55,673 bases of DNA, from positions 1 through 55,673 of IMG/VR virus record IMGVR_UViG_3300024265_000061; one strand, written 5' to 3'. Positions 1 to 55,673 of the stretch are shown here, piece after piece. The stretch's first letter is position 1. Each line of letters begins with the position of its first letter. This stretch comes from a virus. The notes beneath the pieces are model-generated. The model saw only the letters and a program-made list of their open reading frames with translations, made no database searches and was not told the origin of the DNA. A program made the translations under genes and the position numbers.

Positions 1-148
1 GTGGGTGCGACTCCTGCTACGACCGGAGCGGAAGTAAAGAACTATGAGTATGGGGAAACGGATTATGTGATACTCATCATCACCAGTGTTGATTATCTCG
101 GCAAGGCCATAACCGTCAAGGCTATTAATTCGGTGGATGGTGGAGGGA
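1..148. repeat. Contig-end direct repeat, left copy
   Basis: Bases 1-148 repeat at 55526-55673 with a single difference (A at 22, T at 55547; Thr ACC versus Ser TCC in the capsid reading frame). This shows the contig closes on itself. Because it lies inside the capsid gene it is an assembly overlap of a circular or permuted molecule rather than a functional terminal repeat. Confidence 0.9.
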
Positions 149-906
149 TGGATTTCGAGTGGGCGGCAACTGGAGATGCCTTTAGTGTCGAACCAGTAGC
201 AGATGACTGGATTGTAATGGCCAAATCAACCCGGTACAATTCGGGGTCGCGTCCACAGCTTAGTTGGGGACTCAATGACTGGATTAAATCGTCTGGTTAT
301 ATTCTTGGGGGTTCTTCCTCAAATGCTGCGGCTCTTAACTTGACGACATATCCACAGTTTAAGTCTCAGGTTAAGGCCGTGAACGGGCCTCTTACCGATG
401 ACGTGATTAACGGTTATATCGGTGGATACCTGGATGCTTATCCGGGTGAAACCTTAGACACTGTTATTACTACACAGGGCGTTCAGTTGAAGTGGCTGCA
501 ACAGCCGGGTCTGTATAACAACAGACAGAACTATGAGCGTACCGGAAAAGCCCTGAGTTTCAAGGGTGGTTGGTCTCAGATTGCTTATGAGTTCGGTGGA
601 CGAACCTATGAGTGGATTATGAGTCCGATGTGCTTGAGTAATACTCTGTATGCCTTGAAGTTTGGTGGGGACAATATTCAGCGATTTAGTCCTCCGAGAT
701 TGGGCGGAGTGGAAGCAAGTATGGGGCCAGAGATTGAATTTTTGGCTCCTCTTGGTGGCCTCTCCGGGGTGTTTATGATTTCTACTGCCTCTACAGGTGC
801 TCCGCAGGATTTATTGGAGGCTCCGTTCTGGTATTACAATTTAATTGCTCCAAGTGATCCGCGAGCGGTCAAGCTCGAAAATTTAACTGAGGCCACAATG
901 CTTTGA
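1..906 (+). CDS. Major capsid protein, C-terminal part (continues from 54833)
   Basis: This is the last 301 codons of the capsid gene whose start lies at 54833. The 148-bp overlap of the contig ends joins the two parts in frame (231 + 301 = 532 residues). It forms the shell of the head. Assignment rests on position after terminase, portal and scaffold-like genes and on a size and composition usual for capsid proteins (few Cys, balanced charge, many Gly, Thr and Tyr). I do not recognise the specific capsid family from motifs. The first base here is not a true start: GTG at 1 is an internal codon. Confidence 0.7.
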   Translation: MGATPATTGAEVKNYEYGETDYVILIITSVDYLGKAITVKAINSVDGGGMDFEWAATGDAFSVEPVADDWIVMAKSTRYNSGSRPQLSWGLNDWIKSSGYILGGSSSNAAALNLTTYPQFKSQVKAVNGPLTDDVINGYIGGYLDAYPGETLDTVITTQGVQLKWLQQPGLYNNRQNYERTGKALSFKGGWSQIAYEFGGRTYEWIMSPMCLSNTLYALKFGGDNIQRFSPPRLGGVEASMGPEIEFLAPLGGLSGVFMISTASTGAPQDLLEAPFWYYNLIAPSDPRAVKLENLTEATML

Positions 907-930
907 TAACTCCTTATACAATAAGGACTT

Positions 931-1719
931 ATGATGCCAAAACTAAACGAAATAAGACAAGGTCGGGACATTGGCAAAAAACCAGATGCTCAAAAATTTA
1001 TCTGGGCTGCTTGTCCTGATTGTGAGATAGCTCGTTGGGTTGTTCTTCTTGTAGGAGAAAATAAACCTCAACGAGAACGATGCAGAGCATGTGCTCAACA
1101 TCTCCGTAAAGGAGAAAAAAGAGGCATCGCCCATAATCGACTCAATCTCATCGGCCAACGGTTTACTCGTTTAGTTGTATTACATGATACTGGAAAAACA
1201 AAGCATAAAGAAAGTCTCTGGGAATGTCAATGTGATTGTGGTAACATAACAGTCACAACTGGTTATAGTCTTACTTCTGGAAACACAAAAAGTTGTGGGT
1301 GCTATCACAAGATACGCACCCAACAGCTTTTCAGTAAACCATTAGATGAATTACGAGTTAATCGAATTTTCTTTGCTTATCGGAAACTTGCCCGAACTAA
1401 AGGTCATTGTTTCAAACTCTCTAAGGAGCAAATTCAAAGTTTGATTTCCGCTGATTGTTACTACTGTGGATGTAACCCTGAAAATTCTCTGGTATATCAC
1501 GGAAAAACTATTATCTATCAAGGTATCGACCGATTAGATAATTCCAGAGGATATGAGACTAAAAATGTCGTTCCTTGTTGCATACGGTGCAATAAAATGA
1601 AAAAAATCTTGAGCCACGATGAGTTTCTGTTGCACATTCACAGAATATCTTCGAGGTTTGAGACAGAATCTCCACAGGCTGATTGTTATTCCGAAGTCTG
1701 CGGAGGTCAAGTTCTTTAG
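931..1719 (+). CDS. HNH homing-type endonuclease directly after capsid gene
   Basis: 262 residues. The C-terminal third carries an HNH nuclease core: a CYYCG zinc knuckle near residue 188, GIDRLDNSRGY near 206 and CCIRCNKMK near 225. The N-terminal part has further zinc-binding pairs (CPDC, CRAC, CQCDCG, SCGC) that probably bind DNA. Starts at ATG 931 after AAGGACTT. Free-standing HNH genes of this kind cut DNA and spread by homing. It sits 25 bp after the capsid stop, mirroring the HNH gene just upstream of capsid. One CTGCGGAGG motif lies near its 3' end (1698). Confidence 0.85.
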   Translation: MMPKLNEIRQGRDIGKKPDAQKFIWAACPDCEIARWVVLLVGENKPQRERCRACAQHLRKGEKRGIAHNRLNLIGQRFTRLVVLHDTGKTKHKESLWECQCDCGNITVTTGYSLTSGNTKSCGCYHKIRTQQLFSKPLDELRVNRIFFAYRKLARTKGHCFKLSKEQIQSLISADCYYCGCNPENSLVYHGKTIIYQGIDRLDNSRGYETKNVVPCCIRCNKMKKILSHDEFLLHIHRISSRFETESPQADCYSEVCGGQVL

Positions 1720-1730
1720 AAAAAGTGAAT

Positions 1731-1799
1731 AACGGAGAGGTCGATATTTTTCATTTTCTTCCTTTCTCGTAGTCGGTGTTTCAGACCTCTCCGTTTTCT
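1731..1799 (+). terminator. Long-stem inverted repeat, likely terminator after HNH gene
   Basis: A perfect 12-bp stem (1731-1742 with 1784-1795) is followed by TTCTTTG. The 41-nt loop is T/C rich. The long stem and the position between two transcription blocks suggest termination, although the loop is longer than usual and the T tract is interrupted. Confidence 0.55.
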
Positions 1800-1831
1800 T
1801 TGAAATGTAATTTAGCTAAGGAGAAAAAACA

Positions 1832-2866
1832 ATGGCTTTAACTATAAAAGAGGCCGTCCGGAAGTGGGGGCCGGAATACCTCACCATTTGCGGAATCGCA
1901 AATTATTTCCCCACAATGAACTACAATTCCCATGTCTTTTTTGTCGATGGAAACTCGGCAGTAGGCGATGACGGTGTTAATAGATTGGGACAGGTTCCCG
2001 ATGAACCCCTCCTGACGATTACTCACGCATTGAGTTTATGTACCAGTGGTGCAAATGACTACATCTTCGTCTTGAATTATCCCAGTACCGCCCCCGCAGA
2101 GACTTGGCCTATCGTAATTAGTAAACAGAGAGTTCATATCCTCGGCATACGCAACGGGATACTTCCGACCTTCAAGATAGTGGCTCCAGGTGACACCACC
2201 GATACTCCGGTTTTTGCCTTTGGTGCTGCCGGTGGAACATACGGAGCATACTGTGAAATCGCCAACTTGATATTGGGCAGTGAAAAGGCTGACTCAATTC
2301 GTGGAGCTATAGAGAGTCACTATGGGGGTGCATGGGGCAATCATATCCATCACTGTCACTTTGGCCCAGAGGGTCGAAGCAACACTGGTGCATCCTACGG
2401 CATCGTCGCCGGTCGTTCTTCCAGTACCTATACTGCTGGCGAATTGCTCTATGGCTTGATTGAAAAGTGTACTTTTGGCAAGTCGCTTATTGAGGCTGGC
2501 ATTTTTGTAGGTTCTGGCTTAGCTGATAGTGGGCCGAATGCTATTTATGGATTAGTCATCCGAGACAACACCTTCTATGTCAATTCGGGTGACGTAGGTA
2601 TCCATATCAACAAGGCGACCGCAAACTTCCGAAATGGTGGAATCTACAACAACAGATTCATCTTGGCCGCTGACGACACGGGCGATGCCATTACCTTAGC
2701 GGCTGGTGTAACTGGTGGAATGATTGATGGCAACGTCGCTGGTGTGCTGGCGAATCTTGCTTCTATGTCGAACAATCCGTACTTAACAAATACTGCCTGC
2801 GGCCCTGCGTGGGGTCGGAATTACAAGGGTGGTTCAGAACTTGTTGTCAGGCCAGCATTGGCTTAA
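1832..2866 (+). CDS. Virion surface protein with predicted parallel beta-helix
   Basis: 344 residues starting at ATG 1832 after TAAGGAGAAA. Short Gly/Asn-rich repeats such as IEKCTFG, VIRDNTFYVNSG and IYNNRFIL are typical of right-handed beta-helix proteins, and an early segment VDGNSAVGDDG resembles the front end of DUF1565-like helices. It is a diverged paralogue of the next gene (2884), with the same order of N-terminal anchor, VD-S-G-D segment and helix. Position after capsid suggests a head decoration or tailspike-like role. No catalytic residues can be assigned. Confidence 0.55.
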   Translation: MALTIKEAVRKWGPEYLTICGIANYFPTMNYNSHVFFVDGNSAVGDDGVNRLGQVPDEPLLTITHALSLCTSGANDYIFVLNYPSTAPAETWPIVISKQRVHILGIRNGILPTFKIVAPGDTTDTPVFAFGAAGGTYGAYCEIANLILGSEKADSIRGAIESHYGGAWGNHIHHCHFGPEGRSNTGASYGIVAGRSSSTYTAGELLYGLIEKCTFGKSLIEAGIFVGSGLADSGPNAIYGLVIRDNTFYVNSGDVGIHINKATANFRNGGIYNNRFILAADDTGDAITLAAGVTGGMIDGNVAGVLANLASMSNNPYLTNTACGPAWGRNYKGGSELVVRPALA

Positions 2867-2883
2867 TTTTAGGAGAATTTATT

Positions 2884-3789
2884 ATGGCTTTTACTTTAGC
2901 CGATAATTTAGCACGGTTAGGTCTGGGACAGTTAGGGCCTATCCTTAATCCCGATGCTGGATTTGCAGAAGTCTATTGGGTAGATGCAGATTCAGGCAGC
3001 GATTCAGATAATGGTTTGTCCCCCGAACACGCCTTCGCATCAATGGCTGTGGCAATAGCGGCAAACAATACTGCCTTTGGTTTGGACGGGGACACTCAAC
3101 GTACTATGTATGTTCACTCCAAGACCTACACACAGAATTTATCAGCATTTCCCAAAAACTGTACCGTGATTGGAATTGGTGGCAAGGTGCGAATACAGGG
3201 TTATCATTCTACGGGTGCTGCCCAGAATAGTCGCTGGCATAATATCCAGTTTAGAAGTAATCAGACATCTGTTCCTATTATTTCTGTCGCAGGAGGCAGT
3301 CATGGTATTGAGTTCCATGAGTGTACTTTTGATAGTCAGGCTACAATTTCGGAATGTCTCTTATTCGCCGGTAGTTGCTCGGACGTAGTAATCGAAAAAT
3401 GTAGAATTGGTTACGAGTCAGCCGTTGCTAATAGCCCGGACTTTGCTATCCGGTTCTCAGGGCTACAAGCTCAACGATCCAAAGTTGTCGATAATCAAAT
3501 CTATACCACCGGTATAGGTATCCAAATTGATGCCGCTATGAGTTCCAATATGTTTATGTTGGTAAAGGATAATGTTATATCCGTTGGCCCCGGTAGTCAT
3601 ACAGATCAAATGGACATCGGTATTTACGATAAAACAGCCCAACCCAGAGGTGCATTATATGTCAATAACTATATTAGTGCCGTTGATGCAATCAAGTTTG
3701 ATGCTGCAAATGTCGTATCTCAGAATATGTGTATTGGTAATCACATTGTCCAAGCCGGAAGTGGTGGAATTGAGACTTCTGGTTCTTAA
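2884..3789 (+). CDS. Second beta-helix virion protein, paralogue of upstream gene
   Basis: 301 residues; ATG 2884 is preferred over an upstream in-frame start because TTTTAGGAG lies just before it and the upstream extension overlaps the previous gene. The segment VDADSGSDSDNGLSPEHAFA is a recognisable entry to a parallel beta-helix (DUF1565-type), followed by repeats such as IEFHECTFDSQ, VIEKCRIGYE and VVDNQIYTTG. Tandem arrangement with 1832 suggests duplication and divergence, possibly giving two receptor-facing proteins. Confidence 0.55.
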   Translation: MAFTLADNLARLGLGQLGPILNPDAGFAEVYWVDADSGSDSDNGLSPEHAFASMAVAIAANNTAFGLDGDTQRTMYVHSKTYTQNLSAFPKNCTVIGIGGKVRIQGYHSTGAAQNSRWHNIQFRSNQTSVPIISVAGGSHGIEFHECTFDSQATISECLLFAGSCSDVVIEKCRIGYESAVANSPDFAIRFSGLQAQRSKVVDNQIYTTGIGIQIDAAMSSNMFMLVKDNVISVGPGSHTDQMDIGIYDKTAQPRGALYVNNYISAVDAIKFDAANVVSQNMCIGNHIVQAGSGGIETSGS

Positions 3790-3812
3790 TCCAAATTGAA
3801 TACTTACCAATG

Positions 3813-3850
3813 CGTTGGAGGGCGAGGATATGCTCTCCAACGGCTTTTTT
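3813..3850 (+). terminator. Intrinsic terminator after beta-helix pair
   Basis: An 8-bp stem CGTTGGAG (3813-3820) with CTCCAACG (3835-3842) is followed by GGCTTTTTT. The T run and the gap to the next start at 3866 fit a Rho-independent terminator. Confidence 0.75.
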
Positions 3851-3865
3851 CTATAGGAGAATAAT

Positions 3866-4390
3866 ATGCTTGTTCATACAGTTAGAGCAGCTTGGACGGC
3901 GATTAGAACAGCCATAGCTACGGTAGATTGGCCGACGACCGGTGGAAATACATACGACCCTCCGGATGATGTAACAGAGCGGTTTGTTGATTATATGGTT
4001 GATACCGATGAAGCTGCCTTGCCATATATCAATTTATCTAACGATACGGCTCTGAACCATCTGGAACTTCGGGCACATTTTAACGACAACGCAGGCACGG
4101 CCACTATGCAAATATTCGCAGCCCGCGAAGGTGAAACTACTGTTAAAATGATTGCAGAAGTGGCGTGGACTGCCGGAACTCAACCAACGGCCATATCATC
4201 GGCTCGATATTTTGCCAAAACAGGTGTTGTGACTCAATATTGGAATAAAACTATTAGTGTTACTGCGGAGGAATCTGGAACAGGAATTGCAACGGTCTCA
4301 TTCGATACTTTTGGTTACAATAGATTTTGGATTGGCTTCGATGCCATCAGCGGTTCAGATAATGTGACAGTCGAATATAGTGGACTTTGA
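3866..4390 (+). CDS. Hypothetical virion-region protein, 174 aa
   Basis: 174 residues from ATG 3866 with TATAGGAG upstream. The protein is beta-rich with many Thr, Ala and Asp, no Cys and no membrane segment, which fits a structural or decoration protein. It lies between a terminator and the LamG-domain gene, with a 6-nt gap to the latter. I do not recognise the family. Confidence 0.6.
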   Translation: MLVHTVRAAWTAIRTAIATVDWPTTGGNTYDPPDDVTERFVDYMVDTDEAALPYINLSNDTALNHLELRAHFNDNAGTATMQIFAAREGETTVKMIAEVAWTAGTQPTAISSARYFAKTGVVTQYWNKTISVTAEESGTGIATVSFDTFGYNRFWIGFDAISGSDNVTVEYSGL

Positions 4391-4396
4391 TGAATC

Positions 4397-5680
4397 ATGC
4401 CTCCAAAACATGATAAGAAAATCAAAAAAAAGATGGGTTATACTCTTACATATGATGACGAACTAAAAAAATCCATTTGGAGAGGATTCCCAGACCTTAA
4501 CTATTTATTTGAGGGGGAAGATATACTTGTCTGGGAACGTGAGATTATCAACGAAGATGGGAAGAAAGAAACAGTCAAGACCTACAAACTGCCTATTAGG
4601 ATAACCGCCGATTTCAAACCTGAAAGCATAGTTTACGGCCTCGACAAGGAAGGCAAAATTGAGGGGGCTGCCGTCAAGAAATTCGGCGGTGCACTTAAAG
4701 GTTTTGTGTGGCTTGATAATGTATCTGGTGGTGGTGAAGTTATTTTCCCGTTTACAGCCCCACACATATTCATAGCCAAAGGTAGCAGACTTCTCCCGGA
4801 ACTCATTGAAATCTTTACAGACCCTAAATCTGATAATTACTACAAGATTGTAGATGAGAAAACCCACGTTTTTGTCCAGAGCTTTTCCGGTGTCGGCGGT
4901 GCTGCCGGTTCTCCACCCACGCTTATTGCTGAGTACAAAATGAATGATAGGCTTGCTACTGCTGTCATTCTTGATTCAAGTGGAAATGGCCATAATGGGG
5001 CGGTTAAAGACGCCACAGGAACGGCGACCTCGGCATTTCATTCTGTAGTTGGAAAAATAAATAGAGCACAAGACTTGGATGGGACAGATGATTACATTAA
5101 GATACCTGACCACGCCAACTTTACCCCGGCCTCGACTCCGTTTAGCATTGAGACATGGATTTATATGCACGATACTTCTAATTTTCGGATTATAACCAAA
5201 GGAGTATTTAATACAGATGCCGAATGGCTGTTGCGTATATTTAGCAATAAGTTGGGTATATTCTTTTACGATGAATCTGTTGATGATTGTTTTATTGGCC
5301 GAAGTTATGATACAGCTTTAGTCGAAAATCGGTGGTATCATTCAGTCGCAACTTATGATGGAGGAACTTTAACTTCTGGAATAGGAATCTATGTAGATGG
5401 TAAACGTGTTGATGATAAGGATATTCATAGTAATCCTGACTCTTTTGTGGCTGTAGAAAATCTCAATGCACCTGTTTATATTGGTCGATTGGGTACAGAT
5501 TATGCTGACGGCCTCATCGATATTACAAGATTCTACAACAAAGTACTCACACTTGATGAGATTAAACGTCTTTATAACAACGGACATGGAACTGAAATAT
5601 TAACTGAAGTAGATGAACCTCGATTGCTATTGAGACGCAATAATTCACAGTTTGGCCTCCGCAGTAGATATGAAAAATAA
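4397..5680 (+). CDS. LamG/concanavalin-fold domain virion protein
   Basis: 427 residues. Residues about 175-400 form a laminin G/concanavalin A-like domain: YKMND, DSSGNGHNG, LDGTDDYIKIPDHANF, FSIETWIYM, WYHSVATYDGG, IYVDGKRVDD, YIGRLG and GLIDITRFYNKVLT appear in the order expected for LamG_3. Such domains bind carbohydrates, so a role in host-surface binding is likely. The N-terminal 170 residues are of unknown fold and begin with a Lys-rich stretch. No obvious ribosome site precedes ATG 4397; it is probably coupled to the upstream gene 6 nt away. Confidence 0.7.
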   Translation: MPPKHDKKIKKKMGYTLTYDDELKKSIWRGFPDLNYLFEGEDILVWEREIINEDGKKETVKTYKLPIRITADFKPESIVYGLDKEGKIEGAAVKKFGGALKGFVWLDNVSGGGEVIFPFTAPHIFIAKGSRLLPELIEIFTDPKSDNYYKIVDEKTHVFVQSFSGVGGAAGSPPTLIAEYKMNDRLATAVILDSSGNGHNGAVKDATGTATSAFHSVVGKINRAQDLDGTDDYIKIPDHANFTPASTPFSIETWIYMHDTSNFRIITKGVFNTDAEWLLRIFSNKLGIFFYDESVDDCFIGRSYDTALVENRWYHSVATYDGGTLTSGIGIYVDGKRVDDKDIHSNPDSFVAVENLNAPVYIGRLGTDYADGLIDITRFYNKVLTLDEIKRLYNNGHGTEILTEVDEPRLLLRRNNSQFGLRSRYEK

Positions 5681-5692
5681 AAGGAACAAATA

Positions 5693-5917
5693 ATGGCTAA
5701 ATATGATTTAATTCGGGCTTTGATGGGGATGAAACACAGCCCTGCGGGTCTAAAACATATTACGAGTAAAAGATTCGCAGCCGCCGAGAAGAAAGCTGGC
5801 AAAAAGAAAAAAGGAGTAACTGCTGGTATGCGTTCTCACAGGATAGATTCTGCATTGAAGAAGGCGGGTTTAACCGATGCTCAAATTCGTAATTTAAGGG
5901 GAAGTAAAACCGAATAA
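5693..5917 (+). CDS. Small basic protein, 74 aa
   Basis: 74 residues, very Lys/Arg-rich with a KKAGKKKKG run near residue 35. AAAGGAACAAATA precedes ATG 5693. Charge suggests nucleic acid contact, but I do not recognise a family. It begins a run of short genes ahead of the adaptor-like gene. Confidence 0.55.
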   Translation: MAKYDLIRALMGMKHSPAGLKHITSKRFAAAEKKAGKKKKGVTAGMRSHRIDSALKKAGLTDAQIRNLRGSKTE

Positions 5918-5938
5918 CTTTTTTGAAAGGAACTGAAA

Positions 5939-6124
5939 ATGAATCCTACAGAACAAGCACACAACCAGTTGCGGCAAGTATTACTTAAGGGTCGGATACT
6001 ATTTAACGGAATGCCTCTGACCGGGGAAGAATTAGGGTCAATAGTTCGGGATGAGCAGATGCTCTATGAAAAGGCAATGCAACTGGACAAGGTCAATGCA
6101 CCTGTCACTGTTAAAAAGGAGTAA
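5939..6124 (+). CDS. Small hypothetical protein, 61 aa
   Basis: 61 residues, probably helical, preceded by TTTGAAAGGAACTGAAA, one of the best copies of this phage's GAAAGGA ribosome site. It overlaps nothing and leaves 3 nt before the next gene. Family not recognised. Confidence 0.55.
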   Translation: MNPTEQAHNQLRQVLLKGRILFNGMPLTGEELGSIVRDEQMLYEKAMQLDKVNAPVTVKKE

Positions 6125-6127
6125 AAT

Positions 6128-6520
6128 ATGCTTGGGATGATCTCTGTATTTACCTCCGCAGAACATACAATTATCAAAGGTAGTGGGATTCCTGAATTCT
6201 TAGGGCGATTAGTGGAAGGGGACTCTCAACGGAAGGGTTGTCTATTCCTTATTCGATATAATAAGCTCGGAGTCTTTTGTATCTGTGAATGGATTGGTGG
6301 TGGCCAAGATACTTTTGTGGATATTTTGAATCTCGGGAAATCTCTGGGAAACTTCGGTCATGCGGAGGCCCAGGAACTACGCAGACGATTATTTGCCCCG
6401 GTTACTGCGGAGGAATCAGCCCAAGAAATTATAAGGAATGATAGCGATTTCTACCACAATCTTCAAGACGAGGATTCAGAAGAAACAGAAAGACAGGAGC
6501 GAGTTGCGATAGGAGAATAA
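6128..6520 (+). CDS. Hypothetical protein, 130 aa, acidic C-terminus
   Basis: 130 residues. The first 90 residues look globular; the last 35 are acidic (LQDEDSEETERQERVAIGE). Two CTGCGGAGG-type motifs (6361, 6405) and a third in reverse (6153) fall in this gene, coding for different residues each time. Function unknown. ATG 6128 follows AAAAAGGAGTAAAAT. Confidence 0.6.
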   Translation: MLGMISVFTSAEHTIIKGSGIPEFLGRLVEGDSQRKGCLFLIRYNKLGVFCICEWIGGGQDTFVDILNLGKSLGNFGHAEAQELRRRLFAPVTAEESAQEIIRNDSDFYHNLQDEDSEETERQERVAIGE

Positions 6521-6521
6521 A

Positions 6522-7109
6522 ATGCCTATTAGCGAAGAGTCAAGACAAAAGATGGGTTGGAAGAAGGGTAGACTTTTTACTGCTTATTGGAAATCTTGTG
6601 TAATATGCGGGAAAGAATTTAAGACTGTTCCATCAAGCAGTAAACAATATACTTGTAGTTCTAAATGTATGGGAATAAGAAGAAGAGTTGAACGCAAAAC
6701 CTATAAATGTGCTTTTTGTAATGAAGATATAACTGCAATTAAAACATCTGGACGTAAATACTGTAGCAATAAATGTAAAATAAATGCTTTAGCTGTGTTA
6801 AAGAAACAGCGATATGCAAATAAAAGAATATTTGGCAAATGGCGAACTCATAAAACATTAAAAGCATATTTGCTTGATAAGTATAGAGCATGTCAAATAT
6901 GTGGTTGGAATTCTGAAATAAGAGTATTGGAGAAACACCATATAGACCGAAACAAAAAGAATAATGTAGAGGATAATCTTTTACTTCTATGCCCTAATTG
7001 TCATTCTATTGAACATTATAAGGCTTTGGACGGCCAATATAAATATAGCTTGGGAGGTCTTCGAGATGCCCTTCAAGTCGGAAAAGCAAAGAGGTTGGTT
7101 ATGGCATAA
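6522..7109 (+). CDS. HNH endonuclease with zinc-finger N-terminus
   Basis: 195 residues. Four zinc pairs precede the nuclease (CVICGKEF, CSSKCMG, CAFCNED, CSNKCKI), then CQICGWNSE, LEKHHIDRNKKNN and LLLLCPNCHSIEH form a classic HNH core near residues 125-170. More A/T-rich than the genes around it, consistent with later insertion. It follows the previous stop by 1 nt and its 3' end overlaps the next small gene by 44 nt, so insertion has been fitted between neighbours. Confidence 0.85.
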   Translation: MPISEESRQKMGWKKGRLFTAYWKSCVICGKEFKTVPSSSKQYTCSSKCMGIRRRVERKTYKCAFCNEDITAIKTSGRKYCSNKCKINALAVLKKQRYANKRIFGKWRTHKTLKAYLLDKYRACQICGWNSEIRVLEKHHIDRNKKNNVEDNLLLLCPNCHSIEHYKALDGQYKYSLGGLRDALQVGKAKRLVMA

Positions 7110-7203
7110 CAAACCAAAACTTGCAAAGAAATGGACTAAGAAATATAGAGCTAAAATTGTCGCCAAGATGATAAAACATAAACGTAAAGGAGTTCACAAA
7201 TGA
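7066..7203 (+). CDS. Small basic phage protein of the MPFKSEKQR type, 45 aa
   Basis: 45 residues; ATG 7066 follows GGGAGGTCTTCGAG. The start MPFKSEKQRGWLWHNKP and the Trp/Lys-rich middle match a short protein family often found beside phage structural genes; its role is unknown. Its start lies inside the end of the HNH gene in another frame. The stop overlaps the next start (ATGA). Confidence 0.65.
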   Translation: MPFKSEKQRGWLWHNKPKLAKKWTKKYRAKIVAKMIKHKRKGVHK

Positions 7204-7358
7204 ATGGGATAGAACGCGATGAGCTACTAATAAGAATTGATGAACGGGTATGCAGTCTTACTAAACATTTTACTAATCACATTAAACATCACTGGATGGT
7301 AGCTATCCCTGTGATTATGTTGGTTTTAGGATTGGTTATTGCTTTGTTGACAAAGTAA
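7200..7358 (+). CDS. Small membrane protein, holin candidate, 52 aa
   Basis: 52 residues starting at ATG 7200, overlapping the previous stop. A charged amphipathic N-terminal half (ERDELLIRIDERV) is followed by one strong membrane helix, WMVAIPVIMLVLGLVIALL, and a short TK end. This layout resembles XhlA-type lysis accessory or class III-like holins. No endolysin was found beside it, so holin is only a guess. Confidence 0.55.
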   Translation: MNGIERDELLIRIDERVCSLTKHFTNHIKHHWMVAIPVIMLVLGLVIALLTK

Positions 7359-7379
7359 ATTTAAGAAAGGTAGTTACAA

Positions 7380-8939
7380 ATGCCTGCTCCTATTTCATTG
7401 CCCCCAAATCTCGGAGATTACTTAGTAGATTCGACGGTCTACATTTTCTGGGATACTTTTAATTCCAGTAATGCCTCCGTGACCCAGAGCGGTCTCGCCG
7501 TAACCGATATTGAAATCTATAAAAATGAGAGCATGACTCAACGGGCCTCTGATGCGGGTTATACACTTCTTGACACCGATGGGATTGATATTGATGGGGC
7601 TACTGGTTGTCATGGGATTTCTATTGATTTAAGTGATAATACCACAGCAGGATTTTATGTTCGGGGAAATGATTATTCGGTTATGGTTAATGCCGTAACC
7701 GTTGACGGCCAGACTGTACGATTCTGTGCAGCCGTCTTTAGTATTGAGAATCGAGCCGGAAGAAATGGAGTTGGGGATTATCAAGTTACTCTGACGATTC
7801 GGACTACCGGTGGAGATGCTGTTTCTGGGATTTCTGTATGGGTCAATAGTTCCAATACTCGTTCTGCTTCCGTAGCTGGAACCAAAGTCACTGACACGAA
7901 TGGCCAAATTGTGTTCAATCTGGAATATACTACATACTATATATTCTGTAATTTGTCTGGTTATACTTTTGCTTCTGCGTCTTTTACCTCCGCAGCAGGA
8001 AGTGTTTCATTCACAAAAGATATAGCTACGGTCACAAGTGCTGGCTCAAGTGCTTACTATACTGAGAGCTTTTTAACAAGAGCAATAGTGGATGCACGGG
8101 AAAGTACAGATGAACCAGTCGTTGCAGCTAAATATTCAGATTCAAGGATCATAAATATTCTTGAAAAAGCATATATACTGGTTCTTAATGAGGTGAATCG
8201 AAACTCTCGGACACCTGCCGTTGCTAAAATTAACAAGACGATTGTTTCCGGGACTACAACATATCCACTACCTCATACTGTTGGGTCTGTTCACGGAATC
8301 TATAAAGTAGGTGATACTGGTGGAAAGGTTTTTTATGATTCTCGAAGTAAATTTAATTCATTCGGGAGAGGTATGTGGATTGAGAATCAAACTCTTCATA
8401 TCCAAACCACTGATATGTATGGTCTTGGGACAGAAATAACAATCGAATATATCCCATCAGGAATTGCAAGGCTTCACAATGGAACCTGCACTCTGAATGC
8501 CGATGGTGATGTTGTAACGTTTGGTGCTGTTCCAAATGCAGGAGCACTTGATACACATCACGAGGCTTATGCAGGAAGTATATTCAGATGTTTAGGGTCA
8601 GATGGAACTGGAAATTATTTGCAGGAACGAGTAATACCAGCCTACGACGAAACTACACGGGAAGCCTCACTTGATGCTCCTCTTGATCCAATTCCAACTG
8701 GGAATATTTATTACGAGATTGCACCTGCGATTAGTAAGGGAATGGATACTGTCGTTGCCTTATATGCGGCCTATAGGATTATGGCTACTGAAGGAAATGC
8801 TAAAAGAGCCACAGGTATTCTCAAGGCTTACCGGAATGAAATAAGAAATGTCCGATTAACGGCCTACTATTCCTATTTACCTGATGCCCCGATAGACCGG
8901 AGTGATAACCCTAACAACAGACGTTATTGGAGAGGTTAA
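7380..8939 (+). CDS. Adaptor-like virion protein with N-terminal Ig-like domain
   Basis: 519 residues, ATG 7380 after AAGAAAGGTAGTTACAA. Residues about 130-215 look like a carboxypeptidase-regulatory/Ig-like beta domain (VTDTNGQIVFNLEYTTYYIF). The C-terminal 290 residues follow the plan of phage head-tail adaptor proteins: DSRIINILEKAYILVLNEVN, a TTYPLPHTVGSVHGIYKV segment, a beta middle, and a helical end with VALYAAYRIMATEGN. This would place it at the portal-tail junction. The assignment is by pattern, not by a strict signature. Confidence 0.5.
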   Translation: MPAPISLPPNLGDYLVDSTVYIFWDTFNSSNASVTQSGLAVTDIEIYKNESMTQRASDAGYTLLDTDGIDIDGATGCHGISIDLSDNTTAGFYVRGNDYSVMVNAVTVDGQTVRFCAAVFSIENRAGRNGVGDYQVTLTIRTTGGDAVSGISVWVNSSNTRSASVAGTKVTDTNGQIVFNLEYTTYYIFCNLSGYTFASASFTSAAGSVSFTKDIATVTSAGSSAYYTESFLTRAIVDARESTDEPVVAAKYSDSRIINILEKAYILVLNEVNRNSRTPAVAKINKTIVSGTTTYPLPHTVGSVHGIYKVGDTGGKVFYDSRSKFNSFGRGMWIENQTLHIQTTDMYGLGTEITIEYIPSGIARLHNGTCTLNADGDVVTFGAVPNAGALDTHHEAYAGSIFRCLGSDGTGNYLQERVIPAYDETTREASLDAPLDPIPTGNIYYEIAPAISKGMDTVVALYAAYRIMATEGNAKRATGILKAYRNEIRNVRLTAYYSYLPDAPIDRSDNPNNRRYWRG

Positions 8940-8941
8940 TT

Positions 8942-11248
8942 GTGGCAGAAGTTTTTACTACCTCCGGTGAAGATAGTAATAATGTCACGGTTCCCCGTCC
9001 GATTTTACAGGGTTTATTAATACCTGGCATAGACGACCCCCAAGCAGTAGATGGGTTTGGAATAGTCACTCCTTGGGGAGGAGGTAGCACCACAAGACGA
9101 TATGGGGATTATGGAATCTCCCAAGATATATCATCTCAGCAGACCCAATTAAATGACTTATCAAGTGCTTTTATCCCTGCGGAGGGTCGAGGAATAGGAA
9201 CAACATATAATTTCGAGGGATTAGTCGGCCCACAAGGGCCACGAGGCCCAGCGGGGCCACCGGGAGTTTCCGGAATAACTAGTTTACCTTATGGTTATGT
9301 TTTACCAACTAATTCTAATTTTCTGGCAGTACTTCCTCACAATATTGACCAAATAAATGTCCTTGGTACAGCAGCCGATAAATTACTTTACACAGACGCA
9401 CTTAATACTTACGGAGGAAGTACAGAGTGGGTAGAGCGACAACCGGCTGGGGCTGTGAATGTGAATTGGCAAAGTGTAGCATCTGACTTAGATGGTTCTA
9501 ATCTAATAGCTTGTGTTGAGGATGGAAGATTATATACCTCTGCTGATTATGGGGTAACATGGACAGAGAGACAACCGGCTGGAGCGGCAAATAAAGTTTG
9601 GGCGGCTGTCGCTTCGGATGCGGATGGTTCTCATCTAATTGCCGTTATTAAGGATGGAAGATTATATACTTCTAATAATTCTGGTGTAAGTTGGACAGAG
9701 AGACAACCAGCCGGAAATGCTGATAAACAGTGGAGCAGTGTAGCTTCTGATTCAGATGGTTCCAATTTAATAGCATGTGTTACCAATGGAAGATTATATA
9801 CTTCCGCTAACTATGGTGTAAGTTGGACAGAGAGACAACCAGATGATGCAGATGACAATTATTGGACAAGTGTTGCATCAGATGATGATGGTTCTGTTTT
9901 AATAGCCGGGAAAGGTAATACTACTGTAGCGGCTTTATATATATCCATTAACTCCGGAGTTAGTTGGTCAGAGGAAATACCAGCCGCCGCTACTATTTCT
10001 TGGTATGGAGCAGCCTCTGATGCAGATGGTTCTGTTTTAATAGCCGGGGGTCTTACCGGAAGAATAGCTATATCAGCCGATAGTGGTGGTTCTTGGACGT
10101 TAAAAGGGGCTGCTGGAGGGGATGATTGGCATTGTACCGCTACAAATTCAGATGGTTCTTATATAATAGTTGGTAGTGGAACTAATTTATATGAATCTTT
10201 TGATTCAGGTGTAACCTTTGCAGAAACAAAACCTGCCGGGGCTACAACTAAAGTTTGGCGAACAGTATCAACTTCCTTGGAAGGTTCTAATACAATCGTA
10301 GGAGTTCGGGGAGGTCGATTATATACCGGCACGGTATCTATGGGATACTCTGAAGCGACTTGGGCAGAAGCAGATTTAACCTCAGCGGGGAGAGCTATAT
10401 TAGATGATGCTAATGCAGCGGCACAAGCAACTACTTTAGGGGTAGGAACAGGAGACAGTCCAACTTGGGCGGGGGCTACGTTCACAGGCACGGCATCGGG
10501 TGTCATCCCAACAGCAGGTGCACATCTTGCTACCAAAGAATATGTAGATTTAGCGATAGGTGCTTCGTCAGATTATTTTCTATCAGATAATGATGATGCA
10601 ATCGCTAATTATCATATATTATATGAAACTGATACAGGTGAGGCAGCAAGCGATGAAGAAACTGCTGCGATGGATGAGGGTGACGACCAACTGATGTTCA
10701 GTTTTATTACTGCATCTGGTGTACCTGGAGTCACGTTCTTGAGGTCAGGTATATATGTTTTACATACGCATTTAGCAAGAACAACAGGAAACAGACCAAC
10801 TACATTTTATTGGACATTAAGCAAATATGCGTTAAACGCCGACGAAACGGTTTTGATGACTTCTGAAACGTCATCTGCGATTCCTGGTTCAATGGCTTCA
10901 TTTATTACCCATGCGGTGCTGGCTGCCGATGCGACTATTTTAACTACCGATAGATTGGTTCTTAAACTACACGCTAATGTTACGGGTGGTGGTCAGGATT
11001 CTATAATCACCATCTATATGGAAGGCTCTCACGATTGTCACCTAACTAATTTACTTCCGAGTGATATATGGCAGACACAGGGGGATATGCTTGATGCTGT
11101 AAATGCTCTTGGTGATATTGCTGATAATGAGTTCTTAGTCGGTACTGGTGCTGGTACATTGGCTTGGGAGAGCGGAGCGACTGCACGAACATCCTTGGGT
11201 GTTGAGAGTTCAGATGATTCAAAAAGGTATGCTTTAATGTTATGCTAA
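8942..11248 (+). CDS. Tail fibre with collagen segment, seven Asp-box repeats and trimer-like C-terminus
   Basis: 768 residues from GTG 8942, chosen because GGAGAGG lies 7 nt upstream. An N-terminal anchor is followed by a collagen-like stretch GPQGPRGPAGPPG near residue 100, then seven repeats of about 44 residues ending in Asp-box motifs (SADYGVTW, SNNSGVSW, SANYGVSW, SADSGGSW) that build a beta-propeller. A fibre-shaft segment (TSAGRAILDDANAAAQATTL, HLATKEYVDLAIG) and a beta-sandwich that could be C1q/TNF-like follow. It very likely binds the host surface. The end (KRYALMLC) looks abrupt. Confidence 0.75.
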   Translation: MAEVFTTSGEDSNNVTVPRPILQGLLIPGIDDPQAVDGFGIVTPWGGGSTTRRYGDYGISQDISSQQTQLNDLSSAFIPAEGRGIGTTYNFEGLVGPQGPRGPAGPPGVSGITSLPYGYVLPTNSNFLAVLPHNIDQINVLGTAADKLLYTDALNTYGGSTEWVERQPAGAVNVNWQSVASDLDGSNLIACVEDGRLYTSADYGVTWTERQPAGAANKVWAAVASDADGSHLIAVIKDGRLYTSNNSGVSWTERQPAGNADKQWSSVASDSDGSNLIACVTNGRLYTSANYGVSWTERQPDDADDNYWTSVASDDDGSVLIAGKGNTTVAALYISINSGVSWSEEIPAAATISWYGAASDADGSVLIAGGLTGRIAISADSGGSWTLKGAAGGDDWHCTATNSDGSYIIVGSGTNLYESFDSGVTFAETKPAGATTKVWRTVSTSLEGSNTIVGVRGGRLYTGTVSMGYSEATWAEADLTSAGRAILDDANAAAQATTLGVGTGDSPTWAGATFTGTASGVIPTAGAHLATKEYVDLAIGASSDYFLSDNDDAIANYHILYETDTGEAASDEETAAMDEGDDQLMFSFITASGVPGVTFLRSGIYVLHTHLARTTGNRPTTFYWTLSKYALNADETVLMTSETSSAIPGSMASFITHAVLAADATILTTDRLVLKLHANVTGGGQDSIITIYMEGSHDCHLTNLLPSDIWQTQGDMLDAVNALGDIADNEFLVGTGAGTLAWESGATARTSLGVESSDDSKRYALMLC
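9427..10335 (+). repeat. Seven in-gene repeats encoding Asp-box (BNR) units
   Basis: Units of roughly 126-138 bp encode the block ERQPAG-(spacer)-ASD-DGS-LIA-(spacer)-GRLYTS-GVSW. The first three are nearly identical in protein and share long DNA identity such as GATGGTTCT; the last four are diverged. Repeat number could change by recombination. Confidence 0.8.
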
Positions 11249-11257
11249 GGATATATT

Positions 11258-11596
11258 ATGAGCATAAGTAAAATCACCAAAGGAACATACATATTAAATA
11301 ATTCAGGTGACCGTGTTACTTTAGTAGAAGCAGCCGATCCCCTACAGGGAACTTGTTTGAAATTAACCGGCGATACTGTTTATCGCAGTGTACCCGTTAC
11401 AGCAGATAGCTGGAATACATTTATGCCAATTTTAGGTAATTGGTTGTTTTCAACCGAAGGAACTGTAGAAACCGTATCAAATATAGGATGGGTATGTCCA
11501 GTTAATAAATCAATTTTGATACATATTCCTGCTGGAAAAACTACACTATATTATAGTGGTTCTGCTGATTTTGGTTATTTAATAGAATTAGCATAA
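11258..11596 (+). CDS. Hypothetical protein, 112 aa
   Basis: 112 residues, predicted all-beta, no Cys cluster or membrane helix. It follows the fibre gene by 9 nt, with TAAGGATATATT before ATG 11258. A small structural or fibre-associated protein is plausible. Family not recognised. Confidence 0.55.
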   Translation: MSISKITKGTYILNNSGDRVTLVEAADPLQGTCLKLTGDTVYRSVPVTADSWNTFMPILGNWLFSTEGTVETVSNIGWVCPVNKSILIHIPAGKTTLYYSGSADFGYLIELA

Positions 11597-11612
11597 GTTA
11601 AGGTATTGAGTT

Positions 11613-11948
11613 ATGGCTTTTCAAGAAAAACAATTAGGACAAAGGCGAGATAATGATACGAGTGCTCATAGTGTATATTCTCCGGGAGCAAGTACCACTG
11701 CTGTTATTAAAACAATTACATTAATGAATACTACAAGTACTGACGCTACCATTAGGTTATTTATAGATGATGATGGAACAACTTACGACCAGTCAACTGC
11801 TATACTCTATGATGTTATAATTGATGCTAATTCTTTATTACAGCTTGACGGATTTTATCCGATGAATGATGCAAGCGGTAACTTGGCATACCAACAAGGA
11901 ACAGCTAATGCGATTACAATAACTGTATTTGGTGCGGAGATAACATAA
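11613..11948 (+). CDS. Small structural protein, 111 aa
   Basis: 111 residues. The sequence has the pattern of short phage surface proteins that form a jelly-roll-like sandwich (ITLMNTTSTDATIRLFIDDDG, LDGFYPMNDASGNLAY). It lies between the fibre block and the large tail gene. Function not established. Confidence 0.55.
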   Translation: MAFQEKQLGQRRDNDTSAHSVYSPGASTTAVIKTITLMNTTSTDATIRLFIDDDGTTYDQSTAILYDVIIDANSLLQLDGFYPMNDASGNLAYQQGTANAITITVFGAEIT

Positions 11949-11962
11949 ACAGGAGATAAATA

Positions 11963-14614
11963 ATGGCTGAAGATCGTATTTATGTGCCGTACCAATTCCG
12001 AACTCCTCGAATGGATCAATCTGTGCCTCCAAATCAGGTTCGCCCGGGGTCATTCGGGAGATTGTCAGGTGTAGATGGGAGATTCAATGGGGGACTCCGA
12101 AAATTCTACGGAATGAAAGAAGTTCTTGATTTGGATGATGTATCGGGGATGGGGAGTATAGATGCTAATGCCGGGCCGGATTTCATGCGATATGTTACCT
12201 TTCAGAAAAAAGCTACCTCTACTGTTTATCGGGGTTTTGTTGTCCGATGGGACAGTCAAGATGATACTGATGATGAGCAAATTGATTTAATTTATACGGC
12301 TGATAGTGGAACTTCTTGGACAAAGCTCGCTATATGGGCAGCGGGGAATACTGTAACCTCGAGTCTTGAAATAGATTGCGTTGTGTCTGGGGCATATTTA
12401 CTCGTTGCTGTGGACACTAAGGCGACCAAAACCGTGTATTGGGATACGGCTGAGGAAGCCTTGACAGTTGTATCCTCGGGGCCAGGGGGGTTTGACTCCG
12501 AACTTACCACCCCGACATTAAATACCTCCGCAGTGGACACAAGTTATCAGTTGAGGGGGAATGGAACTTATCAAATAGCCTATCGTTTTTATAGCTCTAC
12601 ACGGGGAATATACAGTAGTCTTAGTGCTCCGCTTGTAGTGCATTTAGACCATTATAAAACCACCAAAGCAGTGGGTACGATTAGTTTTGCTGCGGGGGGG
12701 GACAGCGGGATAATGATTGCCGGAGATGTCTTTACAATTAATAGTCGGACTTATGAATATATTGATTCCGGGTCGGATGTTACCATTGCGGCAGCGGCAG
12801 GAGGGACATCGGCAGAACACGCAACAGCTTTGGCGGATGCTATTAACGGAGATAGCTCGGCAACTGTTACTGCTTCGGCACAATCTTCAAGTGTTCTTTT
12901 GGAATCTATAGTTCGGGGCACGGCGGGAAACGCCTACGGACTCAGTGTAGTAGAAGTTGAACCAAATGCAAATGATATTTCGGTGTCAGGAAGTACCTTA
13001 TCTGGAGGCGGTGTTGTTACTACAGAGGCCGAGACACAAGTTAAGATTACCTTAGATTTCCCGGCCAATACCGCTGTCGTATCCGGAGAAGTTCATACTT
13101 CCGACCCTGTGGGAGATGGGTTTGCAGACTTATTCGATACAGTTGATATATTCCGCACAATAGATTTAGGTAATACAACTGCTACACAAGGAGCTATCTT
13201 CTATCTCGAACAGACAATCGCTAAGGCAGGAAATTGGGCAACATCTGGGACGTGGGATTCCTTAACGGCTGGCATAGGGACAGTTGTTGATGAGGCACTC
13301 CCATTCTTAACTATGTATGATCCTGAGAAAGATATTATAGCCACTCCTCCGCAGAGTGGGACTATTGGTAGATATAGTGATGTGACGTTTATGGCACAAG
13401 CCTCAAGTGTGGATGGTGGGTATGATACTTTATCCAGTAGTCCGGAACATAATTCGCCGGAGTATTTCAGTACCTACAACAAAAGAGTAGCTGATGTTGA
13501 GGATGGGCGACCACTAAGATTTATTGCTGCGGGGGATTCATTGTTTCAACTCTGCTATAATGCGATAATCCATATCTTCAAATCCGGTAAACTCAAACCA
13601 CTACAATTTTCAAGACTGCATAAGAAAAGAGGTATCGTAGGGAAAGAAGTTGCTCATTCATCTGGGAATAGTGTATTTATGATTTCTGGTCTCGGCCTTG
13701 TTATTCTTAATGCTACTGATGGAAGTATGGGAAGCATCACTGCGGCAGACCGGGTAATATTTGATGATTGGAAGTCTGAACTCTCAGATGTTAAAAGTTG
13801 TTATGATGCACTAATGAATGCCTCTTTCTTTTTGAACTCTACCCAGGAGGAGATGGTAATCTTATGGCATTCGACTCAAGTATGTAGTATGCTTGACGGG
13901 GCTAATTTTGTGGGAGCAACATCAGGCCCAGATATTACAACAGGCAAAAATGACAGGGCTTTCTTTATTACTGCAACGGGCCTTATAGTGAGTCCAGATA
14001 AATTAGAGAGCGGAAGTGGTACGATGTGGGATATAAGCAGTTCTTATACATTGAATGGAACAGCAACCGCAACATCCAGTTCAACTTTGACCGATGCAAA
14101 TGCGACCTTGAATGCGGATATGGTTGGGGCAAAATTGTATATGACAAGTGGTGATAATGCGGGAGATTCCCGGGAAATACTAACCGCAAGTGGCGGAGTA
14201 TTTGCATTCACAGAGGTTTTTGATAATGATATTACTACTGGAGATACCTATGCTGTTAGTCCAGTTCCTTTTTCTGCAAGATGCTGGCGATTGCAACATG
14301 AGGAAGTATCTCCGTTTACCCGGTGGATTACATCTGGAGTAGCTTTGAAGGCAAGGAAATTGTCGGGATTTGACGACAACGTGAATAATAAATGGCGTGT
14401 GGGGGCTTATAGGAATGGTGGAACCTCGATTGAGTCCACTGTAGCCTATCCAAACGTAAATTCTAATCCCGCCGATTCTGCGGAGGGTTTGAATGTAGAA
14501 GGCATTGATTTAGAGCCTTATATTGAGCAAATTGCGTCCGGTGTGAAATTTGAGCTTACGGACGCAGAATTCGCGGTTTCATACACAGAAAGCAGGAAAG
14601 TGAGTGCTTCTTAG
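11963..14614 (+). CDS. Large tail protein, candidate nozzle/hub
   Basis: 883 residues from ATG 11963 after CAGGAGATAAATA. The opening (RIYVPYQFRTPRMDQSVPPN, then GSFGRLSGVDGRFNGGLRKF) and a large beta-rich body suit a propeller-like tail nozzle, and the gene follows the adaptor and fibre as in podoviruses. Residues about 230-330 form an inserted module (AGDVFTINSRTYEY, HATALADAIN, GTAGNAYGLSVVE) common in phage tail proteins. A later stretch reads VFMISGLGLVILNATDGSMG. The nozzle call is inference from order and size. Confidence 0.5.
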   Translation: MAEDRIYVPYQFRTPRMDQSVPPNQVRPGSFGRLSGVDGRFNGGLRKFYGMKEVLDLDDVSGMGSIDANAGPDFMRYVTFQKKATSTVYRGFVVRWDSQDDTDDEQIDLIYTADSGTSWTKLAIWAAGNTVTSSLEIDCVVSGAYLLVAVDTKATKTVYWDTAEEALTVVSSGPGGFDSELTTPTLNTSAVDTSYQLRGNGTYQIAYRFYSSTRGIYSSLSAPLVVHLDHYKTTKAVGTISFAAGGDSGIMIAGDVFTINSRTYEYIDSGSDVTIAAAAGGTSAEHATALADAINGDSSATVTASAQSSSVLLESIVRGTAGNAYGLSVVEVEPNANDISVSGSTLSGGGVVTTEAETQVKITLDFPANTAVVSGEVHTSDPVGDGFADLFDTVDIFRTIDLGNTTATQGAIFYLEQTIAKAGNWATSGTWDSLTAGIGTVVDEALPFLTMYDPEKDIIATPPQSGTIGRYSDVTFMAQASSVDGGYDTLSSSPEHNSPEYFSTYNKRVADVEDGRPLRFIAAGDSLFQLCYNAIIHIFKSGKLKPLQFSRLHKKRGIVGKEVAHSSGNSVFMISGLGLVILNATDGSMGSITAADRVIFDDWKSELSDVKSCYDALMNASFFLNSTQEEMVILWHSTQVCSMLDGANFVGATSGPDITTGKNDRAFFITATGLIVSPDKLESGSGTMWDISSSYTLNGTATATSSSTLTDANATLNADMVGAKLYMTSGDNAGDSREILTASGGVFAFTEVFDNDITTGDTYAVSPVPFSARCWRLQHEEVSPFTRWITSGVALKARKLSGFDDNVNNKWRVGAYRNGGTSIESTVAYPNVNSNPADSAEGLNVEGIDLEPYIEQIASGVKFELTDAEFAVSYTESRKVSAS

Positions 14615-14615
14615 G

Positions 14616-14643
14616 TTGACAATTTTGGGTAATATGGTACAAT
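14616..14643 (+). promoter_or_regulatory. Sigma70-type promoter
   Basis: TTGACA (14616-14621), 16-bp spacer, TACAAT (14638-14643), just after the stop at 14614. It would drive the ejection-protein operon that starts at 14664. Confidence 0.75.
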
Positions 14644-14663
14644 AATAATAAGGGAATCTGTCT

Positions 14664-14885
14664 ATGTTAGTTACAGGGGAACCAACGATGGCATATAAAG
14701 AACCAATGTTATTTGGGCATCCAAAATATAAGGTGGAAAGTGCCGCCAGAACTTTAGAGGAAGCTCGTGAATTAGAAAAAGCAGAACCTGACCTCTATAA
14801 AGCGGCCTTAAAGCAACTAAAGCGGAGACAAAATGCTATAGGGGATGTGCTTCGTGCAGCGAGAAGGTCTAAGGGGAATTCGTAA
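14664..14885 (+). CDS. Small helical basic protein, 73 aa
   Basis: 73 residues from ATG 14664 (AAGGGAATCTGTCT upstream); an internal ATG at 14688 with GGGGAACCAACG ahead is an equally good start and would give MAYKEPMLFGHPKYK. The body is helical and charged. It is the first gene after the promoter at 14616 and overlaps the next start by one base. Likely a minor virion or chaperone-like protein; family not recognised. Confidence 0.55.
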   Translation: MLVTGEPTMAYKEPMLFGHPKYKVESAARTLEEARELEKAEPDLYKAALKQLKRRQNAIGDVLRAARRSKGNS

Positions 14886-15934
14886 TGGCAAATGATGTAT
14901 TAAATCCTGTCACTCCTACTGGTGATTTTGATTACGAGGCTTATAAGACGAAGATAGCTCAAACGGCGGCTGCGACTCGGGATATTGGAGATGTATCGGT
15001 TCCAAAAGGGGCTGAGACTACTGTTGGGGGATTGCGGGGGGTTTATAAGGGAGTAGGTGAAACTGCTGTAGCTCAATATGGTAAGCAAGCTGAAACTAAA
15101 CAGAAAGAAGCCGAGAAAGCTGCGACTGCTCTTGAGATGCAGGGCGGAGCTACAATAGATTATTTACAGAGATTGGAGAAAATACAAGAAGGAGTGACTA
15201 CCCGGGCTGGGGCGGCACGAGAAGCATGGGCGGCGGCTCCTGAGAAGGCAGATGAATATGTCCAAGCCGCTCGTAGTAGAGTGGGGGAGGTTCTTACAAA
15301 ACTTGATGAAATAAATGCTGAGATTGGTAAAGATAGAGATTTCTCTAAAGCTCACGCTATGCAAGCCTCGGTACAAGCTACTATTGGCTCTATGAAAGCT
15401 GAGGAAAGAAATATTGTTGAGACTTATGGGGCGGATAGTAAGGAATATGAACAGTTCCAAATGAGTAAAATGAATTCCTTGGCGACTGTTCAAAGTAATA
15501 TACATGCCTCATATCAGCAATTACAGGAACAGCAGGGTCAAAATTATTTGAATGTTGTTAGTGAAGCCTATACTAAATCTAATATGTATCTTGGTTTTCA
15601 GGAACAACAGCATGTTGATATGCTAAAATATAAAGCAGATGCTCAAAATGCTTATGACTTGCAGGTATCTCAATTTGAAATTGGAGTAGAACAACTTAGA
15701 ATGTCGGGGATGGAAAATCTTGCTAATTGGGTAATCGAGACTCCAACTTTCTCTATGGATGCTACTCCTCTTATGACCTTACTATCTGATATGGCTCAGG
15801 CACAAGTAGCTGCAAACCAAGCCGATTTGCTTAGGGCTGCCCAGACAAAAGCTGCTACTCCTGAAAAATCAAAAGGGACACTACATTCTCCGGCTTTCTT
15901 AAATGTCGGAATAAGTGGCCGTAGAATGTATTAA
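14885..15934 (+). CDS. Internal virion protein candidate, 349 aa, helical
   Basis: 349 residues, Ala/Gln/Glu-rich and almost entirely helical, with long stretches likely to form coiled coils (KQKEAEKAATALEMQGG, QQLQEQQGQNYLNVVSEAY). No enzyme motif. Proteins of this composition next to a very large membrane-associated protein are usual for podovirus ejection proteins, which enter the host with DNA. Starts on the last base of the previous stop. Confidence 0.5.
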   Translation: MANDVLNPVTPTGDFDYEAYKTKIAQTAAATRDIGDVSVPKGAETTVGGLRGVYKGVGETAVAQYGKQAETKQKEAEKAATALEMQGGATIDYLQRLEKIQEGVTTRAGAAREAWAAAPEKADEYVQAARSRVGEVLTKLDEINAEIGKDRDFSKAHAMQASVQATIGSMKAEERNIVETYGADSKEYEQFQMSKMNSLATVQSNIHASYQQLQEQQGQNYLNVVSEAYTKSNMYLGFQEQQHVDMLKYKADAQNAYDLQVSQFEIGVEQLRMSGMENLANWVIETPTFSMDATPLMTLLSDMAQAQVAANQADLLRAAQTKAATPEKSKGTLHSPAFLNVGISGRRMY

Positions 15935-15949
15935 CGAGGGATTTTACTT

Positions 15950-17251
15950 ATGCCAAGAGGAAAAGATGCTCCTACACAAGTCGGTGGTCAGATAGACCCT
16001 TATGTTCAACGGTCTATGCAACAGAGTAAACAACAGGCTGAAAGCAGGCTTGTGGCTGCTATGCAAGAAACTGGGGCCACAGAACGAACTGCTATGACTC
16101 AACGCGGAGCAGGAGAACGAGCAGCATTACAGGCTCAGACACAACGAGAAGGTATAGCGGCCCAGGCAGCATCGGATGATAAACGAGCTGCGGAGGATGA
16201 ACGAGCGAGACGAGAGGATAGAAAATTTGCTCAAACTATGTCCGAAGCATCTCGGGATTTTCAGGAAAAACAGGCCGAACTTGATAGAGAACAACAAAGA
16301 GCTATTATCGCTGGGGACAGGAAAGCCAAAAACGAAATCGAGAAAAGACGAGAATCCCTCCGCAGGTTTAATATTGAATTGAGTATGGATGCCTCTGAGC
16401 GGAATACAAATGCGATGCTTTCTATTCTTAAAGGAGGTCTTAACCGTGAGACCTCGATGGAGAAAGCCAAAACGATATTAGAAGAGGAGGCCACTCGGTT
16501 TGATAATGATAAGGATGTTTATAATAAAACAAGGGAGCGAGTGACGGAGGCCGTAAGATTTGACAAACGGTTGGATTTGCCGATTCGGGGTGAGCGTGTA
16601 ACGAAGGGGGTAATGGTCGGTGGGCAGATGGGTTTTGGTGCTGGTTTTGCAAGAATTCCGGCAGGAATAAAGCCAGGGACTCAGGCTGATCCTATGGGTG
16701 TTCTTCAAGACCAGATTAATAAGTACGGTGGAAATATCTCAGTTGAGGAATTGGCCCCAGAGAATATTAATAAAGTAGAGGATCAGATTCAGAAGGGGGT
16801 TGTAAAAACTGAGGACATCAATAAAACTCTTGGGGCGTTAGAAGGAATGTTGGAGGCCATTAATATAAAGAGAAGAGGTGTAAGTAGAGACTCAGATGAG
16901 TTTGATTTTTGGGCTGATGCTTCCTTGAACATCTCTCAGATGCGGGATGATTTAGAAGGTCTTGCAAAAAGTAAAAAGAAAGTCGAAGGTTCCGAAACAG
17001 AAACAGTCGGGTCACGAGTGCAATATGCTTTGGGGACAGTTAATGATAGTTCTTTGGGTGGACGGGCCGCCCGCATGCGAGATTTGGTCGGTGGAGATTT
17101 TACAGCCGTGTTTGAGGAAATGACAAAATCCGTACAAGTCCCTAAATTGTATGACATCTCTGCCGATATGAATGAGTACGATGCTGAGTACAGAACTTGG
17201 TTTAATGGTTATCTGCGTTCAAGATACCCAGAATTAGAAGGAGTTGAATAA
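15950..17251 (+). CDS. Coiled-coil internal virion protein candidate, 433 aa
   Basis: 433 residues. Residues about 20-150 are a highly charged, low-complexity Ala/Arg/Glu/Gln helix (DDKRAAEDERARREDRKF), probably a long coiled coil; the rest is mixed helical. ATG 15950 follows ACGAGGGATTTTACTT. It is the second of the ejection-protein candidates and overlaps the next gene by one base. Confidence 0.5.
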   Translation: MPRGKDAPTQVGGQIDPYVQRSMQQSKQQAESRLVAAMQETGATERTAMTQRGAGERAALQAQTQREGIAAQAASDDKRAAEDERARREDRKFAQTMSEASRDFQEKQAELDREQQRAIIAGDRKAKNEIEKRRESLRRFNIELSMDASERNTNAMLSILKGGLNRETSMEKAKTILEEEATRFDNDKDVYNKTRERVTEAVRFDKRLDLPIRGERVTKGVMVGGQMGFGAGFARIPAGIKPGTQADPMGVLQDQINKYGGNISVEELAPENINKVEDQIQKGVVKTEDINKTLGALEGMLEAINIKRRGVSRDSDEFDFWADASLNISQMRDDLEGLAKSKKKVEGSETETVGSRVQYALGTVNDSSLGGRAARMRDLVGGDFTAVFEEMTKSVQVPKLYDISADMNEYDAEYRTWFNGYLRSRYPELEGVE

Positions 17252-17736
17252 TGCCTTTAGGTGTAGGAATAGGAGCAGGATTAGCTACTGGAAAAATACT
17301 TGGTGGGGCAAAAGGACTTGGAGGGCTTCTCAAAGCATTTTATGGCTCTAAACATTTTCTTACCGCATTGTTGGGAGCGGGTTATTTGGGGAGTACGGCG
17401 GTCGGAGCCTATGGACAAGCCGGGGAGCGTGGGCTGACCCGCGAACAAATGAAACTACAAGCATTGATGGGCAAGACCACTGCGGAGGCTACCGAGAGAG
17501 GTGTTAAGGAATCCAGGGCCAGAACAAAAGAGTATATGAAGGCTCTTTTGAAAATCAAAAAAGAAGAAAAGAAAGAAGCCCGGGAATTCATGGCTCTACA
17601 ATCATTTACAGAGAGCCAGAATAGGCAGATGGCTTTAATTGTTCAGGCGGTGCAGACGATGGGCCAGCGGCAGATGGGAGCTTCTACACAGGCTCCCGGA
17701 GGCGGGATGCTTGGTCTGATGAGAGGAGGATTCTGA
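17251..17736 (+). CDS. Ejection-type protein with Gly-rich hydrophobic N-terminus, 161 aa
   Basis: 161 residues. The N-terminal 55 residues are Gly/Ala-rich and hydrophobic (GVGIGAGLATGKILGG, LTALLGAGYLGSTAVGAYG) and could cross or insert in a membrane; a charged helix (KIKKEEKKEAREF) follows and a Gly/Gln-rich tail ends the protein. This plan fits membrane-active internal virion proteins. ATG overlaps the previous TAA. Confidence 0.5.
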   Translation: MPLGVGIGAGLATGKILGGAKGLGGLLKAFYGSKHFLTALLGAGYLGSTAVGAYGQAGERGLTREQMKLQALMGKTTAEATERGVKESRARTKEYMKALLKIKKEEKKEAREFMALQSFTESQNRQMALIVQAVQTMGQRQMGASTQAPGGGMLGLMRGGF

Positions 17737-17737
17737 T

Positions 17738-18121
17738 ATGCCAAACGGTGGAACTTATCCAATCGGGCCAGGAGCGGGGCCAGGGGCAGGAATCGGAGGA
17801 GTACCTGGAGGAGATACTCCTTGGTGGCAGGGATTAACACAAAAACCAGGTGTTAAAGGGGCAGGGGCCGGTATCTTTCTTACATGGCTTCTAAATAAAG
17901 TATTGCAGACCAAACATGAAACAGGGATGCGAGGCATACAAAGAGAAGGAATCCGCTCTCAGGCAGAAATGGTCACACCGGAAAATTTATATTATCAAGC
18001 CGCCCAGCCTACTGCCCAAGCCGAAGAATCTCAAGCACGTCAGGCTTTGTTCTCTCAGTTAATGGGGGGTGTAATCGGCCCCCAACAACTTGCTAAAGGC
18101 GAATATATGATAGGTCAATAA
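17738..18121 (+). CDS. Ejection-type Gly/Pro-rich protein, 127 aa
   Basis: 127 residues. Residues 1-35 are Gly/Pro-rich (GPGAGPGAGIGGVPGGDTP), followed by a possible short membrane segment GAGIFLTWLLNKVL and a charged Gln-rich helix. Similar in plan to its upstream neighbour, one base away. It probably belongs to the same internal-protein group; family not recognised. Confidence 0.5.
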   Translation: MPNGGTYPIGPGAGPGAGIGGVPGGDTPWWQGLTQKPGVKGAGAGIFLTWLLNKVLQTKHETGMRGIQREGIRSQAEMVTPENLYYQAAQPTAQAEESQARQALFSQLMGGVIGPQQLAKGEYMIGQ

Positions 18122-18139
18122 TTCTTTGAAAGGAAGAGA

Positions 18140-18640
18140 ATGAAACCGATTCTTGGATTCCCAGACTATTGTATTACAAAAGATGGGCAGATATGGTCTA
18201 AACCTCGTAAAGATGCAGTTGGTCATAATCTAAAAGGCCGATGGCTAAAACCAGTAATTGGTAGTAATGGATATTTAGGAATTGCTCTAACTGTTAATTC
18301 ACAGATGTATCGCCGCTCTATCCACCGGCTCTTATTGGAAACTTTTGTTGGCCTGTGTCCTAAAGGTATGGAGTGTCGGCATTTGAATGGCATCAGAACA
18401 GACAACCGTCTTAGTAATCTGGCTTGGGGGACAAGGAGTGAGAATCTAATTGATTCAATCGAACACGGGACGCGTGCATCGGCTAAACTAACTGCGGATA
18501 AAGTCAGAGTGATTCGTTACCTATATAAGGTAGCTAAATTTACTTTGTCAGATTTGGCTTGGCAATTCGATGTTGGAATAACTGCTATCTATAATATTTG
18601 CAGGGGAATAAGTTGGAAGCATTTATATGCCAAAGTATAA
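18140..18640 (+). CDS. HNH endonuclease, NUMOD4 plus HNH_3 type
   Basis: 166 residues. An N-terminal NUMOD4-like part (YCITKDGQIWSKPRKD, GRWLKPVIGSNGYLGI) precedes an HNH_3 core (IHRLLLETFVG, ECRHLNGIRTDNRLSNLAW) and a C-terminal helix-turn-helix (LSDLAWQFDVGITAIYNICR) for DNA recognition. ATG 18140 follows TTTGAAAGGAAGAGA. It interrupts the ejection-protein operon and its last 14 bases overlap the start of the 1049-residue gene. Confidence 0.88.
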   Translation: MKPILGFPDYCITKDGQIWSKPRKDAVGHNLKGRWLKPVIGSNGYLGIALTVNSQMYRRSIHRLLLETFVGLCPKGMECRHLNGIRTDNRLSNLAWGTRSENLIDSIEHGTRASAKLTADKVRVIRYLYKVAKFTLSDLAWQFDVGITAIYNICRGISWKHLYAKV

Positions 18641-21600
18641 TGTCGATGAAGATATTCCGTTTGGTCTTGGAGCAGCAGCCTTCCCGATAACCTTCTATGA
18701 TCGGCCAAATCTTGCTTTTGCCAACCTTTTGCGGGGGGATGTGGACGCTGCAACGAGAGCTATTTTTAGCCCACAAACACTTTCGCCTTCAGAAATCCAA
18801 TCGTTTCGCAATGCTCTATTCAAAGGAAAAAAGCCAGACCCAATCCTGAAAACAATTACTGATATTGCTACAAATCCTTTAGTCATAATGGGACTCGCTG
18901 CTGGTTTGATGTTCCCAATCGGCACTACAAAACCTCTACTAACCTTGGCTGCTGGATTAATCCCCAAAGCTAAAGCTATGGGGCAAGCAATGTCTTATGT
19001 TCATCCGGCAATTTATAACCTCCGCAGTGTACCGGGACTTTATCAAGCCTTTGCCGATGTTGTAAGCACTAAAACTAAGTTTCTTTCTAAGGAATTTGAC
19101 AGTATAAACAAAATATTTGGTAAAGCAGGCCGCCTCTCAAAAGCAGAGGGATATGCGGTGGCTGCGAGATTGGATGGGTTACACAAATCAAATCATGCTT
19201 TGGTTACAATGCTCGGCAGTGAACCAGAAATAGTCGCCATAATGGGCGGCAAGGGGCTACCAATAGCCCCCGGCCTCAAAGTAGGAATGCGGAAAGAAGT
19301 TTCAGGTCTCGCCGGAGGCTTACGAGGATGGATGAACAAAATTAGAACCACCCTGAAGGCTACTCCCGGGGGTGAAGAGCGAATACGAGATACCTTGGCA
19401 AAACAAGGCTTGACCTACGGTGATGACGTAAAGTATTATTATCCTCGAAATGCTCAGTTTGATAGATACCATTTGAAAGCAATACGAGCATCAACTGGGC
19501 CGAGGTATAGACAGTTTATGCGAAAAGAGGCACAAACTGGGCCTCTCCCAAAACACTCTATTGCAAGACAGGGCGGGGCGATGCCTAACATCGAACACCT
19601 GCAACTCTTAGAATCTCAGGGGGTAATTCCACAGGGCTATACCAGTGCTGCCACTAAGGTTTTCAATAGGTGGGGAGACGATGCTGCCCGAGAAGTCGAG
19701 AAAGTCTGGCGGGAAGTTCAAGGATTAGGAATGGCCTCTGGGCAAGCAGATACCGCATTTATAAATAAGATGCAATATTATTTTACAAAAGGGGCTGGGA
19801 AGAAATATGACTTTGCAGGTAGATTTGGACGCAAACATATTGCACAAGATACTCTAAAAGCTATGGCTGAATCTTTAACAGATGCTCGTATTCGGGGAGG
19901 AGATTTCTTTCAAAATGAATTACGAGAAGTAGGTCGGGTAATTGGAACCCCACGTCAATATTCCCTTGATGTTTGGGACGCAGCTAAAAGATATACTAAT
20001 TCTTCTGCGACCGTTCAGGCTTGGCATGGGTCAGGTCTTGGTAGGGAAATAAATAATATAGCCAATCAACCAGGCGTGTGGGGCAAACAGCCTTGGCTCG
20101 AATCCTATGTATATGACGACTTAGTACCTCACGTAAGAGGACTAAAATCTTGGCAAGAACTGCGGAGGTCTATCTGGTTTTCTCAGACGAAAGCTAAGGT
20201 GCATGAGTTTGTCTCTACTCATCCTATGATGGATAAACTGATGCCCACCAAAACCAAAGACTTTTTAATGAAATATACTGGTGATTTATCTGGTTCTTGG
20301 TCTGGAGAGGGGGGCGGAGCATCTATAGCTCACTGGTTCCATCTGTCAACTCTCGGAGCTAACATATCCCCAGCAAGTAAAAACTTGCTACAGACTTTCA
20401 TAACAACAACCAATGTAGTCGGGCCTCAGGGTATGATGCGAGGCTTAAAAGGTGTCCCAGGTGGAGGCGGGGCTGTAAAAAAAATACAAAACTATTTCGG
20501 TATGCTTGCAAAAGGAAAACCTTCCAAAGAAGCCTTTAGATTGGCTTTCCCGGAATACGTAAAGGATATGGGAGATGCCTCTCAGATTGTGGAATCTCTA
20601 ATCGCCGGAGATATTGCCAAGGAAGGATTAACTGGGAAATTGGTTGGTGCAGGCGGCTTAAAAAAGAAGTGGGAGATGATTAAGAAGGGGCTGTTGACGC
20701 CTTTTAGTATGTCAGAAAACTTTAATAGAATCACATCCTATTATGCTGGCCGTAATCAACATATATATCAAAATGCCCACAAATTAGCCGGAGCATCCTC
20801 CGCAGTGAGAGATCAGATATTCAATGAAGCTGGTAAGGTAGGTCAAACTCTCACTATGACGACACAGTTTACGGGGGGGCCACTTGGTATTCCCAGAGCT
20901 ATTATGAATACCTGGGCTCCTTGGCGGCAGTTTATGCACTTCCCACTTCGATTTGGAAGTTTCTTACAGGGGTCTATGCGGATGGGTGCAGACCCGTCTA
21001 AAATAGACTTAGGCACTATAGGAAGGACGCTGGCTGGCTCTACGGCGGCGTATGTGGCAGCAAAGAACCTATTAGGGGTCGATATATCACAAGGATTGAT
21101 GGTAGGAGCCTTGCCAGTACCAATGTATGAAGGTGCTCCTTTTTACCCCTGGCCGCTTGTACCCCCCGCTGCGGGGGTTATTGGTACTGCTGCTAAGGCT
21201 TTGATGACTGGAGAATCCCGGAATTTAGGGGCGACGGCGGCATTGCTGGTTCCCGGGGGAATAGCGGCCAGAAAAGCATACCGAACTCTGCATCCGAAAT
21301 ATGCGGATTATCAGAACAAAACCCCGGATGGCAGGATACCTATCTACAACAACAAACATGCTCTAATTGGGGCTATGACGCCTCTCCAACTCACTCTTAA
21401 ATCGTTAGGGCTGCGTCCCTCTGGCATCGCTGCGGAACAGGGGGCTGCCAAGTGGCTTTTGGCCCAGAGGGAGAAGATACGGGCCTATAAGCGGGACTAT
21501 CTACAGGCTCTAACTGAGAATGATAACAGGAAAGCCGAAGCCGTACAGCGGGAATTTACCAAAGCCTATCCCGAACTGGGGCCCCTACAGGTCAAGAAGT

Positions 21601-21776
21601 CCGATATTAGAGCCATTGAGAACCGACGAGAGGTTTCCCGCCTACACAGGATAGAAAAAGGACTCCCTTCAGCATACCGACCGCTATTCAGCCAAATCTT
21701 AGGAGAGGCATCTCTGGCCAATATCACACGAGATATTGATGTGGGAGATGTCGGTCTCGGACAATATTTGCAATAA
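18627..21776 (+). CDS. Giant internal virion (DNA ejection) protein, 1049 aa
   Basis: 1049 residues, the longest gene. It mixes several hydrophobic helices (LVIMGLAAGLMFPIGTTKPL, VPPAAGVIGTAAKALM) with long polar helices and Trp/Tyr-rich turns. Size, position at the end of the late block and lack of tape-measure repeats fit the largest ejection protein of podoviruses. I see no lysozyme or transglycosylase catalytic motif. ATG 18627 lies inside the end of the HNH gene and only GGAAG precedes it, so the start may have been altered by HNH insertion. Confidence 0.6.
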   Translation: MPKYNVDEDIPFGLGAAAFPITFYDRPNLAFANLLRGDVDAATRAIFSPQTLSPSEIQSFRNALFKGKKPDPILKTITDIATNPLVIMGLAAGLMFPIGTTKPLLTLAAGLIPKAKAMGQAMSYVHPAIYNLRSVPGLYQAFADVVSTKTKFLSKEFDSINKIFGKAGRLSKAEGYAVAARLDGLHKSNHALVTMLGSEPEIVAIMGGKGLPIAPGLKVGMRKEVSGLAGGLRGWMNKIRTTLKATPGGEERIRDTLAKQGLTYGDDVKYYYPRNAQFDRYHLKAIRASTGPRYRQFMRKEAQTGPLPKHSIARQGGAMPNIEHLQLLESQGVIPQGYTSAATKVFNRWGDDAAREVEKVWREVQGLGMASGQADTAFINKMQYYFTKGAGKKYDFAGRFGRKHIAQDTLKAMAESLTDARIRGGDFFQNELREVGRVIGTPRQYSLDVWDAAKRYTNSSATVQAWHGSGLGREINNIANQPGVWGKQPWLESYVYDDLVPHVRGLKSWQELRRSIWFSQTKAKVHEFVSTHPMMDKLMPTKTKDFLMKYTGDLSGSWSGEGGGASIAHWFHLSTLGANISPASKNLLQTFITTTNVVGPQGMMRGLKGVPGGGGAVKKIQNYFGMLAKGKPSKEAFRLAFPEYVKDMGDASQIVESLIAGDIAKEGLTGKLVGAGGLKKKWEMIKKGLLTPFSMSENFNRITSYYAGRNQHIYQNAHKLAGASSAVRDQIFNEAGKVGQTLTMTTQFTGGPLGIPRAIMNTWAPWRQFMHFPLRFGSFLQGSMRMGADPSKIDLGTIGRTLAGSTAAYVAAKNLLGVDISQGLMVGALPVPMYEGAPFYPWPLVPPAAGVIGTAAKALMTGESRNLGATAALLVPGGIAARKAYRTLHPKYADYQNKTPDGRIPIYNNKHALIGAMTPLQLTLKSLGLRPSGIAAEQGAAKWLLAQREKIRAYKRDYLQALTENDNRKAEAVQREFTKAYPELGPLQVKKSDIRAIENRREVSRLHRIEKGLPSAYRPLFSQILGEASLANITRDIDVGDVGLGQYLQ

Positions 21777-21790
21777 AAATTATTTTCCCC

Positions 21791-21819
21791 TTGACTTCCC
21801 TCCGCAGGTTTTGTATAAT
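21791..21819 (+). promoter_or_regulatory. Strong sigma70-type promoter with CTGCGGAGG motif in its spacer
   Basis: TTGACT (21791-21796), exactly 17 bp, TATAAT (21814-21819). The spacer contains the reverse complement CCTCCGCAG (21799-21807). It starts the DNA-metabolism region after the ejection genes. A protein bound to the motif would block or alter this promoter. Confidence 0.85.
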
Positions 21820-21838
21820 ACAGAAAATGAAACACTAA

Positions 21839-22194
21839 ATGAAACTCTATTTGAAAGGTGAAAAAGGAAAAAAGGCGACATTGTAACAGTAAATGATTTT
21901 TCATTCAGTAGGAGTGTTGAAGGTGGTAGGCTTAGTGCAAATTTCCATGCCTACCATCCTCGGTGCAGGGATAGATTTGTTGTTGTTGAAACTGGTTGTG
22001 TGTTTCCTCGCACATCAAGTCATCCTGGTTGCAACCATAACGACACGGTAATACAATCTGTTGAATCGGGCTTGGTAGTATTCATCGAAAAACGCTTCCT
22101 ACGTCTGGCAACACATACGATTACCATCGACGGGAAAAAGATTGAACTTTCCCCCGAGTCCCATGAAAATCTCAAGAGGCAACTAACACAATAA
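21839..22194 (+). CDS. Hypothetical protein read through a -1 frameshift, about 118 aa
   Basis: ATG 21839 opens a 15-codon frame that stops at 21886, while the downstream open frame (21874-22194) has no usable ATG. The two join by a -1 shift at 21868-21874, a perfect A-AAA-AAG slippery heptamer in the correct phase. The joined product reads KGEKGKK then GDIVTVNDFSFSRSV. The gene at 52754 is a paralogue: it has LKKGDIVIIKDD at its start and shares later segments (CVFP/CIFP, DTVIQS/NTVIQA, VVFIEKRFL/VIFIEYRYL). The shift may be programmed or a sequencing indel in the A6 run. Function unknown. Confidence 0.55.
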
Positions 22195-22213
22195 ACCCTG
22201 CGGAGGTAGAAAA

Positions 22214-22312
22214 ATGCCAAACATTGATGAATGCGGAAACAAAATCGCTGCAAAAATGAAAGATTCAATGTGGTCACGGTTCACCGACAGAATAAAGAAA
22301 TTTTTGAGGTAG
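22214..22312 (+). CDS. Very small protein, 32 aa, using a CTGCGGAGG motif as ribosome site
   Basis: 32 codons (start MPNIDECGNKIAAKMKDS). CCTGCGGAGGTAGAAAA precedes ATG 22214, so the repeated genome motif supplies the Shine-Dalgarno core GGAGG. It is followed 4 nt later by the next start. Short but well placed; function unknown. Confidence 0.45.
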   Translation: MPNIDECGNKIAAKMKDSMWSRFTDRIKKFLR

Positions 22313-22316
22313 AAAA

Positions 22317-22520
22317 ATGACAGACTCTTTTAAGTTAAAATTACTGCTATCCTGTTTGAGGATAACCTGTCGCTATTTCCAAGGGGACGAAGAGGTATGT
22401 GGCCTTTCAGAAGAATACAATACCAAAGCCACTGAGTATTCTGAATGGCATGTAGCCTGTAACTGTGATGGGAACATAAGCCGATGTGATTTACCAGAGA
22501 AATTTCAAATGTGTTTATAA
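22317..22520 (+). CDS. Cys-rich small protein, 67 aa
   Basis: 67 residues with six Cys (CLRITC, CGLSE, CNCDG, CDLPE) and one late Cys, which may bind a metal. TGAGGTAGAAAA precedes ATG 22317. First of many short Cys-rich early proteins in this phage. Family not recognised. Confidence 0.55.
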   Translation: MTDSFKLKLLLSCLRITCRYFQGDEEVCGLSEEYNTKATEYSEWHVACNCDGNISRCDLPEKFQMCL

Positions 22521-22541
22521 AAATATTGAAAGGAAGAAAAA

Positions 22542-22772
22542 ATGAAAGTATCTCCAAGAACAAGAAAGCATAGTGAGGTTGATTTTTCTAATCTCAAATC
22601 GGGGAACGCTTTTTTCTGGCGTGGTGCTATTTGGTTGAAAGTTGACGATGGGGAGCAGGGGTGTGTAAACCTAAATACAGGAGAATGTCAATGTAATATG
22701 TGTAAGGAGCTTGTAACCTCGGTGGACGCTACCGTAACTTGGAAACGCAAAGAAACCAAAAAGAAAAAATGA
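22542..22772 (+). CDS. Small protein, 76 aa, with CNMC pair
   Basis: 76 residues. The segment FFWRGAIWLKVDDGEQGCVN followed by LNTGECQCNMCKEL resembles small phage proteins that carry a short beta meander and a Cys pair. ATG 22542 follows TATTGAAAGGAAGAAAAA. The stop overlaps the polymerase start (ATGA), implying coupled translation. Role unknown. Confidence 0.55.
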   Translation: MKVSPRTRKHSEVDFSNLKSGNAFFWRGAIWLKVDDGEQGCVNLNTGECQCNMCKELVTSVDATVTWKRKETKKKK

Positions 22773-25408
22773 TTGATTTTCCAGCACATCCTGATTGCGT
22801 AAAATGTTCATTACATGAATCTGCGACAAATGTTGGCATCCCAACAAGGGAATTTGATGTCGGCCTTGCCACTCAAAGTAGGGCTTTGCTAATTGTAGGG
22901 CAGAATCCTGGTGTGAACGAAAATAAATCCACTCAAGCTAATCCAAATGGCAAGTCTTGGATTGGATATACAGGCCAACTATTGTCTAAATTTGTGGCTG
23001 TGTCCGGATTAGGGGGACTTTGCGATGTCTATGTGGCCAATGCCTGCCGGTGTCGTCACCCTCAAGGTGGTGACATATCCCAAGCACAGGTGAGAGCCTG
23101 CCGGACACATTTAGAATATGATATTCAAACATTGGCAGTGTATTATAAGGAAATAATTATCTTCGCCATCGGTGCTAAGGCGGCTTATAGTGTCACTAAT
23201 AATAGTTCATTGAAAGATACCTTTAAGAAACAAGGACAAGTCTCGGAAATATTTCCAGTAGATGTGTGTGGCCCAACATCGAACCCGATTCAAATTCGGG
23301 TTTTTAGTACATTTCACTTGGCGATGCTGCATCCTATGAGGAAACCGGCTCTCGTAAGAGCAGTCGAGGCTCACTTTGTACTTCTGCGGAGGTATCTGGA
23401 AGGCAAATTTATACCTAATGAGGAAATTGAGGAGCCGGAACTCGGAATTCCTGTTCCGAAAGAATTGCCTGATGTAGTATCCTGTGACATCGAGACCTAT
23501 GGAATTTTAGAGGGAGTAGAGCAGACGGTTTTCAATCCCATCAAGTCAAAATATATCGACGGAGTTGATTTTGCCGACCAAGTAGTTTGTGCCAATTTCT
23601 CGTGGCGAGATTCTAATTTGAAGATGCACTCCGCAGAATATGTTTTCCGCGACCGGAGACACTTGGGGATTATTAGACAGTGGTTCCAGACAATATCGCA
23701 AAGAGGAATTACTCTTGTTGGTCAGAATATTAAATTTGATTTGATGTATTTAGCCTCCGCAGATACGGAACTTCGGTATTGGATTGATCCTCGGAGATTG
23801 AAAATAGATGACACTCTAATCTTGAGTTTTCTCTTGTACGAGCAGCATCCAGAGAAAGGTCTCAAGGAACTCTCAATGTTATTCGGAGTTTCAGATTATA
23901 GCAAAGTGATGATTTCGGGAGGTTCGGGTAATGCTAAGTCCTGTTGGGATAAGGAGTTACATAAATACAACGGGGTCGATGGCGTCACCACCTTGAAGCT
24001 GCGGGAAGAATTATTGATAAGGATGACCACTCGATATGGAAAAGATTCTCCGAAACTCAGTGACGAATGTGTGTGGATGCGGAATACGATTGTATGGGAC
24101 ACCTTCGATTTGGATATGAATGGAAGTGCTTTGAACATCTCCAAACTCGAAGCGTTTCACACCAAAGAGAAAGAACGATGCCAAGAACTTCTCGAATATA
24201 CGGAGGCTTGGCATGGAATCAAACTTGCAGGGACAGGTTCAGACAAACCACTGCGGAGTTTCTTTATGGATTGCATAATGGAGGCGGAGTTACTGGGCGA
24301 CAGTCGGGTGACATATACGGAAAAGACTAAGAACATTTCCATTGGAGTTGAGAATGCGAATCTGTTGAAGAAACATTTACCTGTGGGGGAATCGCTGGAT
24401 ATTATAACTAACTTTCAGGAATTTAAGCAAAGGAGCAAAATTGTCAACACATATACAAAACCACTCCTCGAAAAGCCAAGGCGAGGTATTGTTAGGACAC
24501 TCGGAAATGTCGGTATGGTGTACCCATCGTGGTATCCTATACCAAGTTATTTTGAGCGAGGAGGTAGTTCAGATGATAAAGTCGGCGGTCAGACTCAAGG
24601 CCGATTCTCTTGCAAGAAACCCGCTCGACAAACAGAACCTCATTCAATCCGTGATTGTTCTACGTCTCGATGGGAAGGCGGGAAGTTAGCAGAGTATGAT
24701 TATAATCAAGACCATATTAGGATGGCAGCTTTGTTATCTGGTGACCCGTTGTTGATGGATATATATTTGAATCCTACTGGCAGAAGTGTTCATACTGAAA
24801 CTGCGGTCTCCATTTTTCCTGATGCCGACCCTACCGACCCCGGCTGGAAGAAAACAGATATGTATCAGGTTGGGAAAGACCTGAACTTTTTGGTTCTGTT
24901 CAAAGGGGGGGCCGGAGGGTTTCAATCATTGGTACTAAAAGAATCTGGTATTGAGATTGATATTGGATTCTGTGCTCAAGCTATTAAGACGTGGTATAAG
25001 AATCATCCGGTCTATGAGGAATGGCAAAACGGGCTGATTGAGTTGGCGGCCAAGCAGGGATACCTTGTCTTGCCTACGGGATGGAGCAGAACATTTGGGT
25101 TAGGGCCAAGTGGTGTAGCAAACTATACTGGGGAAATCTGTAATTTCATGCACCAGTGTCCTTGCAGTCAACTCTTACAGGCGGCCCACTATCAGATAAC
25201 AAAGGAATTTAGGGATTTACACCTAAAGACTTTAATATGTTTGCAAATATACGATGCCGTATTTGCCGATATTTACCCAAATGAAGAAAAAATTGTTGAC
25301 GAAATAATAATCAGAAATATGGAACATAATAAGGTTCTTGATATTTTCTACGACTGGACTTGTCGGTATGTACCTTGGCAGGTTGAACGCAAGGAGTACA
25401 AAATATGA
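22769..25408 (+). CDS. DNA polymerase A with N-terminal uracil-DNA glycosylase and 3'-5' exonuclease domains
   Basis: 879 residues. Residues 1-205 are a family IV-type uracil-DNA glycosylase with Cys for an Fe-S cluster (CVKC at 10-13, CRC near 93), LLIVGQNPGVNE, GYTGQLL and the late HPMRKP. An exonuclease follows: DIETYG near 240, VGQNIKFDLMYL, and YNGVD. The polymerase has motif A DYNQDHIRMAALLSGD (about 643), motif B KDLNFLVLFKGG (about 704) and motif C QIYDAV (about 826), where the usual HDE is replaced by YDA. SPO1-like phages have a related UDG-polymerase layout. It is the replicative polymerase. ATG 22769 is preferred to a TTG 30 nt upstream because of the ATGA overlap. Confidence 0.93.
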   Translation: MIDFPAHPDCVKCSLHESATNVGIPTREFDVGLATQSRALLIVGQNPGVNENKSTQANPNGKSWIGYTGQLLSKFVAVSGLGGLCDVYVANACRCRHPQGGDISQAQVRACRTHLEYDIQTLAVYYKEIIIFAIGAKAAYSVTNNSSLKDTFKKQGQVSEIFPVDVCGPTSNPIQIRVFSTFHLAMLHPMRKPALVRAVEAHFVLLRRYLEGKFIPNEEIEEPELGIPVPKELPDVVSCDIETYGILEGVEQTVFNPIKSKYIDGVDFADQVVCANFSWRDSNLKMHSAEYVFRDRRHLGIIRQWFQTISQRGITLVGQNIKFDLMYLASADTELRYWIDPRRLKIDDTLILSFLLYEQHPEKGLKELSMLFGVSDYSKVMISGGSGNAKSCWDKELHKYNGVDGVTTLKLREELLIRMTTRYGKDSPKLSDECVWMRNTIVWDTFDLDMNGSALNISKLEAFHTKEKERCQELLEYTEAWHGIKLAGTGSDKPLRSFFMDCIMEAELLGDSRVTYTEKTKNISIGVENANLLKKHLPVGESLDIITNFQEFKQRSKIVNTYTKPLLEKPRRGIVRTLGNVGMVYPSWYPIPSYFERGGSSDDKVGGQTQGRFSCKKPARQTEPHSIRDCSTSRWEGGKLAEYDYNQDHIRMAALLSGDPLLMDIYLNPTGRSVHTETAVSIFPDADPTDPGWKKTDMYQVGKDLNFLVLFKGGAGGFQSLVLKESGIEIDIGFCAQAIKTWYKNHPVYEEWQNGLIELAAKQGYLVLPTGWSRTFGLGPSGVANYTGEICNFMHQCPCSQLLQAAHYQITKEFRDLHLKTLICLQIYDAVFADIYPNEEKIVDEIIIRNMEHNKVLDIFYDWTCRYVPWQVERKEYKI

Positions 25409-25590
25409 AACAATGTAAAATTATATTTGAGCGGTACAAGAAGAATTTGTCGAATCGTCCTCCAGATGAAATCGATTTCTCCTTAGGTTTCCGGGCCGCT
25501 TTGAAGTGGCTACAGCGGGAGAACACAGATGGTTCTTGTGGAGTCAGAAAGTGTGTTCCTATGGAATGTATTCGAGAGGAGCTACGATGA
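25405..25590 (+). CDS. Small protein after polymerase, 61 aa
   Basis: 61 residues; the start overlaps the polymerase stop (ATGA) and the stop overlaps the HNH start (ATGA). One helix (DFSLGFRAALKWLQRE) and two Cys near the end. Tight coupling suggests it was the gene between polymerase and the ERCC4 nuclease before HNH insertion. Function unknown. Confidence 0.55.
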   Translation: MKQCKIIFERYKKNLSNRPPDEIDFSLGFRAALKWLQRENTDGSCGVRKCVPMECIREELR

Positions 25591-26120
25591 AGCCAAGAAA
25601 ACTCGATGTGAAAATTCATCCTATCTTTACGAATTATGCCGTCACCAAAGATGGACGAGTCTGGAGCAAGCCTCGGTTAGATAAATTAGGCCGACCGAAA
25701 GGGGGGCTTTGGTTGAGGCCATTTCCAGACCGCAGGGGGTATCTATATGTAACTATTTGGAATAACAACCAATCTATTCCAAAAAGAATACATAATCTTG
25801 TTCTTGAGACATATAGGGGAAATCGACCTCTTGGAATGGAGGGATGCCATAACGATGGCAATAAAAATAACAACAAAGTATCAAATTTGCGTTGGGCAAC
25901 CCATCAAGAAAATGAACAAGATAAAATAGAACATGGAACATCAGGAAAGGGAGCACTTAATAGCCAAGCCATATTAACAGAAAAAAAAGTTAGATTAATA
26001 TTTCATGCTTACCACGATGGGACTTATTCAATAAAAGAATTAGCCAAATATTTTAAGGTAGCTTACGAGACTGTATATCAGATTGTTAATAAGAAAAGAT
26101 GGGGGCACTTATGGGCATAA
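25587..26120 (+). CDS. HNH endonuclease, NUMOD4 plus HNH_3 type
   Basis: 177 residues from ATG 25587, overlapping the previous stop. The NUMOD4-like start (YAVTKDGRVWSKPRLD, WLRPFPDRRGYLYV) leads to the HNH_3 core (IHNLVLETYRG, EGCHNDGNKNNNKVSNLRW) and a C-terminal helix-turn-helix (SIKELAKYFKVAYETVYQIV). Same plan as the gene at 18140 but clearly diverged, so the two are separate acquisitions or an old duplication. It sits beside the polymerase gene, a common homing target. Confidence 0.88.
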   Translation: MKPRKLDVKIHPIFTNYAVTKDGRVWSKPRLDKLGRPKGGLWLRPFPDRRGYLYVTIWNNNQSIPKRIHNLVLETYRGNRPLGMEGCHNDGNKNNNKVSNLRWATHQENEQDKIEHGTSGKGALNSQAILTEKKVRLIFHAYHDGTYSIKELAKYFKVAYETVYQIVNKKRWGHLWA

Positions 26121-26701
26121 AAAAAATAAGAAAAACCGATATTTTTTGGAGATACAAAATACCAAATTTAATAACTGTCTGTGTAGATACAAGAGAGAAA
26201 TTTCCACTTTTATTCCCTGAAATTATCAGAATAGGGCATCCAGAACTCACCTATAAAATGATACCGATTCAAGTGGTAGTAAAAAGAATTGCATTGCCTT
26301 GTGGTGATTATATGCTTGAGGAATTCCCTGCGGAGTGCATCGTAGAGCGTAAGGCAAGTCAGCTTGAGATATACAAGAATCTCAATGAATCCCACGACCG
26401 CATCAGGCAGGCCAAGGCATTCAGGAAACTGGTGGCATCATGTGAGCATCCTGTCCTATTGGTTGAGGCTTCTCCACAGGAACTCTTTGCCAAAGACCCC
26501 CACATCAAGAATCCGGAGATAGTCGCCCATCGACTGTCACTCGCCATCGCAAAGTACGGTTTCCACGTTATCTTCCTGCCCTGGAAATCTCGATGTGCCA
26601 ATACCCGCCGTAAGGCCGGACATCTCCTTTTACATCTGATGATGGGATATGTACTGCAAAAAACATTCTCTGTCCCCCCGGTATTATTAGAGGAGAAATA
26701 A
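26111..26701 (+). CDS. ERCC4-domain (XPF/Mus81-type) nuclease
   Basis: 196 residues. VCVDTREKFP, GDYMLE and CIVERK are the active-site segments (D-xn-GDY-xn-ERK) of ERCC4 nucleases, which cut branched DNA. A helical end follows (VAHRLSLAIAKYGFHVIFL). ATG 26111 is chosen; ATG 26099 is in frame 12 nt upstream and equally lacks a clear ribosome site because the HNH gene overlaps here. Probable roles are resolving recombination or replication intermediates together with the Sak4-like ATPase and SSB. Confidence 0.85.
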   Translation: MGIKKIRKTDIFWRYKIPNLITVCVDTREKFPLLFPEIIRIGHPELTYKMIPIQVVVKRIALPCGDYMLEEFPAECIVERKASQLEIYKNLNESHDRIRQAKAFRKLVASCEHPVLLVEASPQELFAKDPHIKNPEIVAHRLSLAIAKYGFHVIFLPWKSRCANTRRKAGHLLLHLMMGYVLQKTFSVPPVLLEEK

Positions 26702-26702
26702 A

Positions 26703-26816
26703 ATGAGTTTTGCTTATGGAGTTCTTGTTGCATCATTATTTTTAAGCGTTTATATTTTTATTTGTATTGGAAATTTTATTTTCCAAAAAATAAAAAAATG
26801 GTTGACTTTATTATGA
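26703..26816 (+). CDS. Small membrane protein, 37 aa
   Basis: 37 residues with one hydrophobic helix (VASLFLSVYIFICIGNFIF) and a basic end. GAGGAGAAATAAA precedes ATG 26703. Its last codons contain the -35 box of the next promoter. Could be a membrane accessory protein; function unknown. Confidence 0.5.
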   Translation: MSFAYGVLVASLFLSVYIFICIGNFIFQKIKKWLTLL

Positions 26817-26829
26817 AATATGCTATAAT
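26802..26829 (+). promoter_or_regulatory. Sigma70-type promoter for a short transcript
   Basis: TTGACT (26802-26807), 16-bp spacer, TATAAT (26824-26829). A terminator follows only about 130 bp downstream, so the main product may be a small RNA. Confidence 0.75.
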
Positions 26830-26835
26830 TAAGGG

Positions 26836-26960
26836 TAGATACAGGGGCAACGACGTTAAAAAACATTGCCATAAAGAACGAATGACGTGCCCCTTATTTT
26901 TAACCTCCGCAGAGACGGGGGTTGACGACGCAAAAGCCCGTTAGCCCCCTCTCGTTTTTT
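26836..26960 (+). ncRNA. Candidate small RNA between promoter and terminator
   Basis: The transcript predicted from the promoter at 26802 would run about 125 nt to a strong terminator. It can form GGGGCA/TGCCCC (about 26850 and 26887), a single-stranded A/U stretch carrying CCTCCGCAG (26904-26912), and the terminator stem. A 43-codon frame from ATG 26813 covers it but has no ribosome site and overlaps the promoter, so I prefer a non-coding product. Possible roles are antisense control or a decoy for anti-Shine-Dalgarno. Confidence 0.45.
26912..26960 (+). terminator. Intrinsic terminator
   Basis: Stem GAGA-(C bulge)-GGGGG (26912-26921) with CCCCCTCTC (26945-26953), 23-nt loop, then GTTTTTT. 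One of the clearest terminators in the window. Confidence 0.85.
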
Positions 26961-26988
26961 GAGTAAATACCACTGAAAAAGGAACCCC

Positions 26989-27213
26989 GTGAAAGAAGCA
27001 CAGCGTAAGCTCAAAAATTCAATCAAATCTAAACCACCTCCTATAGTCGTTGTGCCTGATAAAACCTATTTAGATGATACGGGGGAAGTAACTCCTACAG
27101 ACGTTATACTCATTGTAGACCCCATCCTCTACAAACGGATGGAAGCAGTTCTGGATGCTTGGGGGAAAGAACAAATGGGTGTCCCCGGCAAGAGAGGAGC
27201 CATAAAAGAATGA
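26989..27213 (+). CDS. Small protein, 74 aa
   Basis: 74 residues from GTG 26989, supported by AAAAAGGAACCCC just upstream. N-terminus is basic, middle is Pro/Val-rich (KPPPIVVVPDKTYLDDTG). No domain recognised. Stop overlaps the next start. Confidence 0.5.
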   Translation: MKEAQRKLKNSIKSKPPPIVVVPDKTYLDDTGEVTPTDVILIVDPILYKRMEAVLDAWGKEQMGVPGKRGAIKE

Positions 27214-27347
27214 AAAAAACTGTTAAATTTGTATTTGGGATTTGTACTATTCCGGGAATAATTTTAGGTTTTCTTTATATAATTTTTAAGTGCAGTTTTA
27301 TGGTGGGTAAGGAATATGCACAATCTTTTGCAAGGTGGTTGATATGA
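27210..27347 (+). CDS. Small membrane protein, 45 aa
   Basis: 45 residues from ATG 27210 with GAGAGGAGCC upstream. One hydrophobic segment (FVFGICTIPGIILGFLYIIF) follows a basic start, suggesting an inner-membrane protein with the N-terminus inside. Overlaps both neighbours by 4 nt. Function unknown. Confidence 0.5.
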   Translation: MKKTVKFVFGICTIPGIILGFLYIIFKCSFMVGKEYAQSFARWLI

Positions 27348-27658
27348 GAAATCCCAATCGTGGCTCAAGTAAAGAAGTTCTGCGGAGGTTGAAAGAGGCC
27401 AGCTATGAGCGGATGCGGGTTGAGCTAAAGTGTTCCGTTGAGCTCCTTATGAAAGATTTTGGCTTTACTTGGGACGACATCGGGCGATTGTTGCAGGTTA
27501 TTGATAATCCCCGTAGTAAGAGGACGAGGGCTGAGATTGTTAGACATAGAATTATTGAGGGGCAGGTTACTCTCAAAGACCTGAACACCCTCGCCCATCT
27601 CTTTAGCTGTGAACCATATATCCTATTCAGACCTCGGCTCCCTTGGACAAAAACTTAG
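27344..27658 (+). CDS. Helix-turn-helix-like regulator, 104 aa
   Basis: 104 residues from ATG 27344. The helical region with FTWDDIGRLLQVID and VTLKDLNTLAHLFSCEPYIL resembles XRE-type helix-turn-helix proteins, in which the last segment is the usual LNTLAHLF helix. It could be a small phage transcription regulator. Contains a CTGCGGAGG motif at 27380, read as LRR. No partner identified. Confidence 0.5.
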   Translation: MRNPNRGSSKEVLRRLKEASYERMRVELKCSVELLMKDFGFTWDDIGRLLQVIDNPRSKRTRAEIVRHRIIEGQVTLKDLNTLAHLFSCEPYILFRPRLPWTKT

Positions 27659-27668
27659 GAGAAAGAAA

Positions 27669-27860
27669 ATGACTGATGAACAAAAAGCAGCTTATATTTA
27701 TAGTCAAAGTATATGTGCTCAGATTGAAATGGAGGCGATGAAAGTCGCTAACATAGAAAAGCAGACTCCTGGAGTGAAGTATGGAGAATCTGATTTCCGT
27801 GCTATAGTCGATAGATTTGTTATCGGACATAATGATGTATTGGGAATTTTTTACCCTTAA
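27669..27860 (+). CDS. Small protein, 63 aa
   Basis: 63 residues from ATG 27669 after AGGAGAAAGAAA. Likely helical with one internal Cys; no family recognised. Ends just before the next promoter. Confidence 0.5.
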   Translation: MTDEQKAAYIYSQSICAQIEMEAMKVANIEKQTPGVKYGESDFRAIVDRFVIGHNDVLGIFYP

Positions 27861-27878
27861 AATTTTTTCAAAAAACAC

Positions 27879-27907
27879 TTGACTTAGATTTTAGGATATA
27901 GTATAAT
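27879..27907 (+). promoter_or_regulatory. Sigma70-type promoter
   Basis: TTGACT (27879-27884), 17-bp spacer, TATAAT (27902-27907). The spacing and flanks are close to those at 40199, including AGATT after the -35 box. It would start the nuclease/Sak4/SSB operon. Confidence 0.85.
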
Positions 27908-27927
27908 ACTGTTTTGAAAGGTAGAAA

Positions 27928-28257
27928 ATGAAAAAAAGAACACTTAATCAAACTTGGACATTGTGCTTGCGGATGTGGCGGAGTATTTCAAAAGCAAAAA
28001 TGGCAAACCCCCGCCTATGGGTTTCTGCTCTTAAACGGCGATGGCTTCACGATAATGGGTTTAAGAATCTAAAAGGTGATTGCTTTTTCTGTGAATTTAA
28101 GAAAGAAAAAAGAGGTTGTTTTGGTTGTCCGGGGAAATTAGTTGACACTGACACTGGTTTTAACTGTTGCACAGGTAGTTATCATTATAGATACAAACCT
28201 GTTGCTTTCTACAAAGAACTCCTGCGGCTAAATCGAATACGAAAGGCCAAGAAATGA
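27928..28257 (+). CDS. Zinc-finger-like protein, 109 aa
   Basis: 109 residues from ATG 27928 after TTTGAAAGGTAGAAA. Cys pairs CFFC, CFGC and CC (residues about 52-86) suggest a zinc site; the N-terminus is basic with several Trp. First gene of an operon with the RecB/Cas4-like nuclease, whose start overlaps its stop. Function unknown; nucleic acid binding is likely. Confidence 0.55.
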   Translation: MKKRTLNQTWTLCLRMWRSISKAKMANPRLWVSALKRRWLHDNGFKNLKGDCFFCEFKKEKRGCFGCPGKLVDTDTGFNCCTGSYHYRYKPVAFYKELLRLNRIRKAKK

Positions 28258-29306
28258 AAATTGAAGAAATCCAAATGAGGCCGTTTGCATGTCACCAATC
28301 AAGCATATCCTGTGCTCACGGATGCGAGCGATGTTGGTTCTTTTCAGAGCGGTGGGGTGTTACATTACGGGGCGTCAAAGTAAAAGAAGGAGCAGAACTT
28401 GGCACGATTTATCACGAATTCCAAAAACTTGGGCCAGGAGAGGAGAATATAGAAAAAGTACATGCTTGGGTTCGAGGAATGCAGACTGACCTGATGGCTC
28501 AAGTTGAGAAGGGTGAAGATTTGGACGGTCAGATACTTCGGCTGGCCAATCTTCTCACAACACTCTACAACAAAGCTGAGGCGATGGCTAAAATCTTTTG
28601 GGAGCGGTATCCAACTCCAAGCTACCTCAAGACAATCGGAACCGAAATAAAACATTCAATGACGATTCAGGATGGGCCATTAGTGGGAATGGTGCTGGAA
28701 GGCATTATTGATAAGCTCATCCAAGATACTCGCAATGGCAACGTCTGGATTCGAGACCATAAAAGTACCGGAATGAAAACACTGGATGTTATCTTCGCTG
28801 GATTCCCTTGGTCGCCACAAGCCCGGATGTACCGAATCTTGGCCGAGGATTTTGTGAAAATACCTATTAAACTTCCCAAACCAATGCCTGTTGTGGGGTT
28901 TATTCTCGATGGGATTATGAAGCCGGGGATTAAGCTCTGTGGCAAGGACGAGAAGAACTCGAAGGTTTGGAACTGTTCTGTTGAAGATGCTTATCTCCGC
29001 AGGGTTAAAGAATGGTATGGTGAGAAAGATACCGATGCGATTAAGTCCAAGTCCATAATGTATAATGAGCCTTTGTACTCCGCTGAATTCGTGAAAGAAT
29101 TGGTATTTATGCAGAGACTTAGCAAGCGGCCTAATGTACCGGAGGTTTATGGCCGAGACCCGTCGAGATTTCATTGCTTCTTGTATGACTCACCGTGTAT
29201 ATATCTCGACCTGTGTGAGTCCCCAATGGCACGGTGGCCGGAACTGTTCGATACCAAATACCGCATAACAGAAAAAGAGGAAGAAAAATGCGAGAATACC
29301 GAATAG
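28254..29306 (+). CDS. PD-(D/E)XK nuclease, RecB/Cas4-like with Cys cluster
   Basis: 350 residues. Motifs in order: GTIYHEFQK (about 50), GMVLEGIIDKLI (D at about 152), IRDHKSTG (DxK-type active site near 167) and SPQARMY (Q motif near 186), as in the RecB/Cas4/AddB nuclease group. Cys at 14, 20, 24 and 27 plus late Cys in CFLYDSPCIYLDLCE could hold an Fe-S cluster. It is likely a 5'-3' exonuclease that makes single strands for the Sak4-like ATPase and SSB downstream. Confidence 0.82.
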   Translation: MKIEEIQMRPFACHQSSISCAHGCERCWFFSERWGVTLRGVKVKEGAELGTIYHEFQKLGPGEENIEKVHAWVRGMQTDLMAQVEKGEDLDGQILRLANLLTTLYNKAEAMAKIFWERYPTPSYLKTIGTEIKHSMTIQDGPLVGMVLEGIIDKLIQDTRNGNVWIRDHKSTGMKTLDVIFAGFPWSPQARMYRILAEDFVKIPIKLPKPMPVVGFILDGIMKPGIKLCGKDEKNSKVWNCSVEDAYLRRVKEWYGEKDTDAIKSKSIMYNEPLYSAEFVKELVFMQRLSKRPNVPEVYGRDPSRFHCFLYDSPCIYLDLCESPMARWPELFDTKYRITEKEEEKCENTE

Positions 29307-29506
29307 TAACTAACGGACTAACCTACCGTATCCAGTGGCTTGGGAAAACATTTTTGCTACGGAGACCTAAATGGTATTATCTCCGAAAATATACTTACGC
29401 CGGGGATTATATTGAGGATTACACAACAGAAATGAACGCAAGAGCCAATCTTGCCCTCGCCGAGAAACACGACAAAGCACAGAAACAAGGTTTTTTACCT
29501 ATATAG
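29288..29506 (+). CDS. Small basic protein, 72 aa
   Basis: 72 residues from ATG 29288, overlapping the nuclease gene by 19 nt, with AAAGAGGAAGAAAA upstream. Tyr/Arg-rich N-terminal half (KWYYLRKYTYAGDY) and helical end. No family recognised. Confidence 0.5.
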   Translation: MREYRIVTNGLTYRIQWLGKTFLLRRPKWYYLRKYTYAGDYIEDYTTEMNARANLALAEKHDKAQKQGFLPI

Positions 29507-29517
29507 AAAGGAAGAAA

Positions 29518-29823
29518 ATGAAAACAAATGAACTGGAGAATAGAATTGTTCAAATAGAATCCAGAGAAGAGATAAATGCAAAAACCATCTCTGGAATGAT
29601 TAGCAGATTAGAATTTCAAATGCAGTGTAGTGTAAAAGATGGTCATCATTTTACTTTATCTTGGGAACGATACGGTAATTTCCATTTCCGTTGTATCAAC
29701 TGTGATTTGGAATATTCTAAGACAAAAGAAAACCTCACCGAAAAAGAAAAGAAATTAGTAGAAGCCGTGTTGTCAAATCAAAATGGAAAGGTAGAAAATG
29801 AAGATACTGAAATTTGTAGCTGA
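29518..29823 (+). CDS. Protein with helical N-terminus and zinc-ribbon pair, 101 aa
   Basis: 101 residues; GAAAGGAAGAAA precedes ATG 29518. N-terminal coiled-coil-like helix (LENRIVQIESREEIN), then GHHFTLSWERYGNFHFRC and CINCDLEY giving His/Cys metal ligands. This plan is frequent in small phage proteins of unknown role. Its last 26 bases overlap the ATPase remnant. Confidence 0.5.
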   Translation: MKTNELENRIVQIESREEINAKTISGMISRLEFQMQCSVKDGHHFTLSWERYGNFHFRCINCDLEYSKTKENLTEKEKKLVEAVLSNQNGKVENEDTEICS

Positions 29824-29887
29824 GAATTTTAAGAAGTTATCCGCTGTCGAGATTACGCCAGATGGGAATGTAGAAGTAGAGGATTAA
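29798..29887 (+). pseudogene. N-terminal remnant of an SMC/RecN-type ATPase, 29 aa
   Basis: The 29 codons begin MKILKFVAENFKKLSAVEIT, which matches the usual first strand-turn-strand of phage SMC/gp46-like AAA ATPases, where a GKNGxGKS Walker A follows within about ten residues. Here the frame stops after PDGNVEVED and no Walker A occurs in any frame nearby. AAAGGTAGAAA before ATG 29798 is intact, so a short peptide may still be made. It may be a deletion scar or a reused short peptide. Confidence 0.5.
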
Positions 29888-29894
29888 TATCTTT

Positions 29895-30113
29895 ATGGGA
29901 CAACACCTTTTAATAGATTGTAAGGAATGTGGAACTCCTTGTGGTAATCCGGGACATCCTATTTTGCCCTGTGATTTTTGCGATAATATGGCTTGTGAGT
30001 TTTGTTTTAGAGAGATATGGAAAGAATGTCCGGAATGTGGACGAAGGGGTTGTAGAAAACATTTCGATGGGATGTATTGTAAGGAGTGTGTCAATGAAAA
30101 AGAAACAAACTAA
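29895..30113 (+). CDS. Cys-rich zinc-binding protein, 72 aa
   Basis: 72 residues with twelve or more Cys in CxxC pairs (CKECGTPC, CDFC, CEFC, CPECGRRGC, CKEC), giving two or three zinc sites like a double zinc ribbon or RING-like fold. ATG 29895 has no good ribosome site, and may depend on the remnant frame 8 nt upstream. Possibly binds nucleic acid or protein; role unknown. Confidence 0.55.
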   Translation: MGQHLLIDCKECGTPCGNPGHPILPCDFCDNMACEFCFREIWKECPECGRRGCRKHFDGMYCKECVNEKETN

Positions 30114-30312
30114 GCATTTTGTTCCAGATGAAGACTCCTATAATGATAATCGAGGTTCCGCCCTCACCCTTATTGGCATCCCTGCTTGTAAGTGTTATCG
30201 AGATTTTAATGGGGCTTCTCTTAAAGCCTTTAGAAAGGAAACTGCCAAAACAAGGCGGGGTATTACCTGTGGGAACTGCCAAAGAACACGAGTATTTAGG
30301 AAGCTGAAATGA
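30094..30312 (+). CDS. Small basic protein, 72 aa
   Basis: 72 residues from ATG 30094 with AAGGAGTGTGTCA upstream, overlapping the previous gene by 20 nt. Contains CKC and CGNC that may bind zinc, and a basic end. Stop overlaps the next start (ATGA). Family not recognised. Confidence 0.5.
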   Translation: MKKKQTKHFVPDEDSYNDNRGSALTLIGIPACKCYRDFNGASLKAFRKETAKTRRGITCGNCQRTRVFRKLK

Positions 30313-30530
30313 AGATTAACCGTAAAGTATGTTGGATGATTACGCTCGGATTTCACTGGTGGAAACACTACCCCGGTGAGAAGCGATATGTGCGGTGTTG
30401 TCTGTGTGGACGACTGCCGAAAAGTATGTGGAATACCCTCCGCAAGTTGAAAAACATAACGAAAGACTGGGGGTTGGCATGTGTAGAAGATATATGTATA
30501 GCAATTCCATTTGAAAGGGCGAAGAAATGA
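30309..30530 (+). CDS. Small Cys/Trp-rich protein, 73 aa
   Basis: 73 residues; HWWKHYPGEKRYVRCCLCGR suggests a zinc ribbon half with aromatic surface. Overlaps both neighbours by 4 nt, so it is translated as part of a chain from 30094 to the lipoprotein gene. Role unknown. Confidence 0.5.
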   Translation: MKINRKVCWMITLGFHWWKHYPGEKRYVRCCLCGRLPKSMWNTLRKLKNITKDWGLACVEDICIAIPFERAKK

Positions 30531-31009
30531 GAAGAAAAATCTTAGTAACATTCACAATAACATTGTTGGTATCGGTAGGTGGCTTGTTCGTAACAAGCTG
30601 TGCCCTTACTCGGAACGAAGATGGTAGTACGAGCATACGCCTCACACCAAAGACACATAAGACCATTGGAGATATTGGCAAAGGTGGAGTCGATTTACTC
30701 AGTATATTGAGTCTATTTATTCCTGCATTGGCTCCAATAACAGCAGCGGCGGGGGCCAGTGTTGTAACTTGGAACCGTATGGGTAAGAAAGTCACCAAGT
30801 ATAGAACCCCATTGGAACATACTGTGGCCGTACTTGAAATGCTTAAGAAAGATGAAACGTTGTGGGCAAAAGTTAAACCTTATCTTAAAGGAGATACGGT
30901 TACTATTCCAACAAAAACCGGGGAAACGATCATTACGTTACGGAAACCCTCTGCCAAGACCGAGGCTACTATTAGAGAAGCCATCGACAAGAAAATGGGG
31001 GCAGCATAA
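30527..31009 (+). CDS. Predicted lipoprotein with second hydrophobic segment, 160 aa
   Basis: 160 residues. A basic start and hydrophobic stretch end in the lipobox VTSC (Cys 25), as for a lipoprotein. A second hydrophobic stretch (LLSILSLFIPALAPITAAAG) lies at about 57-76, then a charged domain. It sits in the early DNA-metabolism operon rather than with virion genes. Early phage lipoproteins often block superinfection; spanin is the main alternative. The host would need a lipoprotein pathway. Confidence 0.65.
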   Translation: MRRKILVTFTITLLVSVGGLFVTSCALTRNEDGSTSIRLTPKTHKTIGDIGKGGVDLLSILSLFIPALAPITAAAGASVVTWNRMGKKVTKYRTPLEHTVAVLEMLKKDETLWAKVKPYLKGDTVTIPTKTGETIITLRKPSAKTEATIREAIDKKMGAA

Positions 31010-31968
31010 TGACCTCAGAACAAACTAAAAATATACAGCAGGCAGTTCAAAGAGCAAAAGTGAAACCTTCGCAGGTTATATCGAAACCCCCTGCGGTGGG
31101 GAACATTGTGCTGCCTGCAACTCCCAACACTGTGCCGAAGATTCCCGCTGATTGGGCTAAACTTGGAGTCGAGGCTGGATACAATCCCAAGAAGCCTGAG
31201 GATTTGAATCTGTGGATTGTCGGCCCAAGTGGTGAAGGTAAGACCACTTTTGATTCAAGTATTCCTGACCACTTGATTTTAGATTTTGACAAGTCGGCAG
31301 AGAGTATCATAGGGTCAAGGGCAAAGAGAGTTCCTATCCTAAACTATGAACATTATATGAAGATTACCCAAAAGCTCATTGATGAAGGTATAGCCGGTAA
31401 GCATGTGTGGCATCGAGTATCTTTTGACACTGTAGATGAGTGGGTAGGGATGATTATAAACCAGTTACAAAAAGAAAAAGATGTCGAGGATATTACAGAT
31501 TTTGGTTCTCATGGGCGTGGATGGGCAATGATTATTAAAAGGTGCTGGTCAAGATTGCGAGAATTGGAACATGCTGGTTATGTGTGGTCTTGTGTTGGAC
31601 ACATGATTATCAAGACTGAGACTAATCCTGCTACCCACAAAGAACGGACTATTGTACGAGATTCGGTATTTCCAACAATGTCTGCTCAGATTGTCAATAG
31701 TAGTGATTTCAAATTGACTATTTATTACCTTAGTACGACAGTTAAGAAATCCGTCGTGAAAAAACTTCCCAGTGGTCAAATCATCAAGCAAACAGAAGAG
31801 TCGATTGTTCCCACATATTATCTTAATTCTATTACAACAGAAGAGCGGCAAGGGAAAAGTAGAGGTGCTCCTGGAATGAACCGTAAATTTGAAATCCCAC
31901 ACCTCAACGCTTGGGATATATTTGTTAGAAATTACAATACCGCCATTGAAGCGGCAAAGAAACAATAA
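31009..31968 (+). CDS. Sak4-like RecA-fold ATPase (single-strand annealing)
   Basis: 319 residues. Walker A GPSGEGKTTF at about 72, a likely Walker B LILDFDKS soon after, and a later SFDTVDEW and SCVGHMIIK are typical of the AAA_24/Sak4 group of phage recombinases, which pair single strands with help from a cognate SSB. The N-terminal 55 residues are Pro/Lys-rich and probably flexible. Directly followed by the SSB gene, which strengthens the call. Starts on the last base of the previous stop. Confidence 0.82.
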   Translation: MTSEQTKNIQQAVQRAKVKPSQVISKPPAVGNIVLPATPNTVPKIPADWAKLGVEAGYNPKKPEDLNLWIVGPSGEGKTTFDSSIPDHLILDFDKSAESIIGSRAKRVPILNYEHYMKITQKLIDEGIAGKHVWHRVSFDTVDEWVGMIINQLQKEKDVEDITDFGSHGRGWAMIIKRCWSRLRELEHAGYVWSCVGHMIIKTETNPATHKERTIVRDSVFPTMSAQIVNSSDFKLTIYYLSTTVKKSVVKKLPSGQIIKQTEESIVPTYYLNSITTEERQGKSRGAPGMNRKFEIPHLNAWDIFVRNYNTAIEAAKKQ

Positions 31969-31991
31969 TATTATTTTTTAGGAGACACATT

Positions 31992-32555
31992 ATGGACTTA
32001 AATTTTGAGCAAATGCTCGCAACGCACAACCAGGAGTTTAAGGAAGCAGAGGTTTTCGATAATTGGATGCCTCCGGTCGGTTTGTATGTTATTTCAGTTG
32101 ACAAATTCAGTTGCGGACAAGGGTCAAAGAATGACCCTGATTTCGGGTGGTGGAAACTCACCTGTAAAATCGAAGTAGAAAGTAGTCCCACCGTGGACGA
32201 AAAACTTGGCGGAAAAACATTCACGGTATTCTACTCTACAAAAGCCCCTGGAATCTTCAAAGGAGCAGCAAGGATTCTATCCGGGAATGGTTCTTTGAAC
32301 GACCTCACTGAGGCCCATGAAGTAATTGAAAACTCTCCGGGATTAGTAGCCAATGTGGAAATTCTTATAACAACTGCTAAAAACGGCAAGGATTATAAGA
32401 ATTGCTATTTCCGGGAAGTCATCAACACGACCGCAGAACCTGTGTCCGATACCGCCCAGGCTCCAATTGAAGAAGCCCAAGCTGTAGCCCAAGAAGCAGT
32501 TGAAGTCTCGGCTGAAATACCAACAACAGTTCCAGACGATGACATCCCGTTTTAA
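31992..32555 (+). CDS. ssb: Single-stranded DNA-binding protein with DDDIPF tip
   Basis: 187 residues. The N-terminal 150 residues are a beta-rich OB-like domain (VGLYVISVDKFSCGQGS, FGWWKLTCKIEV) of the kind found in phage DUF669-type proteins. An Ala/Glu/Val-rich linker leads to PDDDIPF, the conserved acidic SSB C-terminal tip that recruits partner proteins. Paired with the Sak4-like ATPase 24 nt upstream. TTTTTAGGAGACACATT precedes ATG 31992. Confidence 0.82.
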   Translation: MDLNFEQMLATHNQEFKEAEVFDNWMPPVGLYVISVDKFSCGQGSKNDPDFGWWKLTCKIEVESSPTVDEKLGGKTFTVFYSTKAPGIFKGAARILSGNGSLNDLTEAHEVIENSPGLVANVEILITTAKNGKDYKNCYFREVINTTAEPVSDTAQAPIEEAQAVAQEAVEVSAEIPTTVPDDDIPF

Positions 32556-32586
32556 GAAAGACTCTATCCTATTGAGTTAGGGGTTA

Positions 32587-32653
32587 AGGATAGTGTGGTA
32601 GCGGGCGTAGCTCGTGATAGGGCATTAAGCAGGTTCGAGTCCTGCCTATCCTT
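32587..32653 (+). ncRNA. tRNA-like element with acceptor and T arms but no clear anticodon arm
   Basis: A 7-bp acceptor-like stem (AGGATAG 32587-32593 with CTATCCT 32646-32652) encloses a perfect T arm (GCAGG, loop TTCGAGT, CCTGC at 32629-32645). The 35 nt between hold TAGCTCGTGATAGGGC, which looks like a D arm (GCTC/GGGC), but no 5-bp/7-nt anticodon hairpin fits. So it is a reduced or decayed tRNA, or a tRNA mimic. A second CTATCCT at 32564 could compete for the 5' strand. No CCA is encoded. Confidence 0.5.
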
Positions 32654-32866
32654 TGAGCGAAATAGCTCACGAAGACTACCAGGACGCCGGTGGGTTGCAA
32701 TTGGTCGCATGGGTGGAATTAGATGCCACCAACAGGCGTGACCAGCCCGGGAGAGAAGCGGGCATTATTATTGACAAGGGAATAATGCTGGCGACGGCTT
32801 GTAAAAAGTGGGTCTTACCGATATTAAACGTATCCGGCTCGCCAGTATTTTCAGGAATTATAAATT
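32654..32866 (+). other. Structured non-coding stretch downstream of tRNA-like element
   Basis: Five consecutive inverted repeats: TGAGC/GCTCA (32654-32669), ACGCC plus GGTGG with CCACC and GGCGT (32684-32739), an inner GCAT/ATGC, GCCCG/CGGGC (32745-32763) and GCATTATT/AATAATGC (32762-32788). An 88-codon TTG-started frame (32653-32919) covers it but lacks a ribosome site and overlaps the next gene. I favour a structured RNA continuous with the tRNA-like part; a leader of the next gene is the alternative. Confidence 0.4.
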
Positions 32867-33304
32867 ATGAAACCAGTAATCATACCAGTGTCGATTTGTC
32901 CTCATTTCTCGCAGGGTAAGGCGAGGGGGCATTACATATTGGCCAAGAAGCTGTTCACTCAGGATCAGCCGATTTTGGTGGGGCGGCAGTTCGTGGGATT
33001 CAATGGGTTTTTGTTCGTGACAGTCGTGCATCCTAATTGGTGGGATACAGTTTTCAAAATTGCCAAGCATATTAGCCAGATGGACGACCAGTCGATTATA
33101 TGGCTCGGGGCGGTTCCCCTTTATGGATTGCCCAAAGGATTCAAAATTTATCTCCCTGAGACTATTCTTAAGGCAAAGAAGCCTGGGCGAGTCGAAGGGA
33201 TTGGAATCTTCAGGAAATACGAGGCTCCTGGATTTAACTGTTACTATCTTGAGATTCCTAAGCTCACTGCGGAGGTTTTGTTAGGTGAGAAAGAACTAAA
33301 ATGA
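32867..33304 (+). CDS. Hypothetical protein, 145 aa
   Basis: 145 residues, mixed alpha/beta, rich in aromatic residues, no recognised motif. ATG 32867 has CAGGAATTATAAATT upstream. First gene after the structured RNA region; may be controlled by it. Confidence 0.55.
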   Translation: MKPVIIPVSICPHFSQGKARGHYILAKKLFTQDQPILVGRQFVGFNGFLFVTVVHPNWWDTVFKIAKHISQMDDQSIIWLGAVPLYGLPKGFKIYLPETILKAKKPGRVEGIGIFRKYEAPGFNCYYLEIPKLTAEVLLGEKELK

Positions 33305-33320
33305 AAGAAGGAGATTAAAG

Positions 33321-34046
33321 ATGGGTAAACGATTAACAGAAGTACGAAGAAGAAGAGTATTGGGTGTTCCCAGTAATAATTGGGTGGTGGATATTTTGGG
33401 AAACAGAGTCGCCAGAAATGGTTATGTTCAACCGGATGGAACCGTTGGGGAGATTTATGAGTATAAGGAAAGAAAAGATGCTGAGGATGCAGAGGCGTTG
33501 TATCTTACGAAAAATATGGGGAAACATAATGGAATAGAAACCTCCGCAGGACGCGATTGTCGAGATTGTACCTATTATCGTCTTGGCTCTTCTCTACATA
33601 TAAATCATTGTAGGCAGGGGGAACATTATTGTGCAAGTGGGGCAGAAAAAACAGGGTGTTCTGATTTTAAGCCAAAAACCCCCACAGGGGAGATTCGGAA
33701 ATTTGAGACTGGGGCCACGAGGGATACGGTGGAGGGTAAACTCAGTTATGTGAAAGCCCTGTCTCCTATTGTATTGCAACGATATGTGCAATATTTAGAC
33801 GCTCATCGAAAGCAACCAGATGGTTCTATGCGGGGTTTCGATAATTGGAAAAAAGGAATCCCGGAAGAAACATATCTCGATGGATTGGGGAGACATTTTG
33901 TAGCTGTTTGGTTGTTGGCTCAAGGATTCCCTGCGAAGGATAATCACGGGCCGGTTACTTTAGAGGATACGCTGTGTGCTCTAATCTTTGGTGCTTCTGG
34001 TTGGTTACATGAGATATTGAAAGGAGATAATCATCTGGCAGGATAA
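33321..34046 (+). CDS. Protein with dATP/dGTP diphosphohydrolase N-type (DUF5664) domain
   Basis: 241 residues. The C-terminal half (FETGATRDTVEGKLSYVKAL, SPIVLQRYVQYLDAHRK, FDNWKKGIPEETYL, LGRHFVAVWLL) matches the DUF5664/PF18909 helical domain seen in phage nucleotide-pool proteins. The N-terminal 110 residues add a Cys-rich part (CRDCTYYRLG, CRQGEHYC). With the HD phosphohydrolase two genes on, it suggests control of dNTP pools. GAAGGAGATTAAAG precedes ATG 33321. Confidence 0.65.
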   Translation: MGKRLTEVRRRRVLGVPSNNWVVDILGNRVARNGYVQPDGTVGEIYEYKERKDAEDAEALYLTKNMGKHNGIETSAGRDCRDCTYYRLGSSLHINHCRQGEHYCASGAEKTGCSDFKPKTPTGEIRKFETGATRDTVEGKLSYVKALSPIVLQRYVQYLDAHRKQPDGSMRGFDNWKKGIPEETYLDGLGRHFVAVWLLAQGFPAKDNHGPVTLEDTLCALIFGASGWLHEILKGDNHLAG

Positions 34047-34056
34047 GATTAATGGA

Positions 34057-34302
34057 TTGTTTGAGCTTTTGGGGGGTTTATTTATCACGCTCAGTTGTTT
34101 CAAGCTGTACCGAGATAAGAAGGTTCGAGGGGTGAGCTTTATACACATAGCTTATTTTACACTCTGGGGCTATTGGAATATCGAATACTATTCTAATCTT
34201 GGACAGTGGATGAGTTTTGCCGGGAGTTTAGCCGTGACAGGAATAAACACAGTGTGGTTGGGAATGTTGTTTTACTATATACGAAAGGAACGTAATGGCT
34301 GA
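34057..34302 (+). CDS. Small multi-pass membrane protein, PQ-loop/SemiSWEET-like, 81 aa
   Basis: 81 residues with three predicted membrane helices and Trp/Tyr-rich turns (KVRGVSFIHIAYFTLWGYWN). Layout recalls half-transporters of the SemiSWEET type, though the PQ pair is absent. TTG 34057 is the only plausible start in frame; AGGATAAG lies upstream. Its stop overlaps the HD phosphohydrolase start by 8 nt. Substrate unknown. Confidence 0.45.
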   Translation: MFELLGGLFITLSCFKLYRDKKVRGVSFIHIAYFTLWGYWNIEYYSNLGQWMSFAGSLAVTGINTVWLGMLFYYIRKERNG

Positions 34303-34870
34303 GAAGGTACTACATATTGCGACCTTTACTGGGAAGGTTTTCGATTTGCTGAATCCGAAGCCGGAGATGGTGTGTATAGAAGATATTGCTCATTCACTGG
34401 CCTATCAGTGTAGGTACACTGGGCACACCAAAATATTCTATTCAGTCGCTCAACATTGTGTATTGATGGCAGAGAATCCTGATTTTCCTGGTGATCCTAT
34501 GAAAAAACTGCTCCATGATGCCGATGAAACGTATCTTGGGGACATAGCAAAACCTTGGAAAGACCTTCTTCGAGTACAAAAGGGTTATGGTGTGGGCAGT
34601 AGAATAGAGGGTGTTGGAAAGACTGAGCAAGCAGTTCAGACGGTAATTGGAGAAGCATTAGGAGTAGATTTGAGCTTCTCTGAGGATGTTAAAGAGAGTG
34701 ATATTAGGATGGCAGCAACTGAGATTCGAGATGTGATGACAGAAATGGATGCTACTTTTCTATGGGGATATGATCTTGGCGACGAGGCACAAGAACGAAT
34801 AATTTCTTGGAGTCCTGAGATTGCGGAGGTACGATTCTTGAAAACATATAATAACTTAAAAAAAGGATAA
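34295..34870 (+). CDS. HD-domain nucleotide phosphohydrolase, YfbR/DatZ-like
   Basis: 191 residues. FTGKVFDLLNPKPEMV, CIEDIAHSLAYQCRYTGHT, FYSVAQHCVLM, LLHDADETYLGDI and a late D give the H...HD...D metal site of YfbR/DatZ-type phosphohydrolases, which remove phosphate from deoxynucleotides. DatZ of Z-genome phages removes dATP, but no purZ was found here, so a general dNTP-pool role is safer. Neighbour 33321 supports this. Confidence 0.85.
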   Translation: MAEKVLHIATFTGKVFDLLNPKPEMVCIEDIAHSLAYQCRYTGHTKIFYSVAQHCVLMAENPDFPGDPMKKLLHDADETYLGDIAKPWKDLLRVQKGYGVGSRIEGVGKTEQAVQTVIGEALGVDLSFSEDVKESDIRMAATEIRDVMTEMDATFLWGYDLGDEAQERIISWSPEIAEVRFLKTYNNLKKG

Positions 34871-34874
34871 AAAT

Positions 34875-35783
34875 ATGAGGTTGTTAGATATTGAAATACA
34901 ATGCGATGGGCGTAGTGATAGAGTGGAGATTTTTCCGTTATGGGATATACATATTGGGAAACATAACTGCAACGAATCGGCTTTGAAAAAAGAGGTTTCC
35001 GAAATCGTAAAACGAGATGCGATGCCGGGGCGTCATGTTCGGGTTTTACTTGGAGGGGATGTTTTGAATGCCGTCAATCCTAAAGATATAAAGAGGTTTG
35101 ATTTCTCAGATGTGGCAGAATGGCTTTTGTCTGGGAGAGTGGCTGATATAAAAGATAAACTGTCCAATATGACAACACAGGAGGTTAAGAGAGCCGTAGG
35201 AATCCTTAAACCAATAAAACATCTGATTGTTGGAGCACTTGAGGGGAATCACGAGAAAGTAATTCGCAAGAGAGTTAATCAAGATATTCAAATGGCATTA
35301 TGTGAGAAACTTGAGATTCCTAATTTGTCGGACGAGGTTCTGTTGCGGTTTAGATTCAGGCGGGGTGGTCGGACGGGATCATCTATTGTTGTGGTTGCTC
35401 GGCATGGATATGGAGGAGGCCGGAGTGCGGGGGCCGAGCCAATGAAATTAAAAGCTATGCTGGATGAATGGGTATGTGCGGATGTTTGCATCAGTGGACA
35501 TACGCATACTTTCTGTAATCTACCCCCACAGCCAATGGCATGGTTGCCCACACGAGGAAAGATGCCAGTAGATTTATTGTGGAAACATCGTTTCGCTCTT
35601 AATCCGGGATGCTGGCTCGATAGTCATTCCGTTGGCAGGGGGACTTATGAATCCAATAACTGCTATCCGGCCAGAGCGTTTATGACAGCTAAGATTGTAG
35701 TATGGCCTTTTTATGATCAATATGTAGGGGGCCGGGAATATGTATCCCCCAAAATCGAAATACGAAGCTATCCGATTCTTTAG
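34875..35783 (+). CDS. Calcineurin-like metallophosphoesterase
   Basis: 302 residues with all family motifs in order: LWDIHIG (DxH), LLGGDVLNAV (GD), GALEGNHEK (GNHE), ARHGYGGG (H) and SGHTHTF (GHxH). These bind two metal ions. SbcD/Mre11-like DNA nuclease activity is possible given the context, but no capping domain or SbcC partner is present; only the SMC remnant at 29798 hints at one. ATG 34875 follows AAAAAAGGATAAAAAT. Confidence 0.85.
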   Translation: MRLLDIEIQCDGRSDRVEIFPLWDIHIGKHNCNESALKKEVSEIVKRDAMPGRHVRVLLGGDVLNAVNPKDIKRFDFSDVAEWLLSGRVADIKDKLSNMTTQEVKRAVGILKPIKHLIVGALEGNHEKVIRKRVNQDIQMALCEKLEIPNLSDEVLLRFRFRRGGRTGSSIVVVARHGYGGGRSAGAEPMKLKAMLDEWVCADVCISGHTHTFCNLPPQPMAWLPTRGKMPVDLLWKHRFALNPGCWLDSHSVGRGTYESNNCYPARAFMTAKIVVWPFYDQYVGGREYVSPKIEIRSYPIL

Positions 35784-35794
35784 AAAGGAAAATT

Positions 35795-36022
35795 ATGAAT
35801 GTAAGTAAAATTCAAATGCTTAGTGAAGAACACGCAGAGTTAAAGATTTTTCACGATAGTTGTTGTTATGAGGTTGCACAACTTACCGTTGATGGGGGCG
35901 GTGTACCTTCTGCGTCCTTATCAAGTCGCACAACCCACCGAATCATTATAATGGTACGGAAAGCTCTTTTTGAACAACTTGGTAAAATAGAAGCGGAAAT
36001 CAAAAGAGAAACTACAGTATAA
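35795..36022 (+). CDS. Small protein, 75 aa
   Basis: 75 residues; GAAAGGAAAATT precedes ATG 35795. Mixed composition, helical end (FEQLGKIEAEIKRETTV). Family not recognised. Confidence 0.5.
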   Translation: MNVSKIQMLSEEHAELKIFHDSCCYEVAQLTVDGGGVPSASLSSRTTHRIIIMVRKALFEQLGKIEAEIKRETTV

Positions 36023-36035
36023 TTGGGGTTTAGCG

Positions 36036-36203
36036 ATGGGAATTAAAGGCAGTTGGAGACGACCGAGGCAGATTACCCAAGAGGAGGAATCTCTGCGTTG
36101 GATGCTTATTGATGGACAGATTTCCTTGGCTACTTACAAGCGGAGATTTGCCAAGCTCAAGCGGCAAGGATTGATTCAACGGAATGGGCGGGTTTTGAAA
36201 TGA
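36036..36203 (+). CDS. Small basic protein, 55 aa
   Basis: 55 residues from ATG 36036; basic with a possible helix-turn-helix-like middle (EEESLRWMLIDGQISLATY, KRRFAKLKRQGLI). Weak ribosome site (GGGGTTTAGCG). The stop overlaps the HNH-AP2 start (ATGA). Could bind nucleic acid; role unknown. Confidence 0.5.
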   Translation: MGIKGSWRRPRQITQEEESLRWMLIDGQISLATYKRRFAKLKRQGLIQRNGRVLK

Positions 36204-36673
36204 AACGCATAGAATTGACGCAGGGACAGATTGCTTTAGTTGATGACACTGACTACGATTGGCTGAACCAATACAAGTGGTGTGCTTATAAACCTCCGAC
36301 TGGGGGCTTTTATGCTAAAAGGGAAGAATCTGGACGGACGATCCTTATGCACCGTCAAATCCTGGGATTAGAAAAAGGAGACAAACGACAGGGCGACCAC
36401 CAAAATCACAACACTTTGGATAACAGGCGAGAAAACATTCGGATTTGCTCTTGTCAACAAAACCAAAGGAATCGGAAACCCAGACTAAATATATCCAGCG
36501 TTTATAAAGGAGTTTCTTGGTATAAGCGTTGCAAAAAATGGCAAGCCCATATACAAATGAATAAGAAAAGAAAACATTTAGGCTATTTCAAACGAGAAAG
36601 GGAGGCTGCTTTTGCTTACAACGAAGTAGCGAGGAATCTCTTTGGAGAGTTTGCATGGCTAAATCCAGTATAA
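36200..36673 (+). CDS. HNH endonuclease with AP2 DNA-binding domain
   Basis: 157 residues. MHRQILGLEKGD and GDHQNHNTLDNRRENIRIC form the HNH core; SSVYKGVSWYKRCKKWQAHI and HLGYFKREREAAFAYNEVA form an AP2 domain that reads DNA. This HNH-AP2 layout is standard for phage homing endonucleases. Start overlaps the previous stop by 4 nt. Confidence 0.9.
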   Translation: MKRIELTQGQIALVDDTDYDWLNQYKWCAYKPPTGGFYAKREESGRTILMHRQILGLEKGDKRQGDHQNHNTLDNRRENIRICSCQQNQRNRKPRLNISSVYKGVSWYKRCKKWQAHIQMNKKRKHLGYFKREREAAFAYNEVARNLFGEFAWLNPV

Positions 36674-36869
36674 ATTTTGCGTATTGAATTTACGCAGTAT
36701 CCCGAGCGAATGGTAGAGTCCGATAATCCTTCTTGTCCGATAGTACTCCCGCCCCCCCAGTGGCGTCCGATAACTTTTGGGCACTATCGGGAAAAATGCC
36801 ATTATCATTATACCACACAAGTAAAGGATAGTCAAGGGAAAAATATTTTGGTTTTTCGGGATTTTTAGC
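36674..36869 (+). other. Intergenic stretch with three TCCGATA repeats
   Basis: Three direct copies of TCCGATA at 36719, 36736 and 36766, a near-inverted copy TATCGGG at 36785 and a C7 run. The same heptamer recurs at 39919 and 39972 in the large intergenic region. A 63-codon TTG-started frame (36677-36868) crosses it but lacks a ribosome site. Likely protein-binding repeats rather than a gene. Confidence 0.4.
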
Positions 36870-36898
36870 TTGCATTTTGCTTGTTAGTGTGCTATAGT
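36870..36898 (+). promoter_or_regulatory. Sigma70-like promoter
   Basis: TTGCAT (36870-36875), 17-bp spacer, TATAGT (36893-36898). TATAGTTTATATA here recurs at the promoter ending at 37397, so the two promoters are near copies. Confidence 0.65.
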
Positions 36899-36939
36899 TT
36901 ATATATGCAAAACAGGATATTTATTTGGAGGATTGAAAA

Positions 36940-37062
36940 ATGAAAAAATTAGCGGAGTATTTGGCAAGAGGTTTGCAGGTTCAATTAGACAGGGCAGGCA
37001 AGCATATCGAATTGGTTACACTTGAGGCTTGGGTATTAACAATGCTGCGGAGGCTGATATGA
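36940..37062 (+). CDS. Small helical protein, 40 aa
   Basis: 40 codons from ATG 36940 with TTTGGAGGATTGAAAA upstream, a strong site. Helical (YLARGLQVQLDRAGKHIELV), ending in MLRRLI, where LRR is written by a CTGCGGAGG motif. Overlaps the next frame by 4 nt. Function unknown. Confidence 0.5.
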   Translation: MKKLAEYLARGLQVQLDRAGKHIELVTLEAWVLTMLRRLI

Positions 37063-37166
37063 TATTTGCACACAACAAACCAAACAGGATTAAGGCATTT
37101 TGTGATTATTGGCGGTTCCGTTTACGGTTCAAACTATACAAGTACCCAGTAGTTTATATACAATAA
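37059..37166 (+). CDS. Small basic/aromatic protein, 35 aa
   Basis: 35 codons from ATG 37059 (ATGA overlap). Arg/Tyr/Phe-rich (FCDYWRFRLRFKLYKYP). Translation coupling and the terminator 23 nt downstream support a two-gene operon from the promoter at 36870. Confidence 0.4.
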   Translation: MIFAHNKPNRIKAFCDYWRFRLRFKLYKYPVVYIQ

Positions 37167-37188
37167 GACATTTTCCTCCTCCCCCTCA

Positions 37189-37224
37189 AGGCCCGGTGGT
37201 GTATGCTGCTGGGCCTGTTTTTTT
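37189..37224 (+). terminator. Intrinsic terminator
   Basis: Stem AGGCCC (37189-37194) with GGGCCT (37211-37216), extended by GG/CT pairs, then GTTTTTTT. Closes the small operon from 36870. Confidence 0.85.
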
Positions 37225-37368
37225 GACAGCTTTGGTTGGGGATGGATTGTAGTGGTTAGCTGTTTTGTGCAGGATATAATTATTCTACATCCTCCGCAGG
37301 TTATAAGATGGTTTTACGAGTAGTGGGGGAGAAATTGCAGATATTTTCTAAAGTTTATCATTTTGCAC

Positions 37369-37397
37369 TTGCGTAGTGAGGGGGAATAGTGTATAGT
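37369..37397 (+). promoter_or_regulatory. Sigma70-like promoter, near copy of that at 36870
   Basis: TTGCGT (37369-37374), 17-bp spacer, TATAGT (37392-37397) followed by TTATATA. The 220-bp stretch from the terminator to ATG 37447 holds this promoter and a CCTCCGCAG copy at 37291; nothing else is evident. Confidence 0.6.
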
Positions 37398-37446
37398 TTA
37401 TATAGTGAAACGAGTTTTTCAGGTTTTTTTGTGAGGAGGTGGAGAA

Positions 37447-37539
37447 ATGTTTTATACAAAAGAGCAGATAAAAGACAGAGTAAAACAAGCAATTCGTGTA
37501 ATTTGGTTAGCAGTAGCATCATATATTGCCTTGTGCTAA
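37447..37539 (+). CDS. Very small protein with hydrophobic end, 30 aa
   Basis: 30 codons from ATG 37447 after GAGGAGGTGGAGAA, an excellent ribosome site. The C-terminal half is hydrophobic (VIWLAVASYIALC) and may enter the membrane. First gene of the operon from the promoter at 37369. Function unknown. Confidence 0.45.
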   Translation: MFYTKEQIKDRVKQAIRVIWLAVASYIALC

Positions 37540-37555
37540 TTGCGGAGGAGTTAAA

Positions 37556-37888
37556 ATGAAAGAATATCCTAAACATTGTATCGATTGTCGGAATAAAGAA
37601 AAATGTCAACAAAAGTATCATATGCTGGCAGATACAGAACCAGTTATCGGTTATGCTAATTTTGATGCCGCTGATCTTGTTTGTGAAAATTGTTTGGATA
37701 TACAGGATCATTTTCAAGTCTTGGACAATCCCGAAGTTGATAGTCCTATTCACTGTGCTATTTGTGGTATTCCGTTAGAATGTCAATTAACAACAGACGG
37801 TATTGATTATGTGAAAGAAACTATTGAGGCCGAGGACGATTGTTGCCGGGAATTATGGCCGGTATTATTTGCAGGGGCTCTCGAATGA
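37556..37888 (+). CDS. Cys-rich protein, 110 aa
   Basis: 110 residues from ATG 37556; its ribosome site TTGCGGAGGAGTT is an 8-base copy of the genome motif. Cys groups CIDCRNKEKC, CENC, CAICGIPLEC and CC suggest zinc binding. Acidic overall. Stop overlaps the next start. Role unknown. Confidence 0.55.
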   Translation: MKEYPKHCIDCRNKEKCQQKYHMLADTEPVIGYANFDAADLVCENCLDIQDHFQVLDNPEVDSPIHCAICGIPLECQLTTDGIDYVKETIEAEDDCCRELWPVLFAGALE

Positions 37889-38034
37889 AATTGACGAAAA
37901 ACGATCTTGACAGAATGGCAAAGAGAATATCGGATAATCTGCTGGCAACGGCGGGATTAGCTAATGCCAAGAGGATTGTTGTTCAGGTTAAGAAAAATTT
38001 AATGGCTGAGGCCAAGAGGAGGAAAAACTTATGA
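37885..38034 (+). CDS. Small basic helical protein, 49 aa
   Basis: 49 residues from ATG 37885, overlapping its neighbours by 4 nt on each side. Lys/Arg/Ala-rich helices (IVVQVKKNLMAEAKRRKN). May bind nucleic acid; no family recognised. Confidence 0.5.
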   Translation: MKLTKNDLDRMAKRISDNLLATAGLANAKRIVVQVKKNLMAEAKRRKNL

Positions 38035-38507
38035 GAATCAAGAGAACCGAAGTAAAAGTTTATCCATTTGCTGAATTGTCGGACGAAGTACAGGAAACAA
38101 TAATTGAAAGATTTAGAGATTCTGCTATTGATTATGAATGGTGGGAAAATACTTTTGAAGATGCAGAGAATGTCGGGATTATAATCGAAGAATTTGATAT
38201 TGACCGGGCATCATTTTGTCGGGGAACCATTGATGACGCAATAGACACGGCCAGAGCTATCCTTAAAGGACATGGCGATACTTGTGAGACATGGCAGACG
38301 GCTAAAAACTTTCACGATGCAGTGGCAAAAGATGGAGAAGATACAGAGGATTATGAGAACCTATGTTTGGATTTTAAGTATAGTCTATTGGAGGATTATC
38401 GTATTATCCTACAAAAGGAATATGAGTATCTTCTATCAGATACAGTCATAAGAGACACAATAGACGCAAACGAATATGAGTTTACAGTCAATGGAGTATT
38501 GGCGTAA
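38031..38507 (+). CDS. Acidic phage protein of the FxELSDE family, 158 aa
   Basis: 158 residues. The start (VKVYPFAELSDEVQETIIER, then DYEWWENTFEDAENVG) matches a widespread family of small phage and bacterial proteins with an ELSDEA...DYEWW signature, sometimes labelled antitoxin-like without proof. Strongly acidic. Part of a chain of overlapping small genes. Function not established. Confidence 0.6.
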   Translation: MRIKRTEVKVYPFAELSDEVQETIIERFRDSAIDYEWWENTFEDAENVGIIIEEFDIDRASFCRGTIDDAIDTARAILKGHGDTCETWQTAKNFHDAVAKDGEDTEDYENLCLDFKYSLLEDYRIILQKEYEYLLSDTVIRDTIDANEYEFTVNGVLA

Positions 38508-38689
38508 TGCTTATTGACCATAAAATCACGGTAGAGAAGCGGATGATAGTTTACGGTTATGCTAATAGACATGACAAACATCGAGAGCAGCGGCGTAAAA
38601 GGATTAAGGATTGTATCGCGTCAATACGCAGATTGCAAAACAATCCGACTGATAAAGATAGATACTGGAATCCGGCTCACGGAGATTAG
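38507..38689 (+). CDS. Small basic protein, 60 aa
   Basis: 60 residues, starts on the last base of the previous stop. His/Arg/Lys-rich middle (NRHDKHREQRRKRIKD). No clear domain. Followed by a strong ribosome site for the next gene. Confidence 0.45.
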   Translation: MLIDHKITVEKRMIVYGYANRHDKHREQRRKRIKDCIASIRRLQNNPTDKDRYWNPAHGD

Positions 38690-38699
38690 GAGAAATAAA

Positions 38700-39005
38700 A
38701 TGAAAGTTAGAAACATGACAAACAGTAATGGTCGGGCAGTGCCAAATCAGTTTTTTATTAGTGGGATAAGCCCCGAATCATTTCAAATCGGCGTTAAATA
38801 TGAAACAGGAATACTGGGGTATGCTTTTCAGTCTTATCAAAGCGTAATCGTTTTTATGTATCGTGGACGAGTTTATCTCGACTGCAATAAATGGGACTAC
38901 TCCAAAACAGCCAGCAGATACCGGAACCTGTTTCTTGGTGAAACTACAAAAGAGACACAAGTCAAGATTGACTCCGGGGAATATATCTTGACGAACCTGA
39001 ATTAG
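38700..39005 (+). CDS. Conserved small phage protein, 101 aa
   Basis: 101 residues from ATG 38700 after TTAGGAGAAATAAA. The pattern MTNSNGRAVPNQFFI, AFQSYQSVIVFMYRGRVYLD and WDYSKTASRYRNLFLGE matches a small beta-rich protein common in phage accessory regions; function unknown. Confidence 0.6.
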   Translation: MKVRNMTNSNGRAVPNQFFISGISPESFQIGVKYETGILGYAFQSYQSVIVFMYRGRVYLDCNKWDYSKTASRYRNLFLGETTKETQVKIDSGEYILTNLN

Positions 39006-39088
39006 AGGGTAGGTTTAGGACTGATTGAATTGAGATCGTCCATTACAGAGGACGTGAGAGAATCGAATTTTAGCAAAAGGGGATAAAA

Positions 39089-39349
39089 ATGGAAATTACA
39101 GTATTGAAATGTGATAGATGTAAAAAAGAGGTTAAGGGATTGATCGAGTATAGCTTTATCAATCGTAACATTCAGGAGGAGGACGGAAATGAGAAGCCGC
39201 TTGACGGACTCACTTCTCTTATGATATTTGGCAAGCAGATAGAATATCCAACTGTTCAGGGGGGATTGTGTTTGGATTGTATTGAGGAAATCAGCAGGTG
39301 GTTAGGACATCCGGAGAATATGCTAACTGTCGGGAAGGATGGAGGATAA
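39089..39349 (+). CDS. Small zinc-binding protein, 86 aa
   Basis: 86 residues. CDRCKKEVKG at the start and CLDC later form a split CxxC pair for one zinc; the middle is loop-rich. AAAAGGGGATAAAA precedes ATG 39089. Family not recognised. Confidence 0.55.
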   Translation: MEITVLKCDRCKKEVKGLIEYSFINRNIQEEDGNEKPLDGLTSLMIFGKQIEYPTVQGGLCLDCIEEISRWLGHPENMLTVGKDGG

Positions 39350-39351
39350 TA

Positions 39352-39417
39352 ATGAATGATACTCGATACGACGACGGCGTTTTGGTTTGTAACATAACAA
39401 CAATCAGGTTAAGTTAG
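39352..39417 (+). CDS. Possible micro-protein, 21 aa
   Basis: 21 codons from ATG 39352, 2 nt after the previous stop, with GGAGGATAATA giving a strong ribosome site. Too short to judge; may serve only to couple translation to the gene at 39428. Confidence 0.25.
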   Translation: MNDTRYDDGVLVCNITTIRLS

Positions 39418-39427
39418 GAGGTGTAAA

Positions 39428-39685
39428 ATGTTGACAATAGGGGATTATAAAGAACCAACAAGTCATCCTTTTGGTATGTTAAGCAACTATGAAGAGGAGT
39501 CATTCATGGCATGGTTTCTCAGTAAGTGTATTGAGGAGGGGGATTTGGATGCAAGTATTAAGACTGTAGTAAATGAGGATCATATGTGCAGTCCGTCTAT
39601 TGGTATGTTGTTGAAAGTATCCAGTCAGACTTATAAGTTGACGACTAAAGCAAAGGGTTTGTTGTATGCCCATTATGGAGTATAA
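39428..39685 (+). CDS. Small protein, 85 aa
   Basis: 85 residues from ATG 39428 after TAGGAGGTGTAAA. Mixed helical, one CSPS segment, no recognised domain. Last gene before the largest intergenic region. Confidence 0.5.
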   Translation: MLTIGDYKEPTSHPFGMLSNYEEESFMAWFLSKCIEEGDLDASIKTVVNEDHMCSPSIGMLLKVSSQTYKLTTKAKGLLYAHYGV

Positions 39686-40198
39686 CCGGTAGAATGTAAG
39701 GGTTATGGTTATAGCCCTCATCAATCATAAAACACTCGTTTTATATTCACTTCACCGAGGCCCTGGCCGGAGCTACCTCCACTCCAACAAAGCCGGGGCC
39801 TTCACTTTGATCCATCCCAGCAGTATAAGCCCAGCTTATTATAAGTATAGCTTATAGTGTGATAGTATAAGCAAAACTTATAGTAGCTGTCGGTATTACT
39901 AAGGGATTGGCCACCGAGTCCGATAACATAAGCTCAGCTTATAGTATATGGCCCGCCAGTCCATCAGCCAGTCCGATAACATCACTGCGGAGGGGGAGGG
40001 GGGTCGGCCCCTGGGCGAAGTGTGATATTGTTGGTGAAAGGAAACGCCCGTTAAAACTCAAAAAAAATTCCGAGCCAAAATTTACGCAGTCCAGTACGCC
40101 AAAATCCCCTATAGTAAATTTTCCAAAAAATACAACATATATATAGTATCTCCCATATCCGGTTGGCAAAAAAAATAAAAAAAATCCCCAAAAATCCC
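39686..40198 (+). other. Largest intergenic region with inverted-repeat iterons; origin/operator candidate
   Basis: About 510 bp without a supported gene. It holds a hairpin ATAAAAC/GTTTTAT (39727-39744), a GC hairpin AGGCCC-GGC/GCC-GGGCCT (39758-39801), four 15-bp inverted repeats ATAAGY-NNN-RCTTAT (39825, 39841, 39867, 39928), two copies of GTCCGATAACAT (39918-39929 and 39971-39982 region), a CTGCGGAGG motif (39985) and an A-rich end. Repeats plus A-rich DNA fit a replication origin or a regulator array. Confidence 0.5.
39824..39942. repeat. Four ATAAGY-NNN-RCTTAT inverted repeats
   Basis: Copies at 39825-39839, 39841-39855, 39867-39881 and 39928-39942 with arms of six bases and a 3-base centre (CCA, ATA, AAA, TCA). 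Mostly flanked by TATAG or AGTATA. The constant centre spacing suits a dimeric DNA-binding protein. Confidence 0.75.
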
Positions 40199-40227
40199 TT
40201 GACTCAGATTCCCCAGTATACTATAAT
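40199..40227 (+). promoter_or_regulatory. Sigma70-type promoter
   Basis: TTGACT (40199-40204), 17-bp spacer, TATAAT (40222-40227). It leads into ATG 40270 after a GAAAGGA ribosome site. Confidence 0.88.
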
Positions 40228-40269
40228 ACAACCATAGAAACCGAAACCTTAATTTGAAAGGAACCCAAA

Positions 40270-40617
40270 ATGAGTGAAGTTGCCGACAAACTATGTGCTG
40301 CCATAAGACACGAGGGCGAGAAACAGCGTCAACAAGTATTGGTCTCAATTAAAATAGACCTTTCTATCCCCGAAGCAGAAAGACTTGTAGCTGAAAATAA
40401 AATTCACGATAAATCCTTCCAGTATGAACTTAAAAAAAGAATGACGGGTCTTTTACATCATATAAATCCCAACTGTGATGTGCGATTCCCAGTATTAGAG
40501 GCTGGTCATCTTAATTGTTTTGCCATAGACTATACAAATAGTGGAAGGGTAATAGAAAATCTTATCGCTGAGGCATTTGCATTTCCCCAAGAATCTCCTC
40601 GAAAGGAACCAAAATGA
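40270..40617 (+). CDS. Hypothetical protein, 115 aa
   Basis: 115 residues from ATG 40270 after AATTTGAAAGGAACCCAAA. Helical with a short beta middle; no motif recognised. First gene after the iteron region and its promoter, so a candidate for the protein that acts on that region, but there is no DNA-binding signature. Stop overlaps the next start. Confidence 0.55.
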   Translation: MSEVADKLCAAIRHEGEKQRQQVLVSIKIDLSIPEAERLVAENKIHDKSFQYELKKRMTGLLHHINPNCDVRFPVLEAGHLNCFAIDYTNSGRVIENLIAEAFAFPQESPRKEPK

Positions 40618-40877
40618 AAAACGCCGACATCGCCAAAATCCGCCAACTCCTTCAAAAAGCCCAAAAGGAGGTAGGAAATCTCACTCCTGCCGATGTATGT
40701 TATCCTTTGTATGGTGAGGTAGCGGTTGAAAAAACTATCAGCAAAGCTATCGCCCTCCTCCCATGCCCAACCTGCGACGGTGCTGATAAGTTACGCAACT
40801 ATAATTCAGCGGGCCAATGTACAAGTAGTTCCCCCTGCCCCGACTGCCAGAAAAAACCCATTGACAAACAATCCTAA
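40614..40877 (+). CDS. Zinc-ribbon-ended small protein, 87 aa
   Basis: 87 residues. A helical front (IAKIRQLLQKAQKEVG) and a C-terminal DnaJ-like pair LPCPTCDGADKL ... SSPCPDCQKKP, binding one zinc. Its 3' end contains the next promoter's -35 box. Codons are more C-rich than in earlier genes. Role unknown. Confidence 0.55.
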   Translation: MKNADIAKIRQLLQKAQKEVGNLTPADVCYPLYGEVAVEKTISKAIALLPCPTCDGADKLRNYNSAGQCTSSSPCPDCQKKPIDKQS

Positions 40878-40888
40878 TCTGCTACAAT
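40861..40888 (+). promoter_or_regulatory. Sigma70-type promoter
   Basis: TTGACA (40861-40866), 16-bp spacer, TACAAT (40883-40888), inside the end of the previous gene. It drives a 140-nt leader and then the zinc-ribbon and RepA-like genes. Confidence 0.8.
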
Positions 40889-40894
40889 ACAACA

Positions 40895-41038
40895 TAGAGC
40901 GGAGATGACAACTGAGTTAAGGAAAGGATATGCGGACACCTATCGCAATCATGCACATCAAATACGGGTCACAGCCCGTCATAGGGGCTGGTTTTGCCTT
41001 GTCCGCTTCCCCAGCCCCACCTTTTTGAAAGGATAAAA
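40895..41038 (+). promoter_or_regulatory. Attenuator-type leader with pseudoknot potential
   Basis: The leader contains a hairpin ACGGG/CCCGT (40964-40979), a terminator-like hairpin GGGGCTGG/CCAGCCCC (40984-41018) and GCGGACA (40932-40938) that pairs perfectly with TGTCCGC (41000-41006) inside the terminator loop. The latter pairing gives a pseudoknot or an alternative fold. A 43-codon frame (ATG 40905) overlaps it with the site GCGGAG too close to the ATG. It probably controls expression of 41039-42249. Confidence 0.5.
40984..41025 (+). terminator. Terminator hairpin in leader
   Basis: An 8-bp perfect GC stem with a 19-nt loop, then ACCTTTTT. The T tract runs into the ribosome site TTTTTGAAAGGA of the next gene, so termination and translation start are close together. 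Confidence 0.65.
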
Positions 41039-41155
41039 ATGAAATATCATTATGAATGTTATGAGTGCGGATTTGAGTGGGACAGTGAAGATGATGAAGA
41101 ACGTTGCTCTGAATGTGGTGCATCTGAGAATATTGAAGTAACAGAAATTTCCTGA
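41039..41155 (+). CDS. Zinc-ribbon micro-protein, 38 aa
   Basis: 38 residues from ATG 41039 after TTTGAAAGGATAAAA. CYECGFEW and CSECGASEN give a four-Cys zinc ribbon with an acidic linker (DSEDDEER). Such minimal ribbons often bind RNA polymerase or nucleic acid; the target here is unknown. Confidence 0.6.
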   Translation: MKYHYECYECGFEWDSEDDEERCSECGASENIEVTEIS

Positions 41156-41163
41156 TTAACCAG

Positions 41164-42249
41164 ATGGGTATAGCCAAAAAAGAACCTGTTTTTGTCTGGG
41201 GGGATAAGGTCAAGGTCGAGCACATCGACTGGCTCTGGCCCAACCGCTTCCCGCTCAGTATGCTGTCCCTGATGGTAGGAATCGGTGGTGTCAGTAAATC
41301 TACCCTCTGCCTCTACATGGCAGCCCAGATAACCACTGGCCGACCTTGGATAGACGACCCGCCCGGAACCGCCCGAGAACCAGGCGATGTTATAATCCTA
41401 TCCGCTGAGGACTTACCAGGCCAAATCATTATCCCCCGCCTAATTGCTATGCAGGCCGACCTCAGTAGAGTCTGTATCCTTAAAGCCACCAAAGTCACGT
41501 TAGATAACGGCCAAACTGGAATTGTAGGCATCGAGGACTTAACCAAATCCGGCGATCTTGATATGCTCCTCGCTGTCTTAGACCAAGCTCCAAATCCCAA
41601 ACTGGCTATCATTGACCCCTACACTGGCTATATGGGCAACTCTGACTCCAATGACAACATTGCTGTCCGAGGATTTCTCCGCCCCCTTGGTGATGTAGCG
41701 GCAGATTACGGCATCTCCATAATCGGCATAACCCACCTCAACAAGAAAGAAGATTCATCCGCTGCTTTCCGCGTCCTCGGCTCTGTAGGCCAACAGAACG
41801 CCGCCCGCATGGTCTGGCTGGTCGCTCAAGACCCTGACGCAGAGGATCGACGCTATATGGTCTGGCTCAAAGGCAATCTGGCCCCACGCACTCACGGTTT
41901 GGCCTACCGGCTCCTCAACACACCCGTCATGGCCGATAACCGTACATCCTACCAACCCTCTTGCAGCTTCGAGAAAACAGAAATCCATCTCACCGCCGAA
42001 GAACTGCTGGCCCCCCGGCCCAAAAAATCAGGCCGACCTCGCAAACAAACCGACGCTTCAGAGTGGCTCGAATCCATCCTATCCAAAGGCTCTGTCGACT
42101 CCAAACTAATATTCTCAGAAGGTGAAGAACTCGGCTACTCCTCTGCAACTCTAAACCGAGTCAAGAAATCAATGGGTATTTTAGGTATCCCAATCCGCCC
42201 CAAGGGAAGTCCTCATATAGACCATTGGGATTGGAGATTGCCATCATAA
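41164..42249 (+). CDS. RepA-like RecA-fold ATPase (AAA_25) with winged-helix C-terminus
   Basis: 361 residues. Walker A region GIGGVSKSTL (about 40), DVIILSAED, Walker B LAIIDPYTGY (about 156), and SIIGITHLNK follow RSF1010 RepA-type hexameric helicases and related phage replication ATPases. The last 65 residues form a winged helix (GYSSATLNRVKKSMGI, then DWRLP). The Walker A has Ser where GK is usual (VSKS), which is odd. The gene is richer in C-ending codons and GC than its neighbours, suggesting separate origin. Likely replication helicase. Confidence 0.75.
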   Translation: MGIAKKEPVFVWGDKVKVEHIDWLWPNRFPLSMLSLMVGIGGVSKSTLCLYMAAQITTGRPWIDDPPGTAREPGDVIILSAEDLPGQIIIPRLIAMQADLSRVCILKATKVTLDNGQTGIVGIEDLTKSGDLDMLLAVLDQAPNPKLAIIDPYTGYMGNSDSNDNIAVRGFLRPLGDVAADYGISIIGITHLNKKEDSSAAFRVLGSVGQQNAARMVWLVAQDPDAEDRRYMVWLKGNLAPRTHGLAYRLLNTPVMADNRTSYQPSCSFEKTEIHLTAEELLAPRPKKSGRPRKQTDASEWLESILSKGSVDSKLIFSEGEELGYSSATLNRVKKSMGILGIPIRPKGSPHIDHWDWRLPS

Positions 42250-42279
42250 CCGATACATCCACTACAACTGCCTTGCAGA

Positions 42280-42429
42280 CCCCCCACTGGGGGGAATTGA
42301 TAATGTTCATTATTAGACTAATATCCCACACTATCAGAACCTCCCTCCCCCCGCTCCGCAAGCAAAATCACCCGCCAGGCCCTCCAAACGGCACTTTCCG
42401 CTCTACATTATCAAATACTGATAATGTAG
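42280..42429. promoter_or_regulatory. Cluster of palindromes upstream of winged-helix gene
   Basis: A C6-ACT-G6 hairpin (42280-42294), a palindrome ATAATG-TT-CATTAT (42300-42313) within TGATAATG, and an 11-bp perfect inverted repeat CTACATTATCA-AATAC-TGATAATGTAG (42403-42429). The shared TGATAATG half-site suggests a common DNA-binding protein. The 42250-42452 interval otherwise holds nothing I can support. Confidence 0.5.
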
Positions 42430-42452
42430 GTTACAGTTATTATGAGGCTAAA

Positions 42453-42650
42453 ATGATACAAGAAAATACAATTATATTTCTGCGAGCTATGCTATGTGAT
42501 GGCCCAGAACCAGCCCAAGAAATTATCTCCCGGGGCATTCAAGCAGGGTTCCTCCTCAGCCAACTCAAAGCTGCTAAAAAAGCAGATGGAATTAAATCAG
42601 TCCCGGAATATAGAGAGAATGGTAAAATAAAAAAATGGTGGTGGGTATAA
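42453..42650 (+). CDS. Winged-helix protein resembling the end of the RepA-like ATPase, 65 aa
   Basis: 65 residues from ATG 42453 with TGAGGCTAAA upstream; an in-frame TTG at 42225 would add 76 residues of low-quality sequence. The segments GPEPAQEIISRGIQAGFLL and LKAAKKADGIKSVPEY, ending in WWWV, mirror the winged-helix end of the upstream ATPase. It may be a stand-alone DNA-binding regulator acting on the palindromes just ahead of it. Confidence 0.55.
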   Translation: MIQENTIIFLRAMLCDGPEPAQEIISRGIQAGFLLSQLKAAKKADGIKSVPEYRENGKIKKWWWV

Positions 42651-42657
42651 AAAAGAC

Positions 42658-42686
42658 TTGACTTTTCCCACAGGAATCAGTACAAT
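42658..42686 (+). promoter_or_regulatory. Sigma70-type promoter
   Basis: TTGACT (42658-42663), 17-bp spacer, TACAAT (42681-42686), beginning 8 nt after the previous stop. It drives 42709 onwards. Confidence 0.8.
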
Positions 42687-42708
42687 AGAGAAAATTGAAA
42701 GGAACCTA

Positions 42709-42906
42709 ATGATTGACCCTGTTTGTTTGTTGCACGGCAAGAAGTTTTCAGAACACGAATTAGGATATTGTTTGTATTGTTGTTTGTGTTTCAAACCTCT
42801 AACTCCAGAAGAATGCAACATACGAGCAGATGGGAAAAAGGAAGATGTTTGTAAACCTTGTGGAGAAAAAGAAAGAAACCAAATGAGTCGAAGGGGCAAA
42901 CATTAA
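42709..42906 (+). CDS. Zinc-finger protein, 65 aa
   Basis: 65 residues from ATG 42709 after ATTGAAAGGAACCTA. CLYCCLCFKPLTPEEC and VCKPCGEKE hold two pairs of Cys for zinc. Basic end. Its last codons form one arm of the following terminator. Probably nucleic acid binding; function unknown. Confidence 0.55.
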   Translation: MIDPVCLLHGKKFSEHELGYCLYCCLCFKPLTPEECNIRADGKKEDVCKPCGEKERNQMSRRGKH

Positions 42907-42955
42907 CCTGGCCCGCGTGGTACGGGATGTAAACGTAAGCCCCCTTCGACTTTTT
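42887..42955 (+). terminator. Terminator overlapping the gene end
   Basis: Stem GTCGAAGGGG (42887-42896) with CCCCTTCGAC (42941-42950), then TTTTT. The loop holds a CCCG/CGGG mini-hairpin. The T run flows into AAGGA, the ribosome site of the next gene, as in the leader at 41021. Confidence 0.7.
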
Positions 42956-42967
42956 AAGGAACCTAAA

Positions 42968-43129
42968 ATGAGAGTAACCAATGCAAAAAATTGTTATTGT
43001 CATACTTGCAATAAAGATTTTCATTATCTCGGTATAGCTCGTCACAGGGCAAAACACCGAGAAAAAAAAGAAACCTGTGAAATAACATATACATCCGGGA
43101 AGACTTATATTCATTCCTATGGAGAATAA
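42968..43129 (+). CDS. C2H2 zinc-finger protein, 53 aa
   Basis: 53 residues from ATG 42968 after TTAAGGAACCTAAA. CHTCNKDFHYLGIARHRAKH is a textbook C2H2 finger (CxxC, twelve residues, HxxxH) followed by basic residues. It is a common type of tiny phage protein. DNA binding is likely; target unknown. Confidence 0.7.
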   Translation: MRVTNAKNCYCHTCNKDFHYLGIARHRAKHREKKETCEITYTSGKTYIHSYGE

Positions 43130-43131
43130 AG

Positions 43132-43254
43132 ATGGGTAGAAACTGGGTTCCTAAATACAAAGTCAGATGCAAATGTGGTTGGCGAGGCGTTAGAGCCACC
43201 ATCCGTAAGTCCTGTCCCAAGTGTGGGCACTTCTATCCCCAGAGACAAAAATAA
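43132..43254 (+). CDS. Zinc-ribbon micro-protein, 40 aa
   Basis: 40 residues from ATG 43132 after TATGGAGAATAAAG. CKCGWRGVR and CPKCGHFYP give a zinc ribbon with basic flanks. One of a run of three adjacent zinc-finger genes. Function unknown. Confidence 0.6.
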   Translation: MGRNWVPKYKVRCKCGWRGVRATIRKSCPKCGHFYPQRQK

Positions 43255-43257
43255 GAT

Positions 43258-43551
43258 ATGTTAACCAACGACCGAAATATAATCGGAGTAGTGATAGAAT
43301 GCTACGACCACTCTGCAACTCATCGCATAATGGTCGCCCAGTTGAATGATGAACCAGAGGCAAAAGAATTTCTCTATTTCTATCTTCCCAAAACCCCCAA
43401 CATAGATTTCGGAGACCATATCCAAATAAACCTTGCGGAGGACAGAATCTATGTTGTCAAAGGAAACTCCCGACTATCCTACAGAATAATCCCCTCCACA
43501 TTCCCGAATACCTTACTCTGGGAGCTAATGACCGAAAGGATGAACCTATGA
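43258..43551 (+). CDS. Hypothetical protein, 97 aa
   Basis: 97 residues, mixed beta, no motif recognised (ends MTERMNL). Starts 3 nt after the previous stop with no good ribosome site, and its stop overlaps the radical SAM start by 4 nt. Confidence 0.55.
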   Translation: MLTNDRNIIGVVIECYDHSATHRIMVAQLNDEPEAKEFLYFYLPKTPNIDFGDHIQINLAEDRIYVVKGNSRLSYRIIPSTFPNTLLWELMTERMNL

Positions 43552-44249
43552 AAAAACAAGGTATAATTCGATCTTTCTCCACCGGCCCCTATAACAAAAT
43601 GAACGACACCGAACAATGGATACGCCTCTCCCAAGGATGTCCCAATCGATGTGACTTCTGTTATGAACCTCCGCAGATGATTGAATTTCCAATCCCGCTG
43701 ATTGAACGCAACCGGGTTAAGATAATGGACATGAACCTACTATCTCAAAAGGACGCTATCTATACTATTCAGCATTTAGGTGGGATTAAAGTCAACAACA
43801 AAGTCGTACACTATGAACTCGTATGTGGAATAGACCATCGATTTCTAACTCTTCTTCTTGCGGAGGGTTTGAAAAAATCCCGATTCAAAAAGATTCGTCT
43901 GGCGTGGGATTTCGGATACATGGAACAATTTAGGATCAGGAAGGCTCTGAAATTATTGATGGCTGTCGGGTACAGGTCGAAAGATTTGACTATCTTTATG
44001 ATTTGCAACTGGAAAATCCCCTACGAGGAATGTCTCAAGAAACTGTACCTATGTGCTATATGGTCTGTGAAGGTAGCCGATTGCTACTTTGACGGCCAGA
44101 TTTCTCCAAACATAATCCCTATTGGATGGGCGGCAGACCAAATAAAAGACTTCCGCAGGCGTGTCCGAAAACATAATCAACTGGTGAATTTTGGGATAGA
44201 CCCTGAACTGAAAAAGCCCTCTTGGAAACACATCAAAAATCTGATATAA
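43548..44249 (+). CDS. Radical SAM protein
   Basis: 233 residues. SQGCPNRCDFCYEPP near residue 28-42 is the CxxxCxxC Fe-S/SAM motif, with the barrel strands following (IKVNNKVVHYELVCGIDHRF, KIRLAWDFGYM, LTIFMICNW). No accessory domain is visible. Such enzymes start radical reactions on nucleotides, proteins or tRNA; nothing nearby identifies the substrate. No queuosine or hydroxymethyl-uracil genes were seen, so DNA modification is not supported. Coupled to 43258. Confidence 0.8.
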   Translation: MKKQGIIRSFSTGPYNKMNDTEQWIRLSQGCPNRCDFCYEPPQMIEFPIPLIERNRVKIMDMNLLSQKDAIYTIQHLGGIKVNNKVVHYELVCGIDHRFLTLLLAEGLKKSRFKKIRLAWDFGYMEQFRIRKALKLLMAVGYRSKDLTIFMICNWKIPYEECLKKLYLCAIWSVKVADCYFDGQISPNIIPIGWAADQIKDFRRRVRKHNQLVNFGIDPELKKPSWKHIKNLI

Positions 44250-44250
44250 T
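44222..44250 (+). promoter_or_regulatory. Probable sigma70 promoter
   Basis: TTGGAA (44222-44227), 17-bp spacer, TATAAT (44245-44250), overlapping the end of the radical SAM gene. It would open the packaging-region transcript. Confidence 0.6.
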
Positions 44251-44268
44251 ATAGTAAAGGAAGAAATT

Positions 44269-44685
44269 ATGGGTGAATTAAAGATACCAAAAGTCCACGA
44301 CTTCGGTTTTGGAGAATTAGTCGAGCTTTCTCATTTAGAGACCACCTTTGATATTTCAAGAGGGGTCGCATTAAAATATCTCAAAGTTCTACATATTCAA
44401 CCTCTATATTTTAAGGATGATGTATTTTTCTGTTTGCCTACTTTTAATAGGATTTTATTTGTTCTTAGTCGGCCCGGCAGTCCCGGATTCATATTTCCTG
44501 CCAGCAAAGCCAAGGCCAATCAACATCTCCGCAAGAAAGGTTTTCTCACTGAGGTCAATGATGGCATCCTCACAGAAGCCGCTTCCCCCCGAATCTTGGC
44601 AGAGATGGCGGCTACTTCCGGTCGGGACAATTCAATGATTAAAAAGTTAGTTACACATCCCTCCGCAGAGAAAGGGGACAAATAA
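44269..44685 (+). CDS. Hypothetical protein with helix-turn-helix-like part, 138 aa
   Basis: 138 residues from ATG 44269 after AAAGGAAGAAATT. LETTFDISRGVALKYLKVLH may be a helix-turn-helix and AASPRILAEMAATSGRDNSM a second helical part. Position at the start of the packaging region would allow a DNA-recognition role such as terminase-associated protein, but this is a guess. Confidence 0.5.
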   Translation: MGELKIPKVHDFGFGELVELSHLETTFDISRGVALKYLKVLHIQPLYFKDDVFFCLPTFNRILFVLSRPGSPGFIFPASKAKANQHLRKKGFLTEVNDGILTEAASPRILAEMAATSGRDNSMIKKLVTHPSAEKGDK

Positions 44686-44686
44686 T

Positions 44687-44842
44687 ATGGCGAGGTTTTG
44701 TGTGGATTGTGAATGGTTAAAAAATGGGCGATGTCCTAAAACTAAGAAAAATAATTATCCGTTAAGTTCAGATAGTCCCTATATAAACCCCGATGATTGG
44801 TGTGCGGATTTTAGTCTTAAACCAGAAAGAGTTGAAAAATGA
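44687..44842 (+). CDS. Small Cys protein, 51 aa
   Basis: 51 residues from ATG 44687, 1 nt after the previous stop, ribosome site GGGGACAAATA. CVDCEWLKNGRC and a late WCADF give a compact metal site typical of tiny phage proteins. Overlaps the next start. Confidence 0.55.
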   Translation: MARFCVDCEWLKNGRCPKTKKNNYPLSSDSPYINPDDWCADFSLKPERVEK

Positions 44843-45111
44843 AGTTAGCTCGTTTGTGGAATTTATTGCCTAATGATTTACATTTGTTTGGGCCGGGGAC
44901 ACGAATCCATAGGCTCGTTCAGAGGATTATAGATAAAGTAAAGAAGTGTCCGAATTGTGGTAGTTCTCAATTCCAAAAAAATCGACTACGTTGTTATCGG
45001 GGTTGGCATTGGTTTTGTCTTGATTGCTCTCTTAGTTTCAGAACCGCTGTGGATTGTCCCGTCTGCTATAAAAAACTTCCAAACTCTATAAAAAAAGGGG
45101 AACAAAAATGA
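44839..45111 (+). CDS. Zinc-ribbon protein, 90 aa
   Basis: 90 residues. An N-terminal helix (HRLVQRIIDKVKK) then CPNCGSSQF, CYRGWHWFCLDC and CPVC form two zinc sites. Overlaps both neighbours by 4 nt. Nucleic acid or protein binding; role unknown. Confidence 0.55.
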   Translation: MKLARLWNLLPNDLHLFGPGTRIHRLVQRIIDKVKKCPNCGSSQFQKNRLRCYRGWHWFCLDCSLSFRTAVDCPVCYKKLPNSIKKGEQK

Positions 45112-45473
45112 AACTTGCAATCGTAGGTGGCCGAACATTTGATGATTATCCAAAACTCTGTGGGATAATAGGAACTCACTTTTATTACTTAATAAATTGT
45201 GTCGCCGCCAATGACGATGAAATAATATCAGGTGGTGCAAATGGGGCTGATGGTTTAGCTAAAAAGTATGCAGTTTGTTGTGGTTTAAGATATATAGAAT
45301 TTCTTGCAGAGTGGGACAAATACGGCAAGTCGGCGGGATTCCTTCGCAACCAGACAATAGTTGACAACTGTGATATGGTACTGGCCTTCTGGGATGGTAA
45401 ATCTCGCGGAACTGCCGACACAATCGAAAAAGCCAAAAGAGCAAAGAAACCAACTTTTATTGTATTTTATTAG
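45108..45473 (+). CDS. SLOG-superfamily (DUF2493-like) nucleotide-binding protein
   Basis: 121 residues. KLAIVGGRTFDDY, ISGGANGADGLAKKYA and CDMVLAFWDGKSRGTADTIE are the ligand-binding loops of the SLOG/DUF2493 Rossmann-like family (YspA/YpsA relatives), which bind nucleotides or ADP-ribose-like molecules. In phages they may counter signal-based defences; no direct evidence here. SD AAAAAAGGGGAACAAAA before ATG 45108. Confidence 0.8.
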   Translation: MKLAIVGGRTFDDYPKLCGIIGTHFYYLINCVAANDDEIISGGANGADGLAKKYAVCCGLRYIEFLAEWDKYGKSAGFLRNQTIVDNCDMVLAFWDGKSRGTADTIEKAKRAKKPTFIVFY

Positions 45474-45483
45474 GAGGTAGAAA

Positions 45484-45630
45484 ATGATTAAGCTTATTCT
45501 TCTTTGGTGGTTTACATGCAGTTTTATTTCATTGGCAACTGACTTAATAAACTTAGGATTAGATTGTCCTAATGTATTTTTAACTATCCTATCCGGGCCA
45601 ATAGGTCTTATAAAGAGAATTATATTTTAA
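45484..45630 (+). CDS. Small membrane protein, 48 aa
   Basis: 48 residues from ATG 45484 after TAGGAGGTAGAAA. Two hydrophobic stretches (LILLWWFTCSFISLA and VFLTILSGPIGLI) and a basic end. Overlaps the next start. Function unknown. Confidence 0.5.
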   Translation: MIKLILLWWFTCSFISLATDLINLGLDCPNVFLTILSGPIGLIKRIIF

Positions 45631-46376
45631 TGACCAACGAAATTGAAAAACCAAATCCTGATGATGTGTTGGCGGCCATTACCAGCTTTAATGACCCGTC
45701 TATCATCACAAATATATTTCGGGAACTTGGGTGGACATATTCTTTTGAGATTAAAGAGTGGCTTATATTGGCCAAACAGAATGCCAATCTCTCTGTTAAA
45801 TCTAAAGCTCTTATTCAGCTTCGTCATTTACTACAGGAGGCCGCTGAAACTGCGGGTTATACAGCTAAAATATCTCAAACGATGCCTAATGCCCAAGGAG
45901 GTCAAACTACTTTCTCAGCAAAACGTATCTCCGGTATTTTGAATCCGGTCAAACAAATAAAATCAACTATTAAGGAATCCAAAAATGTCCAAACCGAAGA
46001 AACCCGAACCGAACCCAATCGAGAAAGCGATAGGCGAGAGAACGAAACCGAAAACGGAAGTGGAGAAAATACTCCAAGCCCCGACAGAGGTAGCAAAGAA
46101 GATTCTATCCGAGATACCAGACGAGCCTTCCCCCTCGGAGATGCTGAATTTGGAGGAATTGAACCGCCAGACGGAGGAGAGATTTCAGGAAGAGTGGCCG
46201 GAGGATGCGGCGACGGGGCCGACAACTGTAAAGACAGCGGAACAACTCAAAGAGGAGAGGGTATTGGGAATGGCGGAAGTGGTGGGGTCATTGAAGGAGG
46301 AAGTCCCTGTATCAAAACCCGTCCCCCAACCTGTGACAGAGATTTATTCCCCGGAATCTCCTCCGCAGAAGAATGA
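45630..46376 (+). CDS. Terminase-small-subunit candidate with overprinted tail, 248 aa
   Basis: Residues 1-118 look like a genuine helical protein (FRELGWTYSFEIKEWLILAK, LIQLRHLLQEAAETAGYTAK) and could be the small terminase because of its place before the large subunit. From 45985 the frame runs for 392 nt on top of the next gene, giving a Gly/Arg/Glu-rich, low-complexity tail (GGCGDGADNCKDSGTTQRGE). The tail may be a chance open frame or a real overprinted disordered tail. Confidence 0.45.
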   Translation: MTNEIEKPNPDDVLAAITSFNDPSIITNIFRELGWTYSFEIKEWLILAKQNANLSVKSKALIQLRHLLQEAAETAGYTAKISQTMPNAQGGQTTFSAKRISGILNPVKQIKSTIKESKNVQTEETRTEPNRESDRRENETENGSGENTPSPDRGSKEDSIRDTRRAFPLGDAEFGGIEPPDGGEISGRVAGGCGDGADNCKDSGTTQRGEGIGNGGSGGVIEGGSPCIKTRPPTCDRDLFPGISSAEE

Positions 46377-46869
46377 TTTTTATTGTCCTGCTTGTGGGAT
46401 TTCGTTTGAGAGTAATAAGGTTCTAATAGGCCATGATTGTGAAGCAGCCCAAAAAGAGGTGCAAGAGTATGAGGGTATGAAAAAAGAATTCACAACACTT
46501 CAAATGAATTGTAAATATTGTATTCCTGCGGAGGATATTGAACTTACGGCTCTTCGGAAATATATTCTGGAGGATGGTTTTGTCTTGGCCACCGTCGCTT
46601 TTCATATCGTGACATTATGTGCTCAACCGATGGTGACACCATCAACGACTACTTGGGATTTCAAAGACCGGGCAAATGTTCCAGATATGGTTTTGGCTCT
46701 CCTGAATCAGCCAGGGTATCTTGAAGGTATTTGGCCAAGCCTGAGAATTGTGATGGGTTCAAATAAAGGTAATTCTGCTTGGTGTGCAGGAATCGCTACG
46801 ACCTTGGCATTTTTCGATACCGTGAGGTTGCTCCCAACATTAAAGGAGTTACAAGATGAAGAAAAGTAG
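45985..46869 (+). CDS. Zinc-finger protein with acidic N-terminus, 294 aa
   Basis: 294 residues from ATG 45985 with TAAGGAATCCAAAA upstream. The first 130 residues are Glu/Pro/Lys-rich and probably disordered. YCPACGISFESNKVLIGHDC holds a zinc site, and a second pair NCKYCIP follows. A helical C-terminal part ends the protein. It overlaps the previous frame by 392 nt and the next by 14 nt. A packaging or maturation role is suggested only by location. Confidence 0.6.
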   Translation: MSKPKKPEPNPIEKAIGERTKPKTEVEKILQAPTEVAKKILSEIPDEPSPSEMLNLEELNRQTEERFQEEWPEDAATGPTTVKTAEQLKEERVLGMAEVVGSLKEEVPVSKPVPQPVTEIYSPESPPQKNDFYCPACGISFESNKVLIGHDCEAAQKEVQEYEGMKKEFTTLQMNCKYCIPAEDIELTALRKYILEDGFVLATVAFHIVTLCAQPMVTPSTTTWDFKDRANVPDMVLALLNQPGYLEGIWPSLRIVMGSNKGNSAWCAGIATTLAFFDTVRLLPTLKELQDEEK

Positions 46870-47080
46870 AAACATACATCTAAGGGACGTTTGTGATTTA
46901 GAGGCCAAAAATTTTGATACTGAATTCCAACTCGACTTTTTCGACTATCAGAAAAATTTGAATGTTGTGGTGCATTTACCTCGATGGTGGATTAAGGTTA
47001 TAGCGAGCCAGTTGTGGTTGGTAATCAAAGACGAACAACAAGAATTAGATAAAATTAAAGATAGTATGCTTGAGCCTTAA
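46856..47080 (+). CDS. Hypothetical protein, 74 aa
   Basis: 74 residues from ATG 46856, overlapping the previous gene by 14 nt, with TAAAGGAGTTACAAG upstream. LPRWWIKVIASQLWLVIKDE is amphipathic. It precedes the terminase by 3 nt. Family not recognised. Confidence 0.55.
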   Translation: MKKSRNIHLRDVCDLEAKNFDTEFQLDFFDYQKNLNVVVHLPRWWIKVIASQLWLVIKDEQQELDKIKDSMLEP

Positions 47081-47083
47081 AGA

Positions 47084-48931
47084 ATGTGGCTAAATAGACC
47101 TTATCCGCTGTGGCCTCTACCGAGGGACTACGAGGAACTGAATTCTGAAGCTCAGAAGCAGGCACGGTTGACTGTGTTGCATAATCAATCAACTCCTTTT
47201 GACTTGGTAGTTGCTTGGGATTTTTTTCGTCGCTGCTACTTAGCTGGGGCCGGAAAACTCTTTTATAAAAAGTCCTTTGAGGAATCACCTGAATTTCATT
47301 ATGAGTTAGTTAATGACCTTGGGCAATATGCCAGAAATTGTATAGCCGCCCCAAGAGGTTCTGCTAAATCTACTGTGATAGGATTGGAAATCCCTATATT
47401 ACTTGCTCTAACTCGTCCTCATTATGAAATGTCACTTGGGTTATCTACCGATAAACAAGTAGAAAAGCGATTTAGTAAAATAATGCAACAATTTGTAAAG
47501 AACGAGTTAATATTGCAGGACTTTGGGGAGATGAAACCGCGTCGTGGCTTGGGTATATGGAATCATCATTATTTACAGTTGGAAAATGGAGCCGTTATAA
47601 ATGGAGAAAGTGTAATGGGAAAAAAGAGGGGGGGGAGACCTCGATTATATATACTCGATGACCCTGAGTTTGATCCGGATTCTGATTCACAGGCCGCTGC
47701 TCAAGCTGTTATAGAGAAATTTGAGATGATTTTATTTCATCAGATTTTACCCATGCTTGAAGAGGGTTCGTCAATTTTCTGGATAGGAACATTGATTAAT
47801 CGGCGGTCTTTTTTGTATCACGCTACGGAGGGAGACGACCCTCGATTTAGTTTTTGGAATCGCAAAGTCTTGAAAGCAATAGCGTATGATAAAGAGGATT
47901 CTAAAAAGGTTTATGTTCTGTGGCCAGAAAAGTGGTCGCAGGAATTTCTTGAGGCTCTTCGTGAGTCGATGGGGCCATCTGCATTTGCAAGTGAATTCTG
48001 TAATGAGCCGGTGTCGGCACAAGAACGCATTTTAGTGATTGACCCTCGGAAGAATGAATATAGTGTTGATGGTGAATTTGATTGGAAGAATCCGCTGGCC
48101 CACATGGGGAATATAAAGTGGTCGGAACGATATATGGAGCCCGGACGCCGGGTCTATAAAGACTTTGAGAAACCCTACAAAGAACTCGTGTTGCCGATGT
48201 ATCGGATTTTACTATTCGATTATGGCAGTGGGATGTCCCAGTATAATGACTATTCCTGTATTATGATTCTTGGATTTGACACCACGAATACTTTATGGAT
48301 TTTGGATATGTGGCTTGGACGTGCCAAGGATGCGACTTTACTACGACTGATTTATGAATACGGATTGGCTTGGCGACCGCGTGTTCTTGGAATTGAAGCC
48401 GTGAGTATTCAGATGAGTTTTGCGGAGGCCGTTAAAGAATATATTGAGGAGATGGAGGAGAAAATCTCACAGCCTTGGAGAGCGAGAGTTTTCCCAATTA
48501 CATATCCGGCTCGTGTAACTAAATCTAATCGAATCTCTGGTATGGAATGGAGATACCGTCCCGGCAGGATAAAATATCCGGCACACCTCGCTGGCAAGTG
48601 GCCCTTTGATCAGCTATATCAACAGACGGAGGATTTCACCCCAGACTTGGCCTTATTGCCCCACGATGATGCTATTGATACCCTCTCAATGTATCAGTAT
48701 GTTGTTAAGAATCGTGGTGGGAAATTCGTTAAAGAGAAGGGGAAACCAAGTTTGTTGGAGCGTATTAAGAGAAATCTTCCCATTGTGCGTGGAATCCCAC
48801 TACTTTCGGGGGTCAGTTCTACCGAAATCACTTCGGAGATGCTTGATATACTCTCCCAGAATGCCCGCAAAAGTGTTATAGATAAAAATGACCGCCGAGT
48901 AATTCGAGGCCAAAGAAACATTATAGGATAG
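47084..48931 (+). CDS. terL: Terminase large subunit
   Basis: 615 residues. ATPase: Walker A APRGSAKST (about 90), Walker B LYILDDPE (about 191). Nuclease: LLFDYGSGMS (Asp near 379), LGIEAVSIQM and LLPHDDAIDTLSMYQY (Asp pair near 530) form the RNase H-like site that cuts concatemers. It motors DNA into the head through the portal. The final residues RGQRNIIG also end the gene at 49040. ATG 47084 follows the previous stop by 3 nt without a clear ribosome site. Confidence 0.93.
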   Translation: MWLNRPYPLWPLPRDYEELNSEAQKQARLTVLHNQSTPFDLVVAWDFFRRCYLAGAGKLFYKKSFEESPEFHYELVNDLGQYARNCIAAPRGSAKSTVIGLEIPILLALTRPHYEMSLGLSTDKQVEKRFSKIMQQFVKNELILQDFGEMKPRRGLGIWNHHYLQLENGAVINGESVMGKKRGGRPRLYILDDPEFDPDSDSQAAAQAVIEKFEMILFHQILPMLEEGSSIFWIGTLINRRSFLYHATEGDDPRFSFWNRKVLKAIAYDKEDSKKVYVLWPEKWSQEFLEALRESMGPSAFASEFCNEPVSAQERILVIDPRKNEYSVDGEFDWKNPLAHMGNIKWSERYMEPGRRVYKDFEKPYKELVLPMYRILLFDYGSGMSQYNDYSCIMILGFDTTNTLWILDMWLGRAKDATLLRLIYEYGLAWRPRVLGIEAVSIQMSFAEAVKEYIEEMEEKISQPWRARVFPITYPARVTKSNRISGMEWRYRPGRIKYPAHLAGKWPFDQLYQQTEDFTPDLALLPHDDAIDTLSMYQYVVKNRGGKFVKEKGKPSLLERIKRNLPIVRGIPLLSGVSSTEITSEMLDILSQNARKSVIDKNDRRVIRGQRNIIG

Positions 48932-48942
48932 AAAGGCACAGA

Positions 48943-49047
48943 ATGGCCAAAGTTATATTTCTAATCGGTTACAGTATTATCTACTCGGCAGTTTGGATTA
49001 TTCCCTATTTGTCAAGGCGGAGAATTAGAGGGCGGAAAAATGTGTGA
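48943..49047 (+). CDS. Small membrane protein, 34 aa
   Basis: 34 residues from ATG 48943 after GAAAGGCACAGA. A single hydrophobic helix (VIFLIGYSIIYSAVWIIPYL) and a strongly basic end (SRRRIRGRKN). Overlaps the next start by 8 nt. Function unknown. Confidence 0.5.
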   Translation: MAKVIFLIGYSIIYSAVWIIPYLSRRRIRGRKNV

Positions 49048-49285
49048 ATATGGAACAACACAATTAGTCCGAGTTCGTATCCCCTCCGATTTGAGTTGTT
49101 CCGGGCGTGCCAAATGGAAACGAATGAGTATAGATGCCTGTATTGCTCCCATCGTATCCGCCCTTCAAATAGCAGGGATTAATATGAGAGGTTCTTGTTG
49201 TGGACACGGGAAACAGAATGGAGAAATTGAATTGGAGGATGGGAGAAAGTTGCTTGTGCGAGGTCAAAGAAATATTGTAGGATAA
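49040..49285 (+). CDS. Small protein of the MCEYGTT family, 81 aa
   Basis: 81 residues from ATG 49040. MCEYGTTQLVRVRIPSDL, DACIAPIVSALQIAGI and GSCCGHGKQNGEIEL match a small family found in many phages; role unknown. The last residues RGQRNIVG and the DNA around them copy the end of terL. Confidence 0.6.
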   Translation: MCEYGTTQLVRVRIPSDLSCSGRAKWKRMSIDACIAPIVSALQIAGINMRGSCCGHGKQNGEIELEDGRKLLVRGQRNIVG

Positions 49286-49297
49286 GAAAGGAACAAG

Positions 49298-49723
49298 ATG
49301 AGACAATATAAAGGTTTAACCAAAGACATAAGGTGGATATATGGGTGGTATTTGAGAGTTGGTGGTGAACACTATATTGTCCCCGATACTGGTTATAAAG
49401 CTGGAAATCCACATTGTCCTCTATCTCTTTTAATGAACTTTACTGTAGTCCTTTCCGAAACAGTAGGCCAATCTACTGACTCCAAGGACAAGAACGGTAA
49501 GGATTGCTATTTCAATGATGTTGTAAAATGGAACAATAAGCTCTGGGTTGTTGTTAGGTCAAAAACTTTGTCGAGTATTGAGCTACAGCCATTAGACAAT
49601 TATAGAGAACAACAAAAAGACCCGAAGATAAAACGGCTTTATGGTACTTGCTTTGGTATTGGACAAGCGAGCCGTTCTGAGGTTATCGGCGACATCTACC
49701 AGAATCCAGAATTATTAAAATGA
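49298..49723 (+). CDS. YopX-like protein, 141 aa
   Basis: 141 residues. IYGWYLRVGGEHYIVPDTG, SETVGQSTDSKDKNGKDCYF, DVVKW and EVIGDIYQNPELL match the YopX family of phage proteins, whose function is unknown. GAAAGGAACAAG precedes ATG 49298. Confidence 0.8.
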   Translation: MRQYKGLTKDIRWIYGWYLRVGGEHYIVPDTGYKAGNPHCPLSLLMNFTVVLSETVGQSTDSKDKNGKDCYFNDVVKWNNKLWVVVRSKTLSSIELQPLDNYREQQKDPKIKRLYGTCFGIGQASRSEVIGDIYQNPELLK

Positions 49724-49815
49724 TTAAAAATATACTATGTATCCTGATTATCGCTTATACCCTGCGGAGGATATATTGCATATTTAGGAAACATTGGAGA
49801 ACTTACAATGGATGA
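49720..49815 (+). CDS. Small membrane-like protein, 31 aa
   Basis: 31 codons from ATG 49720, overlapping the YopX-like stop (ATGA). Hydrophobic start (NILCILIIAYTL) then basic end. The LRR codons are a CTGCGGAGG copy (49762). Overlaps the next gene by 8 nt. Function unknown. Confidence 0.4.
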   Translation: MIKNILCILIIAYTLRRIYCIFRKHWRTYNG

Positions 49816-50053
49816 TGAACAATACTATCTTTTCGTAGATAAATCCGGGAACTGTTTTGAAGCCTTTCAAAAGATGGGGGATTTTGAAAATGGAGAGCGA
49901 AATTATAATGACTATGTGGGGGCTTTAATGGGGTCAGGCCGTAAATTTACGGTAGGGGATATGATGTGTTTCAAAGATGATTTGACTGATGCTGGTTTTA
50001 AGTGGGGAGTTGATTTTTACGTCAAAAAAGTAAAAAAAGTTGACAAAGATTAG
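49808..50053 (+). CDS. Small protein, 81 aa
   Basis: 81 residues; ATG 49808 lies at the end of the previous frame with TTGGAGAACTTACA upstream. Mixed acidic/aromatic (DEQYYLFVDKSGNCF), Lys-rich end. No family recognised. Its end carries the next promoter. Confidence 0.5.
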   Translation: MDDEQYYLFVDKSGNCFEAFQKMGDFENGERNYNDYVGALMGSGRKFTVGDMMCFKDDLTDAGFKWGVDFYVKKVKKVDKD

Positions 50054-50067
50054 GTTTGTGTTATAAT
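50040..50067 (+). promoter_or_regulatory. Sigma70-type promoter before portal operon
   Basis: TTGACA (50040-50045), 16-bp spacer, TATAAT (50062-50067). It should drive 50094, portal, scaffold and capsid. Confidence 0.82.
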
Positions 50068-50093
50068 GAAAATATGAAGAAAGGAAGGTTTCT

Positions 50094-50390
50094 ATGTTTA
50101 ACTTGAATTTGGGATTAATTTTCTTGGCTGGACTGGTTTCGGTTGGGATTCTTGTTTATATTCTGGTACTGTTAATAATTCAGCTTAAAATCGTCAATCG
50201 TCTCACTGAAACTAATAAGCAGCTTCTTATTGTTGTGGCGGGGCAGAATCAGAAACCAGAGACATTACGAGCACTTGTGGCATCGGCAAAACCTCCGCAG
50301 GGGAAGTTAAAAGGGATAGCTGGTGGGGGGAAAGATAAGAAGAATAAGTCTGGTAATACCAATTTCACAATGGATATAGGGGTTAGATAA
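50094..50390 (+). CDS. Small membrane protein before portal, 98 aa
   Basis: 98 residues. One long N-terminal hydrophobic helix (GLIFLAGLVSVGILVYILVL) and a soluble Gly/Lys-rich end (GIAGGGKDKKNKSG). AAGAAAGGAAGGTTTCT precedes ATG 50094. Ends on the first base of the portal start. Could be a spanin- or holin-like protein, but head assembly anchoring is also possible. Confidence 0.5.
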   Translation: MFNLNLGLIFLAGLVSVGILVYILVLLIIQLKIVNRLTETNKQLLIVVAGQNQKPETLRALVASAKPPQGKLKGIAGGGKDKKNKSGNTNFTMDIGVR

Positions 50391-52411
50391 TGGGCTATAA
50401 GTTCCAGTTACCAGAAAATACACCTGGGAATAAACAGCAAGTTGAGGCTATATTCCAATATCTTGTCTCGTCAGGCAAGTCGAAAATGAATCCCATTTCG
50501 ATTAATTGGTATATGAATCATTTCTATATGAGGGGATTACGGAATTTTAGTAATATTAATTATGGAGCTGGCACACTTAATGCGTCTTATCTGGACTCAT
50601 CTGGGACACTGAAGTTTAAGTACGAGGACATCGTGGCGAAATATCAAGCCCAGCTTGGGAGGTTATTGGCGATAAATCTGGCTCCGGCTGTATCAAGGAG
50701 AGGTGTGAGTCTTGATGGTTTAAGGAAGGCAAGTACCGCTCAAGTCGTTTTGGATTCCGCTTTCCCACAAGAGAAAGTTTCTAAATTGGCTCTGAGTGCT
50801 TTCCCTCCACTTCTGCACTATGGAACTATTGGATTTGGATTATGGGTTGAGGGAATTGATAGTATTGGGATTGAGGTTATCAATCCTTGGGAATTGATTC
50901 CGATTCCAATAGATGTCTCTACGCCGTCAGATGTGCGAGGATTGATTCGAGTACGATATGTGCCCTCAGATTATGTGAAGGGTCTTTCAATAACTCCGGG
51001 TAAGGGGTCAAAAGTCTATAAGGGGATGGATGATGTGAAAGTTCCTTTGGGGGACATACCTGCGGATGTATCCTCTAACTTCCGAGGAACTGCTTCTCTT
51101 ACTCATACAGGCGGGGGCTTTTATATTCGTAGTGGTCAGAGTCAAGTTGAGACTCAATGGAAAGGGCGACATACTAAAAAAGACAAGACGCAAGTTGATG
51201 TTACCCTGCTTGTTGAAGTGTGGACAGAAACATCGGATGGATATTTGGCAGAGTATCTTATTTTTGCCGGTTCTTATGAGAAATTAAATCAGTTGTATCG
51301 CCACGATCATTCTCAGAGTAAATATCCTATGCCTGTGAAAATTGCACGGGATATTGTTGTAGGTGGATTTTATGGTCGTTCTTTTATTGATATTTTAACT
51401 CCACTGAACACCGAGGCCGAATACAGTCTTAGTAGTCTCTTTCAATCAGTAGCCGATTTTGATTTGTACGGTGTAATGATGTGGCCTGCATCTCTTGGGA
51501 CACCTACAGATGCTCATAGAGGGAGGGATGGAATCAAGCGAATAACATTCGAGCCTGATTATACAACCCCGGAATTAAAACCTTTCCCTCTATTACCTGC
51601 AAAAATGGGGAAAGCTAACATAGAGGCTGCGATGGTTGCTGGTGGTTTGATGGACAAACTTGCAAATCAGCCAAGAGAAATGATGCAGGGGGATGCTCCT
51701 GGTCGTGTGGATTCTGCTTCTGGCTTGGGTTTCCTTTACGAAACAAGTGGAATTCCTCTTTCCCCCACAGCTAAAAATGTGGCCGAGGCAATATCAGGAA
51801 TCTACAGGGCAATGTTAGGAATATGTAAAGATATTTGGCCTGCGGAGAAGGTTGTTAATATCAGCAACCTCGATGATTCTCTGGCCGGAATAGCTTTCGA
51901 TATGGAAACCGGGGAAATCAATCTCGCCAGAAATGCTATCCCTGCTCCTGATGAGGTCAACATCAATGTGGCTTCCGAAGTTCCAATTTCTACGGAGCAA
52001 CAAAAATTAGAATTAAAAGAAGCCCTTGAAAAACAAATAATCACTCTTGGTGAATATGGTTTCGAGGTTAGAAAAAGAGGATTAAATTTGGTGGTCGGCA
52101 ATGAAGTTGATTATCAGAATCGAAGGCGAGCGAAACTCGAAAATCTTGCTCTTTACGGGGATGGAGAAAAACCCGGTAAAGTTATCGTAAGTGAACGCGA
52201 TATGCACCTAATTCATAAAGAAGTACTTGATGCTTTTATGGCTCGGCCTGAATTCTACGCCGCAGACCAAAAAGTAAGAGACGCTTTTGTGCAACACTAC
52301 GAAGAACACAATGTCGGATTGGGAATATTCCCGGAAGGAATGCCTCCGATGGAAGATGCCGCAGAAATGGAAATGCAACCTCCGCAGGGTGGAGGCGAAA
52401 TACCACAATAA
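50390..52411 (+). CDS. Portal protein
   Basis: 673 residues. Size, the place between terL and the scaffold-like gene, and segments such as GTIGFGLWVEGID, VINPWELIPIPID, FYGRSFIDILTPLNTEAEYS and a Gln/Glu-rich end (EMEMQPPQGGGEIPQ) fit the portal, the dodecameric channel through which DNA passes. ATG 50390 overlaps the previous stop by one base. Portal families are poorly conserved, so the call relies partly on order. Confidence 0.8.
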   Translation: MGYKFQLPENTPGNKQQVEAIFQYLVSSGKSKMNPISINWYMNHFYMRGLRNFSNINYGAGTLNASYLDSSGTLKFKYEDIVAKYQAQLGRLLAINLAPAVSRRGVSLDGLRKASTAQVVLDSAFPQEKVSKLALSAFPPLLHYGTIGFGLWVEGIDSIGIEVINPWELIPIPIDVSTPSDVRGLIRVRYVPSDYVKGLSITPGKGSKVYKGMDDVKVPLGDIPADVSSNFRGTASLTHTGGGFYIRSGQSQVETQWKGRHTKKDKTQVDVTLLVEVWTETSDGYLAEYLIFAGSYEKLNQLYRHDHSQSKYPMPVKIARDIVVGGFYGRSFIDILTPLNTEAEYSLSSLFQSVADFDLYGVMMWPASLGTPTDAHRGRDGIKRITFEPDYTTPELKPFPLLPAKMGKANIEAAMVAGGLMDKLANQPREMMQGDAPGRVDSASGLGFLYETSGIPLSPTAKNVAEAISGIYRAMLGICKDIWPAEKVVNISNLDDSLAGIAFDMETGEINLARNAIPAPDEVNINVASEVPISTEQQKLELKEALEKQIITLGEYGFEVRKRGLNLVVGNEVDYQNRRRAKLENLALYGDGEKPGKVIVSERDMHLIHKEVLDAFMARPEFYAADQKVRDAFVQHYEEHNVGLGIFPEGMPPMEDAAEMEMQPPQGGGEIPQ

Positions 52412-52429
52412 TAATTTGAAAGGAACAAA

Positions 52430-52723
52430 ATGGAAAGAACAAACGTTTACAGATTGATTGATGGAGAGCGGGAATACCAAGAATCTTTGCCTTTGCATCA
52501 GGATAAAAAACAACAGCGAAATACCCCGATAGCATCTTGGTTGATTTATATGGAAGAACAAATTAGAGAAGCGAAGTTCGCTATATATAATTTGAATGGA
52601 GATGGGGCATTAGAGCATATACGAAAAGCAACGGCTATTGGTGTAGCTTGTATGGAGCATAACGATACAAATCCTCGGAAAGTTCTTTCTCAAGGAAAAC
52701 TACATACTTACGATGGTAGTTAA
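52430..52723 (+). CDS. Small helical phage protein, 97 aa
   Basis: 97 residues after AATTTGAAAGGAACAAA. EREYQESLPLHQ, SWLIYMEEQIREAKF and EHIRKATAIGVACMEHN match a common small phage protein of unknown role. Encoded between portal and scaffold genes. Confidence 0.6.
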   Translation: MERTNVYRLIDGEREYQESLPLHQDKKQQRNTPIASWLIYMEEQIREAKFAIYNLNGDGALEHIRKATAIGVACMEHNDTNPRKVLSQGKLHTYDGS

Positions 52724-52753
52724 GATAAATACAAAAATTTTGAAAGGAAAAAA

Positions 52754-53311
52754 ATGTTTCGATTGAAAAAAGGGGATATTGTTATAATTAAGGATGATAG
52801 TACCTTGTCGCCTGTATATGGTGGTTCCAAACGGAGTATTGTATCGGGGACACTGGTTGAACAAATTTTTCTTCTTAAATATAAACATTTATTTAGAATT
52901 GTCGAGCTTGATTGTATATTTCCTGATACGAATAACAATACTGTAATCCAAGCTATAACGCCGGAAGATCATCAAGTGGTAATATTTATTGAATATCGTT
53001 ATCTCCAATTATATGAAAAATCAATACTCCCTGACGAAATAGGGCCATTACTGCCAAGTCAAAAACCTCCAGAACAACGTAGCACAATATTCACTTTATC
53101 CGAAAGAAAAAAAAAGAACGAAAAAATCAAAAGGCCAGAAAAAGAAACCTACCGTGTTGAGGTAATTTGCTCTAATTGTGGAAAATTCCAACATGACTCA
53201 AATAGTGGTATAGGTTTTGAAATTCCAAAAGGTACATCAACCCCCCGATTTTTGGCTGACAAGCCCTGCGAGGGTTGTGGTTGTAAGACATTAAGAGCCA
53301 GAATCTTATAA
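52754..53311 (+). CDS. Hypothetical zinc-ribbon protein, paralogue of the frameshifted gene at 21839
   Basis: 185 residues from ATG 52754 after TTTTGAAAGGAAAAAA. The N-terminal half shares the pattern KKGDIV, then CIFPDTNNNTVIQA, VVIFIEYRYLQ with the gene at 21839. The C-terminal half adds a linker and a zinc ribbon (CSNCGKFQHD, CEGCGCKT). The first half starts like an SH3-like small barrel. Its uninterrupted start supports the shifted reading of 21839. Confidence 0.6.
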   Translation: MFRLKKGDIVIIKDDSTLSPVYGGSKRSIVSGTLVEQIFLLKYKHLFRIVELDCIFPDTNNNTVIQAITPEDHQVVIFIEYRYLQLYEKSILPDEIGPLLPSQKPPEQRSTIFTLSERKKKNEKIKRPEKETYRVEVICSNCGKFQHDSNSGIGFEIPKGTSTPRFLADKPCEGCGCKTLRARIL

Positions 53312-53339
53312 GTGAAATCTTATTTTAGAAAGGAAAAAA

Positions 53340-54221
53340 ATGCCAGAGCCAGAATCCAAAATAGAGCCGGTCGTAGAACCGAAAACTGAACCCAAGACAG
53401 AGCCAAAAACCGAACCAAAGGTTGAAACCCACACTATTAAGGTGGATGGAGCAGATGTAGCCTTGACTCTTGACGAGCTAAAAACAAGAGCCGAAAAAGC
53501 GTCGGGGGCTGACAAAAGATTTCAAGAATCCGCAGAAGGCCTAAAAACCGCTGAGCGGGGAATTAGGATAGAAACTCTCGTAAAGTCAATATCTAACAAC
53601 GATACGCCGTCAGAAGCCGATGTTCGTGAGTTGGCCGGATTGTTGGAGATTGAACCTGCTGAGTTTATGTCCTATCTTAAAGAAGGTGAGCCTGAGCCGA
53701 AACCAGGCACAAAAACCACCTCCGCAGACTTTAATACTGAGTTCCAGAAGGTGATGGGGGCTTCCCCTGCGGAGGTCAAAGCTGTTTTGGATTTCTCCCA
53801 GCAACGGCACGTCAATGATGCTCGGAAAGAAATTCGAGAAATATCGGACAAAGCGGTTGACAAAGATGAGATAATTGGTAAAATGATAGTAGGTGAGGAC
53901 AGCAAAGAAGTGTTGTCCGAAGTTAAGAATATGGTAGCTGAGGATGTTCTACAGAAGATACAGAATGGAAAGACGTTTGGAGCCGAGTTGGTTACGGCGA
54001 GCGTACAGATGGTGCGGTCGAAGTTGACTAAATTGGGTATCCCAAAGAAACTCAACCAGCAACCCATTGTTTTGGGCCTGGCTCCGAGTGAAGGACTTTC
54101 ATCTTTAATCCAAGCTGATGAACCAATCAAGCGAGTTCCTTCTAACGAAGATGACCAAGAGAAGAATCTTATCGCAAGGTATCTTCAGAAGGCAGTTCAT
54201 ACTGCTCGGAAAATGAAGTGA
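53340..54221 (+). CDS. Scaffold-like protein
   Basis: 293 residues; highly charged, helical, no Cys, with a Glu/Pro/Lys repeat at the start (EPKTEPKTEPKTEPKVE) and a basic end (YLQKAVHTARKMK), directly before the capsid gene. This is the usual plan for a head scaffolding protein, which shapes the procapsid and leaves it. GAAAGGAAAAAA precedes ATG 53340. Two CTGCGGAGG copies (53719, 53767) lie 40 bp apart in opposite orientation. Confidence 0.65.
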   Translation: MPEPESKIEPVVEPKTEPKTEPKTEPKVETHTIKVDGADVALTLDELKTRAEKASGADKRFQESAEGLKTAERGIRIETLVKSISNNDTPSEADVRELAGLLEIEPAEFMSYLKEGEPEPKPGTKTTSADFNTEFQKVMGASPAEVKAVLDFSQQRHVNDARKEIREISDKAVDKDEIIGKMIVGEDSKEVLSEVKNMVAEDVLQKIQNGKTFGAELVTASVQMVRSKLTKLGIPKKLNQQPIVLGLAPSEGLSSLIQADEPIKRVPSNEDDQEKNLIARYLQKAVHTARKMK

Positions 54222-54307
54222 TTCGCTGATTGAAACCTCTGGCTAATTCATAAATGTGCCGGATAGAGCCGGTTAAATAAGTTTATGTGTAGTCAAGGGT
54301 TAGTAAA

Positions 54308-54826
54308 ATTCCGCTTTTTAGAAGAAAATATTATACTGACCGTCAGGGTGTTGTCTGTAAAAGGTTACGTTGTAGGGCAGTCGGATGCAAAAATTACCGG
54401 AAATTGGCATATTGCTACCATACAAGCGGAGACCTATATTGCATTCAAAGACCAGTTTGTCATAAACATCGGATAGACGGGTCTATTGTAGACTCAAAAA
54501 ACTCTGATAGTAATAGAGCATGTCGTTGGCGTTGCCAAGGAATAAAGTTCACTTCAAAAGATTATAATCTTTTGCTCCAATTGCAAGGTGGAAAGTGTCT
54601 GTTGTGTGGAGCCGAAGAGAGTGAATCTAAACGTAGATTGTCAGTAGACCACAACCACATGACAGGTGCTATTCGGGGGTTACTTTGTTCAATGTGTAAT
54701 GCTGTTGTTGGGTGGGCGGAAAGAGTAACAAATCTTGACGAAATAAAAGACTATGTGGACAATGATATTGTGTCACAATATGGTGATATATTTGAGAGTC
54801 AAAAACCACAAGTCCTTAAGGAGTAA
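54308..54826 (+). CDS. Endonuclease VII-like HNH nuclease before capsid gene, probable ATT start
   Basis: Core from 54404: YNLLLQLQGGKCLLCGAEES, VDHNHMTGAIRGLLCSMCN and GWAERVTNLDEIKDYV are the recombination endonuclease VII-type HNH signature. In-frame upstream codons 54308-54403 read as a Cys-rich zinc part (CKRLRCRAVGCKNYRKLAYC) that continues naturally into the rest, but contain no ATG or GTG. ATT 54308 with CAAGGGTTAGTAAA ahead, or TTG 54404, are the possible starts; ATT gives 172 residues. The capsid start follows 6 nt after its stop. Confidence 0.78.
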   Translation: MPLFRRKYYTDRQGVVCKRLRCRAVGCKNYRKLAYCYHTSGDLYCIQRPVCHKHRIDGSIVDSKNSDSNRACRWRCQGIKFTSKDYNLLLQLQGGKCLLCGAEESESKRRLSVDHNHMTGAIRGLLCSMCNAVVGWAERVTNLDEIKDYVDNDIVSQYGDIFESQKPQVLKE

Positions 54827-54832
54827 GTAATT

Positions 54833-55673
54833 ATGACACAGGCAATTGGAATCCTCGATAACCTCGTGAGGGAAGAACTGCCACAGATGATTACCGAGGC
54901 AGGCCCGGCCATAGCCCCCGTGTTCGATAAGATTAAACGGACAGCGTTAGGGGTTAAGAGCCAGACAGGTGTCGGTCGTGGATATAAGGTGCTTCACCTT
55001 TACGAAACCGGCGTGGCTGGTATGATTGAGTCGGCTGATCCGCTCGGCCCGACAATGGAAGCCTTTACCGGGACGCAGACTCAGATGTTAGATGTAACAC
55101 CTGCGACTTTAACATCCGGTTTGACAATTTTCCCGAAGGCTTCGGAATCGCCTCACATGGGCGATATTAAGAGGGAGCTTGTCCTTCATAAAGTCGTGGG
55201 TAACTTTTCCATTCCTGCCGCTTGGAAACAGGCCGAATTGCTGAATGCTGCTCAGATTAAGAAAGTGGCACGGGATATGAAGGCTGTAGCCAAGCTGAAA
55301 GCTATTTATGAGGCTTCCAGTTTCTTCTCTCATAGTGTAACGAATGAAGCTGGTTTTCAGAGTCAAGTTCTTGGAAGAATTGACGTGATAGCTCGGGTTG
55401 GTGATGCAGGTTCGGAATACGGCAAAATTACGATTGATGAGACTTATGGCCGTATCGCCAATTTCCGCCAAGGTATGCGGATTGATTTGGTTACTGATGA
55501 TACTGGTGTACTCCAGAATGGTGCGGTGGGTGCGACTCCTGCTACGTCCGGAGCGGAAGTAAAGAACTATGAGTATGGGGAAACGGATTATGTGATACTC
55601 ATCATCACCAGTGTTGATTATCTCGGCAAGGCCATAACCGTCAAGGCTATTAATTCGGTGGATGGTGGAGGGA
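54833..55673 (+). CDS. Major capsid protein, N-terminal part (continues at base 1)
   Basis: Open from ATG 54833, with TAAGGAGTAAGTAATT upstream, to the window end; it continues into 1-906 to give 532 residues. The first 231 codons precede the overlap. It has Gly/Thr-rich loops and helices (MGDIKRELVLHKVVGNFSIP, AAQIKKVARDMKAVAKLKA). It is the main head subunit by position and size. The strong ribosome site suits a highly made protein. Confidence 0.7.
   Translation, partial: MTQAIGILDNLVREELPQMITEAGPAIAPVFDKIKRTALGVKSQTGVGRGYKVLHLYETGVAGMIESADPLGPTMEAFTGTQTQMLDVTPATLTSGLTIFPKASESPHMGDIKRELVLHKVVGNFSIPAAWKQAELLNAAQIKKVARDMKAVAKLKAIYEASSFFSHSVTNEAGFQSQVLGRIDVIARVGDAGSEYGKITIDETYGRIANFRQGMRIDLVTDDTGVLQNGAVGATPATSGAEVKNYEYGETDYVILIITSVDYLGKAITVKAINSVDGGG
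55526..55673. repeat. Contig-end direct repeat, right copy
   Basis: Matches 1-148 except T at 55547 (A at 22). Closes the circle inside the capsid gene. Confidence 0.9.

Follow-up and report, generated by a model that had tools for sequence, protein, structure and literature searches.

A conserved nine-base word, evenly arrayed on each strand of a phage genome, as a possible Chi-like signal

Described Chi sites are 5-8 bases long, and many of them are non-palindromic and G-rich. The FtsK-orienting sequences (KOPS) are also polar, G-rich words and are strongly strand-biased along the replichore; DNA uptake sequences (Neisseria DUS, Haemophilus USS) are dispersed 9-12-mers occurring in both orientations, some of them as close inverted pairs that give hairpins between genes, and can double as terminators. 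A further class of dispersed sites, the stoperators, comes in variants that differ among the subgroups of cluster A mycobacteriophages. Stoperators are asymmetric, occur many times over the phage genome, are oriented with transcription and are located in promoters and short intergenic gaps (PMC9283540). Lambdoid, T5-like and P1-like phages carry Chi itself more often than expected (Bobay et al. 2013, PMC3784561), with a density of ~0.2/kb and an O/E of ~3 in the lambdoid phages. Phages that have a recombinase of their own together with a RecBCD inhibitor tend to lose it (PMC3784561).

The window analysed here is a whole stretch of viral DNA of 55,673 nucleotides (IMG/VR record IMGVR_UViG_3300024265_000061), in which CTGCGGAGG, a non-palindromic word with a G-rich 3' half, is the most enriched 9-mer by a wide margin in a second-order Markov model. 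Thirty-six exact copies (17+, 19-) are present from position 1698 to 53775, a density of 0.65/kb, while the model expects 0.24 (an enrichment of ~150-fold) and 100 dinucleotide shuffles averaged 0.19 copies, with no more than 2 in any of them. With end-anchored 8-mer (8-of-9) forms included, the count is 49 (26+, 23-), spanning 799-53775. This reproduces the ~36 exact and 13 end-anchored copies of the original prediction; the tens of copies that would have marked the word as a compositional by-product are not what the Markov model predicts. Overall the word comprises 9 to 11 specific bases, and no conserved partner motif was detected within 30 bases of it. G is depleted immediately 5' of the word.

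All 71 of the 71 called genes lie on the + strand, yet the sites are divided between the strands. By codon phase of the gene model, the genic copies fall 17 in phase 1, 7 in phase 0 and 3 in phase 2, and about eight copies are intergenic, bearing out the earlier claim of three codon phases plus intergenic copies. The leftmost exact copy (1698..1706, +) is within an HNH endonuclease ORF (931-1719) and is followed by 4263..4271 (+), 5656..5664 (-, 16 nt before a gene end), 6153..6161 (-, common to the relative G003), 6405..6413 (+, retained in 6/10 family members) and 7987..7995 (-). The copy at 9177..9185 (+) is retained in 3/10 members, and five others have a + site ~17-21 codons upstream. Retention reaches 8/10 members for 12525..12533 (-) and 14478..14486 (+), 7/10 for 13346..13354 (-) and 6/8 for 17480..17488 (+); it is 5/10 for 16357..16365 (-) and 19019..19027 (-), 4/10 for 20797..20805 (-) and 3/10 for 16188..16196 (+), and a further copy lies at 20160..20168 (+). 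Two copies fall in the DNA polymerase gene, at 23384..23392 (+, retained in 3/10) and 23754..23762 (-, retained in 5/10), and at the latter position G009 has CTGCAGAGG. The intergenic copies are 21799..21807 (-), 22198..22206 (+), 37291..37299 (-), 39985..39993 (+) and 49762..49770 (+), joined, by the gene model, by 26904..26912 (-), 27380..27388 (+) and 46526..46534 (+). In the right half there are also copies at 33267..33275 (+), 33541..33549 (-), 37045..37053 (+), 43668..43676 (-), 44660..44668 (-, 17 nt before a gene end), 46360..46368 (-, 8 nt before a gene end), 50292..50300 (-, retained in 3/7) and 52379..52387 (-, retained in 5/9). The closest divergent pair (48 bp) has its left arm at 53719..53727 (-) and its right arm at 53767..53775 (+, retained in 6/9).

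Eight long relatives carry 23-57 copies of CTGCGGAGG each, and at homologous positions where the protein is identical and the DNA could change synonymously, the word is kept in 368 of 435 cases (85%), versus 11% for control 9-mers. The word is thus under purifying selection, and the earlier view that it is a genuine DNA word under selection, beyond what protein coding explains, holds. Loss of the motif at homologous sites in related phages, the other outcome that would have refuted the original prediction, is not what these retention figures show. That it is a compositional or coding by-product is next to impossible: the frequent codon phase 1 is the sole point in favour, and the Markov expectation, the retention at protein-identical positions and the intergenic copies together rule it out. 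Farther relatives use other words, CTGCAGAGG, CTGCGGGGC, TTTGCAGGGG, CTGCAGGGGC, CTGGGACCACC and TGACGGGGGAC, which are laid out as CTGCGGAGG is. The words are clade-specific and track the phage tree, along which they change gradually, several words of related clades being one or two bases apart. This change by lineage lay outside what the original prediction could see. Two relatives are word-less, G435 with none detectable and G017 with no dispersed word. Among cultured phages there was no close relative, with only distant TerL and polymerase matches.

The layout of the sites is where the original prediction has to be amended. Pooled over both orientations, the spacing has a CV of 0.87 against 0.96 for random placement and shows no extra evenness, contrary to the roughly even spacing that had been claimed; the evenness exists per orientation. 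In the window, + sites alone (CV 0.47, p=0.001) and - sites alone (CV 0.65, p=0.047) are both spaced more evenly than random, at a frequency of about one word per 3 kb on each strand. Over 12 genomes and seven different words, per-strand spacing is evener than under permuted orientation (combined z -6.6) and, since each orientation is evenly spaced by itself, the orientations alternate (z 6.2). Across the family, outward-facing neighbours are separated by a median of ~490 bp and inward-facing ones by ~1,755 bp. The mean two-sided unprotected stretch in the window is ~4.1 kb, versus 5.3 kb with orientation permuted, and it was shorter than permuted in every genome tested. Because the array is even on each strand, these results indicate that selection works on each DNA strand separately, whichever of the two leading readings below is adopted. 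This per-orientation evenness, the outward/inward gap geometry, the clade words sharing one layout and following the phage tree, the siphovirus fragments described next and the gene comparison with G435 given further below are what is new here.

CTGCGGAGG is also borne, at 0.5-0.9 per kb, by four unrelated siphovirus fragments (L185, L193, L168 and L277), which cover the head/tail part of their genomes, the replication genes lying outside them. Each of the four was found in a metagenome in which members of the phage family occur too, and the same is true of most of the siphovirus fragments carrying the word overall; family members L303, L086, G021 and L051 come from metagenomes 3300031566, 3300031539, 3300031673 and 3300009788, respectively. 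In an alignment of the siphovirus capsid, the sole relatives were from Micavibrio/Alphaproteobacteria, all without the word.

Taking these observations into consideration, we tentatively favour, at somewhat short of an even chance, a reading of CTGCGGAGG as a Chi-like signal word, polar and specific to the strand, which a host enzyme of the AddAB/RecBCD type probably reads. As no host was found, a reader that tracks DNA, is host-encoded and resembles AddAB/RecBCD is what we infer. A helicase-nuclease, most likely a host AddAB- or RecBCD-type enzyme, would track the DNA from a double-strand end and, on reaching a correctly oriented word, would cease to destroy the DNA and pass it to recombination. 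As the phage would need protection from ends on both sides, it would maintain a separate, evenly spaced set of words on each strand; the two sets would alternate in orientation and keep the unprotected run short, and as phage lineages diverged with their hosts the word would change clade by clade. The original prediction had raised the Chi type with the worry that Chi is usually strand-biased; the idea stands as the best fit, and the worry is partly answered by each strand having its own even array.

We count in favour of the Chi-like reading the enrichment, the copies in the long relatives and their retention, the even per-strand spacing with its alternation and shorter unprotected stretch, the same word in the siphovirus fragments, and the comparison with G435, by which no detected gene family tracks word presence. 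Like Chi, CTGCGGAGG is a short, non-palindromic, G-rich word present in phage genomes far above composition, in a pattern consistent with protecting DNA ends and concatemers. It differs from Chi, and this counts against the reading, in exceeding the described length with its 9 to 11 bases and in a density and enrichment well above those of lambdoid-phage Chi; it is moreover strand-symmetric, evenly spaced per strand over the whole genome, and one of several clade-specific words in one phage family. Also counted against it are the phage's own Sak4 and exonuclease, the relative G017, which is without both Sak4 and the word, the reverse of the expected trend, and the geometry, with which a Chi-like functional polarity agrees about as well as the opposite one. 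A further point against it is that not one of the 398 Pseudomonadota genomes sampled was enriched in the word. The host search used found no relatives of the portal family in GTDB species genomes, and the literature matches listed for the CTGCGGAGG string included no phage or recombination-signal context. If Chi-like, the word would be a readable label of the host recombination enzyme and offer a route to host assignment for uncultivated phages; Chi-type signals would then be longer and stronger than so far known, and the phage family would be one whose signal shifts over evolution.

That the word drifts gradually as one moves through the phage tree would fit a phage-encoded reader as well. 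The candidate module, all on the + strand, comprises a fusion of UDG and family A DNA polymerase (22739..25408), an ERCC4-type nuclease (26099..26701), a PD-(D/E)XK exonuclease (28254..29306) and a Sak4-like RecA-type recombinase (31009..31968). The phage's replication-recombination machinery (UDG-PolA/ERCC4/Sak4) could read the word on each strand as a nick, priming or recombination start, which we consider possible but rather doubtful; equally doubtful is its wider form, a phage-encoded, strand-specific DNA-processing system in which a polar 9-11-base word forms two interleaved even arrays and word and reader change together by clade. PolA-UDG, the ERCC4 nuclease, Sak4 and an SSB-like protein are present in 14/14 long word-bearing genomes tested, and G017 is without all four and without the word. 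The near-identical words of related clades, per-strand arrays suited to strand-specific priming or nicking, and close outward-facing pairs that could serve as bidirectional starts point the same way. Against this, G435 has the same module (PolA 31%, ERCC4 36% identity), including the polymerase fusion, and no detectable word; no gene family was detected in all word-bearing genomes that G435 lacks. Unknown proteins confined to the phages with a word were not found either. The siphovirus fragments also speak against a phage reader, with the proviso on their replication genes given above, as does the recognition of only ~3 bases by known primases. We know of no genome-wide recognition system of such a kind encoded by a phage, and a phage-encoded reader would make this one new to description.

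Binding by a phage protein with a role in transcriptional silencing or genome organisation, in a stoperator- or nucleoid-like manner, is improbable. Numerous asymmetric sites genome-wide with variants in related phages do recall the cluster A stoperators (PMC9283540), which follow transcription and sit in promoters and gaps; here orientation is balanced on uniformly + genes and 227/295 sites over eight genomes are genic, so the host-immunity marks offered earlier as an alternative are contradicted. The intergenic share of sites in these genomes is 23%, against 15% of bases. Plain binding sites would need no per-strand evenness, and the scan of the larger proteins (PHROGs/Pfam) named neither a repressor nor an integrase. 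Words for DNA uptake (USS/DUS-like) or for packaging/segregation (KOPS-like) are very improbable. The dispersed 9-mers, found both ways round and in a few cases paired closely and inversely as intergenic hairpins (in five relatives), resemble uptake words, which would require an enriched host, and none was present among the Pseudomonadota sampled; here the carrier is a phage genome for which no competent host is known, and an even array on each strand is, to our knowledge, no property of uptake words. The strand bias expected of KOPS is replaced here by balanced, alternating strands.

An mRNA element is unlikely, since the two orientations are equally frequent although all genes run in one direction. 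Close inverted word pairs were rejected as the chief function, as only five pairs, of 23-37 bp, form intergenic hairpins; these hairpins may act as terminators.

The window, a virus record in IMG/VR, contains 36 copies of the non-palindromic 9-mer CTGCGGAGG in its 55,673 bases (17+, 19-), while dinucleotide shuffles give 0.19 copies and a second-order Markov model predicts 0.24, so that composition, checked with this model as had been proposed, does not account for the word. With two end-anchored 8-mers included, our recount gave 49 sites (26+, 23-) spanning 799-53775, in agreement with the original prediction, and sites were indeed seen in both orientations, in every codon phase and in intergenic DNA.

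Ten relatives were collected through the ORF at 14885-15934, and 9 of them carry CTGCGGAGG, with 23-57 copies in each of the eight records longer than 40 kb (two of which, G002 and G004, are near-copies of each other) and 16 in a 19-kb fragment. The remaining relative, G009, has no copy of it and 16 of CTGCAGAGG, where 0.7 are expected. To measure conservation we used codon alignments, at positions where the encoded protein is identical, with 9-mers of similar G+C as controls. Of 435 ordered comparisons, 368 (85%) retained CTGCGGAGG, whereas control 9-mers were retained in 11%, a very large gap even though the comparisons share ancestry and are non-independent; between the window and each relative, retention was 44/55, with controls at 5-16%. 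The proposed check of synonymous sites in homologous genes thus bears the word out. Some sites in gene 11963-14614 are retained in 8 of 10 members, and in gene 8942-11248 a + site lies at slightly shifted codons from member to member. The former gene encodes a highly conserved product of 883 aa, whose tail-sheath match is short and weak, making the sheath label doubtful.

A portal-based scan yielded 52 loci. The dispersed words of other clades were counted by their 9-base core: CTGCGGGGC in G011, TTGCAGGGG in G012 and CTGCAGGGG in G016 (29 copies each), GGGACCACC in G013 (19, in nearly perfect alternation) and TCCCCCGTC in G014 (34), with weaker candidates in the fragments G019 and G020. On the portal tree the 16 CTGCGGAGG rows form one supported group, and the word labels require 10 changes in all, the minimum possible, CTGCAGAGG taking two. 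CTGCGGAGG is unchanged down to about 52% portal identity with the window and over whole-genome G+C of 0.385 to 0.48, with one G015 locus at 0.55. Clustered short repeats, GCCATAGCC and CACCGAGTC, which differ from the dispersed word and recur in steps that are multiples of 6 or 12 bases, lie near contig ends in G012 (L111, 1136-1460) and G016 (L123, 2370-2442; L125, 16767-16995). A second repeated word, GTCCGATAA, clusters within a few kb in both orientations in G018 (L129, 7756-13391), and is also enriched in L098, on the same contig, and in L103.

The roughly even spacing originally claimed did not hold with both strands pooled, where it is near random (CV 0.87 vs 0.96). Taken alone, however, + sites and - sites are each spaced more evenly than random in most genomes. 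When positions were fixed and orientations permuted in 12 genomes with seven different words, we obtained z -6.6 for the mean per-strand CV, 6.2 for alternation and 5.6 for the contrast between inward-facing (+ then -) and outward-facing (- then +) gaps; five of the 12 have CTGCGGAGG and some sites in common, which limits their independence, and for the G014 word the orientation was labelled with its gaps already in view. Each strand has its own even array, and the interleaving of the two makes orientations alternate. In the ten genomes with alignable words, median gaps are 491 bp outward and 1,755 bp inward, or 621 and 1,755 bp (z 5.0) once pairs closer than 120 bp are removed; the window itself does not have this asymmetry. 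In the window, the arrangement brings the average distance separating the closest correctly oriented signals to either side down to 4.1 kb, from 5.3 kb when orientations are permuted, and this comparison does not tell the functional polarity of the word.

All 71 called genes of the window lie on the same strand, and no close cultured phage was found. They include a large terminase (47084-48931), a portal-like protein (50390-52411; labelled from place and size, with no family match), a UDG-family-A polymerase fusion (22739-25408), an ERCC4-type nuclease (26099-26701), a PD-(D/E)XK exonuclease (28254-29306) and a Sak4-like recombinase (31009-31968) adjoining an SSB-like gene (31992-32555), which Pfam leaves unnamed and which owes its label to an acidic DDDIPF tail and to its position. 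At its N-terminus the polymerase carries a uracil-DNA-glycosylase domain that has a GxxPGxxE-like motif and candidate iron-sulphur cysteines, the latter mostly kept across the family. Three different HNH endonuclease genes (931-1719, 6522-7109, 25506-26120) vary in presence among relatives, and 40001-45000 is the sole 5-kb stretch with negative GC skew.

The word is best read as a Chi-like signal. That phages over-represent Chi is already known, recombinase-less lambdoid phages having a median observed/expected of about 3 and about 0.2 sites per kb (PMC3784561). Compared with Chi in those phages, the present word is much denser, more enriched, longer, strand-balanced and evenly spaced on each strand, and this phage has its own Sak4, so that it would be an unusual case if Chi-like. 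The main rival is a phage-encoded system for priming, nicking or recombination start. G017, which lacks PolA-UDG, ERCC4, Sak4 and the SSB-like protein and in which no clear dispersed word was found, would, taken alone, indicate this phage module. G435, however, has all four, and none of its words stands out clearly (best z 7.5 vs 5.8-6.7 in four Markov shuffles, at a G+C of 63% that hampers detection), and among the detected gene families none is present in all word-bearing genomes yet missing from G435. Moreover, four fragments of a lambda-like siphovirus unrelated to the family (L168, L185, L193, L277) carry 3-6 copies in 6-8 kb, in the first three with some copies at conserved places. The module without the word in G435, together with these fragments, favours a host-encoded reader over a phage-encoded one, without proving it. 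No protein common to the four fragments, which exclude replication genes, and the family was detected; all four source metagenomes also contain family members. Stoperators (PMC9283540) are contradicted by site orientation and position.

By the method used, no portal relatives were found in GTDB species genomes, and the alphaproteobacterial genomes in which the siphovirus capsid has relatives show no notable density of the word. None of 398 Pseudomonadota genomes came near the density seen in the phage (about 650 per Mb for the window); the densest had about 20 per Mb.

Close inverted site pairs may also serve as terminators. Five relatives have one such intergenic pair each, 23-37 bp apart and able to form a GC-rich hairpin, in some cases followed by T-rich DNA, and L168, L185 and L193 have one each 3' of a tail-region gene. 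Between L168 and L185 a tail-region protein is 100% identical while the adjoining capsid proteins are 46% alike, and these word-bearing siphoviruses are a case of recent mosaic exchange.
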